NCBI GenBank assembly: GCA_001592145.1
Contig: BCWJ01000020.1
Location: forward strand, 1-52,095
Reading direction: 5' to 3'
Length of the DNA stretch: 52,095 bases
Source: Xylanimicrobium pachnodae JCM 13526 = NBRC 107786
GTDB taxonomy: Bacteria > Actinomycetota > Actinomycetes > Actinomycetales > Cellulomonadaceae
Every line of letters starts with the position of its first letter. The stretch's first letter is position 1. The notes under the pieces were generated by a model, which did no database searches, was not told the origin of the DNA, and saw only the letters and a list, made by a program, of their open reading frames with translations. This document shows positions 1 through 52,095 of this stretch, one piece after another. The position numbers and the translations under genes are program-made.

Positions 1-189
1 GGTAAGAGGTTTCCTCTTCTATCTATCTATCTATAGGGGCTCTGACCTGCTGTTTCGTCGGGTTGTTCGTTGGGACGTGCTGTGCCTACGCCTGTGGGCA
101 ACGCCGGGCCGGTCGAGCCCTGAAGACCGGGTCAAGGCGCCGTCGTGGCGCACCCTGCTCGGTTCCGTGGCGGGCCGGACCGGCTGAGC
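1..189. other. Left edge, no confident gene
   Basis: The first 40 bases are unusually AT-rich and contain a TATC tetranucleotide run ending in TATAGG, which could hold a -10-like hexamer. A frame open from the window edge to a TGA at 185-187 could be the tail of an upstream gene, but it runs through the TATC repeat and matches nothing I recognise. I leave it uncalled. Confidence 0.4.
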
Positions 190-218
190 GGACCAGGCGG
201 CAGCCCCATCCCACATAG
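190..218 (+). promoter_or_regulatory. Bipartite intergenic element, copy 1 (29-nt type)
   Basis: GGACCA box, fixed spacer, then TCCCACATAG. It ends 5 nt before the ATG of the exonuclease gene. If it is a promoter, that transcript would be leaderless or nearly so. Confidence 0.6.
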
Positions 219-223
219 CCCCT

Positions 224-1798
224 ATGACAACGAGCGCAATGCTCGGGCCGGACAGAGACTCGGCCCCGAGCGGCACGAAGGAACGTGCCCCCGCCCGCAA
301 GGGGTACGAGGATCTGACCCAGATCACCGCATGGGACGACCGGGGCCGGTTCGTCATCACAGACTCCGACGCGTTGGCGTCGATCGTCCGCACCCGGCTG
401 TCGCCGTCGACGATGAAGTCGATGAAGGACTGCACCGCCCGGTGGGCGGCGGAGTCCTTGTTCCCGCGCCGAGACGACCCGTACGCCGCGAACGGACAGG
501 GCACCGCCGCGCACAAGGTGTTCGAACGGCTGATGCAGATGCCCCCGCACCAGCGCACCATGTACCACGCGCACGAACTGGTCAACCAGGTCGCACGCGA
601 GACGCTGGGCGGGGTGGACCACGCCCGCGCCCTGCCGTTGGCCGCGCAGATCCTGCCGAAGGTCGACGGGCTGTGGGCGATCGACAACCCGGTCGACCTG
701 GATGTGGTCTCCACCGAGTTTCGCGCCGAGCAGATCGATATCGAAGGCATCCCGTTCGTCGGGATCATCGACCTGGTCACCCGCCTGACCGAGAACAACG
801 TCAAGATCATCGACTACAAGACCGGCGCACTCAAGTCCGCGTCGTACTACAAGAGGTTCGGCGACGGGTACGGCGACCAAATCCGCCTGTACAAACTCGC
901 CTGGGAAAAGGTGCACCCTACCGACAGCGTGACCATCGGCACGCTGTATCACACCGCGGAAAAGAAGCAGCGAGTCATTGACATTTCCGACCGGGAAGTG
1001 CGCCTGACCTTGCGTCGCTGGAAGAAGGCGTGGGCGACCCTGCAGAACGTGCAGGAAACCGGCGTGTTCGAGACGAAGGTGGACGGGCTGTGCGCGTACT
1101 GCCCGCTCGTTCAGGTGTGCCCAGCGGCCCGCGCGGCGGGCAAGGAGCCCAAGATCGCCGTCCCGGACCCCTCCCTGCTGCCGATGACCGCCGAGCACCG
1201 TGCCCAGGTCGCTGCCCAGGACGAGGCCGACAACGCGCTGCTCGGAGATGACATCGCCCCCCTTCTCACTACAGAGACGACAGACGAGACCCCCAACCCG
1301 ACCTCGGAGGAACCCATTGTGAAGACCGCAACTACCCCGCGTCTCGGAGACGGCAAGGTGTGGGAGGAGAAGGACGGCCCCCTGCTCAACGGCAACTCGT
1401 ACGCCGCCATGGGCCTGTTCGGGCTCGTCGGCATGGCTGTCGAGCACCTGGGCAAGGCGGGCCAGCCGATCACCCCGTCCAACGTGCGCGCCCTGGCGCA
1501 CACCTTCGGCAAGGTGGTCCTGGCCGCCCAGGCAAAGGTGACCGGGTCGCAGTCGTGGCAGGACGGCGCCAACACCCGGATGCGTGGCGCGCTGCACACC
1601 GTCCTGGACTCCCCCGATATGGCTCTGCCGTGGGGCGGGGACGAGGCCGCGTGGCGCGGCTGGGCACTCAAGGCGGTGCGCCGGTCCGTCTCGATCGCCT
1701 CCGTGGTCACCGACCTGTGGGCGGGCGGCCCCGACGACAAGCCCTGGCTGCCCCTGGCCGCCACGGGCGCCGACCTGGCCGACGAGGATGCGGCGTGA
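224..1798 (+). CDS. Cas4/RecB-like PD-(D/E)XK exonuclease with Fe-S cluster cysteines
   Basis: The 524-aa product carries the nuclease core of the RecB/Cas4 superfamily: a GIIDLV strand (about residue 187) followed by IIDYKTG (about 200), supplying the metal-binding Asp, Asp and Lys. A CxxCx5C group (GLCAYCPLVQVC, about residue 290) plus an upstream Cys in MKDC (about 70) matches the four-cysteine 4Fe-4S pattern of Cas4/AddB-type nucleases. Such proteins degrade or process DNA ends and are common in actinophage replication or recombination blocks. The last about 170 residues, after an Asp/Glu/Thr-rich linker, form a separate helical domain of unknown role. The start is the ATG just after element copy 1; no strong ribosome-binding site is visible. 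The stop overlaps the next start (GTGA). Confidence 0.85.
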   Translation: MTTSAMLGPDRDSAPSGTKERAPARKGYEDLTQITAWDDRGRFVITDSDALASIVRTRLSPSTMKSMKDCTARWAAESLFPRRDDPYAANGQGTAAHKVFERLMQMPPHQRTMYHAHELVNQVARETLGGVDHARALPLAAQILPKVDGLWAIDNPVDLDVVSTEFRAEQIDIEGIPFVGIIDLVTRLTENNVKIIDYKTGALKSASYYKRFGDGYGDQIRLYKLAWEKVHPTDSVTIGTLYHTAEKKQRVIDISDREVRLTLRRWKKAWATLQNVQETGVFETKVDGLCAYCPLVQVCPAARAAGKEPKIAVPDPSLLPMTAEHRAQVAAQDEADNALLGDDIAPLLTTETTDETPNPTSEEPIVKTATTPRLGDGKVWEEKDGPLLNGNSYAAMGLFGLVGMAVEHLGKAGQPITPSNVRALAHTFGKVVLAAQAKVTGSQSWQDGANTRMRGALHTVLDSPDMALPWGGDEAAWRGWALKAVRRSVSIASVVTDLWAGGPDDKPWLPLAATGADLADEDAA

Positions 1799-2400
1799 GC
1801 GGTTCCCGCGCCCCCAAGGGGGTTCCCCAGTGGGTGGTGCGCGCCGCGATGGCGGGCACCACCTTGCTGGTCGTCGCGTCGTTCATCCTCAGTTTTGCGT
1901 CCCTGACCGACCTTGCCCGCCGGTCAGGGATCAACCCGCACCTGGCGTGGTTGTGGCCGCTGATCGTGGACGGCCTGATCGTGGTGGCCACCGCTGCGAT
2001 CATCGCGCTCGCCGGGCATTCAAAGGGTGTCACCTGGTTCCCGTGGGTGCTGTTGTTCGGCGGCGCCGGGGTGTCGGTGGCGGGCAACGCCGCGCACGCG
2101 ATCTTGTCCGCGCATGCCCTGGACGACGGGTTCCCGCTCGCTGTCTCGACCGCCGTCGCGTCCGTCCCGCCGATCGTGCTGCTCGCGGTCACCCACCTGA
2201 TGGTGGTGCTCATCGCGAACCAGTCGAGTGCCGTCAAGCGGGTCAAGAAGCCGAAGAAGGTACGCGACCCGGCACCCGTCCGTTCGACGCGGGCACAACA
2301 GCCCATCACCGTCCCCCGGTGGACGACGACCCACACGCCTGTCGCGGTTCCCGAGACGGTCTCAGACCGCTCCCCCGACACCGCTCCCGCGCTTGTGTGA
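1795..2400 (+). CDS. DUF2637-like four-helix membrane protein
   Basis: This 201-aa protein has four hydrophobic segments: TTLLVVASFILSF, WPLIVDGLIVVATAAIIALA, WVLLFGGAGVSVAG and PPIVLLAVTHLMVVLIA. A basic, Pro/Thr-rich cytoplasmic tail follows. The 'HLAWLWPLIVDGLIV' stretch is characteristic of DUF2637 proteins, which are widespread on actinobacterial plasmids, integrative elements and phages; their role is unproven. The GTG start overlaps the exonuclease stop by 4 nt, so the two are translationally coupled. Confidence 0.8.
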   Translation: MSGSRAPKGVPQWVVRAAMAGTTLLVVASFILSFASLTDLARRSGINPHLAWLWPLIVDGLIVVATAAIIALAGHSKGVTWFPWVLLFGGAGVSVAGNAAHAILSAHALDDGFPLAVSTAVASVPPIVLLAVTHLMVVLIANQSSAVKRVKKPKKVRDPAPVRSTRAQQPITVPRWTTTHTPVAVPETVSDRSPDTAPALV

Positions 2401-2414
2401 GCCGCCTGGCACCT

Positions 2415-2443
2415 CGATCAGGGTTCCGCGTCATCCCACATAC
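2415..2443 (+). promoter_or_regulatory. Bipartite intergenic element, copy 2 (29-nt type, divergent 5' box)
   Basis: CGATCA in place of GGANCA, then CATCCCACATAC. It lies about 60 nt upstream of the next gene, after the stop of the membrane-protein gene. Confidence 0.5.
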
Positions 2444-2502
2444 CTAGTAGCCCCCTGGGCATCCGAAGATCACGAGCACCGTCAACATTCAGTGAGCGAA
2501 CC

Positions 2503-3018
2503 ATGAGCGACAGCAACACCGCCGAGGCCCTCGGCCCGACCCCTCTGACCACCCAGATCGCGCTGGCCGCGGTCACCGCAGCCGGACCCGTCGGCGACGA
2601 CGAGATCGCCTGGCACGAGCGCGTAGCCGACCTGGCAGGCAAGATCACCCAGGATCTCGTCTCCCCGTTCTCCCCGGTCCGCAAGTCAATCGAGGCAATC
2701 ACGAACGCCGACAAGAAGTTTGTCTGTGTCATCGAACGAGTCCAGCGCGAGAAGTCCTCCACCCGCGCGCTCGTCACCGTCAAGGCGCGCAAGTCCACGT
2801 ACTCCCCGGACGGACAGGAGACGTTCCGCACGGACCGCACCGCCGGTGACGCCCACGCGCTCGCCCTGGCGAAGTACCTGACCAGCCTCAAGGGGCACAA
2901 GGTGCTGGCGTACCTGGCGATGGAGAAAACCCGCGACGGGCAGAAGGTCCGCGTCGTCAAGGCGGTCGCCGATCTCGGTGAGGCCACCGGCGACGAGTTC
3001 GAGGACAAGGCCGCCTGA
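2503..3018 (+). CDS. Hypothetical protein, possible OB-fold ssDNA-binding candidate
   Basis: 171 aa. The middle (about residues 65-110) alternates hydrophobic residues like a beta-barrel (KKFVCVIERVQ, TRALVTVKARKS), and the C-terminus is acidic (GDEFEDKAA), as in single-stranded DNA-binding proteins. Its position in the same block as a recombination nuclease fits a DNA-transaction role. I recognise no signature motif, so OB-fold/SSB is only a suggestion. ATG start; a GC-rich hairpin follows the stop. Confidence 0.6.
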   Translation: MSDSNTAEALGPTPLTTQIALAAVTAAGPVGDDEIAWHERVADLAGKITQDLVSPFSPVRKSIEAITNADKKFVCVIERVQREKSSTRALVTVKARKSTYSPDGQETFRTDRTAGDAHALALAKYLTSLKGHKVLAYLAMEKTRDGQKVRVVKAVADLGEATGDEFEDKAA

Positions 3019-3027
3019 CCTCACCAT

Positions 3028-3066
3028 CCCGGCCCGCGGCCACGGCGCACCTAACGCCGGGCCGGG
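3028..3066 (+). terminator. Strong inverted repeat after the block-1 genes
   Basis: CCCGGCCCG (3028-3036) is exactly complementary to CGGGCCGGG (3058-3066) across a 21-nt loop. No U-tract follows, so it would be an actinobacterial-style non-canonical terminator or an mRNA-stabilising hairpin. Confidence 0.5.
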
Positions 3067-3201
3067 GGCCACCTTGCGCATGGTGCCGGGTCGATGGGCA
3101 GCGAAACGCGCCCGCAATGTCGGAATCCGGTGACAGGTGGGGCTACCCTGCTTCAGCCCACCGCAGCGAGGCGGCCCCGGGCGCACGGAAAGGGGATCGT
3201 C

Positions 3202-3405
3202 GTGGACGAGGACGAAGCGCTGGCGGCACTGGACCAGGAGGAGCAGGAGCGGCGCACGTTCGGGCAGGGCACCAACCGAGTCACCATCCCGCTGACCGAC
3301 CATGAGCGCGGCATGCTCGAAAGCATCGCCGCTGGGTGGGGCGTGTCCGTCCCGGTTGCGTCCCGCCGTCTACTGCTGCTCGCTGCCAACGTCACCGTGA
3401 TCTAG
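3202..3405 (+). CDS. Small ribbon-helix-helix-like DNA-binding protein
   Basis: The 67-aa product starts at a GTG preceded by GGAAAGGGG; upstream in-frame starts are less coding-like. 'NRVTIPLTDHERGMLESIA' followed by 'SVPVASRRLLLLAA' reads as a beta-strand and two helices, as in Arc/MetJ-type (RHH) regulators such as antitoxins or phage repressors. There is no partner toxin next to it. The N-terminus is acidic. Confidence 0.55.
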   Translation: MDEDEALAALDQEEQERRTFGQGTNRVTIPLTDHERGMLESIAAGWGVSVPVASRRLLLLAANVTVI

Positions 3406-3428
3406 GCCCTGACGGTCTGGCCTGGGGT

Positions 3429-3457
3429 TAAGCAGGCTCCTGCCCCGTCCCACATGG
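3429..3457 (+). promoter_or_regulatory. Bipartite intergenic element, copy 3 (29-nt type)
   Basis: TAAGCA box, spacer, then GTCCCACATGG. The CAT of the 3' box overlaps the apparent ATG of the next gene, so the true start may be the GTG at 3463, six bases after the element. Confidence 0.5.
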
Positions 3458-3792
3458 TCGGTGTGTCGAACCTCTACACCAGCGCCTACCTGGTCATTGC
3501 AGTCGTAGCCACCCTCTCCACCGTGGGCGCACTCATCTTGAACGCCACGTCCAAGACCTTCTCGATCGAAGTGCCGGACGACGGTTCGACGCCGCTCATC
3601 GCAGTTGCTGTCAGTGCGGCGGTCTTCGGGTGGATCGGGTTCGCTCTCCTGCTGACCACAGACCTGCCGGACAACGCGTTCTTCTCCATCACCATCACCT
3701 CCGCGCTCTTGACGATCAACGGAGTCGAGCGGGTCGTGGAGTTCGCGCACCGCCGCGCGACCGTCGGAGCCGCCGCGGAGTCGGCACGCTGA
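3454..3792 (+). CDS. Small membrane protein
   Basis: 112 aa with three hydrophobic segments: AYLVIAVVATLSTVGALIL, IAVAVSAAVFGWIGFALLL and a weaker one near the C-terminus. A short basic tail (RR, R) suggests a cytoplasmic end. The function is unknown. The ATG lies inside the element; GTG 3463 (VSNLYTSAYL) is an equally good, probably leaderless, start. Confidence 0.65.
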   Translation: MVGVSNLYTSAYLVIAVVATLSTVGALILNATSKTFSIEVPDDGSTPLIAVAVSAAVFGWIGFALLLTTDLPDNAFFSITITSALLTINGVERVVEFAHRRATVGAAAESAR

Positions 3793-3930
3793 CGGCGATC
3801 GGCGCCTGGACCTGCCCCATGCCCGACTGCGCTGTCGGTTAGCCGTGCACGTGCGGGGACCACGCCGCGCATCTCCCGGCACGCCGTCGGGTCGATCTTC
3901 AAATCGGACGACGCCCCGGACGCAGGTGCT

Positions 3931-3959
3931 GGAGCACATCCGGTCCCCGCACCACATAA
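3931..3959 (+). promoter_or_regulatory. Bipartite intergenic element, copy 4 (29-nt type)
   Basis: GGAGCA, then CCGGTCCCC in the spacer, then CACCACATAA. It stands 50 nt before the ATG at 4011 and heads a run of about ten tightly packed genes. Confidence 0.65.
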
Positions 3960-4010
3960 GGAGCAGAGGCCCCAGGAACCGGCCACCCGACTCACCAAGG
4001 AGCAGATCCC

Positions 4011-4247
4011 ATGCGCGCGAACTACTGGATGCCCGCCCGACTCGACTCGACGTTCGCCGGACGGGATGCGAACAACTGGGTTGCTGCACGCGTCGGTGTC
4101 TGTGAACGCGGCGTCGTCGCCTCCGACATCACTGCACAGGAGCGCAAGACGATGCTGTCGCGCACCCCAGGGGGCAGGCTGCGCCGGTTCGCGACCGCCG
4201 AGCAGGCCAAGACGCTGGCCGACCGGCTCAACGCCCAGGAGGGCTGA
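4011..4247 (+). CDS. Hypothetical protein
   Basis: 78-aa basic protein with a good AAGGAG ribosome-binding site. It has no motif I recognise. First gene of the block that follows element copy 4; 3 nt separate it from the next gene. Confidence 0.65.
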   Translation: MRANYWMPARLDSTFAGRDANNWVAARVGVCERGVVASDITAQERKTMLSRTPGGRLRRFATAEQAKTLADRLNAQEG

Positions 4248-4250
4248 GCG

Positions 4251-4505
4251 GTGACACGACTTGGAAAGCGTCAGCGGGCGCTGCTGCGGTTCGCCGCCGA
4301 CGGCGCATTGCAGTTGCACATGAGCCGTCAGGGGGCCAACGACGTGCACAGCCCTGGCATCGGAGCGAACTTCCGCGAGCAGGAGGTCGAGCGGCTCGCC
4401 AACCTAGGGCTGGTCGACTACGAGCCGGGCAAGCACTTCCTTGCCCAGAACGTCATCCTGACCGACGCGGGGCGCGCTGCCCTTGCCGAGATGAAGGAGG
4501 GCTGA
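4251..4505 (+). CDS. Small winged-helix-like protein
   Basis: 84 aa, GTG start. 'REQEVERLANLGLVDY' followed by 'VILTDAGRAALAEM' resembles the recognition helix, wing and final helix of MarR/PadR-like winged-helix domains, but the domain is short. Possible transcription regulator; the fold call is by eye only. Confidence 0.6.
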   Translation: MTRLGKRQRALLRFAADGALQLHMSRQGANDVHSPGIGANFREQEVERLANLGLVDYEPGKHFLAQNVILTDAGRAALAEMKEG

Positions 4506-4508
4506 CCG

Positions 4509-4922
4509 ATGATCAAACACTTCACGCTCGCGTATGCGGGCCGGGCAATCCCCGTCATGCTGGGCGACGACGGCATCTTGCGTAACGGTGCGGGTCGGGC
4601 GGTGTGCGGACGGTGCGGCAAGCCGGTCCAGCGCAACTACGAGTGGTGGCGGCACGCGCTCACGGACGACTACCTGGGCGGCTGCTGGTGGGGCAAGCCC
4701 CGACTCCAGCCCGATGAGATGTTCTGGACTGACCATCTGCGCGTACTCCCCGGCGAGATTGACCGCCAGATCGACGCCGCGATGAAGCGCAAACAGCAGA
4801 TGCTCCTGACCCCGCGCGAGGTCGAACAGGTCGAAGCCGCGCTGGACACACCGACGACCCCGATCCCTGAACTGGCCGACGCGATCCGTCGCGCCCGCAC
4901 CGACATCGAGACGGAGGACTGA
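4509..4922 (+). CDS. Hypothetical protein with a CxxC pair
   Basis: 137 aa. One CGRC motif near residue 33 and a later lone Cys (GGCWW) could hold zinc. The C-terminal half is helical and charged (LTPREVEQVEAAL). It sits inside the coupled run 4011-6701. Confidence 0.65.
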   Translation: MIKHFTLAYAGRAIPVMLGDDGILRNGAGRAVCGRCGKPVQRNYEWWRHALTDDYLGGCWWGKPRLQPDEMFWTDHLRVLPGEIDRQIDAAMKRKQQMLLTPREVEQVEAALDTPTTPIPELADAIRRARTDIETED

Positions 4923-4925
4923 ACG

Positions 4926-5162
4926 ATGAGGCACGTAGTGCAGATGCAGATCGTCGTTGACGCACCGGACGACATGGCCGCCTTCGAAATCCAGGAGCAC
5001 CTTCTGGGGAACTGGGCGATGGGAGACCGCCGTCATGAAGGCATCACCGTCATCGACCCGAAGGTCTCGCTGTTTCACGCAGGTATCACCCACGGCGCAG
5101 TTGACACAGACGACGTTCCCTGCGGTCCGCGAGTCGAGCCGCGGTACCGGACGAATGCCTGA
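4926..5162 (+). CDS. Hypothetical protein
   Basis: 78 aa, three bases after the previous stop. The N-terminal 'VQMQIVVDAPDDMAAFEIQEHL' predicts a strand and a helix, a small alpha/beta fold. No recognised family. Confidence 0.6.
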   Translation: MRHVVQMQIVVDAPDDMAAFEIQEHLLGNWAMGDRRHEGITVIDPKVSLFHAGITHGAVDTDDVPCGPRVEPRYRTNA

Positions 5163-5165
5163 CCG

Positions 5166-5396
5166 ATGACCGCCGAGACCACCTTCAATCGGAACTGGGC
5201 TGGACACAGGTTCGTCACCCGTGACGGCAAGCGCACCGTCGTCATCGTTCGCGAGGTGTCGGAGTTCCGTGGTGAGCGGATGTTCCGCATCCGCACCATC
5301 AACTACCCCGAGCGCCCCGACCTGATCGGCCGCGAGTCGACTATCAGCGCCTCCGGACTGACCCGCACGTACGTACCCATCGAGATGGAGGACTGA
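5166..5396 (+). CDS. Small phage protein, paralogue of the gene at 13845
   Basis: 76 aa. It shares 'SEFRGERMFR', 'YPERPDL' and 'GRESTIS' with the product at 13845-14066, with near identity across the whole length. The predicted fold is a small beta-rich domain. The duplication within one replicon suggests modular copying of small genes. Function unknown. Confidence 0.7.
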   Translation: MTAETTFNRNWAGHRFVTRDGKRTVVIVREVSEFRGERMFRIRTINYPERPDLIGRESTISASGLTRTYVPIEMED

Positions 5397-5399
5397 CAG

Positions 5400-5540
5400 A
5401 TGGCAGACCAGATGGTCTATTGCTGCCCTGGGTGTGGGGCGAAGGAGCGGGGCCTGCACATCGTCTCTCGCCACGACGGCAAGTGGGAGATCGACTGCTT
5501 CACGACCCGTGTGACCTACATCGTGGAGGCGCGCCGGTGA
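5400..5540 (+). CDS. 46-aa zinc-ribbon mini-protein
   Basis: Short gene with ATG 4 nt after the previous stop. 'YCCPGCGAKERG' supplies a CxxC knuckle and a further Cys lies in 'EIDCF'. Its stop overlaps the next GTG (GTGA), which supports real translation. Confidence 0.6.
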   Translation: MADQMVYCCPGCGAKERGLHIVSRHDGKWEIDCFTTRVTYIVEARR

Positions 5541-5722
5541 ACGACACCATGACCACCCCGATCGGCGCACGACCCGAGACGCCCGGCGAGCCGTGGTACG
5601 AGACGGCATACCGGAACCGCCGTATCGACACCGTCGACGTGCTGGCCGAGCGGATGGCGGCCCTGTCCGCCGCGTACGACTGGCGCGCCGACGTCGAGGC
5701 GAAGAAGGCGGCGACGAAGTGA
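5537..5722 (+). CDS. Hypothetical small protein
   Basis: 61 aa from a GTG overlapping the previous stop; an internal ATG at 5549 is an alternative start. Charged and helical ('DVLAERMAALSAAYDWRADVEA'). No family recognised. Overlaps the next GTG by 4 nt. Confidence 0.55.
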   Translation: MNDTMTTPIGARPETPGEPWYETAYRNRRIDTVDVLAERMAALSAAYDWRADVEAKKAATK

Positions 5723-5844
5723 AGCGACTGCGCTGCCGGTTTCGCGGCCACCGCTGGCAGGCCGCATCGTTCCCCGTCTCCGGAGGTGACTGGTTGAACG
5801 GGCGTGTGTGCGCCCGCTGCGAGCACATCGAGATGAAGGGCTAA
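5719..5844 (+). CDS. 41-aa zinc-knuckle mini-protein
   Basis: GTG start coupled to the previous stop. 'LRCRFRGHRW' and 'GRVCARCEHIEM' give two Cys/His clusters, the standard pattern of small actinophage zinc-binding proteins. Confidence 0.55.
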   Translation: MKRLRCRFRGHRWQAASFPVSGGDWLNGRVCARCEHIEMKG

Positions 5845-5847
5845 CCG

Positions 5848-6081
5848 ATGACCGCGTACAGATTCGTCACCCTCACCTGTGACGACTGCGGCGAGATCAG
5901 CGACTCGGGCGGCGCTCTCACCCTCGCCGAGGCCCGCAGTGTCGCCCGCGCTGAAGGCTGGCAGCACGACCGCATCCACGGCGACCGCTGCCCACGCAGT
6001 TTCGGGTACGCCAGCATCGAGGGCACGTGGGTGAAGAAGACCTGGGAAGACACCGAACCGAGCAGGGAGGACGGACAGTGA
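5848..6081 (+). CDS. Zinc-ribbon-like protein
   Basis: 77 aa. 'TLTCDDCGEISDSG' (CxxC) near the N-terminus, then a helix 'LAEARSVARAEGW' and 'DRCPRSFG'. The layout (CxxC, helix, 'GW', Cys) recurs in many small actinobacterial proteins of unknown role. Confidence 0.65.
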   Translation: MTAYRFVTLTCDDCGEISDSGGALTLAEARSVARAEGWQHDRIHGDRCPRSFGYASIEGTWVKKTWEDTEPSREDGQ

Positions 6082-6416
6082 ACGCAACGATGATCGCGGC
6101 GAAGATCACCGCGCAGCAACCGCACTTTGGCGGCACCGTCTGGACGATGCGTGACGGCACGCAGGTCGACGTGGCTGATATGACCCCCGCGCACGCGGCG
6201 AACGCGCTGGCGATGCTGGTGCGGTCCACCCGTCGCATGCTGGCGTCGCTCGTGACGTTGGAGATGTTCGACACGCCGCCGTCGGACCGTGAGGACGTGC
6301 AGGCCGAGGCTGAGCGCCGGTTCGAGGAACTGTGCGCCATCACGGCGGACGACGTCATGGCCGCCACCACGCTCGGCGCTGCGCTGTACGCCCGCGCCGC
6401 CGAGGCGGAGGGCTGA
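6078..6416 (+). CDS. Hypothetical helical protein
   Basis: 112 aa starting at a GTG that overlaps the previous stop. Mostly helical. It contains 'GGTVWTMRDGTQVDVADMTPAHAANALAMLVR', a pattern seen in phage hypothetical proteins without known function. Confidence 0.6.
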   Translation: MNATMIAAKITAQQPHFGGTVWTMRDGTQVDVADMTPAHAANALAMLVRSTRRMLASLVTLEMFDTPPSDREDVQAEAERRFEELCAITADDVMAATTLGAALYARAAEAEG

Positions 6417-6419
6417 TCG

Positions 6420-6701
6420 ATGGGCACCATGTTCGACACGATGACGGGCGACGACCGCTGGTTCGGGTTCGGGTATCTCGGGGAGCGGCGCAACGCGCTG
6501 TCTAGTACGGACCCGGAGTGGCCCGCACAGCCGGAGCGCGTGGCCGAGGTGGACACCTACCTGCTCTCACTCGGGCTGGATTACGAGACACTGTTCGCAT
6601 GGGCGAACAGCAAGGATGGTCGCCACTTCGGGGACGTCGTGTTCGGTGGCGGAACCATCGAACAAGCGGTCGGCTGGAACCTCGGTCCGGTCCCCGCGTA
6701 G
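6420..6701 (+). CDS. Small phage protein, stand-alone homologue of the RlaP-like N-domain
   Basis: 93 aa. 'RWFGFGYLG', 'PERVAEVDTYLLSLGLDYETLF', 'WANSKDGRHFGD' and 'FGGGTIEQAV' match, almost position by position, the first about 95 residues of the protein at 9902-11029, where this unit is fused to a nucleotidyltransferase. Function unknown. Last gene of the block begun at 4011. Confidence 0.7.
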   Translation: MGTMFDTMTGDDRWFGFGYLGERRNALSSTDPEWPAQPERVAEVDTYLLSLGLDYETLFAWANSKDGRHFGDVVFGGGTIEQAVGWNLGPVPA

Positions 6702-6717
6702 GGCACCACAGTGCCTT

Positions 6718-6752
6718 TAGTGATTAGTGACTATGCACTAGTGAATAGTCAC
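6718..6752. promoter_or_regulatory. Palindromic AT-rich operator/promoter island
   Basis: TAGTGA occurs three times (6718-6723, 6725-6730, 6739-6744). GTGACTAT (6727-6734) is perfectly mirrored by ATAGTCAC (6745-6752). This is the most AT-rich intergenic stretch nearby and lies about 75 nt before the HNH-like gene. It could be a repressor operator, a promoter, or iteron-like DNA; the nearby genes do not decide. Confidence 0.55.
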
Positions 6753-6825
6753 GGTATCGCACCCGTGCTGTAGTGTTGTCCTTTCGCGTGACTTCACGAA
6801 TCGCTCCGCACGTAACGGTTGAACA

Positions 6826-7911
6826 ATGCCTTCGCCATCTACTCCCCGCCTGGAGAACATCCCTGTCCTGGCCGAGCCGGTCCTGCCTTTGTCGCTACAT
6901 GGCGTGAACCCGCGCACCCTCATGGGCCGCGCGGCGTGGTCGCGCGTCAAGAAGCAGACGCAGGCGCGAGCCGCCAACCACTGCGAGGTGTGCGGGCGGT
7001 TCGTGGCACACCAGCGGGGCGACTGGATCGAAACCCACGAGGTGTATGACATCGACCACGCCAACCTCGTGTTCCGGTTGGCCCGATTCATCGGGCTGTG
7101 CTCTACCTGCCACCAATACGCGCATCTCGCCCGCACCGGACTCCTGGTGAACTCCGGTGTGATCGACCAGACGGACCTGGACAGGGTCATCGCGCACGGT
7201 GAGCGGCTGCTCGCCCTGGTGAGCCTCGAAAAGCAGAACATCGACGTTCGCGCCCCGTACCGCCTCGACTGGCACGACGAGGAGGCACCGAACAGCCGAC
7301 CAGAGCGCCCGCCGGTTCCCACCCCACGCCCAAGGCGTGCGGCGATACGGGCCGAAGGTGCCCGGACAGGCGGTAGCGAGGCGGCCAGTCGGGTCACAGT
7401 TACCCACCCGGACGGCTCCGTGTCCGTAAACCCGTCCGCGCGGACAGCCTGTGCGTACGCGGTCGTCGAAAGCGTCACCCGGGACGCGCGCCTCGCCGCA
7501 GCGCGCGAGACCGCAGAGGAGCACGCGCGGCGGATCACGCAGACCGAACGAGACCTGGCGGTGGGGGTACGCGCCGACGACGTCCGCCCCCGGGGCCGCG
7601 ACGGCGCTGCGTTCGTGCACGTCAGACTCGGCATGACGTACGCGGGTTCGTACGTCACACCGCGTGACGCCCGGATGACCGACGAGGCTGCTCGCGCCGC
7701 CGTGGCGGCGAGGCTCGCGGAGTTTCGCGCGGACCAGGCGCAACATGAGGCGGACATCGAGCGGGCGCTGCCCGATCAGACGTACGAGGTGCTGCGCTGG
7801 TCGTCCCGCTACGACCTCGCCCACAAGGCGCTGGGTGTGTTCGCGCACCGCCTGCGTCCCGGCGTCACGCACGAGGTCGTCACCGTCGACCAGCGAAGGA
7901 CCGGGCCCTGA
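6826..7911 (+). CDS. HNH-like nuclease-domain protein
   Basis: 361 aa. Residues about 50-105 carry 'CEVCGRF', 'ETHEVYDIDHAN' and 'GLCSTCHQYAH': two zinc CxxC pairs around a DH/H core like McrA-type HNH folds, though the order is divergent and the final Asn is not obvious. The C-terminal half is helical and Arg/Ala-rich with a repeated 'DDVRP/GMTYAGSYVTPRDARMTDEAAR' type surface; no family is known to me. The ATG lies downstream of a palindromic island with its own promoter-like DNA, so it is probably regulated separately. Confidence 0.65.
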   Translation: MPSPSTPRLENIPVLAEPVLPLSLHGVNPRTLMGRAAWSRVKKQTQARAANHCEVCGRFVAHQRGDWIETHEVYDIDHANLVFRLARFIGLCSTCHQYAHLARTGLLVNSGVIDQTDLDRVIAHGERLLALVSLEKQNIDVRAPYRLDWHDEEAPNSRPERPPVPTPRPRRAAIRAEGARTGGSEAASRVTVTHPDGSVSVNPSARTACAYAVVESVTRDARLAAARETAEEHARRITQTERDLAVGVRADDVRPRGRDGAAFVHVRLGMTYAGSYVTPRDARMTDEAARAAVAARLAEFRADQAQHEADIERALPDQTYEVLRWSSRYDLAHKALGVFAHRLRPGVTHEVVTVDQRRTGP

Positions 7912-7926
7912 TCCCGTCCCACATAG
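7898..7926 (+). promoter_or_regulatory. Bipartite intergenic element, copy 5 (29-nt type)
   Basis: GGACCG box, spacer, GTCCCACATAG. Overlaps the last codons of the HNH-like gene and precedes the next GTG by 46 nt. Confidence 0.65.
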
Positions 7927-7972
7927 AAGTCAGACACCGAAGAAGGACGACCGCAAGATTGGAGGAAGCACC

Positions 7973-8452
7973 GTGGCCACCCTGTTCGCACCCGCCGCCC
8001 ACAGCGCAGCCTCGGGGGTGCCGGTGACATGGCCGCGCGCCGTGCCTCTCGCCCGTGTGCTCACCCTCGCGGACCCACTGGAATGCTCGCCGTGGGACGT
8101 GACGGTGACCGTCGCCGACGTCGCTGCTGCGCTGTCCGGCCAGCCGTGCGATCACCCCGAAGACGAACACGTGGTCGCCGAGATGCACGGTTGGAACCAG
8201 TGGTGCGTGCGCTGCGAGGCGCGCAAGATCGCCAGGTACGTCCTCGACGGCATCCCGACGGACGACCCGTACCCCGTCTCGCTCGACTTCGGGTGCCTGG
8301 GCTGGGAACCGGACTGGCCGCTCATCGACGGCAACCACCGTGTCGCGGCAGCCAAGATCAGGGGCGACAAGACGATCGTGGTGGACGTGGCCGGTGACCT
8401 GGACGTAGCGGAGGCGGCGTTGCTGGGGCTCGGAACAGTTGCCGGTCGCTAA
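7973..8452 (+). CDS. ParB/Srx-like domain protein
   Basis: 159 aa from a GTG with a good GGAGG site. Near the C-terminus, 'PLIDGNHRVAAAKIRGDKTIVVDV' matches the (I/V)DGxHRxxAA signature of the ParB/sulfiredoxin N-terminal fold, which binds nucleotide and in phages is found in nuclease-like or DNA-modification proteins. An upstream CDH...C...CVRC group could hold zinc. The role is unknown. Confidence 0.6.
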   Translation: MATLFAPAAHSAASGVPVTWPRAVPLARVLTLADPLECSPWDVTVTVADVAAALSGQPCDHPEDEHVVAEMHGWNQWCVRCEARKIARYVLDGIPTDDPYPVSLDFGCLGWEPDWPLIDGNHRVAAAKIRGDKTIVVDVAGDLDVAEAALLGLGTVAGR

Positions 8453-8513
8453 CGCTCGTACGTGTGCTGATCCGGCTGACGCCGGACCAGCAGCGGGACC
8501 CCACCCCACATAG
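8443..8513 (+). repeat. 71-bp dispersed repeat, copy A
   Basis: Aligns without gaps to 46406-46476 with only a handful of substitutions. It contains the hairpin TCCGGC-TGAC-GCCGGA and ends with element copy 6. The conserved arm upstream of the element suggests more than a core promoter is duplicated. Confidence 0.75.
8484..8513 (+). promoter_or_regulatory. Bipartite intergenic element, copy 6 (30-nt type)
   Basis: GGACCA, spacer, CCACCCCACATAG; 49 nt before the GTG at 8563. Confidence 0.65.
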
Positions 8514-8562
8514 GACGAAGGGGCCGCCAATGTCGGCCCAAGACTTGAGAGGAGCACGCCCC

Positions 8563-8856
8563 GTGAGCACGCTCGCCAACCTCCGCAAGACCGCATCCAA
8601 GACTGTGACCTTCACCGACTCGACAACCCCTGCCGAGTTCTTCGGTGCAACAGTCAGGGACGACCTCATCGGCGTTGTCACCTACCTGCTGCGCGGCAAG
8701 AAGGACGATGACGAGGCGCTGATCGTCGGACGCATCCAAGACGGTATTGCATACGCGGGCGACCGGATGCTCGGGGGCCACTGCCTGGGACGTCACGAGT
8801 ACAGCCAGGACGCGTTCATCGCGATCATCAACCACACCAAGTGGAACGAGGTCTGA
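8563..8856 (+). CDS. Hypothetical protein
   Basis: 97 aa. The GTG is chosen because GAGAGGAGC lies 8 nt upstream; an ATG at 8530 would add 11 residues. 'LIGVVTYLLRGKKDDDEALIVGRIQDGIAYAGDRMLGG' suggests an alpha/beta domain. No recognised family. First gene after element copy 6. Confidence 0.6.
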   Translation: MSTLANLRKTASKTVTFTDSTTPAEFFGATVRDDLIGVVTYLLRGKKDDDEALIVGRIQDGIAYAGDRMLGGHCLGRHEYSQDAFIAIINHTKWNEV

Positions 8857-8858
8857 CC

Positions 8859-9026
8859 GTGTGTGCGACGAGCGCCGACCTGCACGACTCCGTTCGCGAC
8901 TTCCGCGACCCGCGCGCCACCCAGGCCGAGCGAGACGTCATCGCCGCCTGGTGGGAATCCATCGGCGTCGCCAACCAGTTCGGGGCCATGCTGCGCGCCG
9001 CTGACATCGAGCAGGCGGCGGCCTGA
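8859..9026 (+). CDS. Hypothetical small protein
   Basis: 55 aa, GTG start 2 nt after the previous stop. Helical and acidic. Its final A begins the next ATG (TGATG). Confidence 0.55.
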   Translation: MCATSADLHDSVRDFRDPRATQAERDVIAAWWESIGVANQFGAMLRAADIEQAAA

Positions 9027-9220
9027 TGGACGCTGTGACGCTGACGGTGCGTGACCGGCACGGCATCAAGAAGGTCGGCACGTACACCGGCGCGACCGCC
9101 GAAGAGGCATGGGACGCGTTCCGCGACAACCACGGCGAGTACCGCATCATTAGCGCGGACCGGCTGACCTTTCCTCGCATGAGGTCGGTCGAGTTCACCT
9201 ACACGATCACCGAGTCCTGA
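9026..9220 (+). CDS. Tandem paralogue A, small beta-rich protein
   Basis: 64 aa. Shares 'LTVRDR(H/Y)GI', 'TYTG', 'FRDNHGEYR' and 'FTYTITE' with the next gene; the pair arose by tandem duplication. Start and stop codons overlap on both sides. Function unknown. Confidence 0.7.
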   Translation: MDAVTLTVRDRHGIKKVGTYTGATAEEAWDAFRDNHGEYRIISADRLTFPRMRSVEFTYTITES

Positions 9221-9423
9221 TGGGCTCGCTGACGCTGACGGTCCGTGACCGGTACGGGATCGAGACGTTCGCGACCTTCACCGGGGAACCGTCGGGCGAA
9301 GTCTGGTCGCAGTTCCGTCAGCGGTACGGCACATACCGGCTCGCCGAGGGCGGCAAGGTCTTCGTCCCGCATGCTGCGGTGCTGTTCACCTACACGATCA
9401 CCGAAGAGGGAGCGTTGTCCTGA
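9220..9423 (+). CDS. Tandem paralogue B, small beta-rich protein
   Basis: 67 aa. Duplicate of the preceding gene (shared 'SLTLTVRDRYGIE', 'FRQRYGTYR', 'LFTYTITEE'). TGATG overlap at both ends. Confidence 0.7.
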   Translation: MGSLTLTVRDRYGIETFATFTGEPSGEVWSQFRQRYGTYRLAEGGKVFVPHAAVLFTYTITEEGALS

Positions 9424-9902
9424 TGAGCGAGAAGATCGAGTTCCACGGGCACCAGGTCCGCGACCTGCACGAAGGCGTCTACGCTGTCATCAGCCACCAC
9501 ATCTCCCCCGCCGTCGGCCTGATTCGGCTCAACGACCGCGACGGTGTGGCCACACCGCGCGACGTGCTGGGCGACGCGATGCACAAAGCCGCCGAAGTCA
9601 TCCTCCGCGAACTGGGCGCGGCTCGTGAACCGGCGTCCGCAGACGCACAGTCCGGGCACGAGCAGGCTCAGGGCCGACCCAGCGGCGACTCGACCACACA
9701 TCTGCCGTGCCGCTCCACGTCGCCCGACGGCGACCCGTGCGGCATGCGTCGGGGTCACAAGACATCCAAGCACGGACGACGGGACCCAGAAACCAGACAG
9801 ATGGGGCGCCGCTGGTACTTCGGCGTTAACACGCCCGCTGAGTGGGAGCACGTCGACAACGGCTACATGAGCGAGGCGGACATTCAGACATGGGGGCGCT
9901 GA
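9423..9902 (+). CDS. Hypothetical two-part protein
   Basis: 159 aa. The N-terminal half ('YAVISHHISPAVGLIRLNDRDGVATPRDVLGDAMHKAAEVILRELG') is a compact alpha/beta unit. The C-terminal half has 'HLPCRSTSPDGDPCGMRRGHKTSKHG', the Cys/His pattern common in small actinobacterial proteins. Coupled to the RlaP-like gene by TGATG. Confidence 0.6.
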   Translation: MSEKIEFHGHQVRDLHEGVYAVISHHISPAVGLIRLNDRDGVATPRDVLGDAMHKAAEVILRELGAAREPASADAQSGHEQAQGRPSGDSTTHLPCRSTSPDGDPCGMRRGHKTSKHGRRDPETRQMGRRWYFGVNTPAEWEHVDNGYMSEADIQTWGR

Positions 9903-11029
9903 TGATCGACCAGCCGGAGAACATGTTCGACCAGATGATGACCGACCCGCGCTGGCACGGTTTTGGGTATCTCCGGACACGCAAGTTCACTCTCGATGCC
10001 AGCGACCCGGACTTCCCGGCACAAACGGAACGTGTCGCAGAAGTTGACGCCTTCCTGCTGAGCATCGGCCTCGACTACGAGGCGCTGTTTGGCTGGGCCA
10101 ACAGCCGCGACGGACGCCACTTCGCTGACGCCGTGTTCGGCGGCGGCACGATCGAAGAAGCGGTTGACCAGAGGATCGCCCCCAAAGGAGCCAGAGCCGT
10201 GCTGCATCGGGTCCGTGCCATCGACCCCGGCATGGACCTGGGTGTGGTCGAGCAGATTGACGCCATGCTGGACCGGATCGAGGCCGACGGGGTCCGCATC
10301 CTGTGGGCCGCCGAGTCCGGGTCGCGTGCCTGGGGGTTCCCGTCACCGGACTCCGACTATGACGTGCGGTTCCTCTACGTGCGCCCGGCCTCCGACTACC
10401 TGTCGCTGCGCCCGCACCGGGACGTGATCGAGCACCCAGTGGACGAGACGTTCGACGTGAACGGGTGGGATGTGCGCAAGGCGCTACGGCTGCTGGTCAA
10501 GGGGAACGCGGCGGCAGGTGAGTGGCTGCGCTCCCCCATCACCTACCGGGGTGACGCCGCCGCTCGCGACCTGCTGCTGGACACGGCTGCCCAGGTCATG
10601 CCGTTCGACGGGCTGCTCGGCCACCACTTCCACGTGGCGACCAACAACCTCGACCTGGTGCGCCGTACCGGGCGGGCGAAGAAGTTCCTGTACGCGCTGC
10701 GCGAGGCGGTCACGTGCCGGTGGCTGCTCGCGCACGGTCCGGGCCAGGTGCCGCCGATGGACCTGCCCACCTTGCTGGCCGAGTCGGACGCGAGTGCCGA
10801 GGTGGCCGAGGCGGCTGGCGTGCTGGTCGACGCCAAACGTCACCTGGTTGAGGGCGCGGGCCTGCCGGTCGCGCTCACCCCGGTGCTGTACGACTTCGTG
10901 ACCCAGCAGTTGGCGACCATCGCCGACTACCGCGAGCAGCACCCGCAGGCATACGACCCCGAAGTGGCTGAGGCCACCTGGAAGGCCGTGGACGAGACGT
11001 TCCTGAACCTAACCAAGACGGAGGGTTGA
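9902..11029 (+). CDS. RlaP-like nucleotidyltransferase fused to a small phage domain
   Basis: 375 aa. Residues 1 to about 95 duplicate the stand-alone protein at 6420. Residues about 105-375 are a polymerase-beta-type nucleotidyltransferase: 'ESGSRAWGFPSPDSDYDVRFLYVR' gives GS...DxD, the metal site. The later helical part ('HHFHVATNNLDLV', 'KKFLYALREAVTCRWLL') is typical of the YcgL/RlaP family (PF10127-like), whose members often neighbour RNA ligases and are predicted to act in RNA repair. A complete RtcB and a large tRNA array lie 31 kb downstream. The fusion is unusual. The ATG overlaps the previous stop. Confidence 0.75.
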   Translation: MIDQPENMFDQMMTDPRWHGFGYLRTRKFTLDASDPDFPAQTERVAEVDAFLLSIGLDYEALFGWANSRDGRHFADAVFGGGTIEEAVDQRIAPKGARAVLHRVRAIDPGMDLGVVEQIDAMLDRIEADGVRILWAAESGSRAWGFPSPDSDYDVRFLYVRPASDYLSLRPHRDVIEHPVDETFDVNGWDVRKALRLLVKGNAAAGEWLRSPITYRGDAAARDLLLDTAAQVMPFDGLLGHHFHVATNNLDLVRRTGRAKKFLYALREAVTCRWLLAHGPGQVPPMDLPTLLAESDASAEVAEAAGVLVDAKRHLVEGAGLPVALTPVLYDFVTQQLATIADYREQHPQAYDPEVAEATWKAVDETFLNLTKTEG

Positions 11030-11032
11030 TCG

Positions 11033-11737
11033 ATGACTGCCCTGGACGAGTTGTTGGGCGTCGATCCGAACGACCCACTGCAAGCGCTGGCCGACCGGCT
11101 CATCGCTGCCGATGAAGACCTGGCGGACGCGCTGCGCCAGCGCCGCCTCGACCTGGGGCTGACCCGGGAGCAGGTGGCCGAGCGGATGGGCATGGCGCCC
11201 GAGGCCGTCGCCCGCGTGGAGACGAACAGTCTCGGCACGCTACGCGAGTACGCGCTCGCGGTAGGAGTCGCTATCGAGTACACCGTCACGCCGGTCCTGG
11301 ACTGCCGCGTCGAGGTTGGCGGCATCTACCGCGCCCGCCCGGTGGACCCGAGCCAGCCGTCCGCGTTGGTCCTGGTGACCGCCATCCTGAGCGGGCAGGA
11401 CATCGCCGTGACGCTGCTGAGCCCGGACACGGAGTTCGGCACGAACCTTGACCTCATCCTTTCGTCGGACGAAACCGGCCTCGCCTACGAACTGCTCGCG
11501 CAGTCGGACGTCTTCGGGTACGTCCCGTTCACCCATCTGGACCGGCACCTCGCGACGGTGGACGGTGCGGTGCTCGACGCGCTCGACGCACTGCACAACG
11601 GTGACGGCGTAGACCGTCCGGTGGCAGGACCGCCCGTGCTCGACCGGGCCGACCCGCGCTGGGCGTTCAAGGTCGCCGAACTGGCACGCCTGCACGCTCT
11701 GTATCAGCCGTTCGTCCCGATCCAGCGGGACGCCTGA
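11033..11737 (+). CDS. Xre-type helix-turn-helix protein with C-terminal domain
   Basis: 234 aa. Residues about 35-80 ('LRQRRLDLGLTREQVAERMGMAPEAVARVETNSLGTLREYALAVGVAI') form a Cro/CI-type HTH. The following about 150 residues are alpha/beta with no known signature and may sense a ligand or oligomerise. Directly follows the RlaP-like gene and may regulate this block. Confidence 0.75.
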   Translation: MTALDELLGVDPNDPLQALADRLIAADEDLADALRQRRLDLGLTREQVAERMGMAPEAVARVETNSLGTLREYALAVGVAIEYTVTPVLDCRVEVGGIYRARPVDPSQPSALVLVTAILSGQDIAVTLLSPDTEFGTNLDLILSSDETGLAYELLAQSDVFGYVPFTHLDRHLATVDGAVLDALDALHNGDGVDRPVAGPPVLDRADPRWAFKVAELARLHALYQPFVPIQRDA

Positions 11738-12810
11738 TGGACCGCCCGGCCCTCGCACCGGAAGGTGTCACCCGCGCTGACCTGACCGCACTGGGGTGGT
11801 CTGTCGAGCAGATCGACACGCTACGTGCCGCTCACAAGGCCGCGCCGATCTCTCATCCGGGCGGGTCGTGCACCGGCTGGGTTACCTCCTGGGCGTCCGA
11901 GACGGCGCGATCGTGCGGCGCTCCGGAGCCCACGACCGAAGCGCTGGATGCGGCCCGCGAGAAAGCCCGCGCCACCAGGAAGGCGAAGAAGCCTGCCCGC
12001 CCGGCCAAGCCTCAGCGCCGCCGCCCCACCCCTGCTCAAGAACGTACAGCGCAGGCCGTTCAGCGCGAGACATTCCGCGCTCTCAAGGACGGCACGTTGT
12101 ACGGCTCTGCCTATGAGGCTGCTGCGGACGGACTGGTGTCCCGGAGCGCAATCAAGGAGCGCCCCGGCTGGACCGATGCCGCAATCCACAAGTTCCTCGG
12201 CGACGGCGACGCGGTCGCACCGAACCCGCACAGCAGGTACTCGCTGATGCAGTTGCACCTGCTGGCCACGGTCCAAAAGGTCGAAGCGAACGACGAGTTC
12301 ATCGCCTGGGCCGCGAAATCGTTGGCGCGCCGCAAGATCGACCCCGTCGACGTCCTGGTTGCCGAAGCCGAGACAGTTACAAAGGACGCCGCGAAGGTCG
12401 CGTTGCGCGAGCGGATCGAGCAGGACCGTGCCGCGCGCGCGGCAACCGCAGAAGCCGAACGGATCGCGCGTGAGGCCGGTGACCAGGCTCGCGAGGAAGA
12501 ACTGGCAGACCTGGCCCGCCGGAGCCCCGTGTTCCGTCAGCGCAAGGGCCTGGGCAGTCCCGGCACCGGGGACTGGGTGCTCGAAGGCGCCGACCTGGTA
12601 CCAGGCAGGTTCGAGGAGGTGCGGCGCAGGGACGGGTCGTTGTCGGTGGTGAAGGTCGCCGAGATCGTCGCCATGAACGGTGACCTGTTCGTGGCGTCGT
12701 TCACCCGGCACAAGCCGAGTGTGGGCGACACGATCAAACGCGCCAACGGCGCCGTCGAGACCGTTTCTGCAGCAGGCCCCGGAGCGGTCGCCGGTCCCCT
12801 CCCCACCTAG
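11737..12810 (+). CDS. Hypothetical protein with long charged helix
   Basis: 357 aa. The N-terminal third has HTH-like features ('TRADLTALGWSVEQIDTLRAAHKA'), then a Lys/Arg/Pro-rich linker. A highly charged helix (about residues 225-265, 'ERIEQDRAARAATAEAERIAREA') may be a coiled coil. A beta-rich C-terminus follows. The last codons and the TAG stop are supplied by element copy 7 (C-terminal GPLPT). Function unknown. Confidence 0.65.
   Translation: MDRPALAPEGVTRADLTALGWSVEQIDTLRAAHKAAPISHPGGSCTGWVTSWASETARSCGAPEPTTEALDAAREKARATRKAKKPARPAKPQRRRPTPAQERTAQAVQRETFRALKDGTLYGSAYEAAADGLVSRSAIKERPGWTDAAIHKFLGDGDAVAPNPHSRYSLMQLHLLATVQKVEANDEFIAWAAKSLARRKIDPVDVLVAEAETVTKDAAKVALRERIEQDRAARAATAEAERIAREAGDQAREEELADLARRSPVFRQRKGLGSPGTGDWVLEGADLVPGRFEEVRRRDGSLSVVKVAEIVAMNGDLFVASFTRHKPSVGDTIKRANGAVETVSAAGPGAVAGPLPT
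12781..12810 (+). promoter_or_regulatory. Bipartite intergenic element, copy 7 (30-nt type)
   Basis: GGAGCG, CCGGTCCCC spacer, CCCCACCTAG. The TAG is the stop of the upstream gene; the next ATG is 42 nt away. Confidence 0.6.
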
Positions 12811-12852
12811 GAGTCGAACCCGCTTAACGCCACGTCCGAAGGAGCCCACACC

Positions 12853-13542
12853 ATGCCGAACCACACGCAGCCTGTCCAAGAGACGCCCGCCTCTTTCGGA
12901 CAAGGTGTCACCCAGACGCACCCGTCGTTCGCGACCGCCATCGTCTCGCGTGGATCGGGCTCGTCGCGGGCGCTGTTCCAGTCGGACGTGCTGCACCAGG
13001 AGACGATCCGCCTGGCGATCCACCGAGCGGACCGAACGCGTGACCTGAACCGCGACTGGGTGCACCCGACCACGCAGGTCGTCGAGGTGGAGATGTCTTT
13101 GGCTCAGTGGGGTGCCCTGGTGTCGTCCATGGGCGTGGGTTCTGGAACGCCGGTCACGCTGCGCCGCACGGAGGTGGACGGCATGGTCCCGGACCTGCCG
13201 TTCCAGCCGCGCCTGGCAGAGAACCTCGAAGAGGTCCAGACGTCCGTGGCGAAGCAGACCGAGCAGGTTCGTCAGACCGCCGACGCGCTGGCCGAAGCCA
13301 TCGAGTCCAAGGCCGGTGTCAAGGCGATCCGCGAGGCCCTGCGCAACCACCAGGCTGCCGTCGCGAACATGCCCGCCAACGCCGCGTTCGCGGTCAAGTC
13401 CATGACGAAGGCCGCCGAGAAGGTCGTCTCGCACGCCCGTGCCGACATCGAGGCGTACGCCCTGCGCGCCGCTCAGGCCACCGGCCTGGAGGCCCCCGTT
13501 AGCCTGCCACCCATGCAGATCACCGCCACCCAGGAGGACTGA
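12853..13542 (+). CDS. Phage-type hypothetical protein with coiled coil
   Basis: 229 aa. The N-terminus is a beta-domain ('FATAIVSRGSGSSRALFQSDVLHQETIRLAI', 'VVEVEMSLAQWGALVSSMGVG'). Residues about 115-205 are helical with heptad character ('EEVQTSVAKQTEQVRQTADALAEAI'). The first unit resembles hypothetical proteins of large actinophages; function unknown. Starts 42 nt after element copy 7. Confidence 0.65.
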   Translation: MPNHTQPVQETPASFGQGVTQTHPSFATAIVSRGSGSSRALFQSDVLHQETIRLAIHRADRTRDLNRDWVHPTTQVVEVEMSLAQWGALVSSMGVGSGTPVTLRRTEVDGMVPDLPFQPRLAENLEEVQTSVAKQTEQVRQTADALAEAIESKAGVKAIREALRNHQAAVANMPANAAFAVKSMTKAAEKVVSHARADIEAYALRAAQATGLEAPVSLPPMQITATQED

Positions 13543-13545
13543 CCT

Positions 13546-13848
13546 TTGAGCACGAACGAGTGGCAGGCCCTGATCGAGCACATGCGCAAGACACTTCTCG
13601 GGGCGATCAAGGAGCGCCCGAAACGTCAAGAGGTCGTCGCTGTTCCCGGCGGCACGGAACTCGCGTGGGTGGTCTTCGAGCGCGAGCAGATGCTCGCCGC
13701 CGTCAACACCGAGCGCACGCACCGTGGACTGCCGCCGATCTCGACGCAGGATGTCGCACGGGTCGAGCACCAGGCGATGGGTCACTCCGACTACGTGAAG
13801 AAGTACGCGCTGGGCTGCGCCGAACTCGTCACCCAGGAGGGCCGGTGA
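13546..13848 (+). CDS. Hypothetical protein (TTG start)
   Basis: 100 aa. The TTG is the only start preceded by a GGAGG site, which lies over the end of the upstream gene. An HTH-like piece ('ERTHRGLPPISTQDVARVEHQAMGH') is present. Overlaps the next GTG by 4 nt. Confidence 0.6.
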   Translation: MSTNEWQALIEHMRKTLLGAIKERPKRQEVVAVPGGTELAWVVFEREQMLAAVNTERTHRGLPPISTQDVARVEHQAMGHSDYVKKYALGCAELVTQEGR

Positions 13849-14066
13849 CCGGCGTCAGGCGGGACTGGTCCGGGCACCGGTTCGTCGCCCGGGACAGGAC
13901 CCGAACCGTCGTCATCACCGGCGAGGTGTCCGAGTTCCGAGGTGAGCGAATGTTCCGCGTCCGCACCATCGGGTACCCCGAGCGTCCAGACCTGCTGGGG
14001 CGTGAGTCGACCATCAGCGCGACGACGCTGACCCGCAAGTACACGCCGATCGAGTGGGAGGGTTGA
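13845..14066 (+). CDS. Small phage protein, paralogue of the gene at 5166
   Basis: 73 aa, GTG start overlapping the previous stop. Nearly the same protein as at 5166 (shared 'GHRFV', 'EVSEFRGERMFR', 'YPERPDL', 'GRESTIS'). Function unknown. Confidence 0.7.
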   Translation: MTGVRRDWSGHRFVARDRTRTVVITGEVSEFRGERMFRVRTIGYPERPDLLGRESTISATTLTRKYTPIEWEG

Positions 14067-14070
14067 GCGC

Positions 14071-14343
14071 ATGGACAAGGACATGGCACGGCGGGCGCTG
14101 TCCCTGCTCGCCGGGCTGCAGATGGACGACGAACGCGAGAAGTGGGCGTCCGCGTCGTCGTGGGTGGTGCGCTACCACGACCCCGACACGCCGGACACCG
14201 ACACGTACTACGGCCCGTTCGAGAACGAGAAGGCCGCGTTCGAGCACGCCCGGGAGGCGGAGAAGCGGCTCAACTCCGGGCTCGGCGCGAACGAGACACC
14301 GTTCCGGTGCATCGTCGTCCCGGTCATCGAGCCGTCGTCATGA
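14071..14343 (+). CDS. Hypothetical protein
   Basis: 90 aa. 'SWVVRYHDPDTPDTDTYYGPFENEKAAFEHAREAEKRLN' is the pattern of small proteins with a beta-hairpin followed by an amphipathic helix. Function unknown. Overlaps the next ATG (ATGA). Confidence 0.6.
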   Translation: MDKDMARRALSLLAGLQMDDEREKWASASSWVVRYHDPDTPDTDTYYGPFENEKAAFEHAREAEKRLNSGLGANETPFRCIVVPVIEPSS

Positions 14344-14618
14344 TCGGAGACATCCAGCGGGCACTGGACGCCCTTCGCGCTCTCGATGAGGCGCAGACGG
14401 CCCTGAACGAGATCGACACCCTAACTGAGGCGCGCCTCGCTGCTCTCAGCACGATTCGAGACCTGGCAGCCGCAGAGATTAAGAGGACTGTGACTGACGA
14501 AGGGATCTCGATCACGACGCCTCGGCTGGCAGCAGCGGCGAACCTCGGGACGGCAACCGTTCAACGATGGAAGAAGAGCGCACGCGAGACCGCCGCAACC
14601 ACAGGGCCGTCGTCGTGA
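14340..14618 (+). CDS. Small HTH-like protein
   Basis: 92 aa. An N-terminal amphipathic helix rich in Leu/Ala is followed by 'ITTPRLAAAANLGTATVQRWKKSA', a helix-turn-helix of the kind used to choose DNA sites. Possibly a regulator or a small terminase-like accessory; unproven. Confidence 0.6.
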   Translation: MIGDIQRALDALRALDEAQTALNEIDTLTEARLAALSTIRDLAAAEIKRTVTDEGISITTPRLAAAANLGTATVQRWKKSARETAATTGPSS

Positions 14619-14803
14619 GCACGCCTACCAAGACTCTCGCCGAACAGTTGGACGAGAAGGCCCGATCCATGTGGCGGCTCGGGTCGTTCGGGTGCCCTAC
14701 GTGCGGGCGGTTCGCACGGGTGACCGCCCAGGGTCAGGACCACAATGGCGAGCACTGGTTCCGGGTCGACTGCAAGAAGTGCGGGGTGGGTGTCGGTGGC
14801 TGA
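14615..14803 (+). CDS. Zinc-ribbon protein
   Basis: 62 aa, GTG start. 'FGCPTCGRFARV' and 'RVDCKKCGVGV' form a classic four-cysteine zinc ribbon. Coupled to its neighbours by overlapping codons. Confidence 0.65.
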   Translation: MSTPTKTLAEQLDEKARSMWRLGSFGCPTCGRFARVTAQGQDHNGEHWFRVDCKKCGVGVGG

Positions 14804-15326
14804 GCAGGCAAGCGTCAAGCGGGGTACGGCGTTCACGCACCCGTCGATGCTGGACCCGTTCTGGAAGCCGAACCCAGCCAAGGGCGAGCGGCACGCGAAC
14901 GCCCCGAAGGCCCGCTGCGTGGTCACTTCGACCCGCCAGGGCACGGTCTGGTTCCGCTACGCGAACGACCCAGGCTCCGACAAGGGCAAGTTCACCGCGA
15001 AGGCCGACGAAGTCGCCCGCTGGATCGCTGTCGAGCAGGAGCAGGCGCGATGGGCTGAACTGCTCGGGCCGGGGGCTGCGACACGGCTGGCGGACATTCG
15101 CGCTCGCGCGGCCCGAAGCCTGCACTTCGCGGCGATCGGGATGGACTCCGCCGACGAGAACCTCATCGGTCTGTACCGGCTGATCCTCACCCTGCTGGAC
15201 GCATCCCAGACCGGGACCGCCACACATGAGCGGCTGGTGACCGCGCCGAGCGAAACGATCCTCGACTGGCTGACCCAGACGCTCGCCCCCGGAGCCGGAG
15301 CACCTGCCGGTCCCCACCCCACATAG
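14790..15326 (+). CDS. Hypothetical protein ending inside an element
   Basis: About 178 aa from GTG 14790 (GTG 14796 is also possible). 'ARCVVTSTRQGTVWFRYANDPGSDKGKFTAKADEVARWI' then helices. The last residues (AGPHPT) and the TAG stop are encoded by element copy 8. Function unknown. Confidence 0.6.
   Translation: MSVAEQASVKRGTAFTHPSMLDPFWKPNPAKGERHANAPKARCVVTSTRQGTVWFRYANDPGSDKGKFTAKADEVARWIAVEQEQARWAELLGPGAATRLADIRARAARSLHFAAIGMDSADENLIGLYRLILTLLDASQTGTATHERLVTAPSETILDWLTQTLAPGAGAPAGPHPT
15297..15326 (+). promoter_or_regulatory. Bipartite intergenic element, copy 8 (30-nt type)
   Basis: GGAGCA, GCCGGTCCCC spacer, ACCCCACATAG; best match to the consensus. An identical downstream run (GACACGAGAGGCCG) follows copies 8 and 9. 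Confidence 0.7.
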
Positions 15327-15372
15327 GACACGAGAGGCCGTCACCAGGGGTCAACCAATCTAGGAGGACATC

Positions 15373-15762
15373 GTGATCACGCAGACCCCCAACAGCATCG
15401 AGTGCCCCGTCCGACCCGCTGACGTCGTCACGCTTCCGGCAGGCACGGTCGTACGGACCATGCACCCGAGTCGCAAGCAGTACACGCTCACTCGCTCCCA
15501 GAAGGTCACGGTCGACCACACCCTCAACGGCTGGGTCGACCTTTGGAACGACCACAAGCACGGGGTCGGGTACGTCGTCCTGCCGTCGATCCGCTGGCCC
15601 GGCACCGGCGGGTATTGGAACACCGTCAAGGTCACCCCTGAACTGTGCGAGGCATGGGGCATCGAGGTGCCCACCATCCCGACGGTCGATGAGCGATACA
15701 CCCGCCTGGACACGGTGCCCGCGTACGGCGTCGGCTACGACAACCGGGACGAGGCGAAATGA
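15373..15762 (+). CDS. Hypothetical protein
   Basis: 129 aa, GTG start with AGGAGG 6 nt upstream, 46 nt after element copy 8. Beta-rich ('PAGTVVRTMHPSRKQYTLTRSQKVTVDHTLNGW'). No recognised family. Confidence 0.65.
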   Translation: MITQTPNSIECPVRPADVVTLPAGTVVRTMHPSRKQYTLTRSQKVTVDHTLNGWVDLWNDHKHGVGYVVLPSIRWPGTGGYWNTVKVTPELCEAWGIEVPTIPTVDERYTRLDTVPAYGVGYDNRDEAK

Positions 15763-16169
15763 GCGAACAGCACATCGAGTACGCGGTCCGGCTTGTCAGG
15801 ACGCCGCTCCGGTCCAGTTACGGGTACGCCCCGTTCATGTACTTGCACGTCTCGTCCCGTAGCAATCCGGATTTCCGCAAGGCCCGCGAACAGTGGACGC
15901 CACTCGTGCACGAGGCGAAGACGTGGAAGCAGCGCGAGTCGGCGCAGGCATACGCCGACCGGAAAGGGGACGGTTTCGAGGTCATCGAAGTGGCCCGGCC
16001 CGTCACCGAAGAGCAAGCCCGCGCCGAAGACCGCAAGCAGTGGGCACTGAACTGGGCGTACGCGGCGATGCGCGACGGCGACGACTTCTACGCCGCGATC
16101 AACCAGATGCAGGCTGATGGGCACATCACCCTCGAAGACGCCCGGCAAGCATTCCCGGAGGCGTATTGA
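15759..16169 (+). CDS. Hypothetical protein; a zinc ribbon continues in frame after its UGA
   Basis: 136 aa; alpha/beta with 'YAAINQMQADGHITLEDARQAFPEAY' at the end. The ATG overlaps the previous stop. After the TGA (16167-16169) the same frame stays open to 16292 and encodes a Cys-rich segment (see the next feature). Confidence 0.6.
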   Translation: MSEQHIEYAVRLVRTPLRSSYGYAPFMYLHVSSRSNPDFRKAREQWTPLVHEAKTWKQRESAQAYADRKGDGFEVIEVARPVTEEQARAEDRKQWALNWAYAAMRDGDDFYAAINQMQADGHITLEDARQAFPEAY

Positions 16170-16292
16170 TGTCCGCGCCCGCTCTGCGGCGCCCGGCTCA
16201 GCCCCGACCGGCTGTACTGGGCCGATCGCGCATCCGGTCTGGCCCCTCTGTGCCAGCGCTGCCAGGCGAAGGCCGAAAGGAGCGCACGCTGA
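16170..16292 (+). pseudogene. Start-less zinc-ribbon remnant or UGA-extension
   Basis: Reads 'CPRPLCGARLSPDRLYWADR' then 'LCQRCQAKAERSAR' with high GC at third codon positions, in the same frame as the upstream gene but with no ATG/GTG/TTG. The nearest ATG (16169, in a TGATG overlap) is in another frame. Either a frameshifted gene or a UGA readthrough extension. Confidence 0.45.
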
Positions 16293-16339
16293 GCAAGACG
16301 ATCCGCGATTGGCCGTTACGGATGCTCGTCCCCGGAGCC

Positions 16340-16369
16340 GGAGCATCTGCCGGTCCCCACCCCACATAG
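16340..16369 (+). promoter_or_regulatory. Bipartite intergenic element, copy 9 (30-nt type)
   Basis: GGAGCA, GCCGGTCCCC spacer, CCCCACATAG; nearly identical to copy 8. It lies 49 nt before the GTG at 16419. Confidence 0.7.
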
Positions 16370-16418
16370 GACACGAGAGGCCGCCAGAGGGCGGCCACCC
16401 CAGCCAAGGAGGTGCAGC

Positions 16419-16655
16419 GTGAACGAGCCGACGTTTGTCCCGGTCCCTAAGTCGAGCCGGTACCCGTGCGAGCACGAGACCGACCCCGAGTCGTGGGCGC
16501 AGTGCGGCGTGCGCGCCACCGTCCGGTTCCGTGTGTACGACCCGCGCCGGGACTACTCGTGGTGGTCGTACGCCTGCACCCCTGAGCACGCACGGGGCGT
16601 CGCCGCCGAGTCAACCGTGCAGGGCTACGAATTCCCCAAGCCTAAGGAGGGCTGA
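16419..16655 (+). CDS. Hypothetical Cys-containing protein
   Basis: 78 aa, GTG start with AAGGAGG. 'YPCEHETDPESWAQCGVRATVRF' and 'WSYACTPEHARG' suggest a small metal-binding fold. Function unknown. Confidence 0.6.
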   Translation: MNEPTFVPVPKSSRYPCEHETDPESWAQCGVRATVRFRVYDPRRDYSWWSYACTPEHARGVAAESTVQGYEFPKPKEG

Positions 16656-16658
16656 CCG

Positions 16659-16790
16659 ATGACCAACATGACCAAGTTCCGCGTCGGAGACGTTGTCTCT
16701 TACGAACCTGACGCCAGTGGGATGCGCGAAGGCACCGCCATCGTCCGTGAGATCAACGGCGAGACCGTCATGGGTTTCGCCGAGCGGTGG
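16659..16790 (+). pseudogene. 5' part of a gene truncated by the TnpB element
   Basis: Starts 'MTNMTKFRVGDVVSYEPD' with a normal RBS; 'FRVGDVVSY...GTAIVREINGETVMGFAERW' looks like a small SH3-like/KOW-type beta protein. At 16790 the frame runs into the left end of the IS element and loses coding character. Its original 3' end was not found to the right of the element. Confidence 0.55.
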
Positions 16791-18274
16791 AGACCCGGTC
16801 CTTTAGGACCGGGAGGAAACCGCGTCGGTGCGGTGGCCGTAATGGCGAGGAGTCGTTACGCGCCACACTCGCCCCACCATTCCGGTGTCATACCGTAAAA
16901 TGTTGTGTATGACCAGGACGATCAAGCGGGCGTACAAGTTCCGCTGTTACCCGGATGCGGAGCAGGCGGCGTTGCTGTCTCGCACGTTCGGGTGCGTCCG
17001 CGTGGTCTACAACAAGGCGTTGGCTGAGCGGACGCGGGCATGGAAGGACGAGGGGCACCGCATCTCGTACGTGGAGTCCTCGTCCTTGTTGACGGGGGTG
17101 GAAGAAGGACCCGGACCTGGCATGGCTGTGCGAGGTGTCCTCGGTCCCATTGCAGCAGGCGCTCCGTCACCTACAGACCTCGTTCATGAACTTCTGGGCC
17201 GGGCGGGCGAAGTACCCGACGTTCAAGTCGAAGAAGACCCACCGCGACAGCGCGGAGTTCACCTACCGGGCGTTCTCCTACCGGCAGCCCGCGCAGGGGT
17301 GGGCCCCGAAGAAGCACGCGGCCGTCAACCAGCGCCCGGGGCAACCGGTGCTCACGCTGGCAAAGACGAGTGGCCCGCTCAAGGTGGCCTGGCACCGTCA
17401 GGTCCCCGCCGGTGTCCCGTCCACGGTGACCGTCTCACGTGACCCGTCCGGGCGCTGGTTCGTGTCCCTGCTCTTCGAGACCGAAGCCCCCACCGTCCCG
17501 GACCCGGTGTTCGAGGTGACCGGCGTCGACATGAACCAGGCCGACACCGTCGTCACCTCCGCGGTCACAGCCTCCGGCCAGGTCGTGGTGCGCAAAGAAC
17601 CGGGCCTGATGCCCCGCAAGCGACTCGAACAACGGCTGCGACGCGCTCAACGCGAGTACGCCCGCACGGCCAAGGGGTCGAAGAACCGGGCCAAGGCCGC
17701 CCGCAAGATCGCCAAGATTCACGCCGCCATCACCGATGCGCGCCGTGACCACCTGCACAACCTGTCAACGACGCTCGTACGCGAGAACCAAGCGATCGGG
17801 ATCGAAGACCTGGACGTGCGGGGCATGACAGCCACCGCCAAAGGCACCGTGGACAACCCTGGCGTGGACGTCAAGCAGAAGGCCGCCAGCAACCGGAACA
17901 ACCTCGACGTCGGATACCGGGCACTGCGCACCATGATCGAGTACAAAGCCGACTGGGCGAGCCGCCAGGTCATCGCCGTGGACAGGTACTACCCATCCAC
18001 CCGCCTGTGCTCAACCCCGGGATGCGACTACATCGCCGGAAAACTGCCCACCACGATCCGCGAGTGGACCTGCCCCAGATGCAAGACCCACCACGACCGA
18101 GACGTCAACGCGGCAACCAACATCAGAACCGCAGCAACTGCGGAGATCGCCTGTGGATCAGGAATCCGGCTCCACGGTGGACACACCACCAAAGACACCG
18201 GTGCCCCGAAACGAAGCAGGAAACTTGACGGGGGCGACCCCACAAGCCCCGCCCTTTAGGGCGGGGTAGTTGAC
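16791..18274 (+). mobile_element. IS200/IS605-type (IS1341-like) TnpB-only element
   Basis: Ends are marked by hairpins with the same TTTA loop: CCCGGTCC/GGACCGGG (794-801 and 806-813 of 16 kb) and CCCCGCCC/GGGCGGGG (18247-18254, 18259-18266). The right end finishes with TTGAC (18270-18274), as in ISDra2-like elements. No tnpA is present. Both flanks carry CGGTGGA (left around 16785, right from 18274). The element sits between two small phage genes. The exact left boundary is approximate. Confidence 0.75.
16909..18259 (+). pseudogene. tnpB: TnpB RNA-guided nuclease, one-base frameshift
   Basis: Starts 'MTRTIKRAYKFRCYPDAEQ', the usual TnpB N-terminus, and breaks after 'SSLLT'. Coding resumes in the +1 frame ('LAWLCEVSSVPLQQALRHL'). 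The join is a run of five G at 17094-17098; four G would restore about 449 aa. The RuvC Asp (GVDMNQ), Glu (IGIEDLDVRGM) and final Asp (HDRDVNAATNI) and the zinc ribbon (CSTPGC, CPRC) are intact. TnpB cuts DNA under a guide RNA made from the element's 3' end. The frameshift may be real decay, programmed, or a homopolymer error. Confidence 0.85.
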
Positions 18275-18275
18275 G

Positions 18276-18644
18276 GTGGACACGTACTGGACGGTTAGCG
18301 TTTACGGGTCTCCCAGGGACAGCCACATCGTCACCGACCACGAGGCAGCCACCGCCAAGGTGCTGTTCAACGTCGAAGACTGGCGATGGTGGGACGACCG
18401 CCGCGACGGCGAGCCGGGTGCCTACTGGTCCGACTTCCACCCGGACGACCGCCAGGAAGTCACCTCGCAGGACGGACTCCAGCGCACACTGTTCGTGCGC
18501 CCCGGCGCCGTCCCGGACCACACCACGAAGGTCGACAAGGCGCGCGCCGAGGTGGAGCGCTGCGAGCAGGAGGTCCGGTCCGCGTGGCAGGCGCTGGGCC
18601 GGGCACGCCGGGACCTCGAAGCGCTGCTCAGCACGTCTGTCTGA
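18276..18644 (+). CDS. Hypothetical protein at the right IS junction
   Basis: 122 aa; the GTG lies 2 nt past the presumed right end of the element, and a TTG at 18270 inside the element is also in frame. 'EVERCEQEVRSAWQALGRARRDLEALL' is a probable coiled coil at the C-terminus. It may now be expressed from, or cut off from, its former promoter. Confidence 0.6.
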   Translation: MDTYWTVSVYGSPRDSHIVTDHEAATAKVLFNVEDWRWWDDRRDGEPGAYWSDFHPDDRQEVTSQDGLQRTLFVRPGAVPDHTTKVDKARAEVERCEQEVRSAWQALGRARRDLEALLSTSV

Positions 18645-18734
18645 CCCCCGCATTATCCTGTACCGCAGGCCCCCGGAAACCCCGGGCGCCACCACACCGT
18701 GCCGGAAGCCCCGGCCCGACCAGAAAGCAGGACC

Positions 18735-19472
18735 ATGATGTCCGCACCGCAGAACGCTCCGTCGAACGCTGCGCCCCGCAAGGCTGTGGGTCGCCAGATC
18801 ACGTACACCGACGTTGAGCAGATGATCGCCGCCGCCGAGGCAGACCCAGCCTTCGAGATCGAGTTGCTGCGCTTCGATCGCCAGATGGGTGCGTTCGTGC
18901 GAGCAACCGGCACCTTCCGCACCGAACACCAGAACGTGACCGTCTCGCCCGTCTACAAGGACCGCAGCGCACTGAGGGCAGGCACCCCGCTCGGGCACAA
19001 GGCGTCGATGAACGTCGTTTCCGAGTTCGGTGTCTCCACCAGCGCCTCACTGGTCACCACGCCTGAGGCGGACGACCTCGTCTCCTGCCTGGGCAAGTCG
19101 GATGTTGGCTCCCTGGAACTGCTCATCGCCGACGCGAACGGGGAGCACGAGGTCGATCTGGTACCCGTGTATGGGGTGACGGTCAACGCGAACCTGATCG
19201 TGCAGGGCGCCGACCTGGACCCGGACGAGGTAGCAGACGAGGCCACCCAGGTGCTCCGTACACACTTCGCGGAGCGCGGCAAGGACGTGCGCGCCAAGGC
19301 CCGCTCGGTGGCCGACTTCCGGGTCAACGTGTACACCTCCGACGAGAAGACCGTGCTCGCGCTGAACGTGCTGGCCTCCGAGGCGTACAGGTTCGCCGCC
19401 GGGACGGCGTTCACCACGATGCGCGCTGACGCAGACCCCACCACCAGCGCGGCCGGACGCAGCGAAGCCTGA
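18735..19472 (+). CDS. Hypothetical phage-type protein
   Basis: 245 aa with ATG after AAAGCAGGA. Alternating strands and helices ('FEIELLRFDRQMGAFVRATGTFRTEHQNVTV', 'VNANLIVQGADLDPDEVADEATQVLR'). A structural or scaffold-like role cannot be excluded. No recognised family. Confidence 0.65.
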   Translation: MMSAPQNAPSNAAPRKAVGRQITYTDVEQMIAAAEADPAFEIELLRFDRQMGAFVRATGTFRTEHQNVTVSPVYKDRSALRAGTPLGHKASMNVVSEFGVSTSASLVTTPEADDLVSCLGKSDVGSLELLIADANGEHEVDLVPVYGVTVNANLIVQGADLDPDEVADEATQVLRTHFAERGKDVRAKARSVADFRVNVYTSDEKTVLALNVLASEAYRFAAGTAFTTMRADADPTTSAAGRSEA

Positions 19473-19501
19473 CCCTGAGTGGGGTGGGGAGCAGGAACCA
19501 C

Positions 19502-19531
19502 GGAGCACTCGCCGGTCCCCACCCCACCCAG
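19502..19531 (+). promoter_or_regulatory. Bipartite intergenic element, copy 10 (30-nt type)
   Basis: GGAGCA, GCCGGTCCCC spacer, CCCCACCCAG; 31 nt before the ATG at 19563. Confidence 0.6.
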
Positions 19532-19562
19532 GAGGCAGAAGCCACACCCGAAGGAGCACCCG

Positions 19563-19886
19563 ATGAACAGAAAGCCGATCGACACGGCGGTCTCTCTCGT
19601 CGTGTCCTATCGGCGCGACCCGGAAGGCAACCGCGTTGACGAGGGTGACGCCTGGGTGATCGCAAGCGTCGATGGGATGTCGATCGGCGGGCTGCGCTGG
19701 AACTACCTCATGGAGCCGCCGACCGTGCTCGATGTAACCGTTGACCCTGCATGGCGTGGGCGCGGCATAGCCACCGCTATGTGGGACATCGCCAGGCAGC
19801 GCGAGTCCGCCCTGGCTCACTCTGACAGCCTGACCGCCGACGGTGCCGCGTGGGTCGGCTCCCTCAGCGAGGGCGGTGCACGATGA
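19563..19886 (+). CDS. GNAT-like N-acetyltransferase
   Basis: 107 aa with AAGGAG upstream. 'VLDVTVDPAWRGRGIATAMWDIARQ' is GNAT motif A, whose RGRGIAT loop binds acetyl-CoA. The domain is short (about 105 instead of about 150 aa), so the substrate site may be minimal. The next gene is a paralogue sharing 'WxxRGIAT' and 'SLTADGAAW'. Confidence 0.75.
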   Translation: MNRKPIDTAVSLVVSYRRDPEGNRVDEGDAWVIASVDGMSIGGLRWNYLMEPPTVLDVTVDPAWRGRGIATAMWDIARQRESALAHSDSLTADGAAWVGSLSEGGAR

Positions 19887-20200
19887 TGGAGAGCGGGTTC
19901 ACTGATGGCATCGAGTACCGCTATCTGGCCCGGACAGGGAAGCGCACCGGGCAGGTCATGGCGTTCGACGGCATCCGCCGGGTCGGGTTCCTCAACTGGG
20001 ATCGCACCGACCACGAGATAGAGAACATCTTTGTAGACCGGGCGTGGCAGCGGCGCGGTATCGCGACCCGCATGCTCGCCTTGGCCCGCCAGCACGAGGC
20101 GGTCGTGCACTCTTCCGCTTTGACCGACGACGGCGCCGCGTGGGCACGGGCCGTCGTCGCGCTCAGCGACCACTCCACGACGAACGGACGACGACAGTGA
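19883..20200 (+). CDS. GNAT-like N-acetyltransferase, tandem paralogue
   Basis: 105 aa; ATG overlaps the previous stop. 'EIENIFVDRAWQRRGIATRMLALARQHE' is motif A, and 'SSALTDDGAAWARAV' matches the neighbour's C-terminus. Substrate unknown. Confidence 0.75.
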   Translation: MMESGFTDGIEYRYLARTGKRTGQVMAFDGIRRVGFLNWDRTDHEIENIFVDRAWQRRGIATRMLALARQHEAVVHSSALTDDGAAWARAVVALSDHSTTNGRRQ

Positions 20201-20472
20201 CCAACACCGACACAACCCGCGAAGTGCTGCTCGAACTGGCGCTTGTGGCACACACGGATGCCTCGCTCCGGGAGCGGATCATCGAGGGGTCGTATGCCGC
20301 TGTGGCAGACGACCCATTCGCGAGCCGGAAGCAGCGTCGCCGGAGCCGCCGTCTGCGCAAGGCGTTCAACAGACTGACCAGCGACGAACGCGAGGCGCTG
20401 GCGAAGGATGTCGCCATGTCCGTCAAGGGATGGATCGTCTATAACGCATTCTCAAGAAGGGGACACCGATGA
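20197..20472 (+). CDS. Hypothetical basic protein
   Basis: 91 aa, GTG start overlapping the previous stop. Strongly basic centre (SRKQRRRSRRLRKAFNR) suggests nucleic-acid binding. Overlaps the next ATG. Confidence 0.6.
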   Translation: MTNTDTTREVLLELALVAHTDASLRERIIEGSYAAVADDPFASRKQRRRSRRLRKAFNRLTSDEREALAKDVAMSVKGWIVYNAFSRRGHR

Positions 20473-21179
20473 GCACGCTGACCATCACCGCCGACCGTGC
20501 TCGCACCGACCTGCGAGCCGGGGACCGGATCGTCGCCCTGGATGGGCACACACTCCCCCGCACCCGCACGGTGGCTGACCCGCAGCATCTGGCCGGGCTG
20601 AACCGTGTCCCGGCGATCAACGTCATCAACGAGACCGGCTCCGACGTCGAGTGGAACCTGTACCTGCACGGGCTGACGAACCTCACCGTCGAGCGCCCGG
20701 AGGTTGTCACCGCTGCCGCTGACGAAACGATCAACGACAAGTTTGGGGAGAGTTTGATCGAGCGTTCCGACGCGACGGCCCGTCAAACTTCGCCCAAACT
20801 CGCGAAGCGTCGTACCCGCACCATGGGCGGCGTGGTGCTCGTCTCGCACGGCGACGGGCACTGGGAGTCCGAGGACGGCGCGTGGACGATCGCGCACGAG
20901 CAGCGCGGCATGACCATCTGCGATGAGCCGCACCCGGTCAGGATCACGCCCTCGATGGTCGAGTACGCCACCAGCCACTTGGATAACCCGTTCTCGCGCG
21001 ACGTGGTGTTCGCGGTCCGGTCCGGCAAGAAGGGCTACTGGTGCCCCGGCGGGACCGAGCACGAGGGCGAGCCGGTCTGGATTCTCGACTCCGAGACCTA
21101 CCGCGTGACCGAGTTCTTCGACCGGTTCGGGGACGCGCTCGCCGCACTGCGCAGCGAGATGGAAAGACAGCGCGACTGA
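20469..21179 (+). CDS. Hypothetical two-domain protein
   Basis: 236 aa. The first about 85 residues are beta-rich ('LRAGDRIVALDGHTL'). The second part carries 'GKKGYWCPGGTEHEGEPVWILDSETYRVTEFFDRFGDALAAL', a domain seen as a small phage protein. Function unknown. Confidence 0.65.
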   Translation: MSTLTITADRARTDLRAGDRIVALDGHTLPRTRTVADPQHLAGLNRVPAINVINETGSDVEWNLYLHGLTNLTVERPEVVTAAADETINDKFGESLIERSDATARQTSPKLAKRRTRTMGGVVLVSHGDGHWESEDGAWTIAHEQRGMTICDEPHPVRITPSMVEYATSHLDNPFSRDVVFAVRSGKKGYWCPGGTEHEGEPVWILDSETYRVTEFFDRFGDALAALRSEMERQRD

Positions 21180-21205
21180 CCGATCGCAATGTCAGACAGC
21201 GGTAC

Positions 21206-21211
21206 TACACT
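21206..21211 (+). promoter_or_regulatory. Probable -10 box of the toxin-antitoxin operon
   Basis: TACACT lies 7 nt before the ATG at 21219, the spacing expected for a leaderless actinobacterial transcript. No clear -35 hexamer is seen. Confidence 0.45.
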
Positions 21212-21218
21212 CGTTGTC

Positions 21219-21503
21219 ATGGCAGCGATCACCACCACAAAGCGCGACCTCAACCAGCACACCGCCCAGGTGCTCGAACAGGTCAGCGAGGACACCGATG
21301 TCGTGGTCACCGAGCGCGGCGAGCCTCGCTGGCGGCTCAGCGCCTACCGCCAGACCGACCACGGGTTGGCCCGGCTCGAACGCGAAGGAATGCTGCTGCC
21401 GCCAGCGGGCGACCCGGTCCCGTGGCCGTCGCGTCCCGGCGGCCCCGAGTACACCGAAGATGAGGTCGACGCCCTGCTTGCGGAGATGACGGGTGACCAC
21501 TGA
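21219..21503 (+). CDS. Phd/YefM-type antitoxin
   Basis: 94 aa. 'TTKRDLNQHTAQVLEQVSEDTDVVVTERGEPRWRLSAY' is the Phd/YefM fold: DNA-binding N-terminus with the 'L N (Q) ... V ... G ... V ... RG(E/K)P' pattern. The acidic C-terminus ('YTEDEVDALLAEM') should neutralise the toxin encoded 3 nt downstream and autoregulate the operon. Start chosen at ATG 21219 rather than 21189 because of the -10 box. Confidence 0.85.
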   Translation: MAAITTTKRDLNQHTAQVLEQVSEDTDVVVTERGEPRWRLSAYRQTDHGLARLEREGMLLPPAGDPVPWPSRPGGPEYTEDEVDALLAEMTGDH

Positions 21504-21506
21504 GCC

Positions 21507-21905
21507 GTGCTCACCTACATCGACTCCTCCGTCGCGCTGCGCTCCATCCTCGCGCAAGACTCGAACGCCCCGCTGGAAGCATGGATCGACCACGTCTACC
21601 AATCCGGCGGGCTGCTGTCGTCGCAACTGCTTCGCACCGAAGTCATCCGAACGCTTCGCCGTGACTCACGCCCGGTCAGTGACGGGCAGGCGTTGCTGAC
21701 TCGGGTCAGACTCGTGCGCGTCACCGATGCCACGTTCACTGTCGCGGAATCGATCGAGCGGCACATCAAGACCCTCGACGCCTTGCACCTGGCCACCGCA
21801 CTGCTGATCGGTGAACCAATCACCGTCGCGAGCCACGACTCCACCATGCTGTCCGTGGCCGAGCACCTCGGCTTGGACACCATCGACCCGATCAACTCGG
21901 CCTGA
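21507..21905 (+). CDS. vapC: VapC-like PIN-domain toxin
   Basis: 132 aa, GTG start. 'YIDSSVALRSIL', 'LLRTEVIRTLRR', 'LDALHLATALLIG' and 'ASHDSTML' supply the four acidic PIN residues in order. VapC toxins are ribonucleases; several characterised ones cut tRNAs. In a phage-like region it may act in addiction or superinfection exclusion. Confidence 0.9.
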   Translation: MLTYIDSSVALRSILAQDSNAPLEAWIDHVYQSGGLLSSQLLRTEVIRTLRRDSRPVSDGQALLTRVRLVRVTDATFTVAESIERHIKTLDALHLATALLIGEPITVASHDSTMLSVAEHLGLDTIDPINSA

Positions 21906-21915
21906 TACCGGGGCC

Positions 21916-21945
21916 GGAGCACCCGCCGGTCCCCACCCCACATGA
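21916..21945 (+). promoter_or_regulatory. Bipartite intergenic element, copy 11 (30-nt type)
   Basis: GGAGCA, GCCGGTCCCC spacer, CCCCACATGA. GGGGCCGG upstream can pair with CCGGTCCCC. It precedes the ATG at 22006 by 60 nt. Confidence 0.65.
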
Positions 21946-22005
21946 AACGCAGAGCAACCCGTCCAGGCCAACACCACAAGCCCCGCACACCAGGAGCCCA
22001 CGATC

Positions 22006-22701
22006 ATGGACCACTCCACCTCGACTCCCGCCGAACTGGCGCTGTCCGACCTGTCGCCCGCTGAACTGGCCGAGACTGTTGTCACCGAGGTGACCGTCAC
22101 GTACTTGCGTCCGGGTCAAACCGTAATCCACGGCTCGCAGCGGTACACGGTCGATCACGTCGAGTCCGAGGGCGACGATGCCGCGATCTTCACGACGGCG
22201 GGTGCGGGCGCAACGATCACCGCGAAGACGTACGAGTCGATCCGGGTCGTGACCGTCTACGGCATCCCTGCGCAGCCGACGATGGGCGAGGGGCGCACCG
22301 CTGGCACGGTGGCGCACTTCTGGGGCCACATCCGGTTGGACGGTCCAGCCAGGCTGGTGCGCCGTGACGAGGTGGAGGTGGGCGACACGGTGCATTCCTC
22401 GCACTACGGCAAGCGCATCGTCACCAGCGTGGACCACGGCACTTCCGGCCGGACGACCGAACTGCGGTTCTTCTCCAACGACACCGACCACCCCAACAAC
22501 GAGCGGTACGACTCCGACTCCGTGATCCCCCGCTATGAATCCGTCAAGCCGGTGGCCGAGCAGCCGGAAGAGACGCTGGAGGACGCGCTGTGGGAGGCCA
22601 TCGATTCCGCGCGACGCGCCAACCCGGATGTCAGTTCGGCATTCATCGTCAGCGTCGTCCTGGACACGCTGCGTAAGCGCGGCATCGACGTGGAGGGCTA
22701 A
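22006..22701 (+). CDS. Hypothetical beta-rich protein
   Basis: 231 aa. Two SH3/KOW-like repeats can be guessed ('YLRPGQTVIHGSQRYTVDHVES' and 'DEVEVGDTVHSSHYGKRIVTSVDH'). The C-terminus is helical ('DALWEAIDSARRANPDVSSAF'). Function unknown. Confidence 0.6.
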   Translation: MDHSTSTPAELALSDLSPAELAETVVTEVTVTYLRPGQTVIHGSQRYTVDHVESEGDDAAIFTTAGAGATITAKTYESIRVVTVYGIPAQPTMGEGRTAGTVAHFWGHIRLDGPARLVRRDEVEVGDTVHSSHYGKRIVTSVDHGTSGRTTELRFFSNDTDHPNNERYDSDSVIPRYESVKPVAEQPEETLEDALWEAIDSARRANPDVSSAFIVSVVLDTLRKRGIDVEG

Positions 22702-22704
22702 GCG

Positions 22705-23010
22705 ATGGGGTTGCCTTCCGAGGCACGCGGCAACGCGGCAGCAACGAACGGGGCGTACCGGCTCATTCCTGCCGTGGCGGTCCGGATGATCGAAGACCCG
22801 CACACCCCGGGCCTGACCCTGCGTGACGGCATCTGGTACGGACACCAGGGGCAGTACGTCGGGGCCGCGAACTTCGAGGTAGTAGGGGCGTGCGGGCACC
22901 GGCTCACCGTCGTGCGCCCCGGGCACGAGGTGGAGGCGTGGCGGCAGCGGATCGCCGACGGCAAGCGGCACCGCAAGCGCTGCATCTACTGCCCGAAGGA
23001 GGCGGCATGA
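22705..23010 (+). CDS. Hypothetical zinc-binding protein
   Basis: 101 aa. 'VVGACGHRLTVVRPGHE' and 'HRKRCIYCPKEAA' supply Cys/His ligands. Overlaps the next ATG. Confidence 0.6.
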   Translation: MGLPSEARGNAAATNGAYRLIPAVAVRMIEDPHTPGLTLRDGIWYGHQGQYVGAANFEVVGACGHRLTVVRPGHEVEAWRQRIADGKRHRKRCIYCPKEAA

Positions 23011-23915
23011 CCACACAGGCCGTTCACACGTGCGCCGAGCCCGGCTGCACGTCCACGCGCGTCCAGCCGGTCGACGACCGCTGGTACTGCTCGGAGCACG
23101 CCGGTGCCGCACTCCTGGACCGGATGCGCGCCGACCGGGAAGTCGCGCTACACCCCGACCTGATGCCGTGGGTCGCGATGGTCGGCCCGCTGCGGATGCT
23201 CAAGCACCCGTGGGTCTACACCGTGCTACTCGCCCCCGGCGACGCGAACCGGATGTACGCGCACAAGCGGGCCACGATCGAGCGCGCCACCGCCGAGAAG
23301 AACTGGCACACCGTGGTCTGGGCGCACGAGCGCCCGTACCGGCTGCGCGCCCTGCTCTCCATCCTGCTCGACGGGCAAGCGAACGACCCCGACGGGCTGC
23401 ACTACATCGAGGCGTCCGACGTGCCACCGATCACCGAGGCGGACCCCGATCTGCGGCTCCTGGCCCTCGCCGTATGGAGCGACGCCGAGAACATCGCCGA
23501 AGACCTGCGCCTGTGGCGTGCCCTGTTCGACGTGCCCGACGGCACGTTCCTGACCGACGACCATCCGGACGACGACACCGACGACGACTCCCCCACCGGG
23601 CACCACAGCACCCGTCAGTGGTTCGAAGACCTGCCCGACCCGGTGCGCGTGTACCGAGGCGGTATCTCCGGGGATTGGTCCTGGACCACCGACCGGCTGC
23701 TCGCCGCCAAGTTCGCCGAGCACGGTGTCCAGCGCAGCATCGAGCACACCAACTTCGGAGTGCGCACCGCGCTGGTCCCCAAGACGCAGGTATTCGGCGC
23801 GCTGACCATGCGCAGCGAGTCCGAACTGCTCGTGCGTTGCACCCCCGACCTGTGGCCGCTGGTCCACCCGGACCGACCGGACGCCTACGACGACGAGATC
23901 GGCGACGGGGCATGA
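23007..23915 (+). CDS. Putative ADP-ribosyltransferase-fold protein
   Basis: 302 aa. N-terminal zinc finger 'CAEPGCTSTRVQPVDDRWYCSEH'. The C-terminal about 90 residues resemble R-S-E-class ADP-ribosyltransferases: 'VRVYRGGISG' (Arg), 'WSWTTDRLLAAKFAEH' (the STS-like strand and A..FA helix) and 'MRSESELLVRC' (ExE-like). Phages use such enzymes to modify host proteins or RNA. Motif spacing fits but the match is by eye. The central about 150 residues are helical and unassigned. Confidence 0.55.
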   Translation: MTTQAVHTCAEPGCTSTRVQPVDDRWYCSEHAGAALLDRMRADREVALHPDLMPWVAMVGPLRMLKHPWVYTVLLAPGDANRMYAHKRATIERATAEKNWHTVVWAHERPYRLRALLSILLDGQANDPDGLHYIEASDVPPITEADPDLRLLALAVWSDAENIAEDLRLWRALFDVPDGTFLTDDHPDDDTDDDSPTGHHSTRQWFEDLPDPVRVYRGGISGDWSWTTDRLLAAKFAEHGVQRSIEHTNFGVRTALVPKTQVFGALTMRSESELLVRCTPDLWPLVHPDRPDAYDDEIGDGA

Positions 23916-24012
23916 GCCGAGCCCAACCTGCCGTGTCGCCTTCTCTTGCTCAGCCGAAAGACAAGAGGACACCGACTCGCCACCGGGTCGGAGTCCACCC
24001 GGCGGCGGGGTC

Positions 24013-24042
24013 GGAGCAGACGCCGGTCCCCACCTCTCTTGT
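24013..24042 (+). promoter_or_regulatory. Bipartite intergenic element, copy 12 (30-nt type, degenerate 3' box)
   Basis: GGAGCA and GCCGGTCCCCACC are kept but the 3' box is CTCTCTTGT. It lies in a 182-nt gap with no other feature. Confidence 0.5.
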
Positions 24043-24097
24043 ACACCAGACCCGGCAAGGACGAAGCCGGGTGAGACCGGACCGGAGGCGCATCCCC

Positions 24098-24433
24098 ATG
24101 ACCTACTACGTCGTGCTGAACAACGTGGGCAACCCCGACTTCGGGCAGAGCCCGGACCGTCCGCTGCCCGGCATCCCGGTCGGGCACGCCGAGTGCGAGA
24201 CGCTGGCCGAGTGCCGCACGGCGGTGCGCGCCTACATCGAGAACAACCTGCTCGGCGCTGGGAACTGGGCTGGCGGTGACGTGTTCACCTCTCCGGACTA
24301 CACCCCAGACTCGTATGTCGGCACGTTCTCCTACAACGGGCGCCTGTGGAACGGACCCGCCGCTGACTGGCGCAAGCCCGGCCACGCCGAGATCCCGATC
24401 GACACCGACGCGACTCCCGACCGCGAGGGCTGA
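24098..24433 (+). CDS. Hypothetical protein
   Basis: 111 aa with CCGGAGG upstream. 'YYVVLNNVGNPDFGQSPDRPLPG' then 'ECRTAVRAYIENNLLGAGNWAGGDVF'. Aromatic- and Gly-rich; no family recognised. Confidence 0.65.
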   Translation: MTYYVVLNNVGNPDFGQSPDRPLPGIPVGHAECETLAECRTAVRAYIENNLLGAGNWAGGDVFTSPDYTPDSYVGTFSYNGRLWNGPAADWRKPGHAEIPIDTDATPDREG

Positions 24434-24434
24434 C

Positions 24435-24680
24435 ATGGAACGGGTCATTTCCGTGTCCGGCCGCGAGAAGGGCGTGCGGCTGGACCAGGCGTGGCACGAC
24501 GCGATGGCCGAGCGGCGAGCCGCCCGCCAAGACCCTGACGACGACGGTTCGCGTTTCCTTGCGGCGGACGCTGCCGAGCAGGCCGCATACAACGCGCTCG
24601 TGGAGTTCGGCGCGAACGGCCTGAACTACACCGAGATCGACCCGCGCCAGCGCAGAGACGACGAGGAAGGTGGCCTGTGA
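24435..24680 (+). CDS. Small helical protein, member of a local family
   Basis: 81 aa. 'EQAAYNALVEFGANGLNYTEIDPR' recurs twice in the protein at 25146, so the two are homologous. Overlaps the next GTG. Confidence 0.65.
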   Translation: MERVISVSGREKGVRLDQAWHDAMAERRAARQDPDDDGSRFLAADAAEQAAYNALVEFGANGLNYTEIDPRQRRDDEEGGL

Positions 24681-24910
24681 CCGAGTCGAACTGGCCGCTG
24701 CTGACCGTCAAGGACTACGACGGCACGGTCATCGGCTACCACTACCGGGACCACTTCCTGGCCCGCACTGAGGACCGCCGGACGTGGAGTGTGTTCGAGA
24801 CGGACGACTGGACCGGCGCCCCGCTGCGCGAGCGCCCGCTGACCACCGATGCACCCACCCGCGCGCAGGCGCGGAACTTTGTGGACGCGCTGGTCGAGGC
24901 GGAGCCGTGA
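24677..24910 (+). CDS. Hypothetical protein
   Basis: 77 aa, GTG start coupled to the previous gene. 'LLTVKDYDGTVIGYHYRDHFLARTEDRRTWSVFE' is a beta-sheet-like unit. Function unknown. Confidence 0.6.
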   Translation: MTESNWPLLTVKDYDGTVIGYHYRDHFLARTEDRRTWSVFETDDWTGAPLRERPLTTDAPTRAQARNFVDALVEAEP

Positions 24911-24917
24911 CGGCATC

Positions 24918-24947
24918 GGAACGTGCCCCGGTCCCCGCCCCACACGA
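24918..24947 (+). promoter_or_regulatory. Bipartite intergenic element, copy 13 (30-nt type)
   Basis: GGAACG, CCGGTCCCC spacer, CCCCACACGA; 27 nt before the ATG at 24975. Confidence 0.5.
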
Positions 24948-24974
24948 GAAGCACCAGCCACCAAAGGAGAACCG

Positions 24975-25142
24975 ATGCCCAAGACGATCGCTGTGACCGT
25001 CCTGCTCGACGCCGACCAGTTCGAAGACGACGCTGCGGTGTTCGCGCTCATGGATACACCCCTCGCCGGTCAGCGAGTCACCGTGCATGTCAGTGGGCGG
25101 GACTTCGCCGGGGATGTTCGCGGCGCGAAGGTCGAGGGCTGA
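24975..25142 (+). CDS. Hypothetical 55-aa protein
   Basis: Good AAAGGAG site. 'TIAVTVLLDADQFEDDAAVFALMDTPLAGQRVTVHV' suggests a small alpha/beta fold. Function unknown. Confidence 0.6.
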   Translation: MPKTIAVTVLLDADQFEDDAAVFALMDTPLAGQRVTVHVSGRDFAGDVRGAKVEG

Positions 25143-25145
25143 CAG

Positions 25146-25586
25146 ATGGGATCAACCGTGCCGGACTTCGACCGTGGGCTATACAAGGCCATGCTCGACG
25201 TATGGAAGGACGCGCTCGTGACGCAGGCTGTTGCGCGGCGCGGATACGGCGGTGCGCGTCATGTCGACGGTGTCGAGCAGACCGCATACAAAGCGCTCAT
25301 CGACTTCATCTGGGATAACGGTCTGAACTTCACCGAGTTCGACCCACGCGGAGTCAAGGAGTTCGACCGTGACGAGTACGAGCAACTGAGCAACGCGTAT
25401 CAGGCCGCGCTGACTGCGCTGTTCGCGGCAGACAACGATCCCGAGGACGACGGCAGTAGGGCCTCCGAAGCGGCTCGGGTTGCCGACGATGTACATGACG
25501 CACTCGTGGAGTTCGTTGAGTTGAACGGCCTGAGCAACACCGAGTTGGACCCGCGCAACCCGCGCCGCTGGGGTGGTGCCCGATGA
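25146..25586 (+). CDS. Helical protein with internal duplication
   Basis: 146 aa. 'YKALIDFIWDNGLNFTEFDPR' (first half) and 'HDALVEFVELNGLSNTELDPR' (second half) are internal repeats, and both match the single copy in the gene at 24435. Each unit begins with a helix and 'A..R' segment. Function unknown. Confidence 0.7.
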   Translation: MGSTVPDFDRGLYKAMLDVWKDALVTQAVARRGYGGARHVDGVEQTAYKALIDFIWDNGLNFTEFDPRGVKEFDRDEYEQLSNAYQAALTALFAADNDPEDDGSRASEAARVADDVHDALVEFVELNGLSNTELDPRNPRRWGGAR

Positions 25587-25855
25587 GCACACGAGAGGTC
25601 GCAGTAGGAACGCCGGGGGTGGTCCGGGAGCCCGCCGACTGCGGCGAGTGCAACCGGCCCGAGCAGTTCTCCTGGGACAGTACGAACCGGGTCGGGGACG
25701 CCCCGGTGATCGTGTGCAAGACCCACACGAGTCGCGCCCCCGGATGGGTTTACGACCTGGAGGACGGGGTCGACGTTGACTGGTGGTCTCGCGTCCGTCC
25801 CGATCCCGTCAGGACCGACCAGAGCGGAATGCACGGCGAGGGAGACGACCTGTGA
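25583..25855 (+). CDS. Cys-containing hypothetical protein
   Basis: 90 aa. 'EPADCGECNRPEQFSW' and 'VIVCKTHTSRAPG' give a CxxC...C..H zinc-binding pattern. Overlaps both neighbours by 4 nt. Confidence 0.65.
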   Translation: MSTREVAVGTPGVVREPADCGECNRPEQFSWDSTNRVGDAPVIVCKTHTSRAPGWVYDLEDGVDVDWWSRVRPDPVRTDQSGMHGEGDDL

Positions 25856-26796
25856 GTAACGCTGGCAAGGGCGGTGGGCGCGGCACGAATCAGTACGGGC
25901 TACACGGGCGGGCTGTGCAGCACCCAGGGGGCGGTGTCCACAAGCCGCACACCGAGCAGCCCTACGAACTCGAACCGGAGCCCACGATGGACGACACTCC
26001 ATACGAGGTACTCCACGATGACTCAACCCCGGTGGAGCGGCGCGAGGCATGGGAAGTCGGCGCTGGTCTCCAACGGATCGATGGAATCGAGCCGTCACCG
26101 GTCGCCTACCGCCTCATGGACGAGCAGGTCGCTGGACACCTGACGTACTCACAAGTCGAGCGGGAACTCCACCGCCACTACGAGTCGATGCCGACCGCTA
26201 GTAGCGCGCAGAGAGAGGCTGACCTTGCTGCGACACGCATCGCAGAGATCATCTCTGAGCCGGGGTTCACGCTCTCGGCAGGTTCGCTCGCTGCGATTCA
26301 CGGACGCATCTTCGGTGGCCTCCTCAACGATCGTCGCTGGGAAGGGCGGTTCCGTCGCGAGTCGATCACCAAGGCGGAACCCGTGCTCGGCGGCGCATCG
26401 GTAAACTACACGCCCGGCCCCGAAGTGACTCGCACGCTCGCGTGGGAGTTCGACCAGGAAAGGGAAGCCGACTTCGTTCCCCGCGACGACCTTGATGCGA
26501 TCACACACGTGCTGCGGTTCACCTCGGCGATCTGGGACGTCCACCCGTTCAGGGAGGGCAACACTCGCGCAACCACCACCTACGCGATCAAGTACCTGCG
26601 TGAACTTGGTGTCCAGATCGACAACGAGCCGTTCAGGGATCACTCTCCGTACTTCCGCGACGCGCTCGTCCTTGACAACGCCCCCGCTCGGATGCGCGAC
26701 AGGCAGCCGCTGCGACTGTTCATCCGAATGCTCGCAGGCGAGTCGGTTCAACTTCCTGACCTGCGCGCCGAGTACCCGAAGGGCAGTTCCCGATGA
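25852..26796 (+). CDS. Fic-domain protein with VbhA-like N-terminal segment
   Basis: 314 aa from a GTG overlapping the previous stop. 'HPFREGNTRATTTYAIKYL' is the Fic catalytic motif (HPFx(E/D)GNxR), so AMP or another nucleotide moiety could be transferred to target hydroxyls. N-terminal 'GLQRIDGIEPSPVAYRLMDEQVAGHLTYSQVERE' resembles the VbhA-type inhibitory antitoxin, usually (S/T)xxxEG; here the Ser is replaced and Glu is Asp, so inhibition may be weak. Targets in phages include host GTPases or translation factors, but none can be deduced. Confidence 0.85.
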   Translation: MSNAGKGGGRGTNQYGLHGRAVQHPGGGVHKPHTEQPYELEPEPTMDDTPYEVLHDDSTPVERREAWEVGAGLQRIDGIEPSPVAYRLMDEQVAGHLTYSQVERELHRHYESMPTASSAQREADLAATRIAEIISEPGFTLSAGSLAAIHGRIFGGLLNDRRWEGRFRRESITKAEPVLGGASVNYTPGPEVTRTLAWEFDQEREADFVPRDDLDAITHVLRFTSAIWDVHPFREGNTRATTTYAIKYLRELGVQIDNEPFRDHSPYFRDALVLDNAPARMRDRQPLRLFIRMLAGESVQLPDLRAEYPKGSSR

Positions 26797-27332
26797 CCAC
26801 CAAACTGACGTGGGTGACGCTGGCGAACGGCGACTTGCTGTGCGAGCAGTACCCGATCCGGGTGCGCAAGCCGCTGGTGCGCGGTGAGGGCTGGGAGGTG
26901 CGGGTGCCGTCCGAGCATGATGACGGCATCTGGACGTCCGTGTACGACGGCGACGACCTGGACGGCATCACCCGGGTGTGGCGTAAGGCCGAGGTGCCCC
27001 GGTTCGTGGACGGACGGCTCGACCAGATTCTGGCCCAGGCTGCTGGTGGCGGGACGCTCGCGGACCTGTGGACCGGCGCGTGGGATGAGACTGCCCGCCA
27101 GCAGGTCATCGACCGCGAGATAGAACTTACCGCGCGCCTGGACGCGGCCCACGACGACATGCTCACTCGCATCCGCGCGAACCGGCCTGCCGCCAAGCCG
27201 AGCCCGACCCCGCGCGCCGACCTGCTCGCCATGCTGGACGCCGCACGCCCGTACGTCGCACACGCCGCCGAGGGCGGAGGCGACCAGGAGGCTGTCGTGT
27301 TGCTGGCGAAGATGCGGGGGTTGGTCCGGTGA
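26793..27332 (+). CDS. Hypothetical protein
   Basis: 179 aa, coupled to the Fic gene (ATGA). N-terminal beta unit, then helical 'DQILAQAAGGGTLADLWTGAWDETARQQVIDREIELTARLDAAHDDML'. No recognised family; may act with Fic by position only. Confidence 0.6.
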   Translation: MTTKLTWVTLANGDLLCEQYPIRVRKPLVRGEGWEVRVPSEHDDGIWTSVYDGDDLDGITRVWRKAEVPRFVDGRLDQILAQAAGGGTLADLWTGAWDETARQQVIDREIELTARLDAAHDDMLTRIRANRPAAKPSPTPRADLLAMLDAARPYVAHAAEGGGDQEAVVLLAKMRGLVR

Positions 27333-27559
27333 GCGGGCGAAGCAACGAACTTCGCATCAGTGTCAGCGGACCCGACTTCATCACCGGGGAGTCGTTCGAC
27401 CCCGAGCGCGACGTCCCGTTCCTCGAACTGTGTGTGTGGAACGACTACGGACGCTCGTGGCACTACTCGCGGTATGACGCGGACACCAAGGAGGCCGTGT
27501 TCGAGCGCGGCGATGCGGAAGTGCTCCAGTCGGACTCCGTCTGGGACGGTGCCCGGTGA
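27329..27559 (+). CDS. Hypothetical protein
   Basis: 76 aa, GTG start overlapping the previous stop. 'FLELCVWNDYGRSWHYSRYDADTKEAVFERGD' is a beta-rich acidic unit. Function unknown. Confidence 0.6.
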   Translation: MSGRSNELRISVSGPDFITGESFDPERDVPFLELCVWNDYGRSWHYSRYDADTKEAVFERGDAEVLQSDSVWDGAR

Positions 27560-27777
27560 GCGAGTTCACGTTCACCCCGGCGAAGTCTGGCACGCCGAAC
27601 TTCTTCGACGTGGCCGTGCCTGGGGTCGATCCGTTGGGCTGGGTGTGGAAGCCAGCCGGGCTGCGCGAGTGGTGCTGGCGCGGGCTGTGGCAGACCGATG
27701 CTGCCGAGTCCTTCCATGCGACCCGCGAGGCGGCGGCCGAGGCGATGCTCGCTGCGCGACGCGACGCCGGTGCCTGA
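27556..27777 (+). CDS. Hypothetical protein
   Basis: 73 aa, Trp-rich ('WVWKPAGLREWCWRGLW'), ending in a helix 'TREAAAEAMLAARRDAG'. Last gene of the Fic block. Confidence 0.6.
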   Translation: MSEFTFTPAKSGTPNFFDVAVPGVDPLGWVWKPAGLREWCWRGLWQTDAAESFHATREAAAEAMLAARRDAGA

Positions 27778-27788
27778 GCACGACGGCG

Positions 27789-27816
27789 CTTATACTCGCT
27801 TATACTTCCTTATACT
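27789..27816 (+). promoter_or_regulatory. Three phased CTTATACT boxes before the AAA ATPase gene
   Basis: CTTATACT occurs at 27789-27796, 27799-27806 and 27809-27816, exactly 10 bp apart. TATACT is a good sigma-70-like -10 box. One-helical-turn phasing is typical of operators or iterons. GGAGG and the ATG follow within 22 nt of the last copy. Confidence 0.6.
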
Positions 27817-27837
27817 CGTTCCCGGAGGAGGCGACCG

Positions 27838-29013
27838 ATGCTGCACAATCCCTACCGACCCCGCGCGTCGGCGGACCCTCTGATCGGGCGGCAAGCGCAA
27901 CTCGCGCTCGCTCAGCAGTTCATCTCTCAAACCCTCGCGACCCGGCACGCCGCCCCCGGCGCCGTCGTGTTCTACGGGGTGCGCGGCATCGGCAAGACAT
28001 CCCTCTTGCGAGCCGTTCGTCGCCGCGCCATCTCCGAGGATGGGTTTGTCTCCCCGTGGCTGTCCGTCCCCAAGGGCGGGGACTTCTTCGCCGCACTGGC
28101 CGCCACCGTGCGCCGCACCCTGGTCGACGCGGACGTGATCGCCGAAAACCACTGGTCTCTGGAGCGGTTCGGGGTCGAGGTGGGGGCCGGGCCGGTCAAG
28201 GTCACCGCGAGCGTGAAGGCAGCCGACGCCGCCCCGGCTGGGACGTGGCACGTCGGCAACGTCGAGAACTTCCTGCGCACGACCGCCCGGGCCTGCTCGG
28301 ACCAGGGCGGCGGACGCGGCACGGGCATGCTGCTGTGCATCGATGAGATGCACGCGATGAAGTCCGCCGACCTGGCCGTGCTGCTCAACGCGCTGCAGAA
28401 CATCGCCGACGACACCGAAGGCTCCCCACCGCTCGTCGTCGCCGCTGCGGGCCTGCCGCGCGTGCGGTCCGGGGCCACCGCTGCGGCCACGTTCGGGGAA
28501 CGCACCGCGTACGAAGAGGTCAAAGCGCTGCCGGAACCCGACACGCGTCGCGCGCTGGTCGAGACCGCCGCCGAGGCGGGCGTGACAATGACCCCGGATG
28601 CGATGGACCTGCTCACACAACGCTCCGGCGGCTACCCGTTCTTCGTGCAGTTGCTTGGCTGGCACGCCTGGCAGGTGGCCGACCCCGCCCAGGCCGGGGA
28701 CGCGATCACCGAGGAGCATGCCCGGCAGGCGATCGAGGCGGCAGGGCCGAACATCGCCGACCTGTTCGAGGCCCGCTTCGGGGCTGCATCCCCGGTGGAG
28801 TCCGACTTCATCGTGGCGCTGGCCCGGCTCGCTGGGGACGGCACCGCCAGCCGCAGCGACGTGGCCGAGGCGATGGGCCGCACCTCACGCGAACTGTCCA
28901 TGGTGCGCCGTGAACTGCTCGACAAAGCCGTCGTCGCCGACGCGGGACGCGGACGGCTCCGCTTCACCCTGCCCGGGTTCGCACAGTTCGTCCTGAACGA
29001 AACGGAAGGCTGA
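27838..29013 (+). CDS. AAA-type (STAND-like) ATPase with winged-helix C-terminus
   Basis: 391 aa. 'FYGVRGIGKTSLLRAV' (about residue 45) is the Walker A motif, and 'MLLCIDEMHAM' (about 170) is Walker B with the catalytic Glu. The N-terminal 'NPYRPRASADPLIGRQAQLALA' is the entry of AAA_16/ORC-like families. The C-terminus ('TASRSDVAEAMGRTSRELSMVRRELLDKAVV') is a winged-helix that could bind DNA. A role in replication initiation, partition-like control or defence is possible. It has its own AT-rich promoter region. Confidence 0.85.
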   Translation: MLHNPYRPRASADPLIGRQAQLALAQQFISQTLATRHAAPGAVVFYGVRGIGKTSLLRAVRRRAISEDGFVSPWLSVPKGGDFFAALAATVRRTLVDADVIAENHWSLERFGVEVGAGPVKVTASVKAADAAPAGTWHVGNVENFLRTTARACSDQGGGRGTGMLLCIDEMHAMKSADLAVLLNALQNIADDTEGSPPLVVAAAGLPRVRSGATAAATFGERTAYEEVKALPEPDTRRALVETAAEAGVTMTPDAMDLLTQRSGGYPFFVQLLGWHAWQVADPAQAGDAITEEHARQAIEAAGPNIADLFEARFGAASPVESDFIVALARLAGDGTASRSDVAEAMGRTSRELSMVRRELLDKAVVADAGRGRLRFTLPGFAQFVLNETEG

Positions 29014-29016
29014 TCG

Positions 29017-29229
29017 GTGCACGACTGCGGTATCCCCCGTCACTACCCGGTGCTCGACCACGAGACGCTGGAGTCGATCGGCTGCCCGTGCGACGTGGGT
29101 TGCCCCAAATGCAACCAGCCCGCATCGTGCGACTGCGTGACCCCGACCGGGTACCACGCGAGGTGGCACCGCCACCGCATCATCGCCTCGAAGATGCTGT
29201 CCGAACTCGACACCGACGCGAAGGAGTGA
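29017..29229 (+). CDS. Cys-rich small protein
   Basis: 70 aa, GTG start. 'IGCPCDVGCPKCNQPASCDCVTP' contains six Cys in 18 residues, a probable double zinc knuckle. Coupled to the ATPase gene (3 nt). Confidence 0.65.
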   Translation: MHDCGIPRHYPVLDHETLESIGCPCDVGCPKCNQPASCDCVTPTGYHARWHRHRIIASKMLSELDTDAKE

Positions 29230-29232
29230 GCG

Positions 29233-29751
29233 ATGAGCGAACTGATCGACCTGCCCGCGCTGGTGCTCGATGAGCATGACGGGTCGGTGCTGGGCCGCTA
29301 CCCGAGCGTGGAGCGTGCCCGTGAGGATGGGTGGCCGCTGCGTCACGCGTACCTGGATTCGCTGATCATCGACACGTCGAGCGTGCCGGAGGCCAAGCGG
29401 GACCTGCTGACCCGTCTGATCGCTCATGCCTGGGACAAGCGAACCCACCGCGGCTACCTGCTCGCACTCATCGCTGCGCCCGAAGACGGCGAGACGGTGT
29501 TCGTGGAGGACGTCCCGATCCCGAAGGGCGTTTCGGCGCGCGTCGCCGCCGCCTTGATCGAGGACATGCTGTGGCTGCGCCAGCCGGTCCCGGTCGAGGG
29601 CTTCGCGCCGCAGTTCCCGAACGCCTACCAGGCACGCCGCGACACCGACGCGCGGGCCGCCGTGATTCGCGCCCGCCGCCGCAACAGTCTCGAAGCGCAA
29701 CTGAACCAGCGCCTACCCGGCAACATCGTTGCCCGCGAGAGAAAGAAGTAG
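29233..29751 (+). CDS. Hypothetical protein
   Basis: 172 aa. 'LPALVLDEHDGSVLGRYPSVERAREDGWPLRHA' and a helical basic C-terminus. No family recognised. Confidence 0.65.
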   Translation: MSELIDLPALVLDEHDGSVLGRYPSVERAREDGWPLRHAYLDSLIIDTSSVPEAKRDLLTRLIAHAWDKRTHRGYLLALIAAPEDGETVFVEDVPIPKGVSARVAAALIEDMLWLRQPVPVEGFAPQFPNAYQARRDTDARAAVIRARRRNSLEAQLNQRLPGNIVARERKK

Positions 29752-29755
29752 GGCC

Positions 29756-30358
29756 ATGTCTGGTGGGGCGCTCGAATATCAGTACCACCGGGTCAACGAC
29801 CTGGCCGACGCGATCCGGGAGCGGATCGTGCGCGAGCCGTACACCGACGAGTACGGCTCCGATCACGAGCCGCAGCCCCCACAGGTGATCGCCGCCTATG
29901 AGCGGGCCGCCCGCCTGTGCGAGATTGCCGCTCGCGCAGCCAAGGACGTCGAGTGGCGCGAGAGTGCGGACACCGGGGACGAGTCCTTCATGCAGGACTC
30001 CCTGGTGTGGACGCCGGTGCAGGTGCAAGCCCTGCTCGCCCAGCCGGACAGTGAACGTCTATTCGCCCGCGCCGATGCCGAAGAACTCGCACTTCGCAAC
30101 GTGTACCGGACCATCTCCAAGTGGACTGAGGGCCGCTGGAACGCGCCGGACGACGAGACAACCGCGACCCGGTGGGCGTGCGCCGACGAGGTGCACGCGG
30201 TGACCGACATCCACAAGGTAGAGAACCTGGACGACATCCGCCCGCTGGGCGCCGCGCTCACCGACCTGGTCTACCTGGCCAACCGCTGGACACGCGATAC
30301 CGACCCGACCAAGGCCGAGTGCGGCGCCCAGATCACGGCGGTGCTGCACGCCGGTTAG
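29756..30358 (+). CDS. Hypothetical helical protein
   Basis: 200 aa, all-helical by eye with many Asp/Glu. Ends 'GAQITAVLHAG'. Its stop overlaps the stop of the convergent gene by 4 bp, so neither gene has room for a separate terminator. Confidence 0.65.
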   Translation: MSGGALEYQYHRVNDLADAIRERIVREPYTDEYGSDHEPQPPQVIAAYERAARLCEIAARAAKDVEWRESADTGDESFMQDSLVWTPVQVQALLAQPDSERLFARADAEELALRNVYRTISKWTEGRWNAPDDETTATRWACADEVHAVTDIHKVENLDDIRPLGAALTDLVYLANRWTRDTDPTKAECGAQITAVLHAG

Positions 30359-32949
30359 GTGCGGGTGGTCGATGCGTTGAGCAGGTGCTCGCCTGCGTAC
30401 ACGACCACGACCTTGTCCCCGGTGTCGTAGACGTGCATGCGCGGCGCTGGGGGCTGGTTCCCGCCGATGCGCCAGTGCGCGAACACCTCCACCGGGCCAA
30501 CCTCTGGCACATCGAACGTGCGCTGCTGGCGGGCTCGCTCGTTGCCCATCACCCAGTTCGACTCAAGGGCAGCGAACCAGTGTGACGGCACCCCCGCCGC
30601 CGGGGTGCGCACCCACTCCCCCAGCGCGCCAGACCAGCCCGCCGCGCGGGCAGACACCATCGCGTCCATGGTGGCCAGTTGGTCCCAGACTCGCCGGGTC
30701 CAGGTGCGCTGCGACCCGGTGTGCACGTCCAGGGCGCGCGCCGACTCGATCGCAGATGCCGTGATGACGAGCCCCGGGAAAGCATGCTGCGCCTCGGTCA
30801 GCGCGTCGGCCACCGTCGTCACGGTGTCCGGCAGGACAGGATGCTGCGTTTGCGGTGCGGGCCGGACCTCGACCGGAGCCGGGTCGCACGGCCTGCCGGG
30901 CTCGACGGTGCGCTGAGCGGGCTCGGCGTGGTCGAGTTGGCGTGCCTGTTCTGCGTTCAACCTGCGCAGGTCGGCGACCTCGCGTTCCAAGCGGGCTGCC
31001 CGGTCTTCCGCCGCATCCGCGCGGGACGCCTGCGCCTTCACGTCCTGGGTGGCGGCGACCAGTGCGAGGGACAGGTCCGGCTTGGGCGCCTCAGAGACCC
31101 CTTGGCCGGGCACGACCTCGGTCACAGCCAGCCCGAGAGCGGTCGCGTTCTGCGGGGCCGCGAGCAGCACGAACCGGCGCACCGCAGCGACCACGTCCTC
31201 AGCCAGCGGCGCCACGTCGGCAGTCTTCGCCGTCCTGGTCCCGCTGGCGATCTGCTGCCAGTGGACCCCGGTCCACACCAGAGCCACCCAGGCGCCGGGC
31301 TGCCACGGTTCGGGCACGGGGAGGGCGCCCGGGTAGCGCGCGCCGATCAACGCGTCACCGATCAGGGCGGGCATCGTCGCAGTCCGGTCAAACACCTCTT
31401 CGCGGACCGCGGCGAGCGCGGCGATCTGCCGGTCCCGTTCCGCAGCGGGCATCGACCCGTCCGCACGCAACGGGGTCAACCGCACGGCGAAGACGACCGT
31501 GCCGGGCGGCACGTGCTGACCAGGGTCGGCCAAGGCGTCCCGCACGTCGTCCGGGTAGACCGGGGAGAGGTCCCCGTCAGTGGTCAGCGCCACCAGCGGG
31601 AACCCGGCCAGCGCTCCCTCATCCCGCAGATCCCCGATCAGCGCCGTCGGTGGGGCGATCCGCTTGGTTGCGGTGATGGCCACCGTGTAGGCGCGCGGTG
31701 CCTTCTGCTGGCGTCGCTTCGCGGATGCGCCGGACATCTCGTCCGCGACGGCGGCCACCTGAGAGATCGGGATGGCACCGAACGCGGTGCTCACCGTCCC
31801 GGTAGACATGTCCGCTCGGACCAGTGTGGGAGTCGGCTTCCCGAACCTCGGGTCTGCTTCGTCTCGCACAGTCAGGATCGACCCGTCCCACTGCGGGGCC
31901 GCGCTGATCGCCGCGAGCCCCCAGGCGGTATCCACGAGATACACGTCGCCGTGGCGGGTCACGGTGGTCTTCGAGATGTCGGCAAGGCGCTTGGCGAGTT
32001 GTTCGTGGGTCTGCGTCGTGGACAGAATCGTGGTGCTGATCGGGTCGCTGCCGATCCCGTCTTCATCCGGGGGCGCGGCCAGGAGCATGCCGCGCAGCAC
32101 GACCGAGTTGGGGGCTGATGCGTCCCACGCGGATCTCTCCGCCGCCGCCGTGCAGTCCCGGGTCACGGCGCAGGCCTGCGCGGCATCGACGGACCCAGAA
32201 CCGGTCGCCACGGTGATCCACTCACGCTCGGCGCCCATCACACACACCGCCCAGGAGCGCGGCTTCCACCCGGTCAGGCCCAGCACCTGCGCGAGGTCTG
32301 TGCCGCCCGGATCAACGACCAGCACCGCCGCCAACCCCCCTGCCGTCAGGCGGGTGAGTAGCGAGGTGGCGGCATCGAGGTCACGGGCCATCCGGCTCCG
32401 CCCTGACTCCAGCGACTCGCCCTTATCGCGGGCATTGTGCAGCGCCTTGCCGTTGATCCTGGCCACGACCAAGGTGGTGCCCGGCGGAATCTGCTGGGTG
32501 CGGGCTAGATCCTGGATGTAGGCGTCCGAGGCGACCTGGGCTGATGGCTTCCCGCCGTCGTCCACCGTTTGCAGTGGAAGCCCGGTGACCTGGTCGTCGG
32601 CCAGCAGTCGGTCGAGCACCGACTGTGCGACCTGCGCGCCCCGTGGGGTTCCGGCGGTCAGCGTCCACGCCTGCCCCTCGCCCGGCAGACAGGCTGCCCA
32701 CTCGTCGGCACGCGACAGGGCCAGACCTCCCGCAACCTGCCCGGCCCACGCATCGACGCGTACCGGCTCGGCCACCGACCCGTGCTCGTTGAGGTCGACA
32801 TGCCATCCGGACACTTCCGGGTCGAGGTTGGTCACGTACTCTCCCACGAGCCCGACTAGGTCGTCGCGGGTTGCCAGGGTACGGAACGTGATCGCGCGCG
32901 AACTGACCATCCCCGGAGCGTACCGGCGGGCACCGACGCTGCCCCCCAT
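30355..32949 (-). CDS. Long leftward protein of unknown function
   Basis: 864 aa from ATG 32949, or 851 aa from ATG 32910, which I prefer because a TACGCT box lies 6 nt ahead of it (leaderless). The only large gene on this strand. N-terminal half: repeated alpha/beta units ('GTTLVVARINGKALHNARDKGESLES', 'AAVLVVDPGGTDLAQVLGL', 'GDVYLVDTAWGLAAI'). About residues 650-690: coiled coil ('AEDRAARLEREVADLRRLNAEQARQLDH'). C-terminus: a compact beta unit ('VFAHWRIGGNQPPAPRMHVYDTGDKVVVVYAGEHLL'). No catalytic motif, signal or membrane segment recognised. Confidence 0.8.
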   Translation of the reverse strand: MGGSVGARRYAPGMVSSRAITFRTLATRDDLVGLVGEYVTNLDPEVSGWHVDLNEHGSVAEPVRVDAWAGQVAGGLALSRADEWAACLPGEGQAWTLTAGTPRGAQVAQSVLDRLLADDQVTGLPLQTVDDGGKPSAQVASDAYIQDLARTQQIPPGTTLVVARINGKALHNARDKGESLESGRSRMARDLDAATSLLTRLTAGGLAAVLVVDPGGTDLAQVLGLTGWKPRSWAVCVMGAEREWITVATGSGSVDAAQACAVTRDCTAAAERSAWDASAPNSVVLRGMLLAAPPDEDGIGSDPISTTILSTTQTHEQLAKRLADISKTTVTRHGDVYLVDTAWGLAAISAAPQWDGSILTVRDEADPRFGKPTPTLVRADMSTGTVSTAFGAIPISQVAAVADEMSGASAKRRQQKAPRAYTVAITATKRIAPPTALIGDLRDEGALAGFPLVALTTDGDLSPVYPDDVRDALADPGQHVPPGTVVFAVRLTPLRADGSMPAAERDRQIAALAAVREEVFDRTATMPALIGDALIGARYPGALPVPEPWQPGAWVALVWTGVHWQQIASGTRTAKTADVAPLAEDVVAAVRRFVLLAAPQNATALGLAVTEVVPGQGVSEAPKPDLSLALVAATQDVKAQASRADAAEDRAARLEREVADLRRLNAEQARQLDHAEPAQRTVEPGRPCDPAPVEVRPAPQTQHPVLPDTVTTVADALTEAQHAFPGLVITASAIESARALDVHTGSQRTWTRRVWDQLATMDAMVSARAAGWSGALGEWVRTPAAGVPSHWFAALESNWVMGNERARQQRTFDVPEVGPVEVFAHWRIGGNQPPAPRMHVYDTGDKVVVVYAGEHLLNASTTRT

Positions 32950-33029
32950 GTCTGCGCGCCAGCGCCGCCCCTATTGGCCTGTGATGCACTTCACACAATA
33001 TTCATTCGGACTGAGGATTGCCCATTCCC

Positions 33030-33045
33030 ATACGCTGAAGGAGTC
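33030..33045 (+). promoter_or_regulatory. Probable -10 region of the gene at 33081
   Basis: CATACGCT lies in an AT-rich divergent region between the leftward gene and 33081. The same TACGCT hexamer stands before the leftward gene, so the two divergent promoters may share a sigma factor. Confidence 0.35.
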
Positions 33046-33080
33046 GGGCCACCGCCCGCCAAATCCGTCAAGGAGCACCA

Positions 33081-33248
33081 GTGAACACCGAACGCACGAC
33101 CATGCGACAGGCCCTCAGCCTGTCCTTTGCCGTGCGTTCGCGCTGCTCGGCCCTCCTGTCCCTGGACTCGTACCCCCTTACCGGGGCCGCGAAGCAGGCG
33201 CACGAGTGGGCCAACCAGCCGGGGCCCGTGGGCGGAATCAGCACGTAA
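33081..33248 (+). CDS. 55-aa protein ahead of the tRNA array
   Basis: GTG start with AAGGAG 7 nt upstream. Basic and Ser/Leu-rich ('MRQALSLSFAVRSRCSALLSLDSYPLTGAAKQAHEW'). No family recognised. Confidence 0.5.
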   Translation: MNTERTTMRQALSLSFAVRSRCSALLSLDSYPLTGAAKQAHEWANQPGPVGGIST

Positions 33249-33327
33249 GTCAGCCAGCGACGCTGACACAGCGAGCCGCCCCGGGCCAGGTCCCGAAGGG
33301 CGGCTCTCGTCGTTCTCGGGGCGGTTC

Positions 33328-33356
33328 GGACCAGAGTCGCAGCCCGTCCCACATGG
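33328..33356 (+). promoter_or_regulatory. Bipartite intergenic element, copy 14 (29-nt type)
   Basis: GGACCA, spacer, GTCCCACATGG. First of two tandem copies in front of the tRNA array. Confidence 0.65.
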
Positions 33357-33385
33357 TCAGGGCAGGGCACGCACCGAGGCCCCTC

Positions 33386-33414
33386 GGAGCAGGTCCGCAC
33401 CCCGTCCCACATGG
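33386..33414 (+). promoter_or_regulatory. Bipartite intergenic element, copy 15 (29-nt type)
   Basis: GGAGCA, spacer, GTCCCACATGG, starting 58 bp after copy 14 starts and ending 22 nt before tRNA-Trp. Nothing downstream is translated, so the element should act on transcription. Confidence 0.7.
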
Positions 33415-33436
33415 GAAGGGCACAACTGAACAGCAA

Positions 33437-33510
33437 GTGGGTGAGGTGCACCAGGTTTGCACGGCGGTCTCCAAAACCGCAGGCAGCAGGTTCGAGTCCT
33501 GCCACCCGCG
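33437..33510 (+). tRNA. tRNA-Trp (CCA)
   Basis: Cloverleaf with acceptor GTGGGTG/CACCCGC, anticodon loop CTCCAAA and T-loop TTCGAGT. No encoded CCA end. First gene of the array. Confidence 0.93.
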
Positions 33511-33724
33511 CTTCGCTTCTTCTGCCTTCGGGCGGCGGTGAGCATGCGACCCCTCGGGGTCACGTTGAGAACTGCACAGTGAACGAGATTGACCCGCACG
33601 GTGCCCTTGGGCGCATGCTGCGGGTCCTTCGGGACGGCGTGCGTGAACGAACGCACGGGCCGAGACGTCGCACACATGCGGCGGGCGTCGGCCTACAGCG
33701 TGATGCGCGCCGCCGTCCCGACAA

Positions 33725-33808
33725 TGGGGTGTCGCGTAGCGGCCATCGCTCCTGACTGTAAATCAGGCGGATTCAGTTCCATCGTGGGTTCGAGTCCCAC
33801 CACCCCAA
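33725..33808 (+). tRNA. tRNA-Tyr (GTA)
   Basis: Acceptor TGGGGTG/CACCCCA, anticodon loop CTGTAAA, a class II-like extended variable region of about 16 nt, T-loop TTCGAGT. The 214-nt spacer before it holds no intact tRNA. Confidence 0.92.
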
Positions 33809-33949
33809 CCACGCGCCGCGGGTCGCTCCCGTGACGTGCTGCAGCCGCCCGATCAGCGGCTGGCGAGACGGCCCCGGAAATGAGGGGGCGGCAAGGGCTG
33901 CACACGAGCGCAGCACCTACTGCCCCTGGCGCCGGGAACGCCTCGCGAC

Positions 33950-34022
33950 GGGGTCGTGGCGCAACAGGTAGCGCACCTGCATGGCATGCAGGAGGTTCGG
34001 GGTTCGAGTCCCCGTGATTCCA
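33950..34022 (+). tRNA. tRNA-Ala (GGC), copy 1
   Basis: Acceptor GGGGTCG/TGATTCC contains several G-U pairs. Anticodon loop ATGGCAT, T-loop TTCGAGT. A second Ala(GGC) lies at 36067. Confidence 0.9.
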
Positions 34023-34115
34023 CAACAGTGCGAGGCATGGTGTCGCGGGAGATCCGCGAACAGACCCTCATCACGAAACACCTCGCACCGGAAGTCTTGC
34101 ACAGCCCGGCACTAT

Positions 34116-34188
34116 CCAGCCGGGGGCGACGGCCCACCCCACCGAGGCGTGCCGTCCTCGCGACGGGGTTCGATTCCCTGGGGTTGGC
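34116..34188 (+). pseudogene. Degenerate tRNA, Gly(GCC)-like
   Basis: Regular T-arm (CGGGG, TTCGATT, CCCTG) and a 73-nt span. Acceptor CCAGCC/GGTTGG has a mismatch at pair 7. Anticodon arm CGAGG/CCTCG has an 8-nt loop (CGTGCCGT), and the variable loop is only 3 nt. Probably decayed, possibly functional. Confidence 0.4.
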
Positions 34189-34293
34189 CCTGCGGAAGGG
34201 TTTTCCCGCCGACCGGCGTCGGGGCGGTGTGCGCATCGGTAGTCAGGGCTGGGGCGACTCGTGGCCACGGGTCCGTTCCATCCTGACGCTCTC

Positions 34294-34367
34294 GCCTCGC
34301 TGGCTCAATTGGTCAGAGCAACGGACTCTTAATCCGTGGGTTCCAGGTTCGAGTCCTGGGCGGGGCA
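34294..34367 (+). tRNA. tRNA-Lys (CTT)
   Basis: Acceptor GCCTCGC/GCGGGGC, anticodon loop CTCTTAA, T-loop TTCGAGT. Shares its acceptor and D-arm with tRNA-Lys(TTT) at 43085. Confidence 0.93.
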
Positions 34368-34595
34368 CTAGCCGACAGATACCCCGGCGGTTTGATCAGA
34401 ACCGTTCTAACCGGGGGTTGCGCGGAGACGACACTCGTCGTTTCCGGTGCTAGGCCAGGATTGAATCTGATCAGATGTGTGGCCCGATCTGCCGACGGTT
34501 CGCGACCGTCCCGGAGCGGCGAGGGCAGCCGAAAGGCGAAGCGGAGACCGGTACGAGAAGGAGCAGCACTCCCCTCTCCCGCCACACATCCCCCT

Positions 34596-34670
34596 CGGGG
34601 TGTAGCGCAGTTTGGTCAGCGCATCCGCTTTGGGAGCGGAGGGTCGCAGGTTCGAGTCCTGTCACCCCGA
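34596..34670 (+). tRNA. tRNA-Pro (TGG)
   Basis: Acceptor CGGGGTG/CACCCCG, anticodon loop TTTGGGA, T-loop TTCGAGT. Canonical actinobacterial Pro layout. Confidence 0.93.
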
Positions 34671-34923
34671 CGTGGACACCAACCGGAAGGAACGCCGGGC
34701 GGGGTCGCCAGGTGCACGGAGGCCAACCGTGGGCCTGTGTCGGGTTCAGTTGGTGAACTGCCGTCGCGGCACCGGGTTCAACTCCCGGCAGCGGAAACAG
34801 GCCAAGATCGGCCTCCCGAGATAGGCACGGGACACGGGTAGGGAGCAAAGTGCGCGAGGGCAGCGTCAAGCAACGGGCGCGTGGGGAGGTTCGAGTCCTC
34901 CATCCGCTTTCCTACCCCGACAC
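34671..34923 (+). other. 253-nt spacer with nested tRNA-like arms
   Basis: Two good T-arm-like hairpins (CCGGG-TTCAACT-CCCGG near 34772-34788; GGAGG-TTCGAGT-CCTCC at 34885-34901) but no complete cloverleaf. GGCCTGT (34732) pairs with ACAGGCC (34797), GGGTAGG (34836) with CCTACCC (34911), and AGCGGA (34790) with TCCGCT (34903). Looks like remnants of two tRNAs rearranged into each other. Confidence 0.4.
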
Positions 34924-34996
34924 GCACGGGTAACTCAGTGGTCAGAGTGGGACGTTTACACCGTCTTGGGCGGGGGTTCAAATCCCTCCCCGTGCA
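34924..34996 (+). tRNA. tRNA-Val (TAC)
   Basis: Acceptor GCACGGG/CCCGTGC, anticodon loop TTTACAC, T-loop TTCAAAT. A Val(GAC) is at 40340. Confidence 0.92.
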
Positions 34997-35120
34997 CGTG
35001 GAACGCAGTGACGATCGTTCCCCGCTTGGCAGGCCCGGTCACCGCCTGCCCGTGGTTGATGGGTGCCACGTCATCGCCGCTCGTCACCGCCGTCACGGTT
35101 CGTCACCCGTGACGGCACCC

Positions 35121-35192
35121 GCCCCCATCGTCTAGCGGTCAGGATGCGACCTTCTCAGGGTCGTCACGCCGGTTCGAGTCCGGCTGGGGGTA
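35121..35192 (+). tRNA. tRNA-Glu (CTC)
   Basis: Acceptor GCCCCCA/TGGGGGT (G1-U72), anticodon loop TTCTCAG, T-loop TTCGAGT. Confidence 0.92.
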
Positions 35193-35525
35193 CAAGACGT
35201 GACACGCAGCGTGCTGCAAGGCTTCGATCACGGCTCCCTTGGGGTCGAGACGTTCGTCGGGGAATCCCGAGGCCGACGCAGCGAATCGTCGTGACGGGAC
35301 GGGCCTGCCAGCCCGCCTACCCAGTCCGGTGCAGCCCGTACAGGCCGGACACGGCGGCACCACCTCCTGGCAGGGAGGCGTCGTAGGAGCCGGGGCCCGA
35401 TGGCCCGCAGGAAGAGCCGACCTGGTGTGACCTGGCGGCTTGACCACGCTCGCCACGGACAGCGAGCACCACCAGCCCGTGCTGGGCCGCGACGCAGGGT
35501 GCACGTCGCGGAGACACGGAATCAT
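35193..35525 (+). other. 333-nt spacer without a gene
   Basis: I see no intact tRNA and no convincing coding frame on either strand. Scattered GC hairpins only. Antisense frames here yield the familiar spurious 'GFEPATS' peptide from neighbouring tRNAs. Confidence 0.5.
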
Positions 35526-35602
35526 GGCGGGGTGGAGCAGTTCGGTTGTGCTCGCCGGGTTCATACCCCTGGAGGTCGCCGGTTCAAATCCGGCCCCCGC
35601 TA
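35526..35602 (+). tRNA. tRNA-fMet-like initiator (CAT) with 8-nt anticodon loop
   Basis: D-arm (TGGAGCAGTTCGG), AGGTC variable loop and T-loop TTCAAAT are initiator-like. The 1:72 pair is a weak G-U, as expected for initiator recognition. The anticodon stem CCGGG/CCTGG closes an 8-nt loop (TTCATACC) instead of 7; pairing one base earlier would leave a C-U mismatch. No elongator tRNA-Met was found. Confidence 0.85.
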
Positions 35603-35764
35603 CAAAGAGTCCGCGCCCGTTCAAGTCGGGCAGGTAACCCGTGAGCCGTTCGATTCGGCATCCGGCGAGGTCGCCGCAACGGAACAGACCGCGGTCTGGT
35701 CTCGGGCTCGTTTCGCCTCGCATCATGCGAGAGCCGGTGGGGAGCGATCCCGCGAACGGCACCT

Positions 35765-35836
35765 GCGCTCGTGGTCCAACGGATACGACGGCGGTCTACG
35801 GAACCGCAGACGGAGGTTCGACTCCTCCCGAGCGCA
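35765..35836 (+). tRNA. tRNA-Arg (ACG)
   Basis: Acceptor GCGCTCG/CGAGCGC, anticodon loop CTACGGA (A34 normally becomes inosine), T-loop TTCGACT. Confidence 0.92.
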
Positions 35837-35966
35837 CGGAACTGCTCGCCCCGTTCGATTCGGGGAGGACGAGTGCTGGAGGCACGGGGTTCACAGGGAG
35901 GCTGCCCGTTCGACTCGGGCCTGGCGTTGCAACGCCGTCGCGTGCCGGGGGCACGGCCTCCGACTT

Positions 35967-36049
35967 GCCCGATTGGCGGAACGGTAGACGCGCTGGCTTC
36001 AGGTGCCAGTGACCTTCGGGTCGTGGGGGTTCGAGTCCCCTGTCGGGTA
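35967..36049 (+). tRNA. tRNA-Leu (CAG)
   Basis: Class II. Acceptor GCCCGAT/GTCGGGT, anticodon loop TTCAGGT, extended arm, T-loop TTCGAGT. Confidence 0.92.
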
Positions 36050-36066
36050 CGCAGCAACAAGAACTT

Positions 36067-36139
36067 GGGCTTATGGCGCAGTTGGTAGCGCGCTTGCGTG
36101 GCACGCAAGAGGTCGTCGGTTCGAATCCGACTAGGTCCA
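36067..36139 (+). tRNA. tRNA-Ala (GGC), copy 2
   Basis: Acceptor GGGCTTA/TAGGTCC, anticodon loop GTGGCAC, T-loop TTCGAAT. Differs from the first Ala(GGC) in nearly every stem, so it is not a recent duplicate. Confidence 0.9.
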
Positions 36140-36284
36140 CGGAGACCGGGAAGAGCGAAGGGTGGGAAGTGGTCACTCCCGCCAGCAATATCTCTCCCGC
36201 GACGGTGAGGTCGACATCACCGTCGGCATCTGGCCCGGATGCGTTCAGGGGACCCCGATACCAGGACCAATCGGGAGGGCGCTT

Positions 36285-36374
36285 GCCCGCCTGGCGAAAC
36301 AGGCAAACGCACACGGTTGAGGGCCGTGGGTCCAGTTGACGCTGGACATCCGGGTTCGAGTCCCGGGGCGGGTA
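36285..36374 (+). tRNA. tRNA-Leu (GAG)
   Basis: Class II. Acceptor GCCCGCC/GGCGGGT, anticodon loop TTGAGGG, long variable arm, T-loop TTCGAGT. Confidence 0.92.
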
Positions 36375-36771
36375 CTCGCAAGCCGCGCTAAGGCCACGCG
36401 CGGTGAGACCAGTGAGGGAACTGGTAGTAGCAGCCGGGTTCGACTCCCGGCGGGGCGGTCACGCCTCGTGTCGCAAGGGGAACGCAACGTTGAGCGAATC
36501 GTCGGTGACCTCGTGCACGGGGAAGCCTGCCGACACACAAACAGCCGGTGGATCAGTCGATGACGGCAACGAAGTCGGCCCGCGCGCGGAAGCACGATCA
36601 GCCGGTGTCTCCCCCAACGAGGGGAGCGCGGGTACGGACCAGGCAAACCGGGGCCGTGCAGGCGTAACGAATACCGGACGCTGGTGGCGGTTGGCCACCA
36701 CAGAGCACACCCAGAAGTGCGCAGCGGAAACTCGGTCGGAAACGTCCGTGCGGAACCCGCACCCACCACCC
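36375..36771 (+). other. 397-nt spacer with one tRNA relic
   Basis: At 36376-36458 a D-arm-like hairpin (GCGC/GCGC), an arm ACCAGT/ACTGGT with 6-nt loop GAGGGA, and a T-arm CCGGG-TTCGACT-CCCGG follow in order, but no 5' acceptor strand pairs with CGGGGCG. Beyond it only a 35-codon basic frame (ATG 36559) is open; I do not call it. Confidence 0.45.
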
Positions 36772-36859
36772 GCCCACCTGGCGTAATCAGGTAGCCGCGC
36801 TGGTTTTAGGCACCAGTGACCGAAGGGTCGTGAGGGTTCGAGTCCCTCGGTGGGCACCA
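36772..36859 (+). tRNA. tRNA-Leu (TAG), CCA encoded
   Basis: Class II. Acceptor GCCCACC/GGTGGGC, anticodon loop TTTAGGC, T-loop TTCGAGT, genomic CCA at 36857-36859. Confidence 0.92.
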
Positions 36860-36881
36860 ACAACTGACATGAGAGGTACTG

Positions 36882-37157
36882 GTGGAGATGTCTGAGCAGC
36901 CAGCCATGTTCACGCCGATCCCGCTGGTTTGCCCGTACTGCGGGGCCAGCCTGACGAGCAGCACCGAGACGTCCGGGTCTGGGCACTTGGCGTACGAGCG
37001 CCCCGGACCTATTGAGTGCGACAACGATCGTTGCAGCGCGACCTGGAACCCGGACGGCACACCCGACAACAGCAGCCCACCCATGTGGGTGCGTTACCCC
37101 GATCTGTTCGAGCGGCCCGAACCAGTCCGCACCGCCGCGCGCGGCACACAGACTTGA
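36882..37157 (+). CDS. Zinc-ribbon protein inside the tRNA array
   Basis: 91 aa, GTG start (or ATG 36888) with GAGAGG upstream. 'PLVCPYCGASLTS' and 'GPIECDNDRCSATWNP' form a four-Cys zinc ribbon, as in small phage proteins. Encoded between tRNAs with the same orientation. Function unknown. Confidence 0.65.
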   Translation: MEMSEQPAMFTPIPLVCPYCGASLTSSTETSGSGHLAYERPGPIECDNDRCSATWNPDGTPDNSSPPMWVRYPDLFERPEPVRTAARGTQT

Positions 37158-37280
37158 AATCGCAGTCGCCCGCGCTGGTGGCGGTGGTGCCCTCCTGGGC
37201 GGGTCAAGACCCAGGACCGCGCCGGACGGTGAGCACCGGCAGACCGCACGCGCCAGGCGCCTTCGGGTGCGTGCGGACTC

Positions 37281-37351
37281 GCCGAGTTAGCACAGTGGCA
37301 GTGCGTTCGCCTCGTAAGCGAAGGACGCAGGTTCGATCCCTGCACCCGGCT
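37281..37351 (+). tRNA. tRNA-Thr (CGT)
   Basis: Acceptor GCCGAGT/ACCCGGC with one A-C mismatch at pair 5. Anticodon loop CTCGTAA, T-loop TTCGATC. Confidence 0.88.
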
Positions 37352-37355
37352 CCCC

Positions 37356-37442
37356 GCCCCCTTGACGGAACAGGCAGACGTGCGCGGCTCAAACCCGCGT
37401 GCCCGCGAGGGCGTCCCGGTTCGACCCCGGGAGGGGGCACCA
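37356..37442 (+). tRNA. tRNA-Leu (CAA), CCA encoded
   Basis: Class II. Acceptor GCCCCCT/AGGGGGC, anticodon loop CTCAAAC, T-loop TTCGACC, genomic CCA end. Only 4 nt after tRNA-Thr. Confidence 0.92.
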
Positions 37443-37706
37443 TCGGAACCCACCATGAACTGCGCACGCAGGGGGACCGACCCGCGACCGCGACGTGAGG
37501 CGGTCTGCGCAGCACCAGGCGGCGTGCGGGAGCCCGGTGCGCTCCACCAGGAAGATGAACCGCTCGGGGAGCGGCACGGCTTCGAACACCGTTGGGCCGG
37601 GGGACCGGCTGGGGATCGTGACCTCCGTCTTCCGCACCTTGCACGAGAGACCCCGCCGCACGTAGCGGGGCGACCCGGCGGTCATGCAGCCGGGCGTGAC
37701 GGGCAC
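37443..37706 (-). CDS. Possible leftward small gene in a 319-nt spacer
   Basis: Leftward frame from ATG 37706 or 37685 with G/C-rich third positions ('RKTEVTIPSRSPGPTVFEAVPLPERFIFLVERTGLPHAAWC'). It runs on into the antisense of tRNA-Leu(CAA), stopping near 37389, which is suspicious. The coordinates given stop at the tRNA. Otherwise 37443-37761 holds nothing I can name. Confidence 0.3.
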
Positions 37707-37761
37707 CCACGTCGTGCAGGACGGGTGCCAAGTCGGTGGGATCGCGACCCGCCGACCACCT

Positions 37762-37833
37762 GGTTCCTTGGTGTAGTTGGAAACGCGCAGGCCTGAAGAA
37801 CCTGAGTCCTCGGTTCGATCCCGAGGGGAACCA
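37762..37833 (+). tRNA. tRNA-Phe (GAA)
   Basis: Acceptor GGTTCCT/GGGAACC, anticodon loop CTGAAGA closed by a C-A mismatch at 31:39, T-loop TTCGATC. Confidence 0.87.
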
Positions 37834-37971
37834 CGTCAGTCCCGGAACGAGCACCGCCCTGCTTGCACACGCCAGCGCGGTCCCGGGTCACCCCGCAGAC
37901 CTCCGGTGAGCGTGTGGCACCCGGCGGAAACGGGATGCGGCGCCGCAGCGCGAGACGACCTGCGGCATCTT

Positions 37972-38047
37972 GGGGGTGAAGCACAAGTGGACGTGCTCCT
38001 GCTTTGCACGCAGGTGGCTGCGGGTTCGAGGCCCGTCGCCTCCACCA
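37972..38047 (+). tRNA. tRNA-Ala (TGC), CCA encoded
   Basis: Acceptor GGGGGTG/CGCCTCC, anticodon loop TTTGCAC, T-loop TTCGAGG, genomic CCA. Confidence 0.9.
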
Positions 38048-38196
38048 CGACGCACGTATCCGCCGACATTGCGTTCGGGGGCGTGTACGGCCTCGGTGTC
38101 TGGGCCGTCGAAGGCGAAGACCGTTCCGGCTGATCCCCGGGCCGGTGGCCGCCGAGTCGTACCGCCCGTTCGCGAAAGGCGGGACGGCACCAGCAA

Positions 38197-38271
38197 GGCC
38201 CATTGGCGCAGCCTGGTTAGCGCGCTTCCCTGTCAAGGAAGAGGTCGCCGGTTCAAGTCCGGTATGGGTCG
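38197..38271 (+). tRNA. tRNA-Asp (GTC)
   Basis: Acceptor GGCCCAT/ATGGGTC, anticodon loop CTGTCAA, T-loop TTCAAGT, discriminator G. Confidence 0.92.
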
Positions 38272-38423
38272 CAAAGCGGTTCGGGAGGCGTCCCGGCTGC
38301 TCAGGAACGGTTCGCAGGCGCAGGCCTCGCAAGCCTGTCGGTTCTCGAATGAGGGCCGTGGTGTAGGTGCTCGGACCCGTCAACGCAGCGGGCCGGTGGC
38401 AGCACGGCAGCCGTTCCGATCTT

Positions 38424-38495
<72 letters not shown>

Positions 38496-38577
38496 CTAGG
38501 AGAGGGTGGGTGTTCGTCCGGTTCGTCACCGGGCAAATGTCGCCGTCTGACTGGCGGGTCTCACCGCCCTCTCCTTC

Positions 38578-38650
38578 GCCTCCTTGGCGCAATAGGTAGC
38601 GCATCCGCCTTGTAAGCGGAGGGCTGCGGGTTCGAGTCCCGCAGGAGGCT
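38578..38650 (+). tRNA. tRNA-Thr (TGT)
   Basis: Acceptor GCCTCCT/AGGAGGC, anticodon loop CTTGTAA, T-loop TTCGAGT. Confidence 0.93.
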
Positions 38651-38823
38651 CGGGGAAAGTCACCGGCGACCAGGCAACGACCCTACAAACGGTATGGATA
38701 GTCGCCGCGAGAACGAGCCGTCGCTCTCACCGCCAGGTGCGTAAATCCTGGCACTTGGAGGGGTCCGGGCATTGAACGCCGCCCGGCCGAACCGATCCGG
38801 CTCAACAGGGCGCCCTCCATCTC

Positions 38824-38896
38824 GCTCCCATCGTCTAGCGGCCAAGGACTCTGCCCTTTCAAGGCGGCAGCACGGGTTCGAATCCCGTTGGGAGTA
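38824..38896 (+). tRNA. tRNA-Glu (TTC)
   Basis: Acceptor GCTCCCA/TGGGAGT, anticodon loop CTTTCAA, T-loop TTCGAAT. Same D-arm as Glu(CTC). Confidence 0.92.
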
Positions 38897-39097
38897 CGTG
38901 CCGCTTCGGCGGCTCGTCGGCGGACATGAAACGCCCCGCAACGCGCCCTCGGCGGGAACTAAGAAGGAGCGCACCTCGTGTCCGAGACGAACGTCGGCGC
39001 CGTCGACGTTCTCCCCTCCGGCTGGGATCAACCACCGCTCCCGTCAGCGGCCTCGGACACACCACGCACGCGTCGGCGCGGGACGGCGGTGCACCAT

Positions 39098-39168
39098 TCC
39101 CTCGTAGTTCAATGGCAGAACGTGCGGCTGTTAACCGCTTGATCTGGGTTCGAGTCCCGGCGAGGGAG
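39098..39168 (+). tRNA. tRNA-Asn (GTT)
   Basis: Acceptor TCCCTCG/CGAGGGA, anticodon loop CTGTTAA, T-loop TTCGAGT. Confidence 0.92.
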
Positions 39169-39173
39169 CAAGG

Positions 39174-39238
39174 TTCGCGGAGGTGTACCAGGTTGCACGT
39201 TGGACGCAGAGGACCCGGTTCGAGTCCGGGCCGCGAGC
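39174..39238 (+). pseudogene. tRNA relic lacking an anticodon arm
   Basis: 65 nt. Acceptor TTCGCGG/CCGCGAG, D-arm GTGT/GCAC very close to that of tRNA-Trp at 33437, and T-arm CCCGG-TTCGAGT-CCGGG are present. Only 15 unpaired nt stand where the anticodon arm should be. Packed 5 nt from both neighbours. Confidence 0.6.
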
Positions 39239-39243
39239 CGTTT

Positions 39244-39331
39244 GGATGGACCAGCCGATAGGTGGCGGCGGCGCCGGTCTTGAGAACCGGTTGCCCGACA
39301 GGGCGTGCGGGTTCGACCCCCGCTCCATCCG
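39244..39331 (+). tRNA. tRNA-Ser (TGA)
   Basis: Class II. Acceptor GGATGGA/TCCATCC, anticodon loop CTTGAGA, long variable arm, T-loop TTCGACC. Confidence 0.92.
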
Positions 39332-39353
39332 CGCTGCAACACAGCAGCAGCGA

Positions 39354-39443
39354 GGACGGGTGGCTGAGTGGATGAAGGCGCTCGACTGCTAATCGAGTAG
39401 TCGCCGTAACGGCGGCTCACGGGTTCGAATCCCGTCCCGTCCG
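39354..39443 (+). tRNA. tRNA-Ser (GCT)
   Basis: Class II. Acceptor GGACGGG/CCCGTCC, anticodon loop CTGCTAA, long variable arm, T-loop TTCGAAT. Confidence 0.93.
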
Positions 39444-39652
39444 CAGTCTCCGGTGCACCCGGAGTGCCAGTGGCCTAACGGCGCGACTGACAGGCTCCGT
39501 GCCGGTGTCACGCCCGGCAGGTCTGCACTGCGGGCCGACGGAGAGACCACAGGCGGCCTGCCGTGGTGGTGCGCTGCGCCGACCTGGACGCCTGTTGATG
39601 GCGAAGGCGTAGACCCGGTGGCACCGGCGGGTGTCGGTGCGCGACCGGGCGA
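39444..39652 (+). other. Spacer with a weak tRNA-like remnant
   Basis: Around 39450-39531 a D-loop-like AGTGGCCTAAC, a CTCCGTG loop (Arg CCG-like) and a CTGC/GCAG hairpin follow in tRNA order, but stems are broken. Not a functional tRNA as it stands. Confidence 0.3.
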
Positions 39653-39741
39653 GGACAGGTGGCTGAGAGGTTGAAGGCGCACGCTTGGAAAGCGTGTAGC
39701 CGGGGTGACCCGGCTCGCGGGTTCGAATCCCGCTCTGTCCG
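39653..39741 (+). tRNA. tRNA-Ser (GGA)
   Basis: Class II. Acceptor GGACAGG/TCTGTCC, anticodon loop TTGGAAA, long variable arm, T-loop TTCGAAT. Confidence 0.93.
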
Positions 39742-39855
39742 CAAGACCAGTTCCGCTCCGTTGGAGTCCAGGGCTGGTCCTCAGGGGCCGACCGCGGCCT
39801 CGTGCAACGCTTCATCGGGTCGCACCCCGACGCGTTCTGCGCGCAATACGGTACA

Positions 39856-39940
39856 TATCGTCGTCATGTGGGCCGATGCACTGGGTCCCCAGTGCGCGGG
39901 AGGTAACACCGTTCGAGGTCCGTGCGACCTGACGACGATA
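39856..39940 (+). pseudogene. Armless tRNA-like unit inside a 10-bp inverted repeat
   Basis: TATCGTCGTC (39856-39865) and GACGACGATA (39931-39940) pair perfectly. Inside are TGGGCCG/CGACCTG (weak acceptor), a D-arm-like hairpin GCAC/GTGC, no anticodon arm, and a T-arm-like hairpin with loop TTCGAGGT. Same architecture as the relic at 39174. Confidence 0.4.
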
Positions 39941-39943
39941 CGT

Positions 39944-40016
39944 GCGCACGTCATCCAGAGGCCAAGGATCTCAGTCCTCCAAACTGATGACGCGGGTTCG
40001 AATCCCGCCGTGCGCT
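39944..40016 (+). tRNA. tRNA-Gly (TCC) with C33
   Basis: Acceptor GCGCACG/CGTGCGC, anticodon stem TCAGT/ACTGA, loop CCTCCAA: position 33 is C instead of the near-universal U. T-loop TTCGAAT. A CTCCAAA Trp reading would break the stem. Confidence 0.8.
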
Positions 40017-40081
40017 CGTGCTCGCGGATCATTGTCCGCGAGAGTCCGTGGGGCGAGAGCCAAGCCCGCGACGGACACCCA

Positions 40082-40156
40082 CCGGGTGGGGCACTGCCTG
40101 GTGGCGCGCCTGCTTTTGGTAGTAGGAGAACGCGGGTTCGGGACCTGTCACCCCGC
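40082..40156 (+). tRNA. Pro/Gln-like tRNA with 8-nt anticodon loop
   Basis: Acceptor CCGGGTG/CACCCCG (one C-C mismatch) and D-arm are Pro-like. The anticodon stem CCTGC/GTAGG closes an 8-nt loop TTTTGGTA that can be read as Pro TGG or Gln TTG. T-loop TTCGGGA. May be degenerate or a frameshift-suppressor type. Confidence 0.55.
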
Positions 40157-40161
40157 CTCGA

Positions 40162-40236
40162 TGGGCCTTGGTGTAATCGGCAGCACAGGGGTTTTTGGTG
40201 CCCTTAGCCCAGGTTCGAATCCTGGTGGCCCAGCCA
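40162..40236 (+). tRNA. tRNA-Gln (TTG), CCA encoded
   Basis: Acceptor TGGGCCT/TGGCCCA (pair 7 mismatched), anticodon stem GGGGT/GCCCT around TTTTGGT, T-loop TTCGAAT, genomic CCA. Confidence 0.85.
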
Positions 40237-40237
40237 T

Positions 40238-40310
40238 GCGCGCGTAGTTCAGTGGATAGAACGCCGCCCTCCGGAGGCGGAGGTCGCAGGTTCGAATCCT
40301 GTCGCGCGCA
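40238..40310 (+). tRNA. tRNA-Arg (CCG)
   Basis: Acceptor GCGCGCG/CGCGCGC, anticodon loop CTCCGGA, T-loop TTCGAAT. Starts 2 nt after tRNA-Gln. Confidence 0.93.
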
Positions 40311-40339
40311 CGTATCGCCCGGCGGAGCGCATCCGTCTC

Positions 40340-40413
40340 GTCCGGCTGGCGCAGCCTGGTAGCGCACCTGCATGACGCGCAGGAGGTCGGTGGTTCAACT
40401 CCACCGCCGGACA
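40340..40413 (+). tRNA. tRNA-Val (GAC)
   Basis: Acceptor GTCCGGC/GCCGGAC, anticodon loop ATGACGC, T-loop TTCAACT. Confidence 0.92.
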
Positions 40414-40443
40414 CGTTTCGGTGGCCGTTCCGCTGCCGGACAT

Positions 40444-40518
40444 GGTGCTTGTAGTTCAGTTGGGAGTAACGCCTGGTTGTGGTCCAGGAGGTCGCCGGTT
40501 CGAGCCCGGTCAAGCACC
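40444..40518 (+). tRNA. tRNA-His (GTG)
   Basis: Includes the His-specific extra G at the 5' end (40444) facing discriminator C. Acceptor GTGCTTG/CAAGCAC, anticodon loop TTGTGGT, T-loop TTCGAGC. Confidence 0.92.
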
Positions 40519-40646
40519 CCAAGCGAGACATGCTTCTTGCTGTCTTGCCCCATCTCGGAAGGAAAGGAGACGGCGATGAGATAGGCGCCTCGCTCACCGT
40601 CGCGGCACCTGGCCGCCAGCGATGCGCAGGAAGCAGGTTCCTGCCC

Positions 40647-40994
40647 ATGTCACGCACTGACGCGCACGTCCCGTGGTGGCTCGAAGGCCGTCTCGCGAAC
40701 CGTCCCGACATCTCCTCCGTCCGCCACTCCTACGGCTGCCGTTTCGGGCTCGACGAGTGCGACGCCGACACCTCGCAACCCGTGCGCTGCGTGATCGACT
40801 TGCCTCGTTGGGCATCACGGCAGCCTTGGGAACGCCGCGGCACCGCCACCATCGAACGCCGGTCGTCCGTGCGGTCTGCGTTGCGGAAGGCTGCAACCGC
40901 CCACCGCAGCGGAGACGACCCGGAGATGGTCCCCCTACCCGACCCACACACGTACTGCCTGTGCCAGACATGCGGCGTGGGCGGACCGTACTGA
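40647..40994 (+). CDS. Hypothetical protein in the tRNA array
   Basis: 115 aa, ATG start. 'MSRTDAHVPWWLEGRLA' at the N-terminus, several His/Cys residues and 'TYCLCQTCGVGGPY' at the C-terminus suggest zinc binding. This 'MSRTDAH.PWW' opening recurs in small actinobacterial and phage proteins of unknown role. Confidence 0.65.
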   Translation: MSRTDAHVPWWLEGRLANRPDISSVRHSYGCRFGLDECDADTSQPVRCVIDLPRWASRQPWERRGTATIERRSSVRSALRKAATAHRSGDDPEMVPLPDPHTYCLCQTCGVGGPY

Positions 40995-41002
40995 TCACCA
41001 CC

Positions 41003-41018
41003 CGCCCTTTGGGGCGGC
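41003..41018 (+). terminator. GC hairpin before tRNA-Cys
   Basis: CCGCCC-TTT-GGGGCGG folds into a tight stem 2 nt before tRNA-Cys. No U-tract follows; it may terminate transcription or guide RNA processing. Confidence 0.35.
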
Positions 41019-41020
41019 CT

Positions 41021-41091
41021 GGTCTCTTGGCTGAACGGCTAGGCGCTGGTCTGCAAAACCAGTCACACCGGTTCGACTCCGGTAGGGACCT
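41021..41091 (+). tRNA. tRNA-Cys (GCA)
   Basis: Acceptor GGTCTCT/AGGGACC, anticodon loop CTGCAAA, T-loop TTCGACT. Stands alone just before the PTH2-RtcB island. Confidence 0.93.
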
Positions 41092-41129
41092 CCACACCCA
41101 CGAACCCGCACAACCCGAAAGGAGGGGCG

Positions 41130-41750
41130 ATGCGCTCCCCGAACGTACTCGTGCAGGCCATCGTCGTCGCGGACGACCTGGACCACCTCGACGCGATCCA
41201 TGCCGGGGCCAGGGCATCGCTCCTGGCGAGGGCCGCACACCCGGACGCCCCGTGGGCCGACTGGCTGGCCGACGAACGGTTCACCAAGACCGTCCGGCGC
41301 GCCACCCGGGCCAAGGTGGCCGCCCTGGTTGACGTCGGTGGTGTCCCGTCCGGGCCCACCGTGGACGCGGTCGCGTTCGCCCCGATGACGTACGCCGAGT
41401 TCCCGAAGCCGGTGGCCCGCACCCAGGTGCAGGGCACCGACTTTCCCCGGCTCGCCACCGCCGTGATCGTCGCGGACCCGCTGGTACGCATCGACGTGCT
41501 CGACACGCTGACCACCGGGAAGGCGACCGCGCAGGCGGCGCACGCCCTGTGGGCGGCCCTCGGGGACACCGGGCCGACCGCCGACGACCTGCTGTTCGAC
41601 GTGCACACCGTGAACGTCGCCACCCTGACCGCGGCAGCGGCGGGACCGGACACGTGGGCGGTGCACGATGCGGGCCTGACCGAGATCGCCGCGGGCACCC
41701 TGACGGCGGTCGCCCACCGCACCCCACAACCAGCAAGGGAGGGTCGATGA
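41130..41750 (+). CDS. PTH2-type peptidyl-tRNA hydrolase
   Basis: 206 aa with an AAAGGAGG site. 'TTGKATAQAAHALWAAL' matches the GKxxAQxxHA signature of PTH2 enzymes. The upstream 'ERFTKTVRRATRAKVAALVDV...RTQVQGTDFPR' follows the layout of actinobacterial PTH2 proteins. They release peptides from stalled peptidyl-tRNA and so recycle tRNA. Overlaps rtcB by 4 nt (ATGA). Confidence 0.75.
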   Translation: MRSPNVLVQAIVVADDLDHLDAIHAGARASLLARAAHPDAPWADWLADERFTKTVRRATRAKVAALVDVGGVPSGPTVDAVAFAPMTYAEFPKPVARTQVQGTDFPRLATAVIVADPLVRIDVLDTLTTGKATAQAAHALWAALGDTGPTADDLLFDVHTVNVATLTAAAAGPDTWAVHDAGLTEIAAGTLTAVAHRTPQPAREGR

Positions 41751-42970
41751 CCGGCCAGTTCCCGGTTCCGCTCAGCGGGGCCAAGGCGTCCACCCTCATG
41801 TGGGCGCACGAGTACGAGGTGGAGCCCGCCGCGCTCCAGCAGTTGCGCAACATCGCGGCCCTGCCGTGGGTCGAGGGGGTCCGGGTCATGCCGGACGTAC
41901 ACCTGGGCAAGGGCGCAACCGTCGGGTCCGTGATCGCCATGCGGGACGCGGTCTCCCCGAACGCGGTCGGCGTGGACATCGGCTGCGGCATGGTCGGGGT
42001 GCGCACCTCCCTGACCGACGACGACCTGCCCGACGACCTGGGCCCGATCCGGGCCCGGATCGAGAAGGCGGTCCCGGTCGGGTTCAATGGGCACCCCGAG
42101 GCGCTGGACGTGCGCCGCCTGCGGTCCATCTCCGGGCGCGGCCCCGCCGAGGTGTCCAAGGGTCTGGACGCGTTCTGGAATCGGTTCGCCACCTTGCACG
42201 GCAAGGTCTCCGACATCGAGGGCCGGGTCCGGCGCCAGTTGGGCACCCTCGGATCAGGCAACCACTTCATCGAGTTGTGCGCCGACCAGTCCGGGCAGGT
42301 GTGGCTGCAACTGCATTCCGGGTCGCGCAACATCGGCAAGACGTTGGCCGAACAGCATGTCGCCGTCGCGAAGACCCTGGAGCACAACCAGGGCCTCGTG
42401 GACCGTGACCTGGCGGTGTTCCTGGCGGGTACTCCGCAGATGGACGCCTACCTGAACGACCTGTGGTGGGCGCAGGAGTACGCCGCCCGGTCCCGCGCCG
42501 TGATGATGACCCTGGTCGTCGACGCGGTGCGCGCCTCGTTCCCCGGCGTGGACATCACGTTCGACGAGGCGATCAACGTCCACCACAACTACGTGGCGGT
42601 CGAGCACATCGACGGCGCCGACCTGATCGTGACCCGCAAGGGCGCCATCCGGGCCGGGGCCGGGGACCTCGGGCTCATCCCCGGGTCGATGGGCACCGGC
42701 TCGTACATCGTGCGCGGTCTGGGCAACCCGGACTCGTTCTGGTCCGCCTCCCACGGGGCCGGGCGGCGCATGTCGCGCGGCGCGGCGAAGCGGACCTTCA
42801 CCCTCGAAGACCTGGCTGCGCAGACGGCGGGGATCGAGTGCCGCAAGGACGCCGGGGTGCTCGATGAGATCCCCGGCGCGTACAAGGACCTCGACTCGGT
42901 CATCGCCGCCCAGGCGGACCTGGTCGAGGTGGTGGCCCGGCTCAACACGCTCCTTTGCGTCAAGGGCTGA
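41747..42970 (+). CDS. rtcB: RtcB-type RNA ligase
   Basis: 407 aa, near full family length. Conserved blocks in order: 'PDVHLGKGATVGSVIA', 'GVDIGCGM' (metal Cys), 'LGTLGSGNHFIEL', 'HSGSRNIG', 'EAINVHHNYV', 'RKGAIRAGAGDLGLIPGSMGTGSYIVRG', 'SHGAGRRMSR' (His that is guanylylated) and 'DEIPGAYKDLDSVI'. RtcB joins 2',3'-cyclic phosphate and 5'-OH RNA ends with GTP and Mn2+, the ends left by many anticodon nucleases. In this place it probably repairs cleaved tRNAs. Confidence 0.95.
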   Translation: MTGQFPVPLSGAKASTLMWAHEYEVEPAALQQLRNIAALPWVEGVRVMPDVHLGKGATVGSVIAMRDAVSPNAVGVDIGCGMVGVRTSLTDDDLPDDLGPIRARIEKAVPVGFNGHPEALDVRRLRSISGRGPAEVSKGLDAFWNRFATLHGKVSDIEGRVRRQLGTLGSGNHFIELCADQSGQVWLQLHSGSRNIGKTLAEQHVAVAKTLEHNQGLVDRDLAVFLAGTPQMDAYLNDLWWAQEYAARSRAVMMTLVVDAVRASFPGVDITFDEAINVHHNYVAVEHIDGADLIVTRKGAIRAGAGDLGLIPGSMGTGSYIVRGLGNPDSFWSASHGAGRRMSRGAAKRTFTLEDLAAQTAGIECRKDAGVLDEIPGAYKDLDSVIAAQADLVEVVARLNTLLCVKG

Positions 42971-43010
42971 CCAGATCGCGGCGGTGCGGCTCACACTGCG
43001 CCGCCGCATC

Positions 43011-43083
43011 GCGCACGTAACTCAGCGGACAGAGTGGCGGGTTTCTACCCCGACAGTCGCGGGTTCGAATCCTGCCGTGCGCA
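43011..43083 (+). tRNA. tRNA-Arg (TCT)
   Basis: Acceptor GCGCACG/CGTGCGC, anticodon loop TTTCTAC with a G-A mismatch at 27:43, T-loop TTCGAAT. First of six tightly spaced tRNAs downstream of rtcB. Confidence 0.87.
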
Positions 43084-43084
43084 C

Positions 43085-43158
43085 GCCTCGCTGGCTCAAC
43101 TGGTTAGAGCAGGCGACTTTTAATCGTCGGGTTCCGGGTTCAAGTCCCGGGCGGGGCA
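43085..43158 (+). tRNA. tRNA-Lys (TTT)
   Basis: Acceptor GCCTCGC/GCGGGGC, anticodon loop CTTTTAA, T-loop TTCAAGT. One nucleotide after tRNA-Arg. Confidence 0.93.
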
Positions 43159-43163
43159 CCCAT

Positions 43164-43236
43164 GCGCGCGTAGTTCAGCGGATAGAACGCCGATTTCCTA
43201 GGTCGGATGCCGCAGGTTCGATTCCTGCCGCGCGCA
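43164..43236 (+). tRNA. tRNA-Arg (CCT)
   Basis: Acceptor GCGCGCG/CGCGCGC, anticodon loop TTCCTAG, T-loop TTCGATT. Its body resembles Arg(CCG) at 40238. Confidence 0.92.
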
Positions 43237-43240
43237 CCTT

Positions 43241-43311
43241 TCCCTCGTCGTCTAACGGCAGGACAACCGGCTCTGGACCGGTCAACGGAGGTTCGAATCC
43301 TTCCGAGGGAG
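43241..43311 (+). tRNA. tRNA-Gln (CTG)
   Basis: Acceptor TCCCTCG/CGAGGGA, anticodon loop CTCTGGA, T-loop TTCGAAT. Same acceptor as tRNA-Asn. Confidence 0.92.
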
Positions 43312-43322
43312 CGCAAGTACAA

Positions 43323-43397
43323 CTGGCTGTGGCGCAGTTTGGTCAGCGCGTCCGCTTCGGGAGCGGAAGGTCGGCGGTTCGAATCCGCCCAGCCGGA
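43323..43397 (+). tRNA. tRNA-Pro (CGG)
   Basis: Acceptor CTGGCTG/CAGCCGG, anticodon loop TTCGGGA, T-loop TTCGAAT. Confidence 0.92.
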
Positions 43398-43402
43398 CTC
43401 AT

Positions 43403-43479
43403 GCCCGTGTGGCTCAGGTGGTTAGAGCGCTTCCCTGATAAGGAAGAGGTCGGTGGTTCAAGTCCACCCACGGGCACCA
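43403..43479 (+). tRNA. tRNA-Ile (GAT), CCA encoded
   Basis: Acceptor GCCCGTG/CACGGGC, anticodon loop CTGATAA, T-loop TTCAAGT, genomic CCA. Last tRNA of the array. Confidence 0.93.
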
Positions 43480-43549
43480 CGACCGGGTCAACGGTCGAAT
43501 CTCGTTCGCTGCGCTGTTCCCGCGCATCAGGCAGGTCGATCGGGAAAGG

Positions 43550-43999
43550 GTGGTGGCGACGGTGGCAGCGTCGGTGTTGGTGCTGAACGCGGGTTACGAA
43601 CCTCTGCACCGCGTGACGGTGCGGCACGCGATCAAGATGCTGCACCGTGAGGTCGCCGTCGTCGAGGAGTCCCGCGCCGGGCTCACATTCGGGCCCTACC
43701 CGTTCCCGACCGTGCTGCGCCTGATCCGGTACGTCGCCATGAAGTGGCGGTACGCGACCGGGGGCGCTCCGTTGTGCACGAAGGACGGCGTCAAGCGCCG
43801 GGACAAGGTGTGCGCGTACTGCGGGGGGCCCGCCGAGACGGTCGACCATGTGCTGCCGAAGTCCCGCGGCGGTGCGTCCACATGGACGAACCTCGTGGCC
43901 GCGTGCTCACCGTGCAACCACGCCAAGGCCAACCGCACCCCGGATGAGGCGGGAATGCGATTGCAGGTCCAGCCGTACGTTCCGGCTTACGCCGCCTGA
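43550..43999 (+). CDS. HNH endonuclease
   Basis: 149 aa, GTG start with GGGAAAGGG upstream. 'KVCAYCGGPAETVDHVLPKSRGGASTWTNLVAACSPCNHAKANRTP' is a complete HNH (McrA-like) domain with CxxC...CxxC zinc site, DH, N and the final N/K. The N-terminus ('VLNAGYEPLHRVTVRHAIKML') is typical of the actinobacterial HNH family. DNA nicking or cutting, site unknown. Confidence 0.9.
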   Translation: MVATVAASVLVLNAGYEPLHRVTVRHAIKMLHREVAVVEESRAGLTFGPYPFPTVLRLIRYVAMKWRYATGGAPLCTKDGVKRRDKVCAYCGGPAETVDHVLPKSRGGASTWTNLVAACSPCNHAKANRTPDEAGMRLQVQPYVPAYAA

Positions 44000-44101
44000 C
44001 CTGTCAGATGCGCCAATCTCTGGACGACACGGACGCTCTGCATAGGGTGCTCGGAGAAGTCCGCCGCACCGTGCGCCGGTCCCAACCCAGGAGGCACCAC
44101 A

Positions 44102-44287
44102 ATGCAAGAGCAGGTCACCGTGATCGAATGCGACGGACGGGACTGCCCGGAGACGCTGACGGTCCGCGACGCGACGGTGAAGGCCGCCATGCGGGCCGCG
44201 GACTGGCAGCCGTGGGTGCGCGGCAAGAAGGCGATCGACCTGTGCCCGCTGTGCACCAGCATGGTCAACGCGCTGATCGCCGTGTGA
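44102..44287 (+). CDS. Zinc-binding mini-protein
   Basis: 61 aa with AGGAGG 8 nt upstream. 'VIECDGRDCPETL' and 'DLCPLCTSM' carry two Cys pairs around a helix 'KAAMRAADWQPWVRG'. Typical actinophage small zinc protein. Confidence 0.7.
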   Translation: MQEQVTVIECDGRDCPETLTVRDATVKAAMRAADWQPWVRGKKAIDLCPLCTSMVNALIAV

Positions 44288-44296
44288 CCCGCGCGC

Positions 44297-44325
44297 GGAG
44301 CACCCGCAGCGCCCGCCCCACATGG
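44297..44325 (+). promoter_or_regulatory. Bipartite intergenic element, copy 16 (29-nt type)
   Basis: GGAGCA, spacer, GCCCCACATGG; 46 nt before the ATG at 44372. Confidence 0.65.
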
Positions 44326-44371
44326 CACGCGGGGGCCCGTTCGGCCCCTGACGCAGACGGGAGGCGGGCCG

Positions 44372-44770
44372 ATGGGCGCTTCGATCAGCACGAACCAGCA
44401 GGAGCAGGCGCTGGCGATCGTGGCCGAGTGGCTGGGCCACAATGGCCTGGGGACCTGGACGCCGTGCAACGCATGCGGTGGGTGTCGCGCGGAGGCCGCC
44501 ACCCCGACCGGGGCGGGCGACTACGCGTGCGACAACCCGGCCATCGGGCCTGCGCCGACCGGTAAGGCGGCTGCGGACGCCGCGATGGGGCCGATGCTGA
44601 TCCCGGATTGGGACTGGACCGGCACCCCGACGCCGACCGTCCTGCTCGAAGGCGGTCCGGAGGACTGGGCGGTCCGCGTCGCAGACGAGTGCAGCGACGC
44701 GTTCCGCGCGATCGGGGTGTTTGCCGAGCCGTACGCTTCCTACGCACTCTCGCTGTACCCGGAGGACTGA
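44372..44770 (+). CDS. Hypothetical Cys-rich protein
   Basis: 132 aa. 'WTPCNACGGCRAEA' then 'GDYACDNP' may bind zinc. The C-terminal half is acidic and helical. First gene after element copy 16. Confidence 0.6.
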   Translation: MGASISTNQQEQALAIVAEWLGHNGLGTWTPCNACGGCRAEAATPTGAGDYACDNPAIGPAPTGKAAADAAMGPMLIPDWDWTGTPTPTVLLEGGPEDWAVRVADECSDAFRAIGVFAEPYASYALSLYPED

Positions 44771-44773
44771 GCG

Positions 44774-45295
44774 ATGAGCAGCGGAGCCCCGATCTGGAAC
44801 ACCTGCCCGAACTGCGGCGAGCGGTGGGAATCCTCGGGCAGTTACACCTCACCCGCAAACCGGGAGCGCGACCGCGCCTGGTGGCGAGAGGAGCATCTGT
44901 CCGGCAAGTGCATTACCGAGAAGAAGGACGTTGAGATGCCCGAGATTCCTAAGGCCACGCGTACCCAGGCGATCGTGACGGACGACATCGTGCAGGTGGC
45001 GCTCGTGGCGATGTGGGAGAAGAACACTGGCCGAACGTTCGACCCGGAGCGGTCGATGGTCGCGGACGGCCTGCGTGACGAGGTGCGAGCCGCCCTCGAA
45101 GCGGTGGCCCCACTGATCGCGGGCCAAACCGAGCAGAAGATGCGTGACGACTGGGGCCTGCGTTCCGTGGACGACGTGAGGGAAGAGGGGTCGCAGGAGG
45201 CGTTCCGGGAGATCGCGGAGGTTGTGGCGAGCGGCGAAGACGTATCGCGGACGATCCGCGCGATCCTGATTCGCGAAGGGTTGGCCGGTGACTGA
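44774..45295 (+). CDS. Zinc-ribbon N-domain plus helical C-domain protein
   Basis: 173 aa. 'NTCPNCGERWESSG' and 'GKCIT' at the N-terminus, then 'TDDIVQVALVAMWEKNTGRTFDPERSMVADGLRDEVRAALE', a helical unit. An internal ATG at 44936 (MPEIPKATRTQ) could start a second protein. Overlaps the HAD gene by 8 nt. Confidence 0.6.
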   Translation: MSSGAPIWNTCPNCGERWESSGSYTSPANRERDRAWWREEHLSGKCITEKKDVEMPEIPKATRTQAIVTDDIVQVALVAMWEKNTGRTFDPERSMVADGLRDEVRAALEAVAPLIAGQTEQKMRDDWGLRSVDDVREEGSQEAFREIAEVVASGEDVSRTIRAILIREGLAGD

Positions 45296-45812
45296 GCGTC
45301 CGATCCTCTTCCTAGACATCGACGGGGTCGTGAACGCGTTCCCGAAGAAGCACAAGAAGAACTACGCCGAGTACGTGCGGTACGACGTGCCCGTGCACGA
45401 CGACGGTGTGGTCACGGTGTTCCCGATCCACGTTCGCCCGCAGGTCATCGACTTCATCAACCGGGTCCACCGCGAGGGGCTGGCGCAGGTGCGCTGGCTG
45501 ACGACCTGGGGCCGGTTCGCACGCACCGACTTCGCTCCCGCCGTCGGGCTGGACGACTTCCCGGTGGCGGCGGAGCCTGCCCCGCTGGGCTCCAAGGGGC
45601 GCAAGGTGTGGTTGCCGACCTGGTGGAAGTTGGCGGTCATTCGTGAGCAGGCCGCGGGGCGGCGGTTCGTGTTCGCGGACGACGACCTAGGCCAAGAGAC
45701 CCGCGCCATCCTCAAGGCCCTACCGGGCGAGTCGCTGCTGATCACCCCGTTCCAGACCCCCGGCCTGGAAGACTGGCAGTTGGACAAGATCGAGGTGTTC
45801 CTCAAGGGGTGA
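45288..45812 (+). CDS. HAD-family protein of the type linked to RNA repair
   Basis: 174 aa, GTG start. 'ILFLDIDGVVNAFP' (motif I DxDGxxN), 'WLTTWG' (motif II Thr) and 'FVFADDDLGQET' (motif IV) define a HAD fold; a Lys follows in 'GRKVWLPTWWK'. The LDIDGVVN...LTTWG layout matches HAD domains named from 'Swiss Army Knife' RNA-repair proteins (PF18143-like), thought to trim phosphate ends. With RtcB and RlaP-like genes in the same window this role is attractive but unproven. Confidence 0.75.
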   Translation: MTERPILFLDIDGVVNAFPKKHKKNYAEYVRYDVPVHDDGVVTVFPIHVRPQVIDFINRVHREGLAQVRWLTTWGRFARTDFAPAVGLDDFPVAAEPAPLGSKGRKVWLPTWWKLAVIREQAAGRRFVFADDDLGQETRAILKALPGESLLITPFQTPGLEDWQLDKIEVFLKG

Positions 45813-46378
45813 GCATGGCGGACACGAAGCAGGCGAAGACGGTCGGGGAGCACTTCGTGTGCGCCGCACTGGCGCGGCGGGGGTGGGCGCCCGCGCTGAC
45901 CCGGGACGGGTTGGAGCGCACCGACATCCTCGCGGTGCAGACCGACAGCAGTGGCCGCCAGATTCAGGTGCAGGTCAAGGCGAGCACGGCGCGAGACTGG
46001 CCGCTGGGGTATCGCGGACCCAGGGCGTTGGCCGTCTCGGACGCGGAATGGTTCGTCCTGGTCCACGTGGACAAGACGGTCGACGGGCCGGTGCGATGCT
46101 TCATCGTGCCGCGCGACCACCTGTGGGCCGGAGTCTGGATCGAGCACATGGCCTGGCTGACCGACCCGGACGCCAAGCCGGGTACCCGCAACGCAGGAGT
46201 GGACAAGGCGTTCTCCCAGGTCGTGACGTTCCTCGGGTACGAGGAGCGGTGGGACCTGCTCGACCGGCCCACCACCGAGGCGCCCGTGCTCCTGCCCGCG
46301 TCGTTCCGGGAGCATGCGACGAACCCGCGCATCGGGTTACCGCCTGAACACCCGTGGGGCGACCGGGTGCCGGGCTGA
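45809..46378 (+). CDS. PD-(D/E)XK-like nuclease-fold protein
   Basis: 189 aa, GTG start overlapping the HAD gene (ATG 45815 is possible). 'TVGEHFVCAALARRGW' (Glu helix), 'DGLERTDILAVQ' (Asp) and 'IQVQVKAS' (QxK) are the classic restriction-like triad; this layout is also common in DUF4365-type and Mrr-like proteins. Could be a nuclease or an inactive fold. Confidence 0.65.
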   Translation: MSMADTKQAKTVGEHFVCAALARRGWAPALTRDGLERTDILAVQTDSSGRQIQVQVKASTARDWPLGYRGPRALAVSDAEWFVLVHVDKTVDGPVRCFIVPRDHLWAGVWIEHMAWLTDPDAKPGTRNAGVDKAFSQVVTFLGYEERWDLLDRPTTEAPVLLPASFREHATNPRIGLPPEHPWGDRVPG

Positions 46379-46405
46379 GCGCCGCGATGGGGCCAGAGCA
46401 CTGCC

Positions 46406-46476
46406 CGGTCGCTGACGCTCGCGCGTGTGCTGATCCGGCTGATGCCGGACCAGCAGCGAGTCCCCACCCCACGTAG
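46406..46476 (+). repeat. 71-bp dispersed repeat, copy B
   Basis: Gap-free match to 8443-8513, including the hairpin TCCGGC-TGAT-GCCGGA. The T in the loop differs and the stem is conserved. Confidence 0.75.
46447..46476 (+). promoter_or_regulatory. Bipartite intergenic element, copy 17 (30-nt type)
   Basis: GGACCA, spacer, CCCCACGTAG; 47 nt before the ATG at 46524. Confidence 0.65.
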
Positions 46477-46523
46477 ATCGTAGAAGCCGCCACCGGGACG
46501 GCGCCGAACAGGAGGACGCAACG

Positions 46524-46694
46524 ATGGACGAGACGACAGCCGTGACCACCGAGCAGGTGCGCGCTGCCGTGGTCGCCGCCGGGTTCAGCGCCGAGGCGTT
46601 CGGAGACTGGCTGGACGAGCACGACCAGAAGGTCAGGCATGAAGGCTGGAAAGACGGCGCAGACTGGGCCGAGCAGTACGGGCAGGAGGGCTGA
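46524..46694 (+). CDS. 56-aa hypothetical protein
   Basis: AGGAGG 8 nt upstream. 'EQVRAAVVAAGFSAEAFGDWLDEHDQKVRHEGWKDGADWAEQYGQEG' is an acidic helical peptide. First gene after element copy 17. Confidence 0.6.
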   Translation: MDETTAVTTEQVRAAVVAAGFSAEAFGDWLDEHDQKVRHEGWKDGADWAEQYGQEG

Positions 46695-46697
46695 ACC

Positions 46698-47087
46698 GTG
46701 ACCGCTCCCAAACCGCTGACCGAGCCGCAACACCGCGCTCTCGTCGCGCTGATCGAACTGGCCGACTCCTCACGGGTGCCCGGTGGGCCGCCGATGTTCT
46801 GGGTGGCACCGCGTGCGCTTGCCAAGGCGTTGTGGCCGGACTCGCCCGCGTGGGAGCGGCGCACCCGGTTCGGTGCGGTAGGCAACCAGGGGGCGCTCGG
46901 TGGCACGATGCCGATGAAGGCGGGCCGCATGCTGGCCACCTTGAAAGAACTGGGGCTGGCCGAGCCGCATGACGACTGGCGCCAGAACCTTTGGACGCCG
47001 ACCTATCGGGGCCGTGGTGTGCTCGCCGGGACAGCGGACCCGCTGCCGCGCCCCAAGGCGCCACGCCAACCTGAGACGGAGGGCTGA
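46698..47087 (+). CDS. Probable winged-helix protein, family copy 1
   Basis: 129 aa, GTG start. 'LTEPQHRALVALIELAD', 'LAKALWPDSPAWERRTR', 'GGTMPMKAGRMLATLKELGL' and 'LWTPTYRGR' are shared with the genes at 50874, 51224 and 51555. Helix, recognition helix and wing suggest DNA binding. Confidence 0.7.
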   Translation: MTAPKPLTEPQHRALVALIELADSSRVPGGPPMFWVAPRALAKALWPDSPAWERRTRFGAVGNQGALGGTMPMKAGRMLATLKELGLAEPHDDWRQNLWTPTYRGRGVLAGTADPLPRPKAPRQPETEG

Positions 47088-47090
47088 GCG

Positions 47091-47351
47091 ATGGCACGCA
47101 TCACCCGAGCACGCGTTCTGGTGACACCTGGCCGCATCGCTCGCCTGCCGAAGTGGGCGCGCGAGTACATCGAGGCGCTGAAGGAAGACGCCAGCGGGGC
47201 ACACCTCAGCGTGGACCCCGAACGGATCGAGCGCCTGCCTGCCTGGGCGCGACACCACATCTATGTGTTGACCCACCCGCAGCGCCCGGAACCGCCCCGA
47301 CGCGCCCTCAAGCGGTTCCCCCACACCACCAAGGAGACCCCGGATGCCTGA
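47091..47351 (+). CDS. Hypothetical protein with internal repeat
   Basis: 86 aa. 'RIARLPKWAREYIEALKED' and 'RIERLPAWARHHIYVLTHP' are two copies of one helical unit, seen in other phages as single small domains. Function unknown. Confidence 0.65.
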   Translation: MARITRARVLVTPGRIARLPKWAREYIEALKEDASGAHLSVDPERIERLPAWARHHIYVLTHPQRPEPPRRALKRFPHTTKETPDA

Positions 47352-47592
47352 GCCGCAGGACGAGACGTTCAACGTGGAAACCGCGCTGCGCAGGCTCGCT
47401 CAACGCAGCGACCGGCTCACAGGTGGGCAAGGCGATGTCTCCGTTGCTTACGACGGCGGAACCGCTAACCCCTGGTACGTCGGCGTCGCAGTGAAGCCCG
47501 CAGGCAAACGCGACCGCATCCAGCGGTTCACCGGAGCGTCGGTGGCCGATGTGGTTCGTCGTGCCGCTGATGCTGTCGCGGCGGCGCTCTGA
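47344..47592 (+). CDS. Hypothetical protein
   Basis: 82 aa. 'VSVAYDGGTANPWYVGVAVKPAGKRDRIQRFTGASVADVVRRAADAVAAAL': strands then a helix, a double-strand-RNA-binding-like order, but not a clear match. Overlaps both neighbours. Confidence 0.6.
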   Translation: MPEPQDETFNVETALRRLAQRSDRLTGGQGDVSVAYDGGTANPWYVGVAVKPAGKRDRIQRFTGASVADVVRRAADAVAAAL

Positions 47593-47747
47593 TGCCTGAT
47601 CCGCGCGAAGAGACAACACCGATCTTCACGACTCTGCTGCGAGCCTCCTCTGAGATGCTTAGCCTGCACGACCATGACCCGGTGGTGCGCTCCTGGTTAA
47701 CCCAGGCTGACATCGAGGCTGACGAGGCGAGGTCCCCTAATGGCTGA
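47592..47747 (+). CDS. 51-aa hypothetical protein
   Basis: TGATG overlap with the previous gene. 'PIFTTLLRASSEMLSLHDHDPVVRSWLTQADIEADEARSPNG'. Helical and acidic. Confidence 0.5.
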   Translation: MPDPREETTPIFTTLLRASSEMLSLHDHDPVVRSWLTQADIEADEARSPNG

Positions 47748-47761
47748 CGACCTCAAGCGAG

Positions 47762-47872
47762 ATGGCATGCCTGCGCGCCGAGGGCCTGATCCAGCCTCCC
47801 CTGCCTGCCAAGCCGGTGCCGATACGGAGCCGCTGGCTGTCCGAAGACGACGAACCACACCAGGGCGACTGA
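47762..47872 (+). pseudogene. Small frame, possibly a broken gene
   Basis: 'MACLRAEGLIQPPLPAKPVPIRSRWLSEDDEPHQGD' has coding-like third positions, but its ATG has no good RBS. A competing frame from ATG 47740 looks non-coding. May be the remnant of a gene that lost its start. Confidence 0.35.
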
Positions 47873-47925
47873 GTGCCCCGACCAGAGCGCGACCGCTCGG
47901 GCGACCGCAGATAGGAGAGGTATCG

Positions 47926-48231
47926 ATGCCGACCGACACGTACCTGGCAGAGCCATATCTCGGCTGGCTGAGAGCAGTTGAGCAGGGACGGGTCTGCGTG
48001 GAACCGCTGAGCAAGGGAGTACCGCTCATCGAGGCTCCAAACGGGCAGGCCATGCGCTTCACGGTGGACGACAAACCCGCCACCCCCGACCAGGGCGCGG
48101 TGCTGGCAGTGCTATTCCACGACGGGTACATCGAGTCATCCTGGGCGACGGGTGAAGAGTGGGCGCGTGTGTGGACCACGCAGCGCGGTGACCTGACGTT
48201 GGAGGCGAACAGTGCTGGCAATGGGCTCTGA
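47926..48231 (+). CDS. Hypothetical protein
   Basis: 101 aa; ATG chosen for its GGAGAGG site. 'GWLRAVEQGRVCVEPLSKGVPLIEAPNGQAMRFTVDD' is beta-rich. No family recognised. Confidence 0.6.
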   Translation: MPTDTYLAEPYLGWLRAVEQGRVCVEPLSKGVPLIEAPNGQAMRFTVDDKPATPDQGAVLAVLFHDGYIESSWATGEEWARVWTTQRGDLTLEANSAGNGL

Positions 48232-48511
48232 CCCCACGCCCGAAGACCTGATCGGTGTCGTCGTGCGAATCAAGCCGTTCCAGTCTGAGCGGCTGGCCGA
48301 CGTCGAGATCACGGGGATCGAGCACATCGAGGGCACACCAATCGCGATCGGGCGCCTGCCTTATAAGGGCACGTACACGCCCGGCAGCGCCCACGATGGC
48401 CGGTACCGCAAACGTAACCCGGTGGTCGTGCATGCGTCCGACGCTCTCGCCGCCCCTGTGTTGCGTCGCGTATTCGGGGCCGGACCAGACACCGGTCCCC
48501 TCCCCACGTAG
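48212..48511 (+). CDS. Hypothetical protein ending inside an element
   Basis: 99 aa from GTG 48212; ATG 48221 is an alternative. 'PEDLIGVVVRIKPFQSERLADVEITGIEHIEG' suggests a small barrel. The C-terminal GPDTGPLPT and TAG come from element copy 18. Confidence 0.6.
   Translation: MLAMGSDPTPEDLIGVVVRIKPFQSERLADVEITGIEHIEGTPIAIGRLPYKGTYTPGSAHDGRYRKRNPVVVHASDALAAPVLRRVFGAGPDTGPLPT
48482..48511 (+). promoter_or_regulatory. Bipartite intergenic element, copy 18 (30-nt type)
   Basis: GGACCA, CCGGTCCCC spacer, CCCCACGTAG. The TAG serves as a stop codon. Confidence 0.65.
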
Positions 48512-48550
48512 AACACACAGCACGCACCCACGAGCAGAAGGATCACGACC

Positions 48551-48886
48551 ATAAGCGAGCCCACCACCCAGCACAGCACCGTCACTGATGACGACCTGTT
48601 CGTCGGGGCGGTCGTGCGACACGGAGCAGGCGACGCCTTGTACGTGGTCGTCGGCATAGACGGTGACGATGTGCTGATCCGTTTGGCATTTCTGAGTTCG
48701 ATGGAGCCAATCGGGGCGACCCTTCGTCGCCGCGCCGACCAGGTGCGCCGTGACGACTGGGCGCGCGGGTACTGGCACGGGTACGACTACGGCAGGCGCG
48801 GCATGGGTTGGTCCGTTGAGTACGCCGAGGCGCAATCCGACGCGTACCAAGAGGGGTACCAGGACGGGTACGACGCCGCCTGGTGA
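48551..48886 (+). CDS. Hypothetical protein with apparent ATA start
   Basis: 111 aa if it begins at ATA 48551 (read 'SEPTTQHSTVTDDDLFVGAVVRHG'), which sits 10 nt after AGAAGGA. The next standard start, GTG 48614, would remove a conserved-looking beta strand. C-terminus is Tyr/Gly/Asp-rich ('YWHGYDYGRRGMGW', 'AYQEGYQDGYDAAW'), the repeated GYxDGYxAA pattern of small phage proteins. Confidence 0.6.
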   Translation: MSEPTTQHSTVTDDDLFVGAVVRHGAGDALYVVVGIDGDDVLIRLAFLSSMEPIGATLRRRADQVRRDDWARGYWHGYDYGRRGMGWSVEYAEAQSDAYQEGYQDGYDAAW

Positions 48887-48901
48887 CCTGGCCCCGGGGT
48901 C

Positions 48902-48931
48902 GGAGCAACCGCCGGTCCCCACCCCACTTGG
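48902..48931 (+). promoter_or_regulatory. Bipartite intergenic element, copy 19 (30-nt type)
   Basis: GGAGCA, GCCGGTCCCC spacer, CCCCACTTGG; 49 nt before the ATG at 48981. Confidence 0.6.
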
Positions 48932-48980
48932 AAGTGGAGAGGCCGCCACCCGGCGGTCACGAAACCGGAGGACGACCCCG

Positions 48981-49223
48981 ATGCCGACGAACACCAGCCA
49001 CCCGGTCAAAGACACCGACCTGACGATCGCCTACCCGCGCACCGGAGCGAACGCCGGATACGCCGTCCTGCACCAGACCGGATGCGCACACCTGGCCTTC
49101 ACCGACCGGTGGGACCACCCGCCGGTACACATCGGAACCGACCTGCGCCCTGAGGCGGACGATTGGTACGAGGTCGCCCCGTGCGCCCGTGCCTCCGCAC
49201 GCCGCAACCGCCTCGAAGACTAA
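48981..49223 (+). CDS. Hypothetical protein
   Basis: 80 aa, CGGAGG upstream. 'AGYAVLHQTGCAHLAFTDRWDHPP' and 'APCARASARR' give spaced Cys/His residues. A 'GC.HL' pattern like this recurs in small actinobacterial proteins. Function unknown. Confidence 0.6.
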   Translation: MPTNTSHPVKDTDLTIAYPRTGANAGYAVLHQTGCAHLAFTDRWDHPPVHIGTDLRPEADDWYEVAPCARASARRNRLED

Positions 49224-49234
49224 GGAACCATCCG

Positions 49235-49510
49235 ATGCGCACCACCCCCGTAGCGGACATCCAGAAGACAACCGAGGCCACCCAGTTCGACCCGGACAAG
49301 CACGTCGATCAGTGCTTCGTGTGCGGTCGCGGCCTGACCCGCGCAGCGGTCGAGCGCGGCTGGTACGTCCGCCTGCTCACCAACGGCTCCCTGGTGGCCG
49401 CAGGCGACGAGGTGACCGAGACCAGGCTGGACCAGGGCTGGTTCCCGGTCGGGTCGGAGTGCGCCAAGCAGGTGCCCCGCGAGTTCCGCACCCGCCGCAT
49501 CCCGGCATGA
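49235..49510 (+). CDS. Zinc-finger-like protein
   Basis: 91 aa. 'DQCFVCGRGLTRAAVERGWYVRLLTNGSL...FPVGSECAKQVPREF' carries a CxxCGR knuckle and a later Cys, like small phage CxxC proteins. Confidence 0.65.
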   Translation: MRTTPVADIQKTTEATQFDPDKHVDQCFVCGRGLTRAAVERGWYVRLLTNGSLVAAGDEVTETRLDQGWFPVGSECAKQVPREFRTRRIPA

Positions 49511-49522
49511 TCTGAGGGACGC

Positions 49523-49552
49523 GGAGCACCTGCCGGTCCCCACCCCACATAG
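49523..49552 (+). promoter_or_regulatory. Bipartite intergenic element, copy 20 (30-nt type)
   Basis: GGAGCA, GCCGGTCCCC spacer, CCCCACATAG; 47 nt before the ATG at 49600. Confidence 0.7.
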
Positions 49553-49599
49553 AGCATGAAGATCACCACCGGGTGGCAATCAGACGAGAGGAGCCCTCG

Positions 49600-49866
49600 A
49601 TGAGCGAGCAGACGGTTCGCCTGGTCCGCGACGGGCAGGGCGGCTACGCCACGCCCGACGGGCGCTGGGTTGTCGCGCCGGTCGACGGCATGGGCTCCGG
49701 GGTGAACAACAACGGCGGCTGGTCGAACGGCAAGCGCGCCTGGCGAATCACGGATACGACCGGACAAGCGATCCTGTCGAAGTACGGGGACCCGCACAGC
49801 GCGATTCGTGATCGGCTGTGGGAAGCCCGCGACCTCATCGCAGCAAAGACGAGCAAGGAGGACTGA
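49600..49866 (+). CDS. Hypothetical protein
   Basis: 88 aa, AGAGGAG upstream. 'VRLVRDGQGGYATPDGRWVVAPVDGMGSGVNNNGGWSNGKRAWRITD' is a beta-rich unit, then a helix. Function unknown. Confidence 0.65.
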   Translation: MSEQTVRLVRDGQGGYATPDGRWVVAPVDGMGSGVNNNGGWSNGKRAWRITDTTGQAILSKYGDPHSAIRDRLWEARDLIAAKTSKED

Positions 49867-49869
49867 ACG

Positions 49870-50139
49870 ATGGCGCGAGCACTGAAGGTGTACGGCTGGC
49901 AGGGTTTCCGCGAGGGGCTGACCAACTACACGTCGCGCGAGATCGTCCTGGCTGCGTCCAAGGCTGAGGTCGCGCGGGTGACAGGGCAGCGTGACAACCG
50001 TTTGTTCAACCTGTGCGAGACGGGCAACGCCGAGGAGGTCGCGGCGGCGACCGAGGCCGGGCAGGGCGTCATTTTGTGGCGCGGCATCGACGACCGCAAC
50101 GTGTCGTTCAACCGTGACGACCGACGAGGCGGTGCCTGA
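49870..50139 (+). CDS. Hypothetical protein
   Basis: 89 aa. 'VYGWQGFREGLTNYTSREIVLAASKAEVARVTGQRDNRLFNLCETGNAEEVAAATEAGQGVILWRGID': strands and helices in a small mixed fold common in phages. TGATG coupling to the next gene. Confidence 0.65.
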   Translation: MARALKVYGWQGFREGLTNYTSREIVLAASKAEVARVTGQRDNRLFNLCETGNAEEVAAATEAGQGVILWRGIDDRNVSFNRDDRRGGA

Positions 50140-50582
50140 TGGCCGAGCAGGCAGACATCGAGTTCATCGGCGCACCCATAGGTGACTGGCGTGACGGGTA
50201 TCGCGAAGCGGTGGCCCGGTACGTGGCCCAGCGCGGGAAGTTCGTGGACGAGGTGTACTACCGAGGCCCGTACGGCCCCTGGCAGAGCCGGGCGGACGAC
50301 GACTACGACGACCTCGCAACCCACTACGGCTGGGCGGACTACGACCACCTCGACCAACGTGAAGGGCGCGGGCAATGCCGCGTCGTGTCTGTCGACTTGT
50401 CCACGATGCGTGAGCAGACGTTGTCCGAGTTCATCGACACCGACGCGGACAACCTCATGCAGGTCGGCACCGAGTTCAAGGCCACCTGCGCGTGCGGTGC
50501 CTACACCAACCGCTGGTTGCGCTGGGAGGGCTCCGCGTCCGACATGCTCCACTCGATCCTCGGAACCGGCGGTGAGCGGTGA
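50139..50582 (+). CDS. Hypothetical protein with a C-terminal Cys pair
   Basis: 147 aa, acidic ('SRADDDYDDLATHYGWADYDHLDQ'), ending 'KATCACGAYTNRW' with CxCG. Function unknown. Overlaps the next gene by 4 nt. Confidence 0.65.
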   Translation: MAEQADIEFIGAPIGDWRDGYREAVARYVAQRGKFVDEVYYRGPYGPWQSRADDDYDDLATHYGWADYDHLDQREGRGQCRVVSVDLSTMREQTLSEFIDTDADNLMQVGTEFKATCACGAYTNRWLRWEGSASDMLHSILGTGGER

Positions 50583-50881
50583 CCGATCAGACGCAACCGG
50601 TGCTCGGCCTGGCCCCGTCGGGCATGTTCCACGCGGCCGACGGCTCGCAGATGTCCGACGACGGTTGGGCGCCCGCCCTGTGCCGTAAGTCCTTGTGGGT
50701 GTCGGTGGAGCACGAGTCATACACCGACCCGGACACCGGCAAGTGGCGCACCGTGCCGCTGCTGGCGTTCGCTGACGGGCTGCCGCGCGTCACCGACGAC
50801 GGCGTCCACATCGGGGACGTGCCCGGGTGCCTGCGATGCGCCCGGATGCTGCGCAGGGCGGAGGATCGGGTGCATGGCTGA
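50579..50881 (+). CDS. Hypothetical protein
   Basis: 100 aa, GTG start. 'PALCRKSLWVSVEHESYTDPDTGKWRTVPLLAFADGLPRVTDDGVHIGDVPGCLRCARML' has a CxxC pair near the end. Overlaps the next gene by 8 nt. Confidence 0.65.
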   Translation: MTDQTQPVLGLAPSGMFHAADGSQMSDDGWAPALCRKSLWVSVEHESYTDPDTGKWRTVPLLAFADGLPRVTDDGVHIGDVPGCLRCARMLRRAEDRVHG

Positions 50882-51227
50882 CGAGATCGTGCTCACTGAG
50901 CACCAGCGCCGCGCCCTCGAAGCCTTGGTCGAACTGGCGGGACCGATCGAAAGTGAGCGGCGCGCCTCGGCTCGTCAGGTTGCGCGCGTCCTGTGGCCCG
51001 ACTCGTCCGCATGGGGCAAACGAACGGGGCGGATTGACGGGCGCAGCGGAGCCAAGGGCGGGACGATGCCGATGAAGGCAGGACGGGTACTCTCCGAACT
51101 GGCTCGCCTCGGCCTGGTCTACGAGGCGCCAGACCCGATTCACGCGGCGATGGGTGCGGCCACGCCGAACCTTTGGGCGCCCACCAACAAGGGCCGGTCG
51201 CTGGCCGGGCGAGCGAGCGAGCGATGA
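50874..51227 (+). CDS. Probable winged-helix protein, family copy 2
   Basis: 117 aa. Shares 'LTEHQRRALEALVELA', 'ARVLWPDSSAWGKRT', 'GGTMPMKAGRVLSELARLGLV' and 'LWAPTNKGRSLAG' with copies 1, 3 and 4. First of three tandem copies linked by overlapping codons. Confidence 0.75.
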   Translation: MADEIVLTEHQRRALEALVELAGPIESERRASARQVARVLWPDSSAWGKRTGRIDGRSGAKGGTMPMKAGRVLSELARLGLVYEAPDPIHAAMGAATPNLWAPTNKGRSLAGRASER

Positions 51228-51562
51228 CTGACAGGGGCCTCACCAACCCGCAGCGGCGCGCTCTCGAAGCCCTTGTGCGGCTGGTCTCCGAGAGCGCGGA
51301 GACGACGGGGTCGCACGCCCGCTGGGTGACTCCGACCGAACTGGCTCGCGTGCTGTGGCCCGACTCGCCCGCGTGGCGCCACCAGACACGTCGCATGGAC
51401 GACTCCCTCGGGGGTGTCGGTGCCACCATGCCGATGCAGGCCGCCCGGCTCCTGCGCCGCCTGCGCGAGAAGGGATTGGCGCACCAGCACCCGTTTGGCG
51501 GTAACGGCTGGACCGCGACAGCGAGCGGGCGAGCACTGGTCAAGGGGGCGCGTCATGGCTGA
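51224..51562 (+). CDS. Probable winged-helix protein, family copy 3
   Basis: 112 aa; ATG overlaps copy 2's stop. 'LTNPQRRALEALVRLV', 'LARVLWPDSPAWRHQTRR', 'GATMPMQAARLLRRLREKGLA', 'GWTATASGRALVK'. Most likely DNA binding, target unknown. Confidence 0.75.
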   Translation: MTDRGLTNPQRRALEALVRLVSESAETTGSHARWVTPTELARVLWPDSPAWRHQTRRMDDSLGGVGATMPMQAARLLRRLREKGLAHQHPFGGNGWTATASGRALVKGARHG

Positions 51563-51914
51563 CGGCCCTGTGCTCACCGACCCGCAGCGGCGGGCGCTCG
51601 AAGCACTGGTGCGGCTCGCGGACGTCCCGGTCGGCACCGCGCAGGTCCCGCAGACCTGGGTCTCGCCGTGGCAGATCGCCCGCACCCTGTGGCCGGATTC
51701 TCCCGCCTGGAACCGCGCCACCCGCAGACCCGGCGACGCTGGAGCGGGCGCGGTGGGCGGCACCATGCCGATGAAGGCAGGCACGATCCTGCATCGACTG
51801 GGGAAGATGGGCCTCGCAGCGCGCAAGGGCGGCCGTATCGACGCCAACTGCTGGACGCCGACCAGCCGGGGCCGAGCCGCAGTGCGCAACGAGGCGGCGC
51901 CAGACACCCCGTGA
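51555..51914 (+). CDS. Probable winged-helix protein, family copy 4
   Basis: 119 aa; starts 8 nt before copy 3 ends. 'LTDPQRRALEALVRLAD', 'IARTLWPDSPAWNRATRR', 'GGTMPMKAGTILHRLGKMGLA', 'CWTPTSRGRAAV'. Tandem duplication with divergence of the central loop. Confidence 0.75.
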   Translation: MADGPVLTDPQRRALEALVRLADVPVGTAQVPQTWVSPWQIARTLWPDSPAWNRATRRPGDAGAGAVGGTMPMKAGTILHRLGKMGLAARKGGRIDANCWTPTSRGRAAVRNEAAPDTP

Positions 51915-51975
51915 TTGGCACGGTGCCCGCGAGAGGAACGGCCACGCCGGGTGTCCCCCGGTCCCGTCACGCTCC

Positions 51976-52004
51976 CGACCAGGTTCCCGGCTCGTCCCAT
52001 ATGA
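51976..52004 (+). promoter_or_regulatory. Bipartite intergenic element, copy 21 (29-nt type)
   Basis: CGACCA, spacer, CGTCCCATATGA. The 3' box overlaps the ATG at 52001; ATG 52010 lies six bases downstream. Confidence 0.55.
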
Positions 52005-52095
52005 CCCACATGGCCGACGCCGTTCTGATCCACGCCACCCGCTTCGAGCAGGGGCAGAACAGCGGTGCCGTGTTCATCGAAGCGCACGGCGACGC
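52001..52095 (+). CDS. Partial gene at the right edge
   Basis: Reads 'MTHMADAVLIHATRFEQGQNSGAVFIEAHGD' to the window end. ATG 52001 lies in element copy 21; ATG 52010 (MADAVLIHATRFEQ) fits a leaderless transcript better. Function unknown. Confidence 0.55.
   Translation, partial: MTHMADAVLIHATRFEQGQNSGAVFIEAHGD

What the first reader, a model, noticed from the sequence alone, without database searches (positions are those of the whole stretch)
190..52004. A 21-copy, single-orientation bipartite element at gene-block boundaries
GGANCA, a spacer of fixed length, then (G/C)TCCCACATAG or CCCCACATAG recurs 21 times, always on the transcribed strand, with only two total lengths (29 and 30 nt). Most copies lie 25-60 nt before the first gene of a coupled block; a few touch the start codon. 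Two tandem copies precede the untranslated tRNA array, which excludes a purely translational role. The -10-like part is not TANNNT, so a dedicated sigma factor, a phage-encoded RNAP modifier or an L5-stoperator-like repressor site are possible. In about half the copies CCGGTCCCC can pair with an upstream GG(G)GNCCGG.
Basis: partly seen in the sequence, partly recalled or inferred. Interest (0 to 1): 0.78.

Follow-up and report, generated by a model that had tools for sequence, protein, structure and literature searches.

The report
Private promoters of giant actinobacterial plasmids
The repeated element is very probably a promoter found only on one very large plasmid and perhaps read by a sigma factor the plasmid itself carries; related giant plasmids have their own versions, so such plasmids may run many of their genes on a private switch.

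Summary
The repeat is real: 19 clear copies in the window, all on the + strand, 29 or 30 nt long. A matrix scan of ten contigs of the same assembly finds 58 at 18 bits or more (mirror control 1), and two patterns hit only those contigs. The replicon looks like a giant plasmid, not a phage, related to pACHL01 of Pseudarthrobacter, to Curtobacterium megaplasmids and, more distantly, to pMP7017.

The element behaves as a promoter: GGANCA (-35), 16/17 nt, CACATR (-10), start at a purine 7 nt after CACATR. ATG/GTG sits exactly there in 17 of 59 sites (leaderless genes). Related plasmids carry reiterated, diverged boxes with a matching start-site geometry: CCGCACACAT occurs 139 times on pACHL01 (mirror 0).

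A 299-aa plasmid protein (contig C32, outside the window) has orthologues on 8 of 8 related plasmids and resembles a divergent sigma28-type factor: Sigma70_r3 weakly in 9 of 9, and sigma factors fill the Foldseek list, though with low TM-scores. The start-site geometry is strong sequence inference; the sigma and its pairing with the boxes are weaker inference and need RNA ends and in-vitro transcription. SigN of pBS32 is the closest precedent.

The parts
190..218 (+). promoter copy (29 nt); predicted start 224 = ATG of the 224-1798 ORF (leaderless)
   Evidence: matrix 35.0 bits; ORF
2415..2443 (+). promoter copy (29 nt), predicted start 2449
   Evidence: 18.0 bits
3429..3457 (+). promoter copy (29 nt), predicted start 3463 = GTG (leaderless)
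   Evidence: 24.5 bits
3931..3959 (+). promoter copy (29 nt), predicted start 3965
   Evidence: 26.2 bits
7898..7926 (+). promoter copy (29 nt), predicted start 7932
   Evidence: 26.7 bits
8484..8513 (+). promoter copy (30 nt), predicted start 8519 (no Y before it)
   Evidence: 33.9 bits
12781..12810 (+). promoter copy (30 nt), predicted start 12816
   Evidence: 20.4 bits
15297..15326 (+). promoter copy (30 nt), predicted start 15332
   Evidence: 32.3 bits
16340..16369 (+). promoter copy (30 nt), predicted start 16375
   Evidence: 30.5 bits
19502..19531 (+). promoter copy (30 nt), predicted start 19537
   Evidence: 21.5 bits
21916..21945 (+). promoter copy (30 nt), predicted start 21951
   Evidence: 32.0 bits
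24918..24947 (+). weak candidate copy (30 nt), not counted among the 19
   Evidence: 17.7 bits in the first matrix
33328..33356 (+). first of two tandem copies before the tRNA array; predicted start 33362 is a purine but lacks the Y before it
   Evidence: 31.3 bits
33386..33414 (+). second tandem copy before the tRNA array; predicted start 33420 is a purine but lacks the Y before it
   Evidence: 33.9 bits
33437..43479 (+). array of 39 tRNA genes, with RtcB ligase (41747-42970) inside; downstream of the tandem promoters
   Evidence: ARAGORN; Pfam RtcB E=4.9e-122
44297..44325 (+). promoter copy (29 nt), predicted start 44331
   Evidence: 28.6 bits
46447..46476 (+). promoter copy (30 nt), predicted start 46482
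   Evidence: 29.3 bits
48482..48511 (+). promoter copy (30 nt), predicted start 48517
   Evidence: 27.0 bits
48902..48931 (+). promoter copy (30 nt), predicted start 48937 (no Y before it)
   Evidence: 25.6 bits
49523..49552 (+). promoter copy (30 nt), predicted start 49558
   Evidence: 32.3 bits
51976..52004 (+). weaker copy (29 nt), predicted start 52010 = ATG (leaderless)
   Evidence: 16.1 bits

Best explanation
Each copy is a promoter of a giant actinobacterial plasmid. GGANCA is the -35 element, CACATR (within CCCACATRR) the -10 element, with a 16- or 17-nt spacer, and transcription starts at the purine 7 nt after CACATR. About 3 in 10 copies put a start codon exactly at that purine (leaderless mRNA); most others leave a leader before the first gene of a block, and a tandem pair precedes the tRNA array. 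The promoter is read not by the host's housekeeping sigma but by host core RNA polymerase carrying a plasmid-encoded, divergent sigma28-type factor (299 aa, contig C32:16726-17625, - strand), which is conserved with the plasmid family. Shown by sequence: reiteration, element-specificity, fixed geometry, matching geometry in related plasmids. Inferred: the start site, the polymerase, that the protein is a sigma, and that it recognises these boxes.
For: Reiteration and restriction to ten contigs. Start-site signature: the 6th position after the box is a purine in 56 of 59 sites, YR in 49 of 59, also in 32 of 42 sites without a start codon there (background 0.267). ATG/GTG exactly there in 17 of 59 (background 0.031), 13 of the 17 opening a frame of 60 aa or more. 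50 of 59 sites lie within 150 nt upstream of a same-strand gene start, random 267 of 3000. Relatives: CCGCACACAT 139, 97, 127, 138 and 133 times on five Arthrobacter-group plasmids and 18, 17, 19 on three Curtobacterium plasmids, mirror control 0 in seven of the eight and 1 in one. On pACHL01 the box is bipartite ([CT]GGNNA[GC] from -21, G at -20 in 135 of 139), YR at +17 in 101 of 139, ATG/GTG at +17 in 70 of 139, of which 32 have no other start codon inside the box; in one 43-kb stretch 5 of 9 exact boxes have a RefSeq start at +17. Start codon at +17 is also the commonest offset in Curtobacterium D40 (19 of 51 and 15 of 19) and three unnamed family genomes (5 of 13, 6 of 14, 5 of 7). Aligned by eye on that start, the boxes share C(-12)A(-11). 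Sigma: orthologue on 8 of 8 related plasmids (pACHL01 protein as query); profile against PDB, 14 of 15 hits sigma factors, best FliA E=0.0029; Pfam Sigma70_r3 in 9 of 9 members, best 1.2e-4, Sigma70_r4_2 in 5 of 9; Foldseek, the 50 rows shown are sigma factors or chains of initiation complexes that I read as sigma, best E=0.0019; homologues beside flagellar clusters in 7 of 10 family genomes looked at.
Against: No RNA data for this plasmid. For our protein the only Pfam match (Sigma70_r3, 14.8 bits) is below its cut-off of 25.3; in five orthologues a general helix-turn-helix model (HTH_11, best 1.5e-5) scores better than any sigma model. Foldseek TM-scores are low (0.21-0.33, rmsd 21-26 A) and no hit reaches E<=0.001; the model has pLDDT 71 and pTM 0.41. 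A profile of 14 host proteins, some only LuxR-like, did not list the protein among the hits shown; the 21-sequence profile matched sigma factors only at E about 0.5, behind EncB at 0.1; one flagellar-type homologue found nothing in PDB; our protein as tblastn query reached only 4 of the 8 plasmids. The box itself contains ATG in many sites (32 of 59 here, 81 of 139 on pACHL01), in frame with the predicted start, so some start codons are ambiguous. YR at +17 is not a sharp peak in G198 and G043. D40 shows no clear -35 partner, and the upstream element's spacing differs between plasmids (16/17 nt here, about 19 in pACHL01). In pMP7017 the similar GTCCACATA lies just after a sigmaA-like TATACT, where it would be transcribed. 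9 of 59 sites have no same-strand gene start within 150 nt, and the tRNA-array copies lack the Y before the purine.
Confidence: 0.68

Rival explanations
1. Promoters read by host sigma factors (sigmaA with a plasmid-encoded activator that appropriates it, or a host ECF sigma): GGANCA resembles an ECF -35, and some of these plasmids carry WhiB-type genes that could remodel sigma region 4.
For: GGANCA looks like a GGAAC-type -35 (recalled). WhiB genes are annotated on Curtobacterium and Bifidobacterium plasmids. No Sigma70_r2 or r4 family hit lies on the element contigs.
Against: No hit of either pattern on any contig outside the ten, so no host regulon is seen. The -10 is neither TANNNT nor an ECF CGTC (recalled). 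A sigma-like protein goes with the plasmids.
Confidence: 0.18
2. Operator or stoperator: the box is the binding site of a plasmid repressor or activator overlapping ordinary promoters.
For: In pMP7017 a plasmid-specific 34-bp motif overlapping TATACT was read that way by its authors, and several GTCCACATA copies there lack TATACT.
Against: No sigmaA-type -10 is conserved near the boxes here; fixed spacing to a YR start and to start codons in several plasmids; the boxes occupy the -10 position.
Confidence: 0.1
3. RNA-level or translational element (leader motif, processing site), perhaps with a 5' hairpin.
For: A perfect-stem search found hairpins in 18 of 48 leaders against 9.1 expected.
Against: Energy z-scores show little: mean -0.47 for 32 leaders here, +0.25 for 37 on pACHL01, -0.13 for 105 control upstream regions. 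Start codons at a fixed place right after the box leave little room for a ribosome site; two copies precede tRNAs.
Confidence: 0.04

Closest known systems
SigN (ZpdN) of Bacillus subtilis plasmid pBS32 (PMC6751061, abstract and passages seen)
   Different: Different consensus; SigN is DNA-damage induced, autoactivated and kills the cell, and was shown by experiment. Here there are about 60-140 promoters on the plasmids counted, many leaderless, and the sigma is only a sequence and fold candidate.
34-bp motif of Bifidobacterium megaplasmid pMP7017 (PMC10832533, abstract passages and section 15 seen)
   Same: Plasmid-wide, absent from chromosomes, GTCCACATA resembles GTCCCACATR; the replicons share a transfer-type ATPase (about 27-31% identity across the Bifidobacterium records).
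   Different: There it follows an extended TATACT -10 and was proposed as a transcription-factor site; no orthologue of the sigma was found in Bifidobacterium plasmids (E up to 0.01).
FliA/SigD-type sigma28
   Same: Best PDB profile hit (FliA) and best fold hit (9a7s, RPSD, taken as SigD from the recalled UniProt mnemonic); homologues lie beside flagellar clusters.
   Different: Very divergent, plasmid-borne, different -10/-35.
L5 stoperators and start-associated sequences of mycobacteriophages (recalled)
   Same: Short asymmetric motifs reiterated across a replicon.
   Different: Those are phage repressor or start-associated sites; here the motif is bipartite and at promoter position.

Membership tests
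sigma70 family (sigma28-type) for the C32 protein | sequence similarity to sigma regions 2, 3 and 4 | tested here: inconclusive
   Sigma70_r3 9 of 9 and Sigma70_r4_2 5 of 9 members at weak E-values, ours below cut-off; PDB profile 14 of 15 hits sigma but weaker with the broad profile; no Sigma70_r2 hit
sigma70 family (sigma28-type) for the C32 protein | sigma2-sigma3-sigma4 fold | tested here: inconclusive
   the 50 Foldseek rows shown read as sigma factors, but best E 0.0019 and TM-scores 0.21-0.33; model pLDDT 71, pTM 0.41
sigma70 family (sigma28-type) for the C32 protein | binds core RNAP and directs initiation | not testable with these tools
   needs biochemistry
bacterial promoter with -35/-10 | two boxes 16-18 nt apart and a start purine about 7 nt after the -10 | tested here: met
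   (sequence only)
bacterial promoter with -35/-10 | mapped 5' RNA ends | not testable with these tools
   no RNA data
pACHL01-type actinobacterial megaplasmid | shared core genes | tested here: met
   90 of 379 called proteins of the 12 element contigs have homologues on pACHL01 and/or the D40 parts read
tailed phage | capsid, portal, terminase genes | tested here: inconclusive
   none found among the proteins scanned, which are only part of the 379; the best PHROG terminase hits fall on intein-bearing ATPases
L5-type stoperator | repressor operator not tied to a start site | tested here: not met
   start-codon and YR excess at a fixed offset

The most novel reading that the evidence does not exclude
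A family of giant actinobacterial plasmids transcribes much of its genome through a private, sigma28-derived sigma factor that has co-diverged with 60-140 promoters per plasmid, many giving leaderless mRNAs; in the plasmid studied, which also has 39 tRNAs and RNA-repair enzymes, this amounts to a partly autonomous gene-expression system.
Probability: 0.52. Interest if true: 0.82.

Novelty: new variant of a known kind. Interest (0 to 1): 0.71.

Why it matters
It would give a single handle on the expression of a poorly understood class of 300-600-kb plasmids, help explain plasmid-specific motifs such as that of pMP7017, and provide a natural series of sigma/promoter pairs that diverged together, useful for asking how promoter recognition changes. 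It could also offer an orthogonal transcription system for high-GC bacteria.

Tried and rejected
Phage origin: megablast of window 1-20000 against phages gave nothing and of 20001-45000 only short matches in RtcB and one of 54 nt in a tRNA; 45001-52095 was not searched. Megablast of 1-25000 against plasmids gave nothing; only protein searches found the relatives. Best terminase-like PHROG hits fall on intein-bearing PilB and FtsK-type ATPases; a weaker one (C20:81627-84101) has only weak AAA matches in Pfam. Host sigma: no Sigma70_r2 or r4 family hit on element contigs. Second RNAP: PF00562 has one hit, on C9; divergent phage-type RNAPs would be missed. 69-aa HTH on C47 and the xre-type HTH at 11033-11737: only weak sigma4-like scores. 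5' hairpin leader: not supported. Exact 29-nt pattern in viral contigs: 0. DNA-polymerase scan of viral contigs: one contig at 27% identity, not followed. Literature: no report of this motif or sigma seen in those listings; only PMC10832533 and PMC6751061 were opened. Protein comparison A1/A4 shares its first sequence and is not used. The hmmsearch used three mis-framed sequences and is not used.
Full report
OBSERVATION. The bipartite repeat is real. In the window 19 copies score 15.5 bits or more with a two-box matrix, 18 of them 18 bits or more, all on the + strand. The window is bases 1-52095 of contig C20 (85,355 bp) in a 4.0-Mb, 79-contig assembly. Genome-wide, the 30-nt form (up to 3 mismatches) has 14 hits and the 29-nt form 38, with 0 and 1 control hits, all on ten contigs. 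On those ten contigs (303,620 bp) the matrix finds 73 sites at 14 bits or more (mirror 5) and 58 at 18 or more (mirror 1); of 65 sites at 16 bits or more, 47 are 29 nt, 16 are 30 nt and 2 other. After the matrix was retrained and two contigs were added, 71 sites reach 18 bits on 12 contigs (326,110 bp; mirror 1), and a 21.8-kb sample of other contigs has none at 16 bits. The ten contigs were first drawn by the motif itself; protein homology supports their membership independently (below). Orientation follows the genes.

REPLICON. The contigs encode PilB and PilC (T2SSE, T2SSF), an FtsK-like and a VirB4-type ATPase (both weak in Pfam, read from sequence and relatives), DUF285 and pilin-type surface proteins, a phage-like DnaE-type polymerase, topoisomerase II, ribonucleotide reductase, NAD ligase, RtcB and RlaP; PilB and the FtsK- and VirB4-type ATPases carry inteins. 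No capsid or portal gene and no convincing terminase was found among the proteins scanned, which are only part of the 379 called. Proteins of the element match plasmids of Pseudarthrobacter, Arthrobacter, Paenarthrobacter and Curtobacterium (375-608 kb) and, for the VirB4-type ATPase, Bifidobacterium. 90 of 379 called proteins have homologues on pACHL01 and/or the parts of Curtobacterium D40 that I read (388 of 608 kb), and each of the 12 contigs has some. C20 and C47 share an end. Transfer was not shown, a relaxase was not sought, and PLSDB types the eight related plasmids as non-mobilizable.

ANATOMY. Over 59 sites (18 bits or more, ten contigs): C-GGA-N-CA-[GC], N7/8, CCCC[GA][TC]CCCACAT[GA][GA], CAGG[CT], purine. 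The 6th base after the box is A in 38, G in 18 and T in 3. YR occurs there in 49 of 59, and in 32 of 42 sites without a start codon at that place (background 0.267). ATG or GTG begins exactly there in 17 of 59 and one base later in 5 (background 0.031 per place). 15 sites open a frame of 60 aa or more at one of these two places; of the other 44, 22 have the start codon 41-51 nt after the box. Taking the purine as +1 puts CACATR at -12 to -7 and GGANCA at the -35 position with a 16- or 17-nt spacer. The ATG inside CACATG (32 of 59) is in frame with the +1 codon, so some starts are ambiguous; sites with CACATA or CACAGG, such as 190-218, are not.

RELATIVES. On pACHL01 the 10-mer CCGCACACAT occurs 139 times (mirror 0), preceded from -21 by [CT]GG[GT][GC]A[GC] (G at -20 in 135 of 139, A at -16 in 120 of 139) and followed at +17 by a purine (125 of 139); ATG/GTG is at +17 in 70 of 139, and 81 have one at +8 inside the box, 38 both. 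In the 43-kb stretch L056, 5 of 9 exact boxes have a RefSeq start at +17. Four further Arthrobacter-group plasmids have 97, 127, 138 and 133 copies, two further Curtobacterium plasmids 18 and 17, D40 has 19, and pMP7017 0. D40 has a second box, CCGCGCATAG, 51 times in the parts read, with YR at +17 in 41 and a start codon there in 19 (and at +15 in 15), but no clear -35 partner. In family genomes G133 and G198 the box is TGCCGCACAT, in G043 CCCGTCAAC; a start codon at +17 is the commonest (5 of 13, 6 of 14, 5 of 7), while YR there (10, 9 and 6) is not a sharp peak in G198 and G043. Aligned by eye on the predicted start, the boxes share C at -12 and A at -11, the place of the key A of other -10 elements (recalled). 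pMP7017 differs: GTCCACATA follows an extended TATACT -10 and would be transcribed; several copies lack TATACT. Its authors read it as a transcription-factor site absent from bifidobacterial chromosomes (PMC10832533, section 15).

SIGMA CANDIDATE. C32:16726-17625 (-), 299 aa, lies outside the window. Orthologues occur on 8 of 8 plasmids with the pACHL01 protein as query; ours as query reached 4. They sit next to a short overlapping gene and ParA-like or AAA ATPase genes in most; the short gene is a possible anti-sigma (inference). For: Pfam Sigma70_r3 in 9 of 9 (best 1.2e-4) and Sigma70_r4_2 in 5 of 9; PDB profile, 14 of 15 hits sigma factors, FliA best at 0.0029; Foldseek's 50 shown rows of 146 are sigma factors or initiation-complex chains that I read as sigma, best E 0.0019; two are named RPSD and RPSB, which I recall as SigD and SigB. 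Against: ours is below the Pfam cut-off, HTH_11 scores better in five members, TM-scores are 0.21-0.33 and no E is 0.001 or below, the model has pLDDT 71 and pTM 0.41, and the 21-sequence profile gives EncB at 0.1 ahead of sigma factors near 0.5. In 221 family genomes the profile hits 13 including our own. Of the 12 others I fetched the surroundings of 10 (not G190, G193): in 7 the homologue sits beside a cluster homologous to the flagellar cluster of D40 (FlhB, FliP, FliM, FliG verified there) and my k-mer test found no reiterated box; in 3 (G043, G133, G198) it found one.

MECHANISM. Most likely the plasmid sigma directs host core polymerase to these promoters, serving gene blocks and the tRNA array. 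On pACHL01 no box lies upstream of the sigma operon (395 bp, up to 2 mismatches). On our plasmid a box at C32:24475 (18.8 bits, leaderless for the first gene) starts a run of - strand genes that ends with the sigma gene 6.9 kb on, so feedback is possible there. Steps shown: reiteration, restriction to the element, geometry, matching geometry in relatives. Steps inferred: start sites, sigma activity, the pairing of sigma and box.

COMPARISON. Plasmid-encoded sigma factors with plasmid regulons are known: SigN of pBS32 (PMC6751061, abstract and passages). This would be a separate case with many more promoters and many leaderless genes. Searches listed no report of it; papers outside that library were not searched.

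Noticed in passing
C20:58719-72648 (-), beyond the window; also contigs C24, C43, C30, C32, C33: About 36 otherwise mostly unlike proteins share an N-terminal tag of some 30 residues (M-x-TIDxxGALHDxxGQYAxxxxPAAGYDL), as if for common targeting or transfer. A strict pattern finds it in 34 proteins here but in 1 of those called on pACHL01 and the D40 parts.
   Followed up: partly
40082-40157: ARAGORN reports a tRNA with a four-base anticodon (ttgg) within the 39-gene array; a possible frameshift-suppressor tRNA.
   Followed up: no
9890-11029 and 41130-42970: RlaP-type RNA-repair protein, a PTH2-like protein and RtcB ligase accompany the tRNA array, suggesting repair or defence of tRNAs.
   Followed up: no
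C25:325-3642, C20:73317-78875, C40:5933-10423, C48:4670-8095: Four ATPase-like proteins of the element carry LAGLIDADG inteins; they misled the PHROG terminase matches.
   Followed up: partly
L095 (Curtobacterium D40 plasmid): A 608-kb plasmid carries a flagellar gene cluster (FliG, FliM, FliP, FlhB); homologous clusters in seven family genomes have a homologue of the plasmid sigma beside them.
   Followed up: partly
17186-18259: TnpB-type (IS605 OrfB) protein; whether a TnpA lies nearby was not checked.
   Followed up: no
C32:2-6289 (-) and C25:4867-11739 (-): Giant DUF285 (BspA-like) surface proteins of over 2000 aa, the first cut by the contig end.
   Followed up: no
L057:31714-31815: PLSDB lists a 102-bp NDM-19 prediction on Curtobacterium D40; too short to be a gene and probably an artefact.
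   Followed up: no
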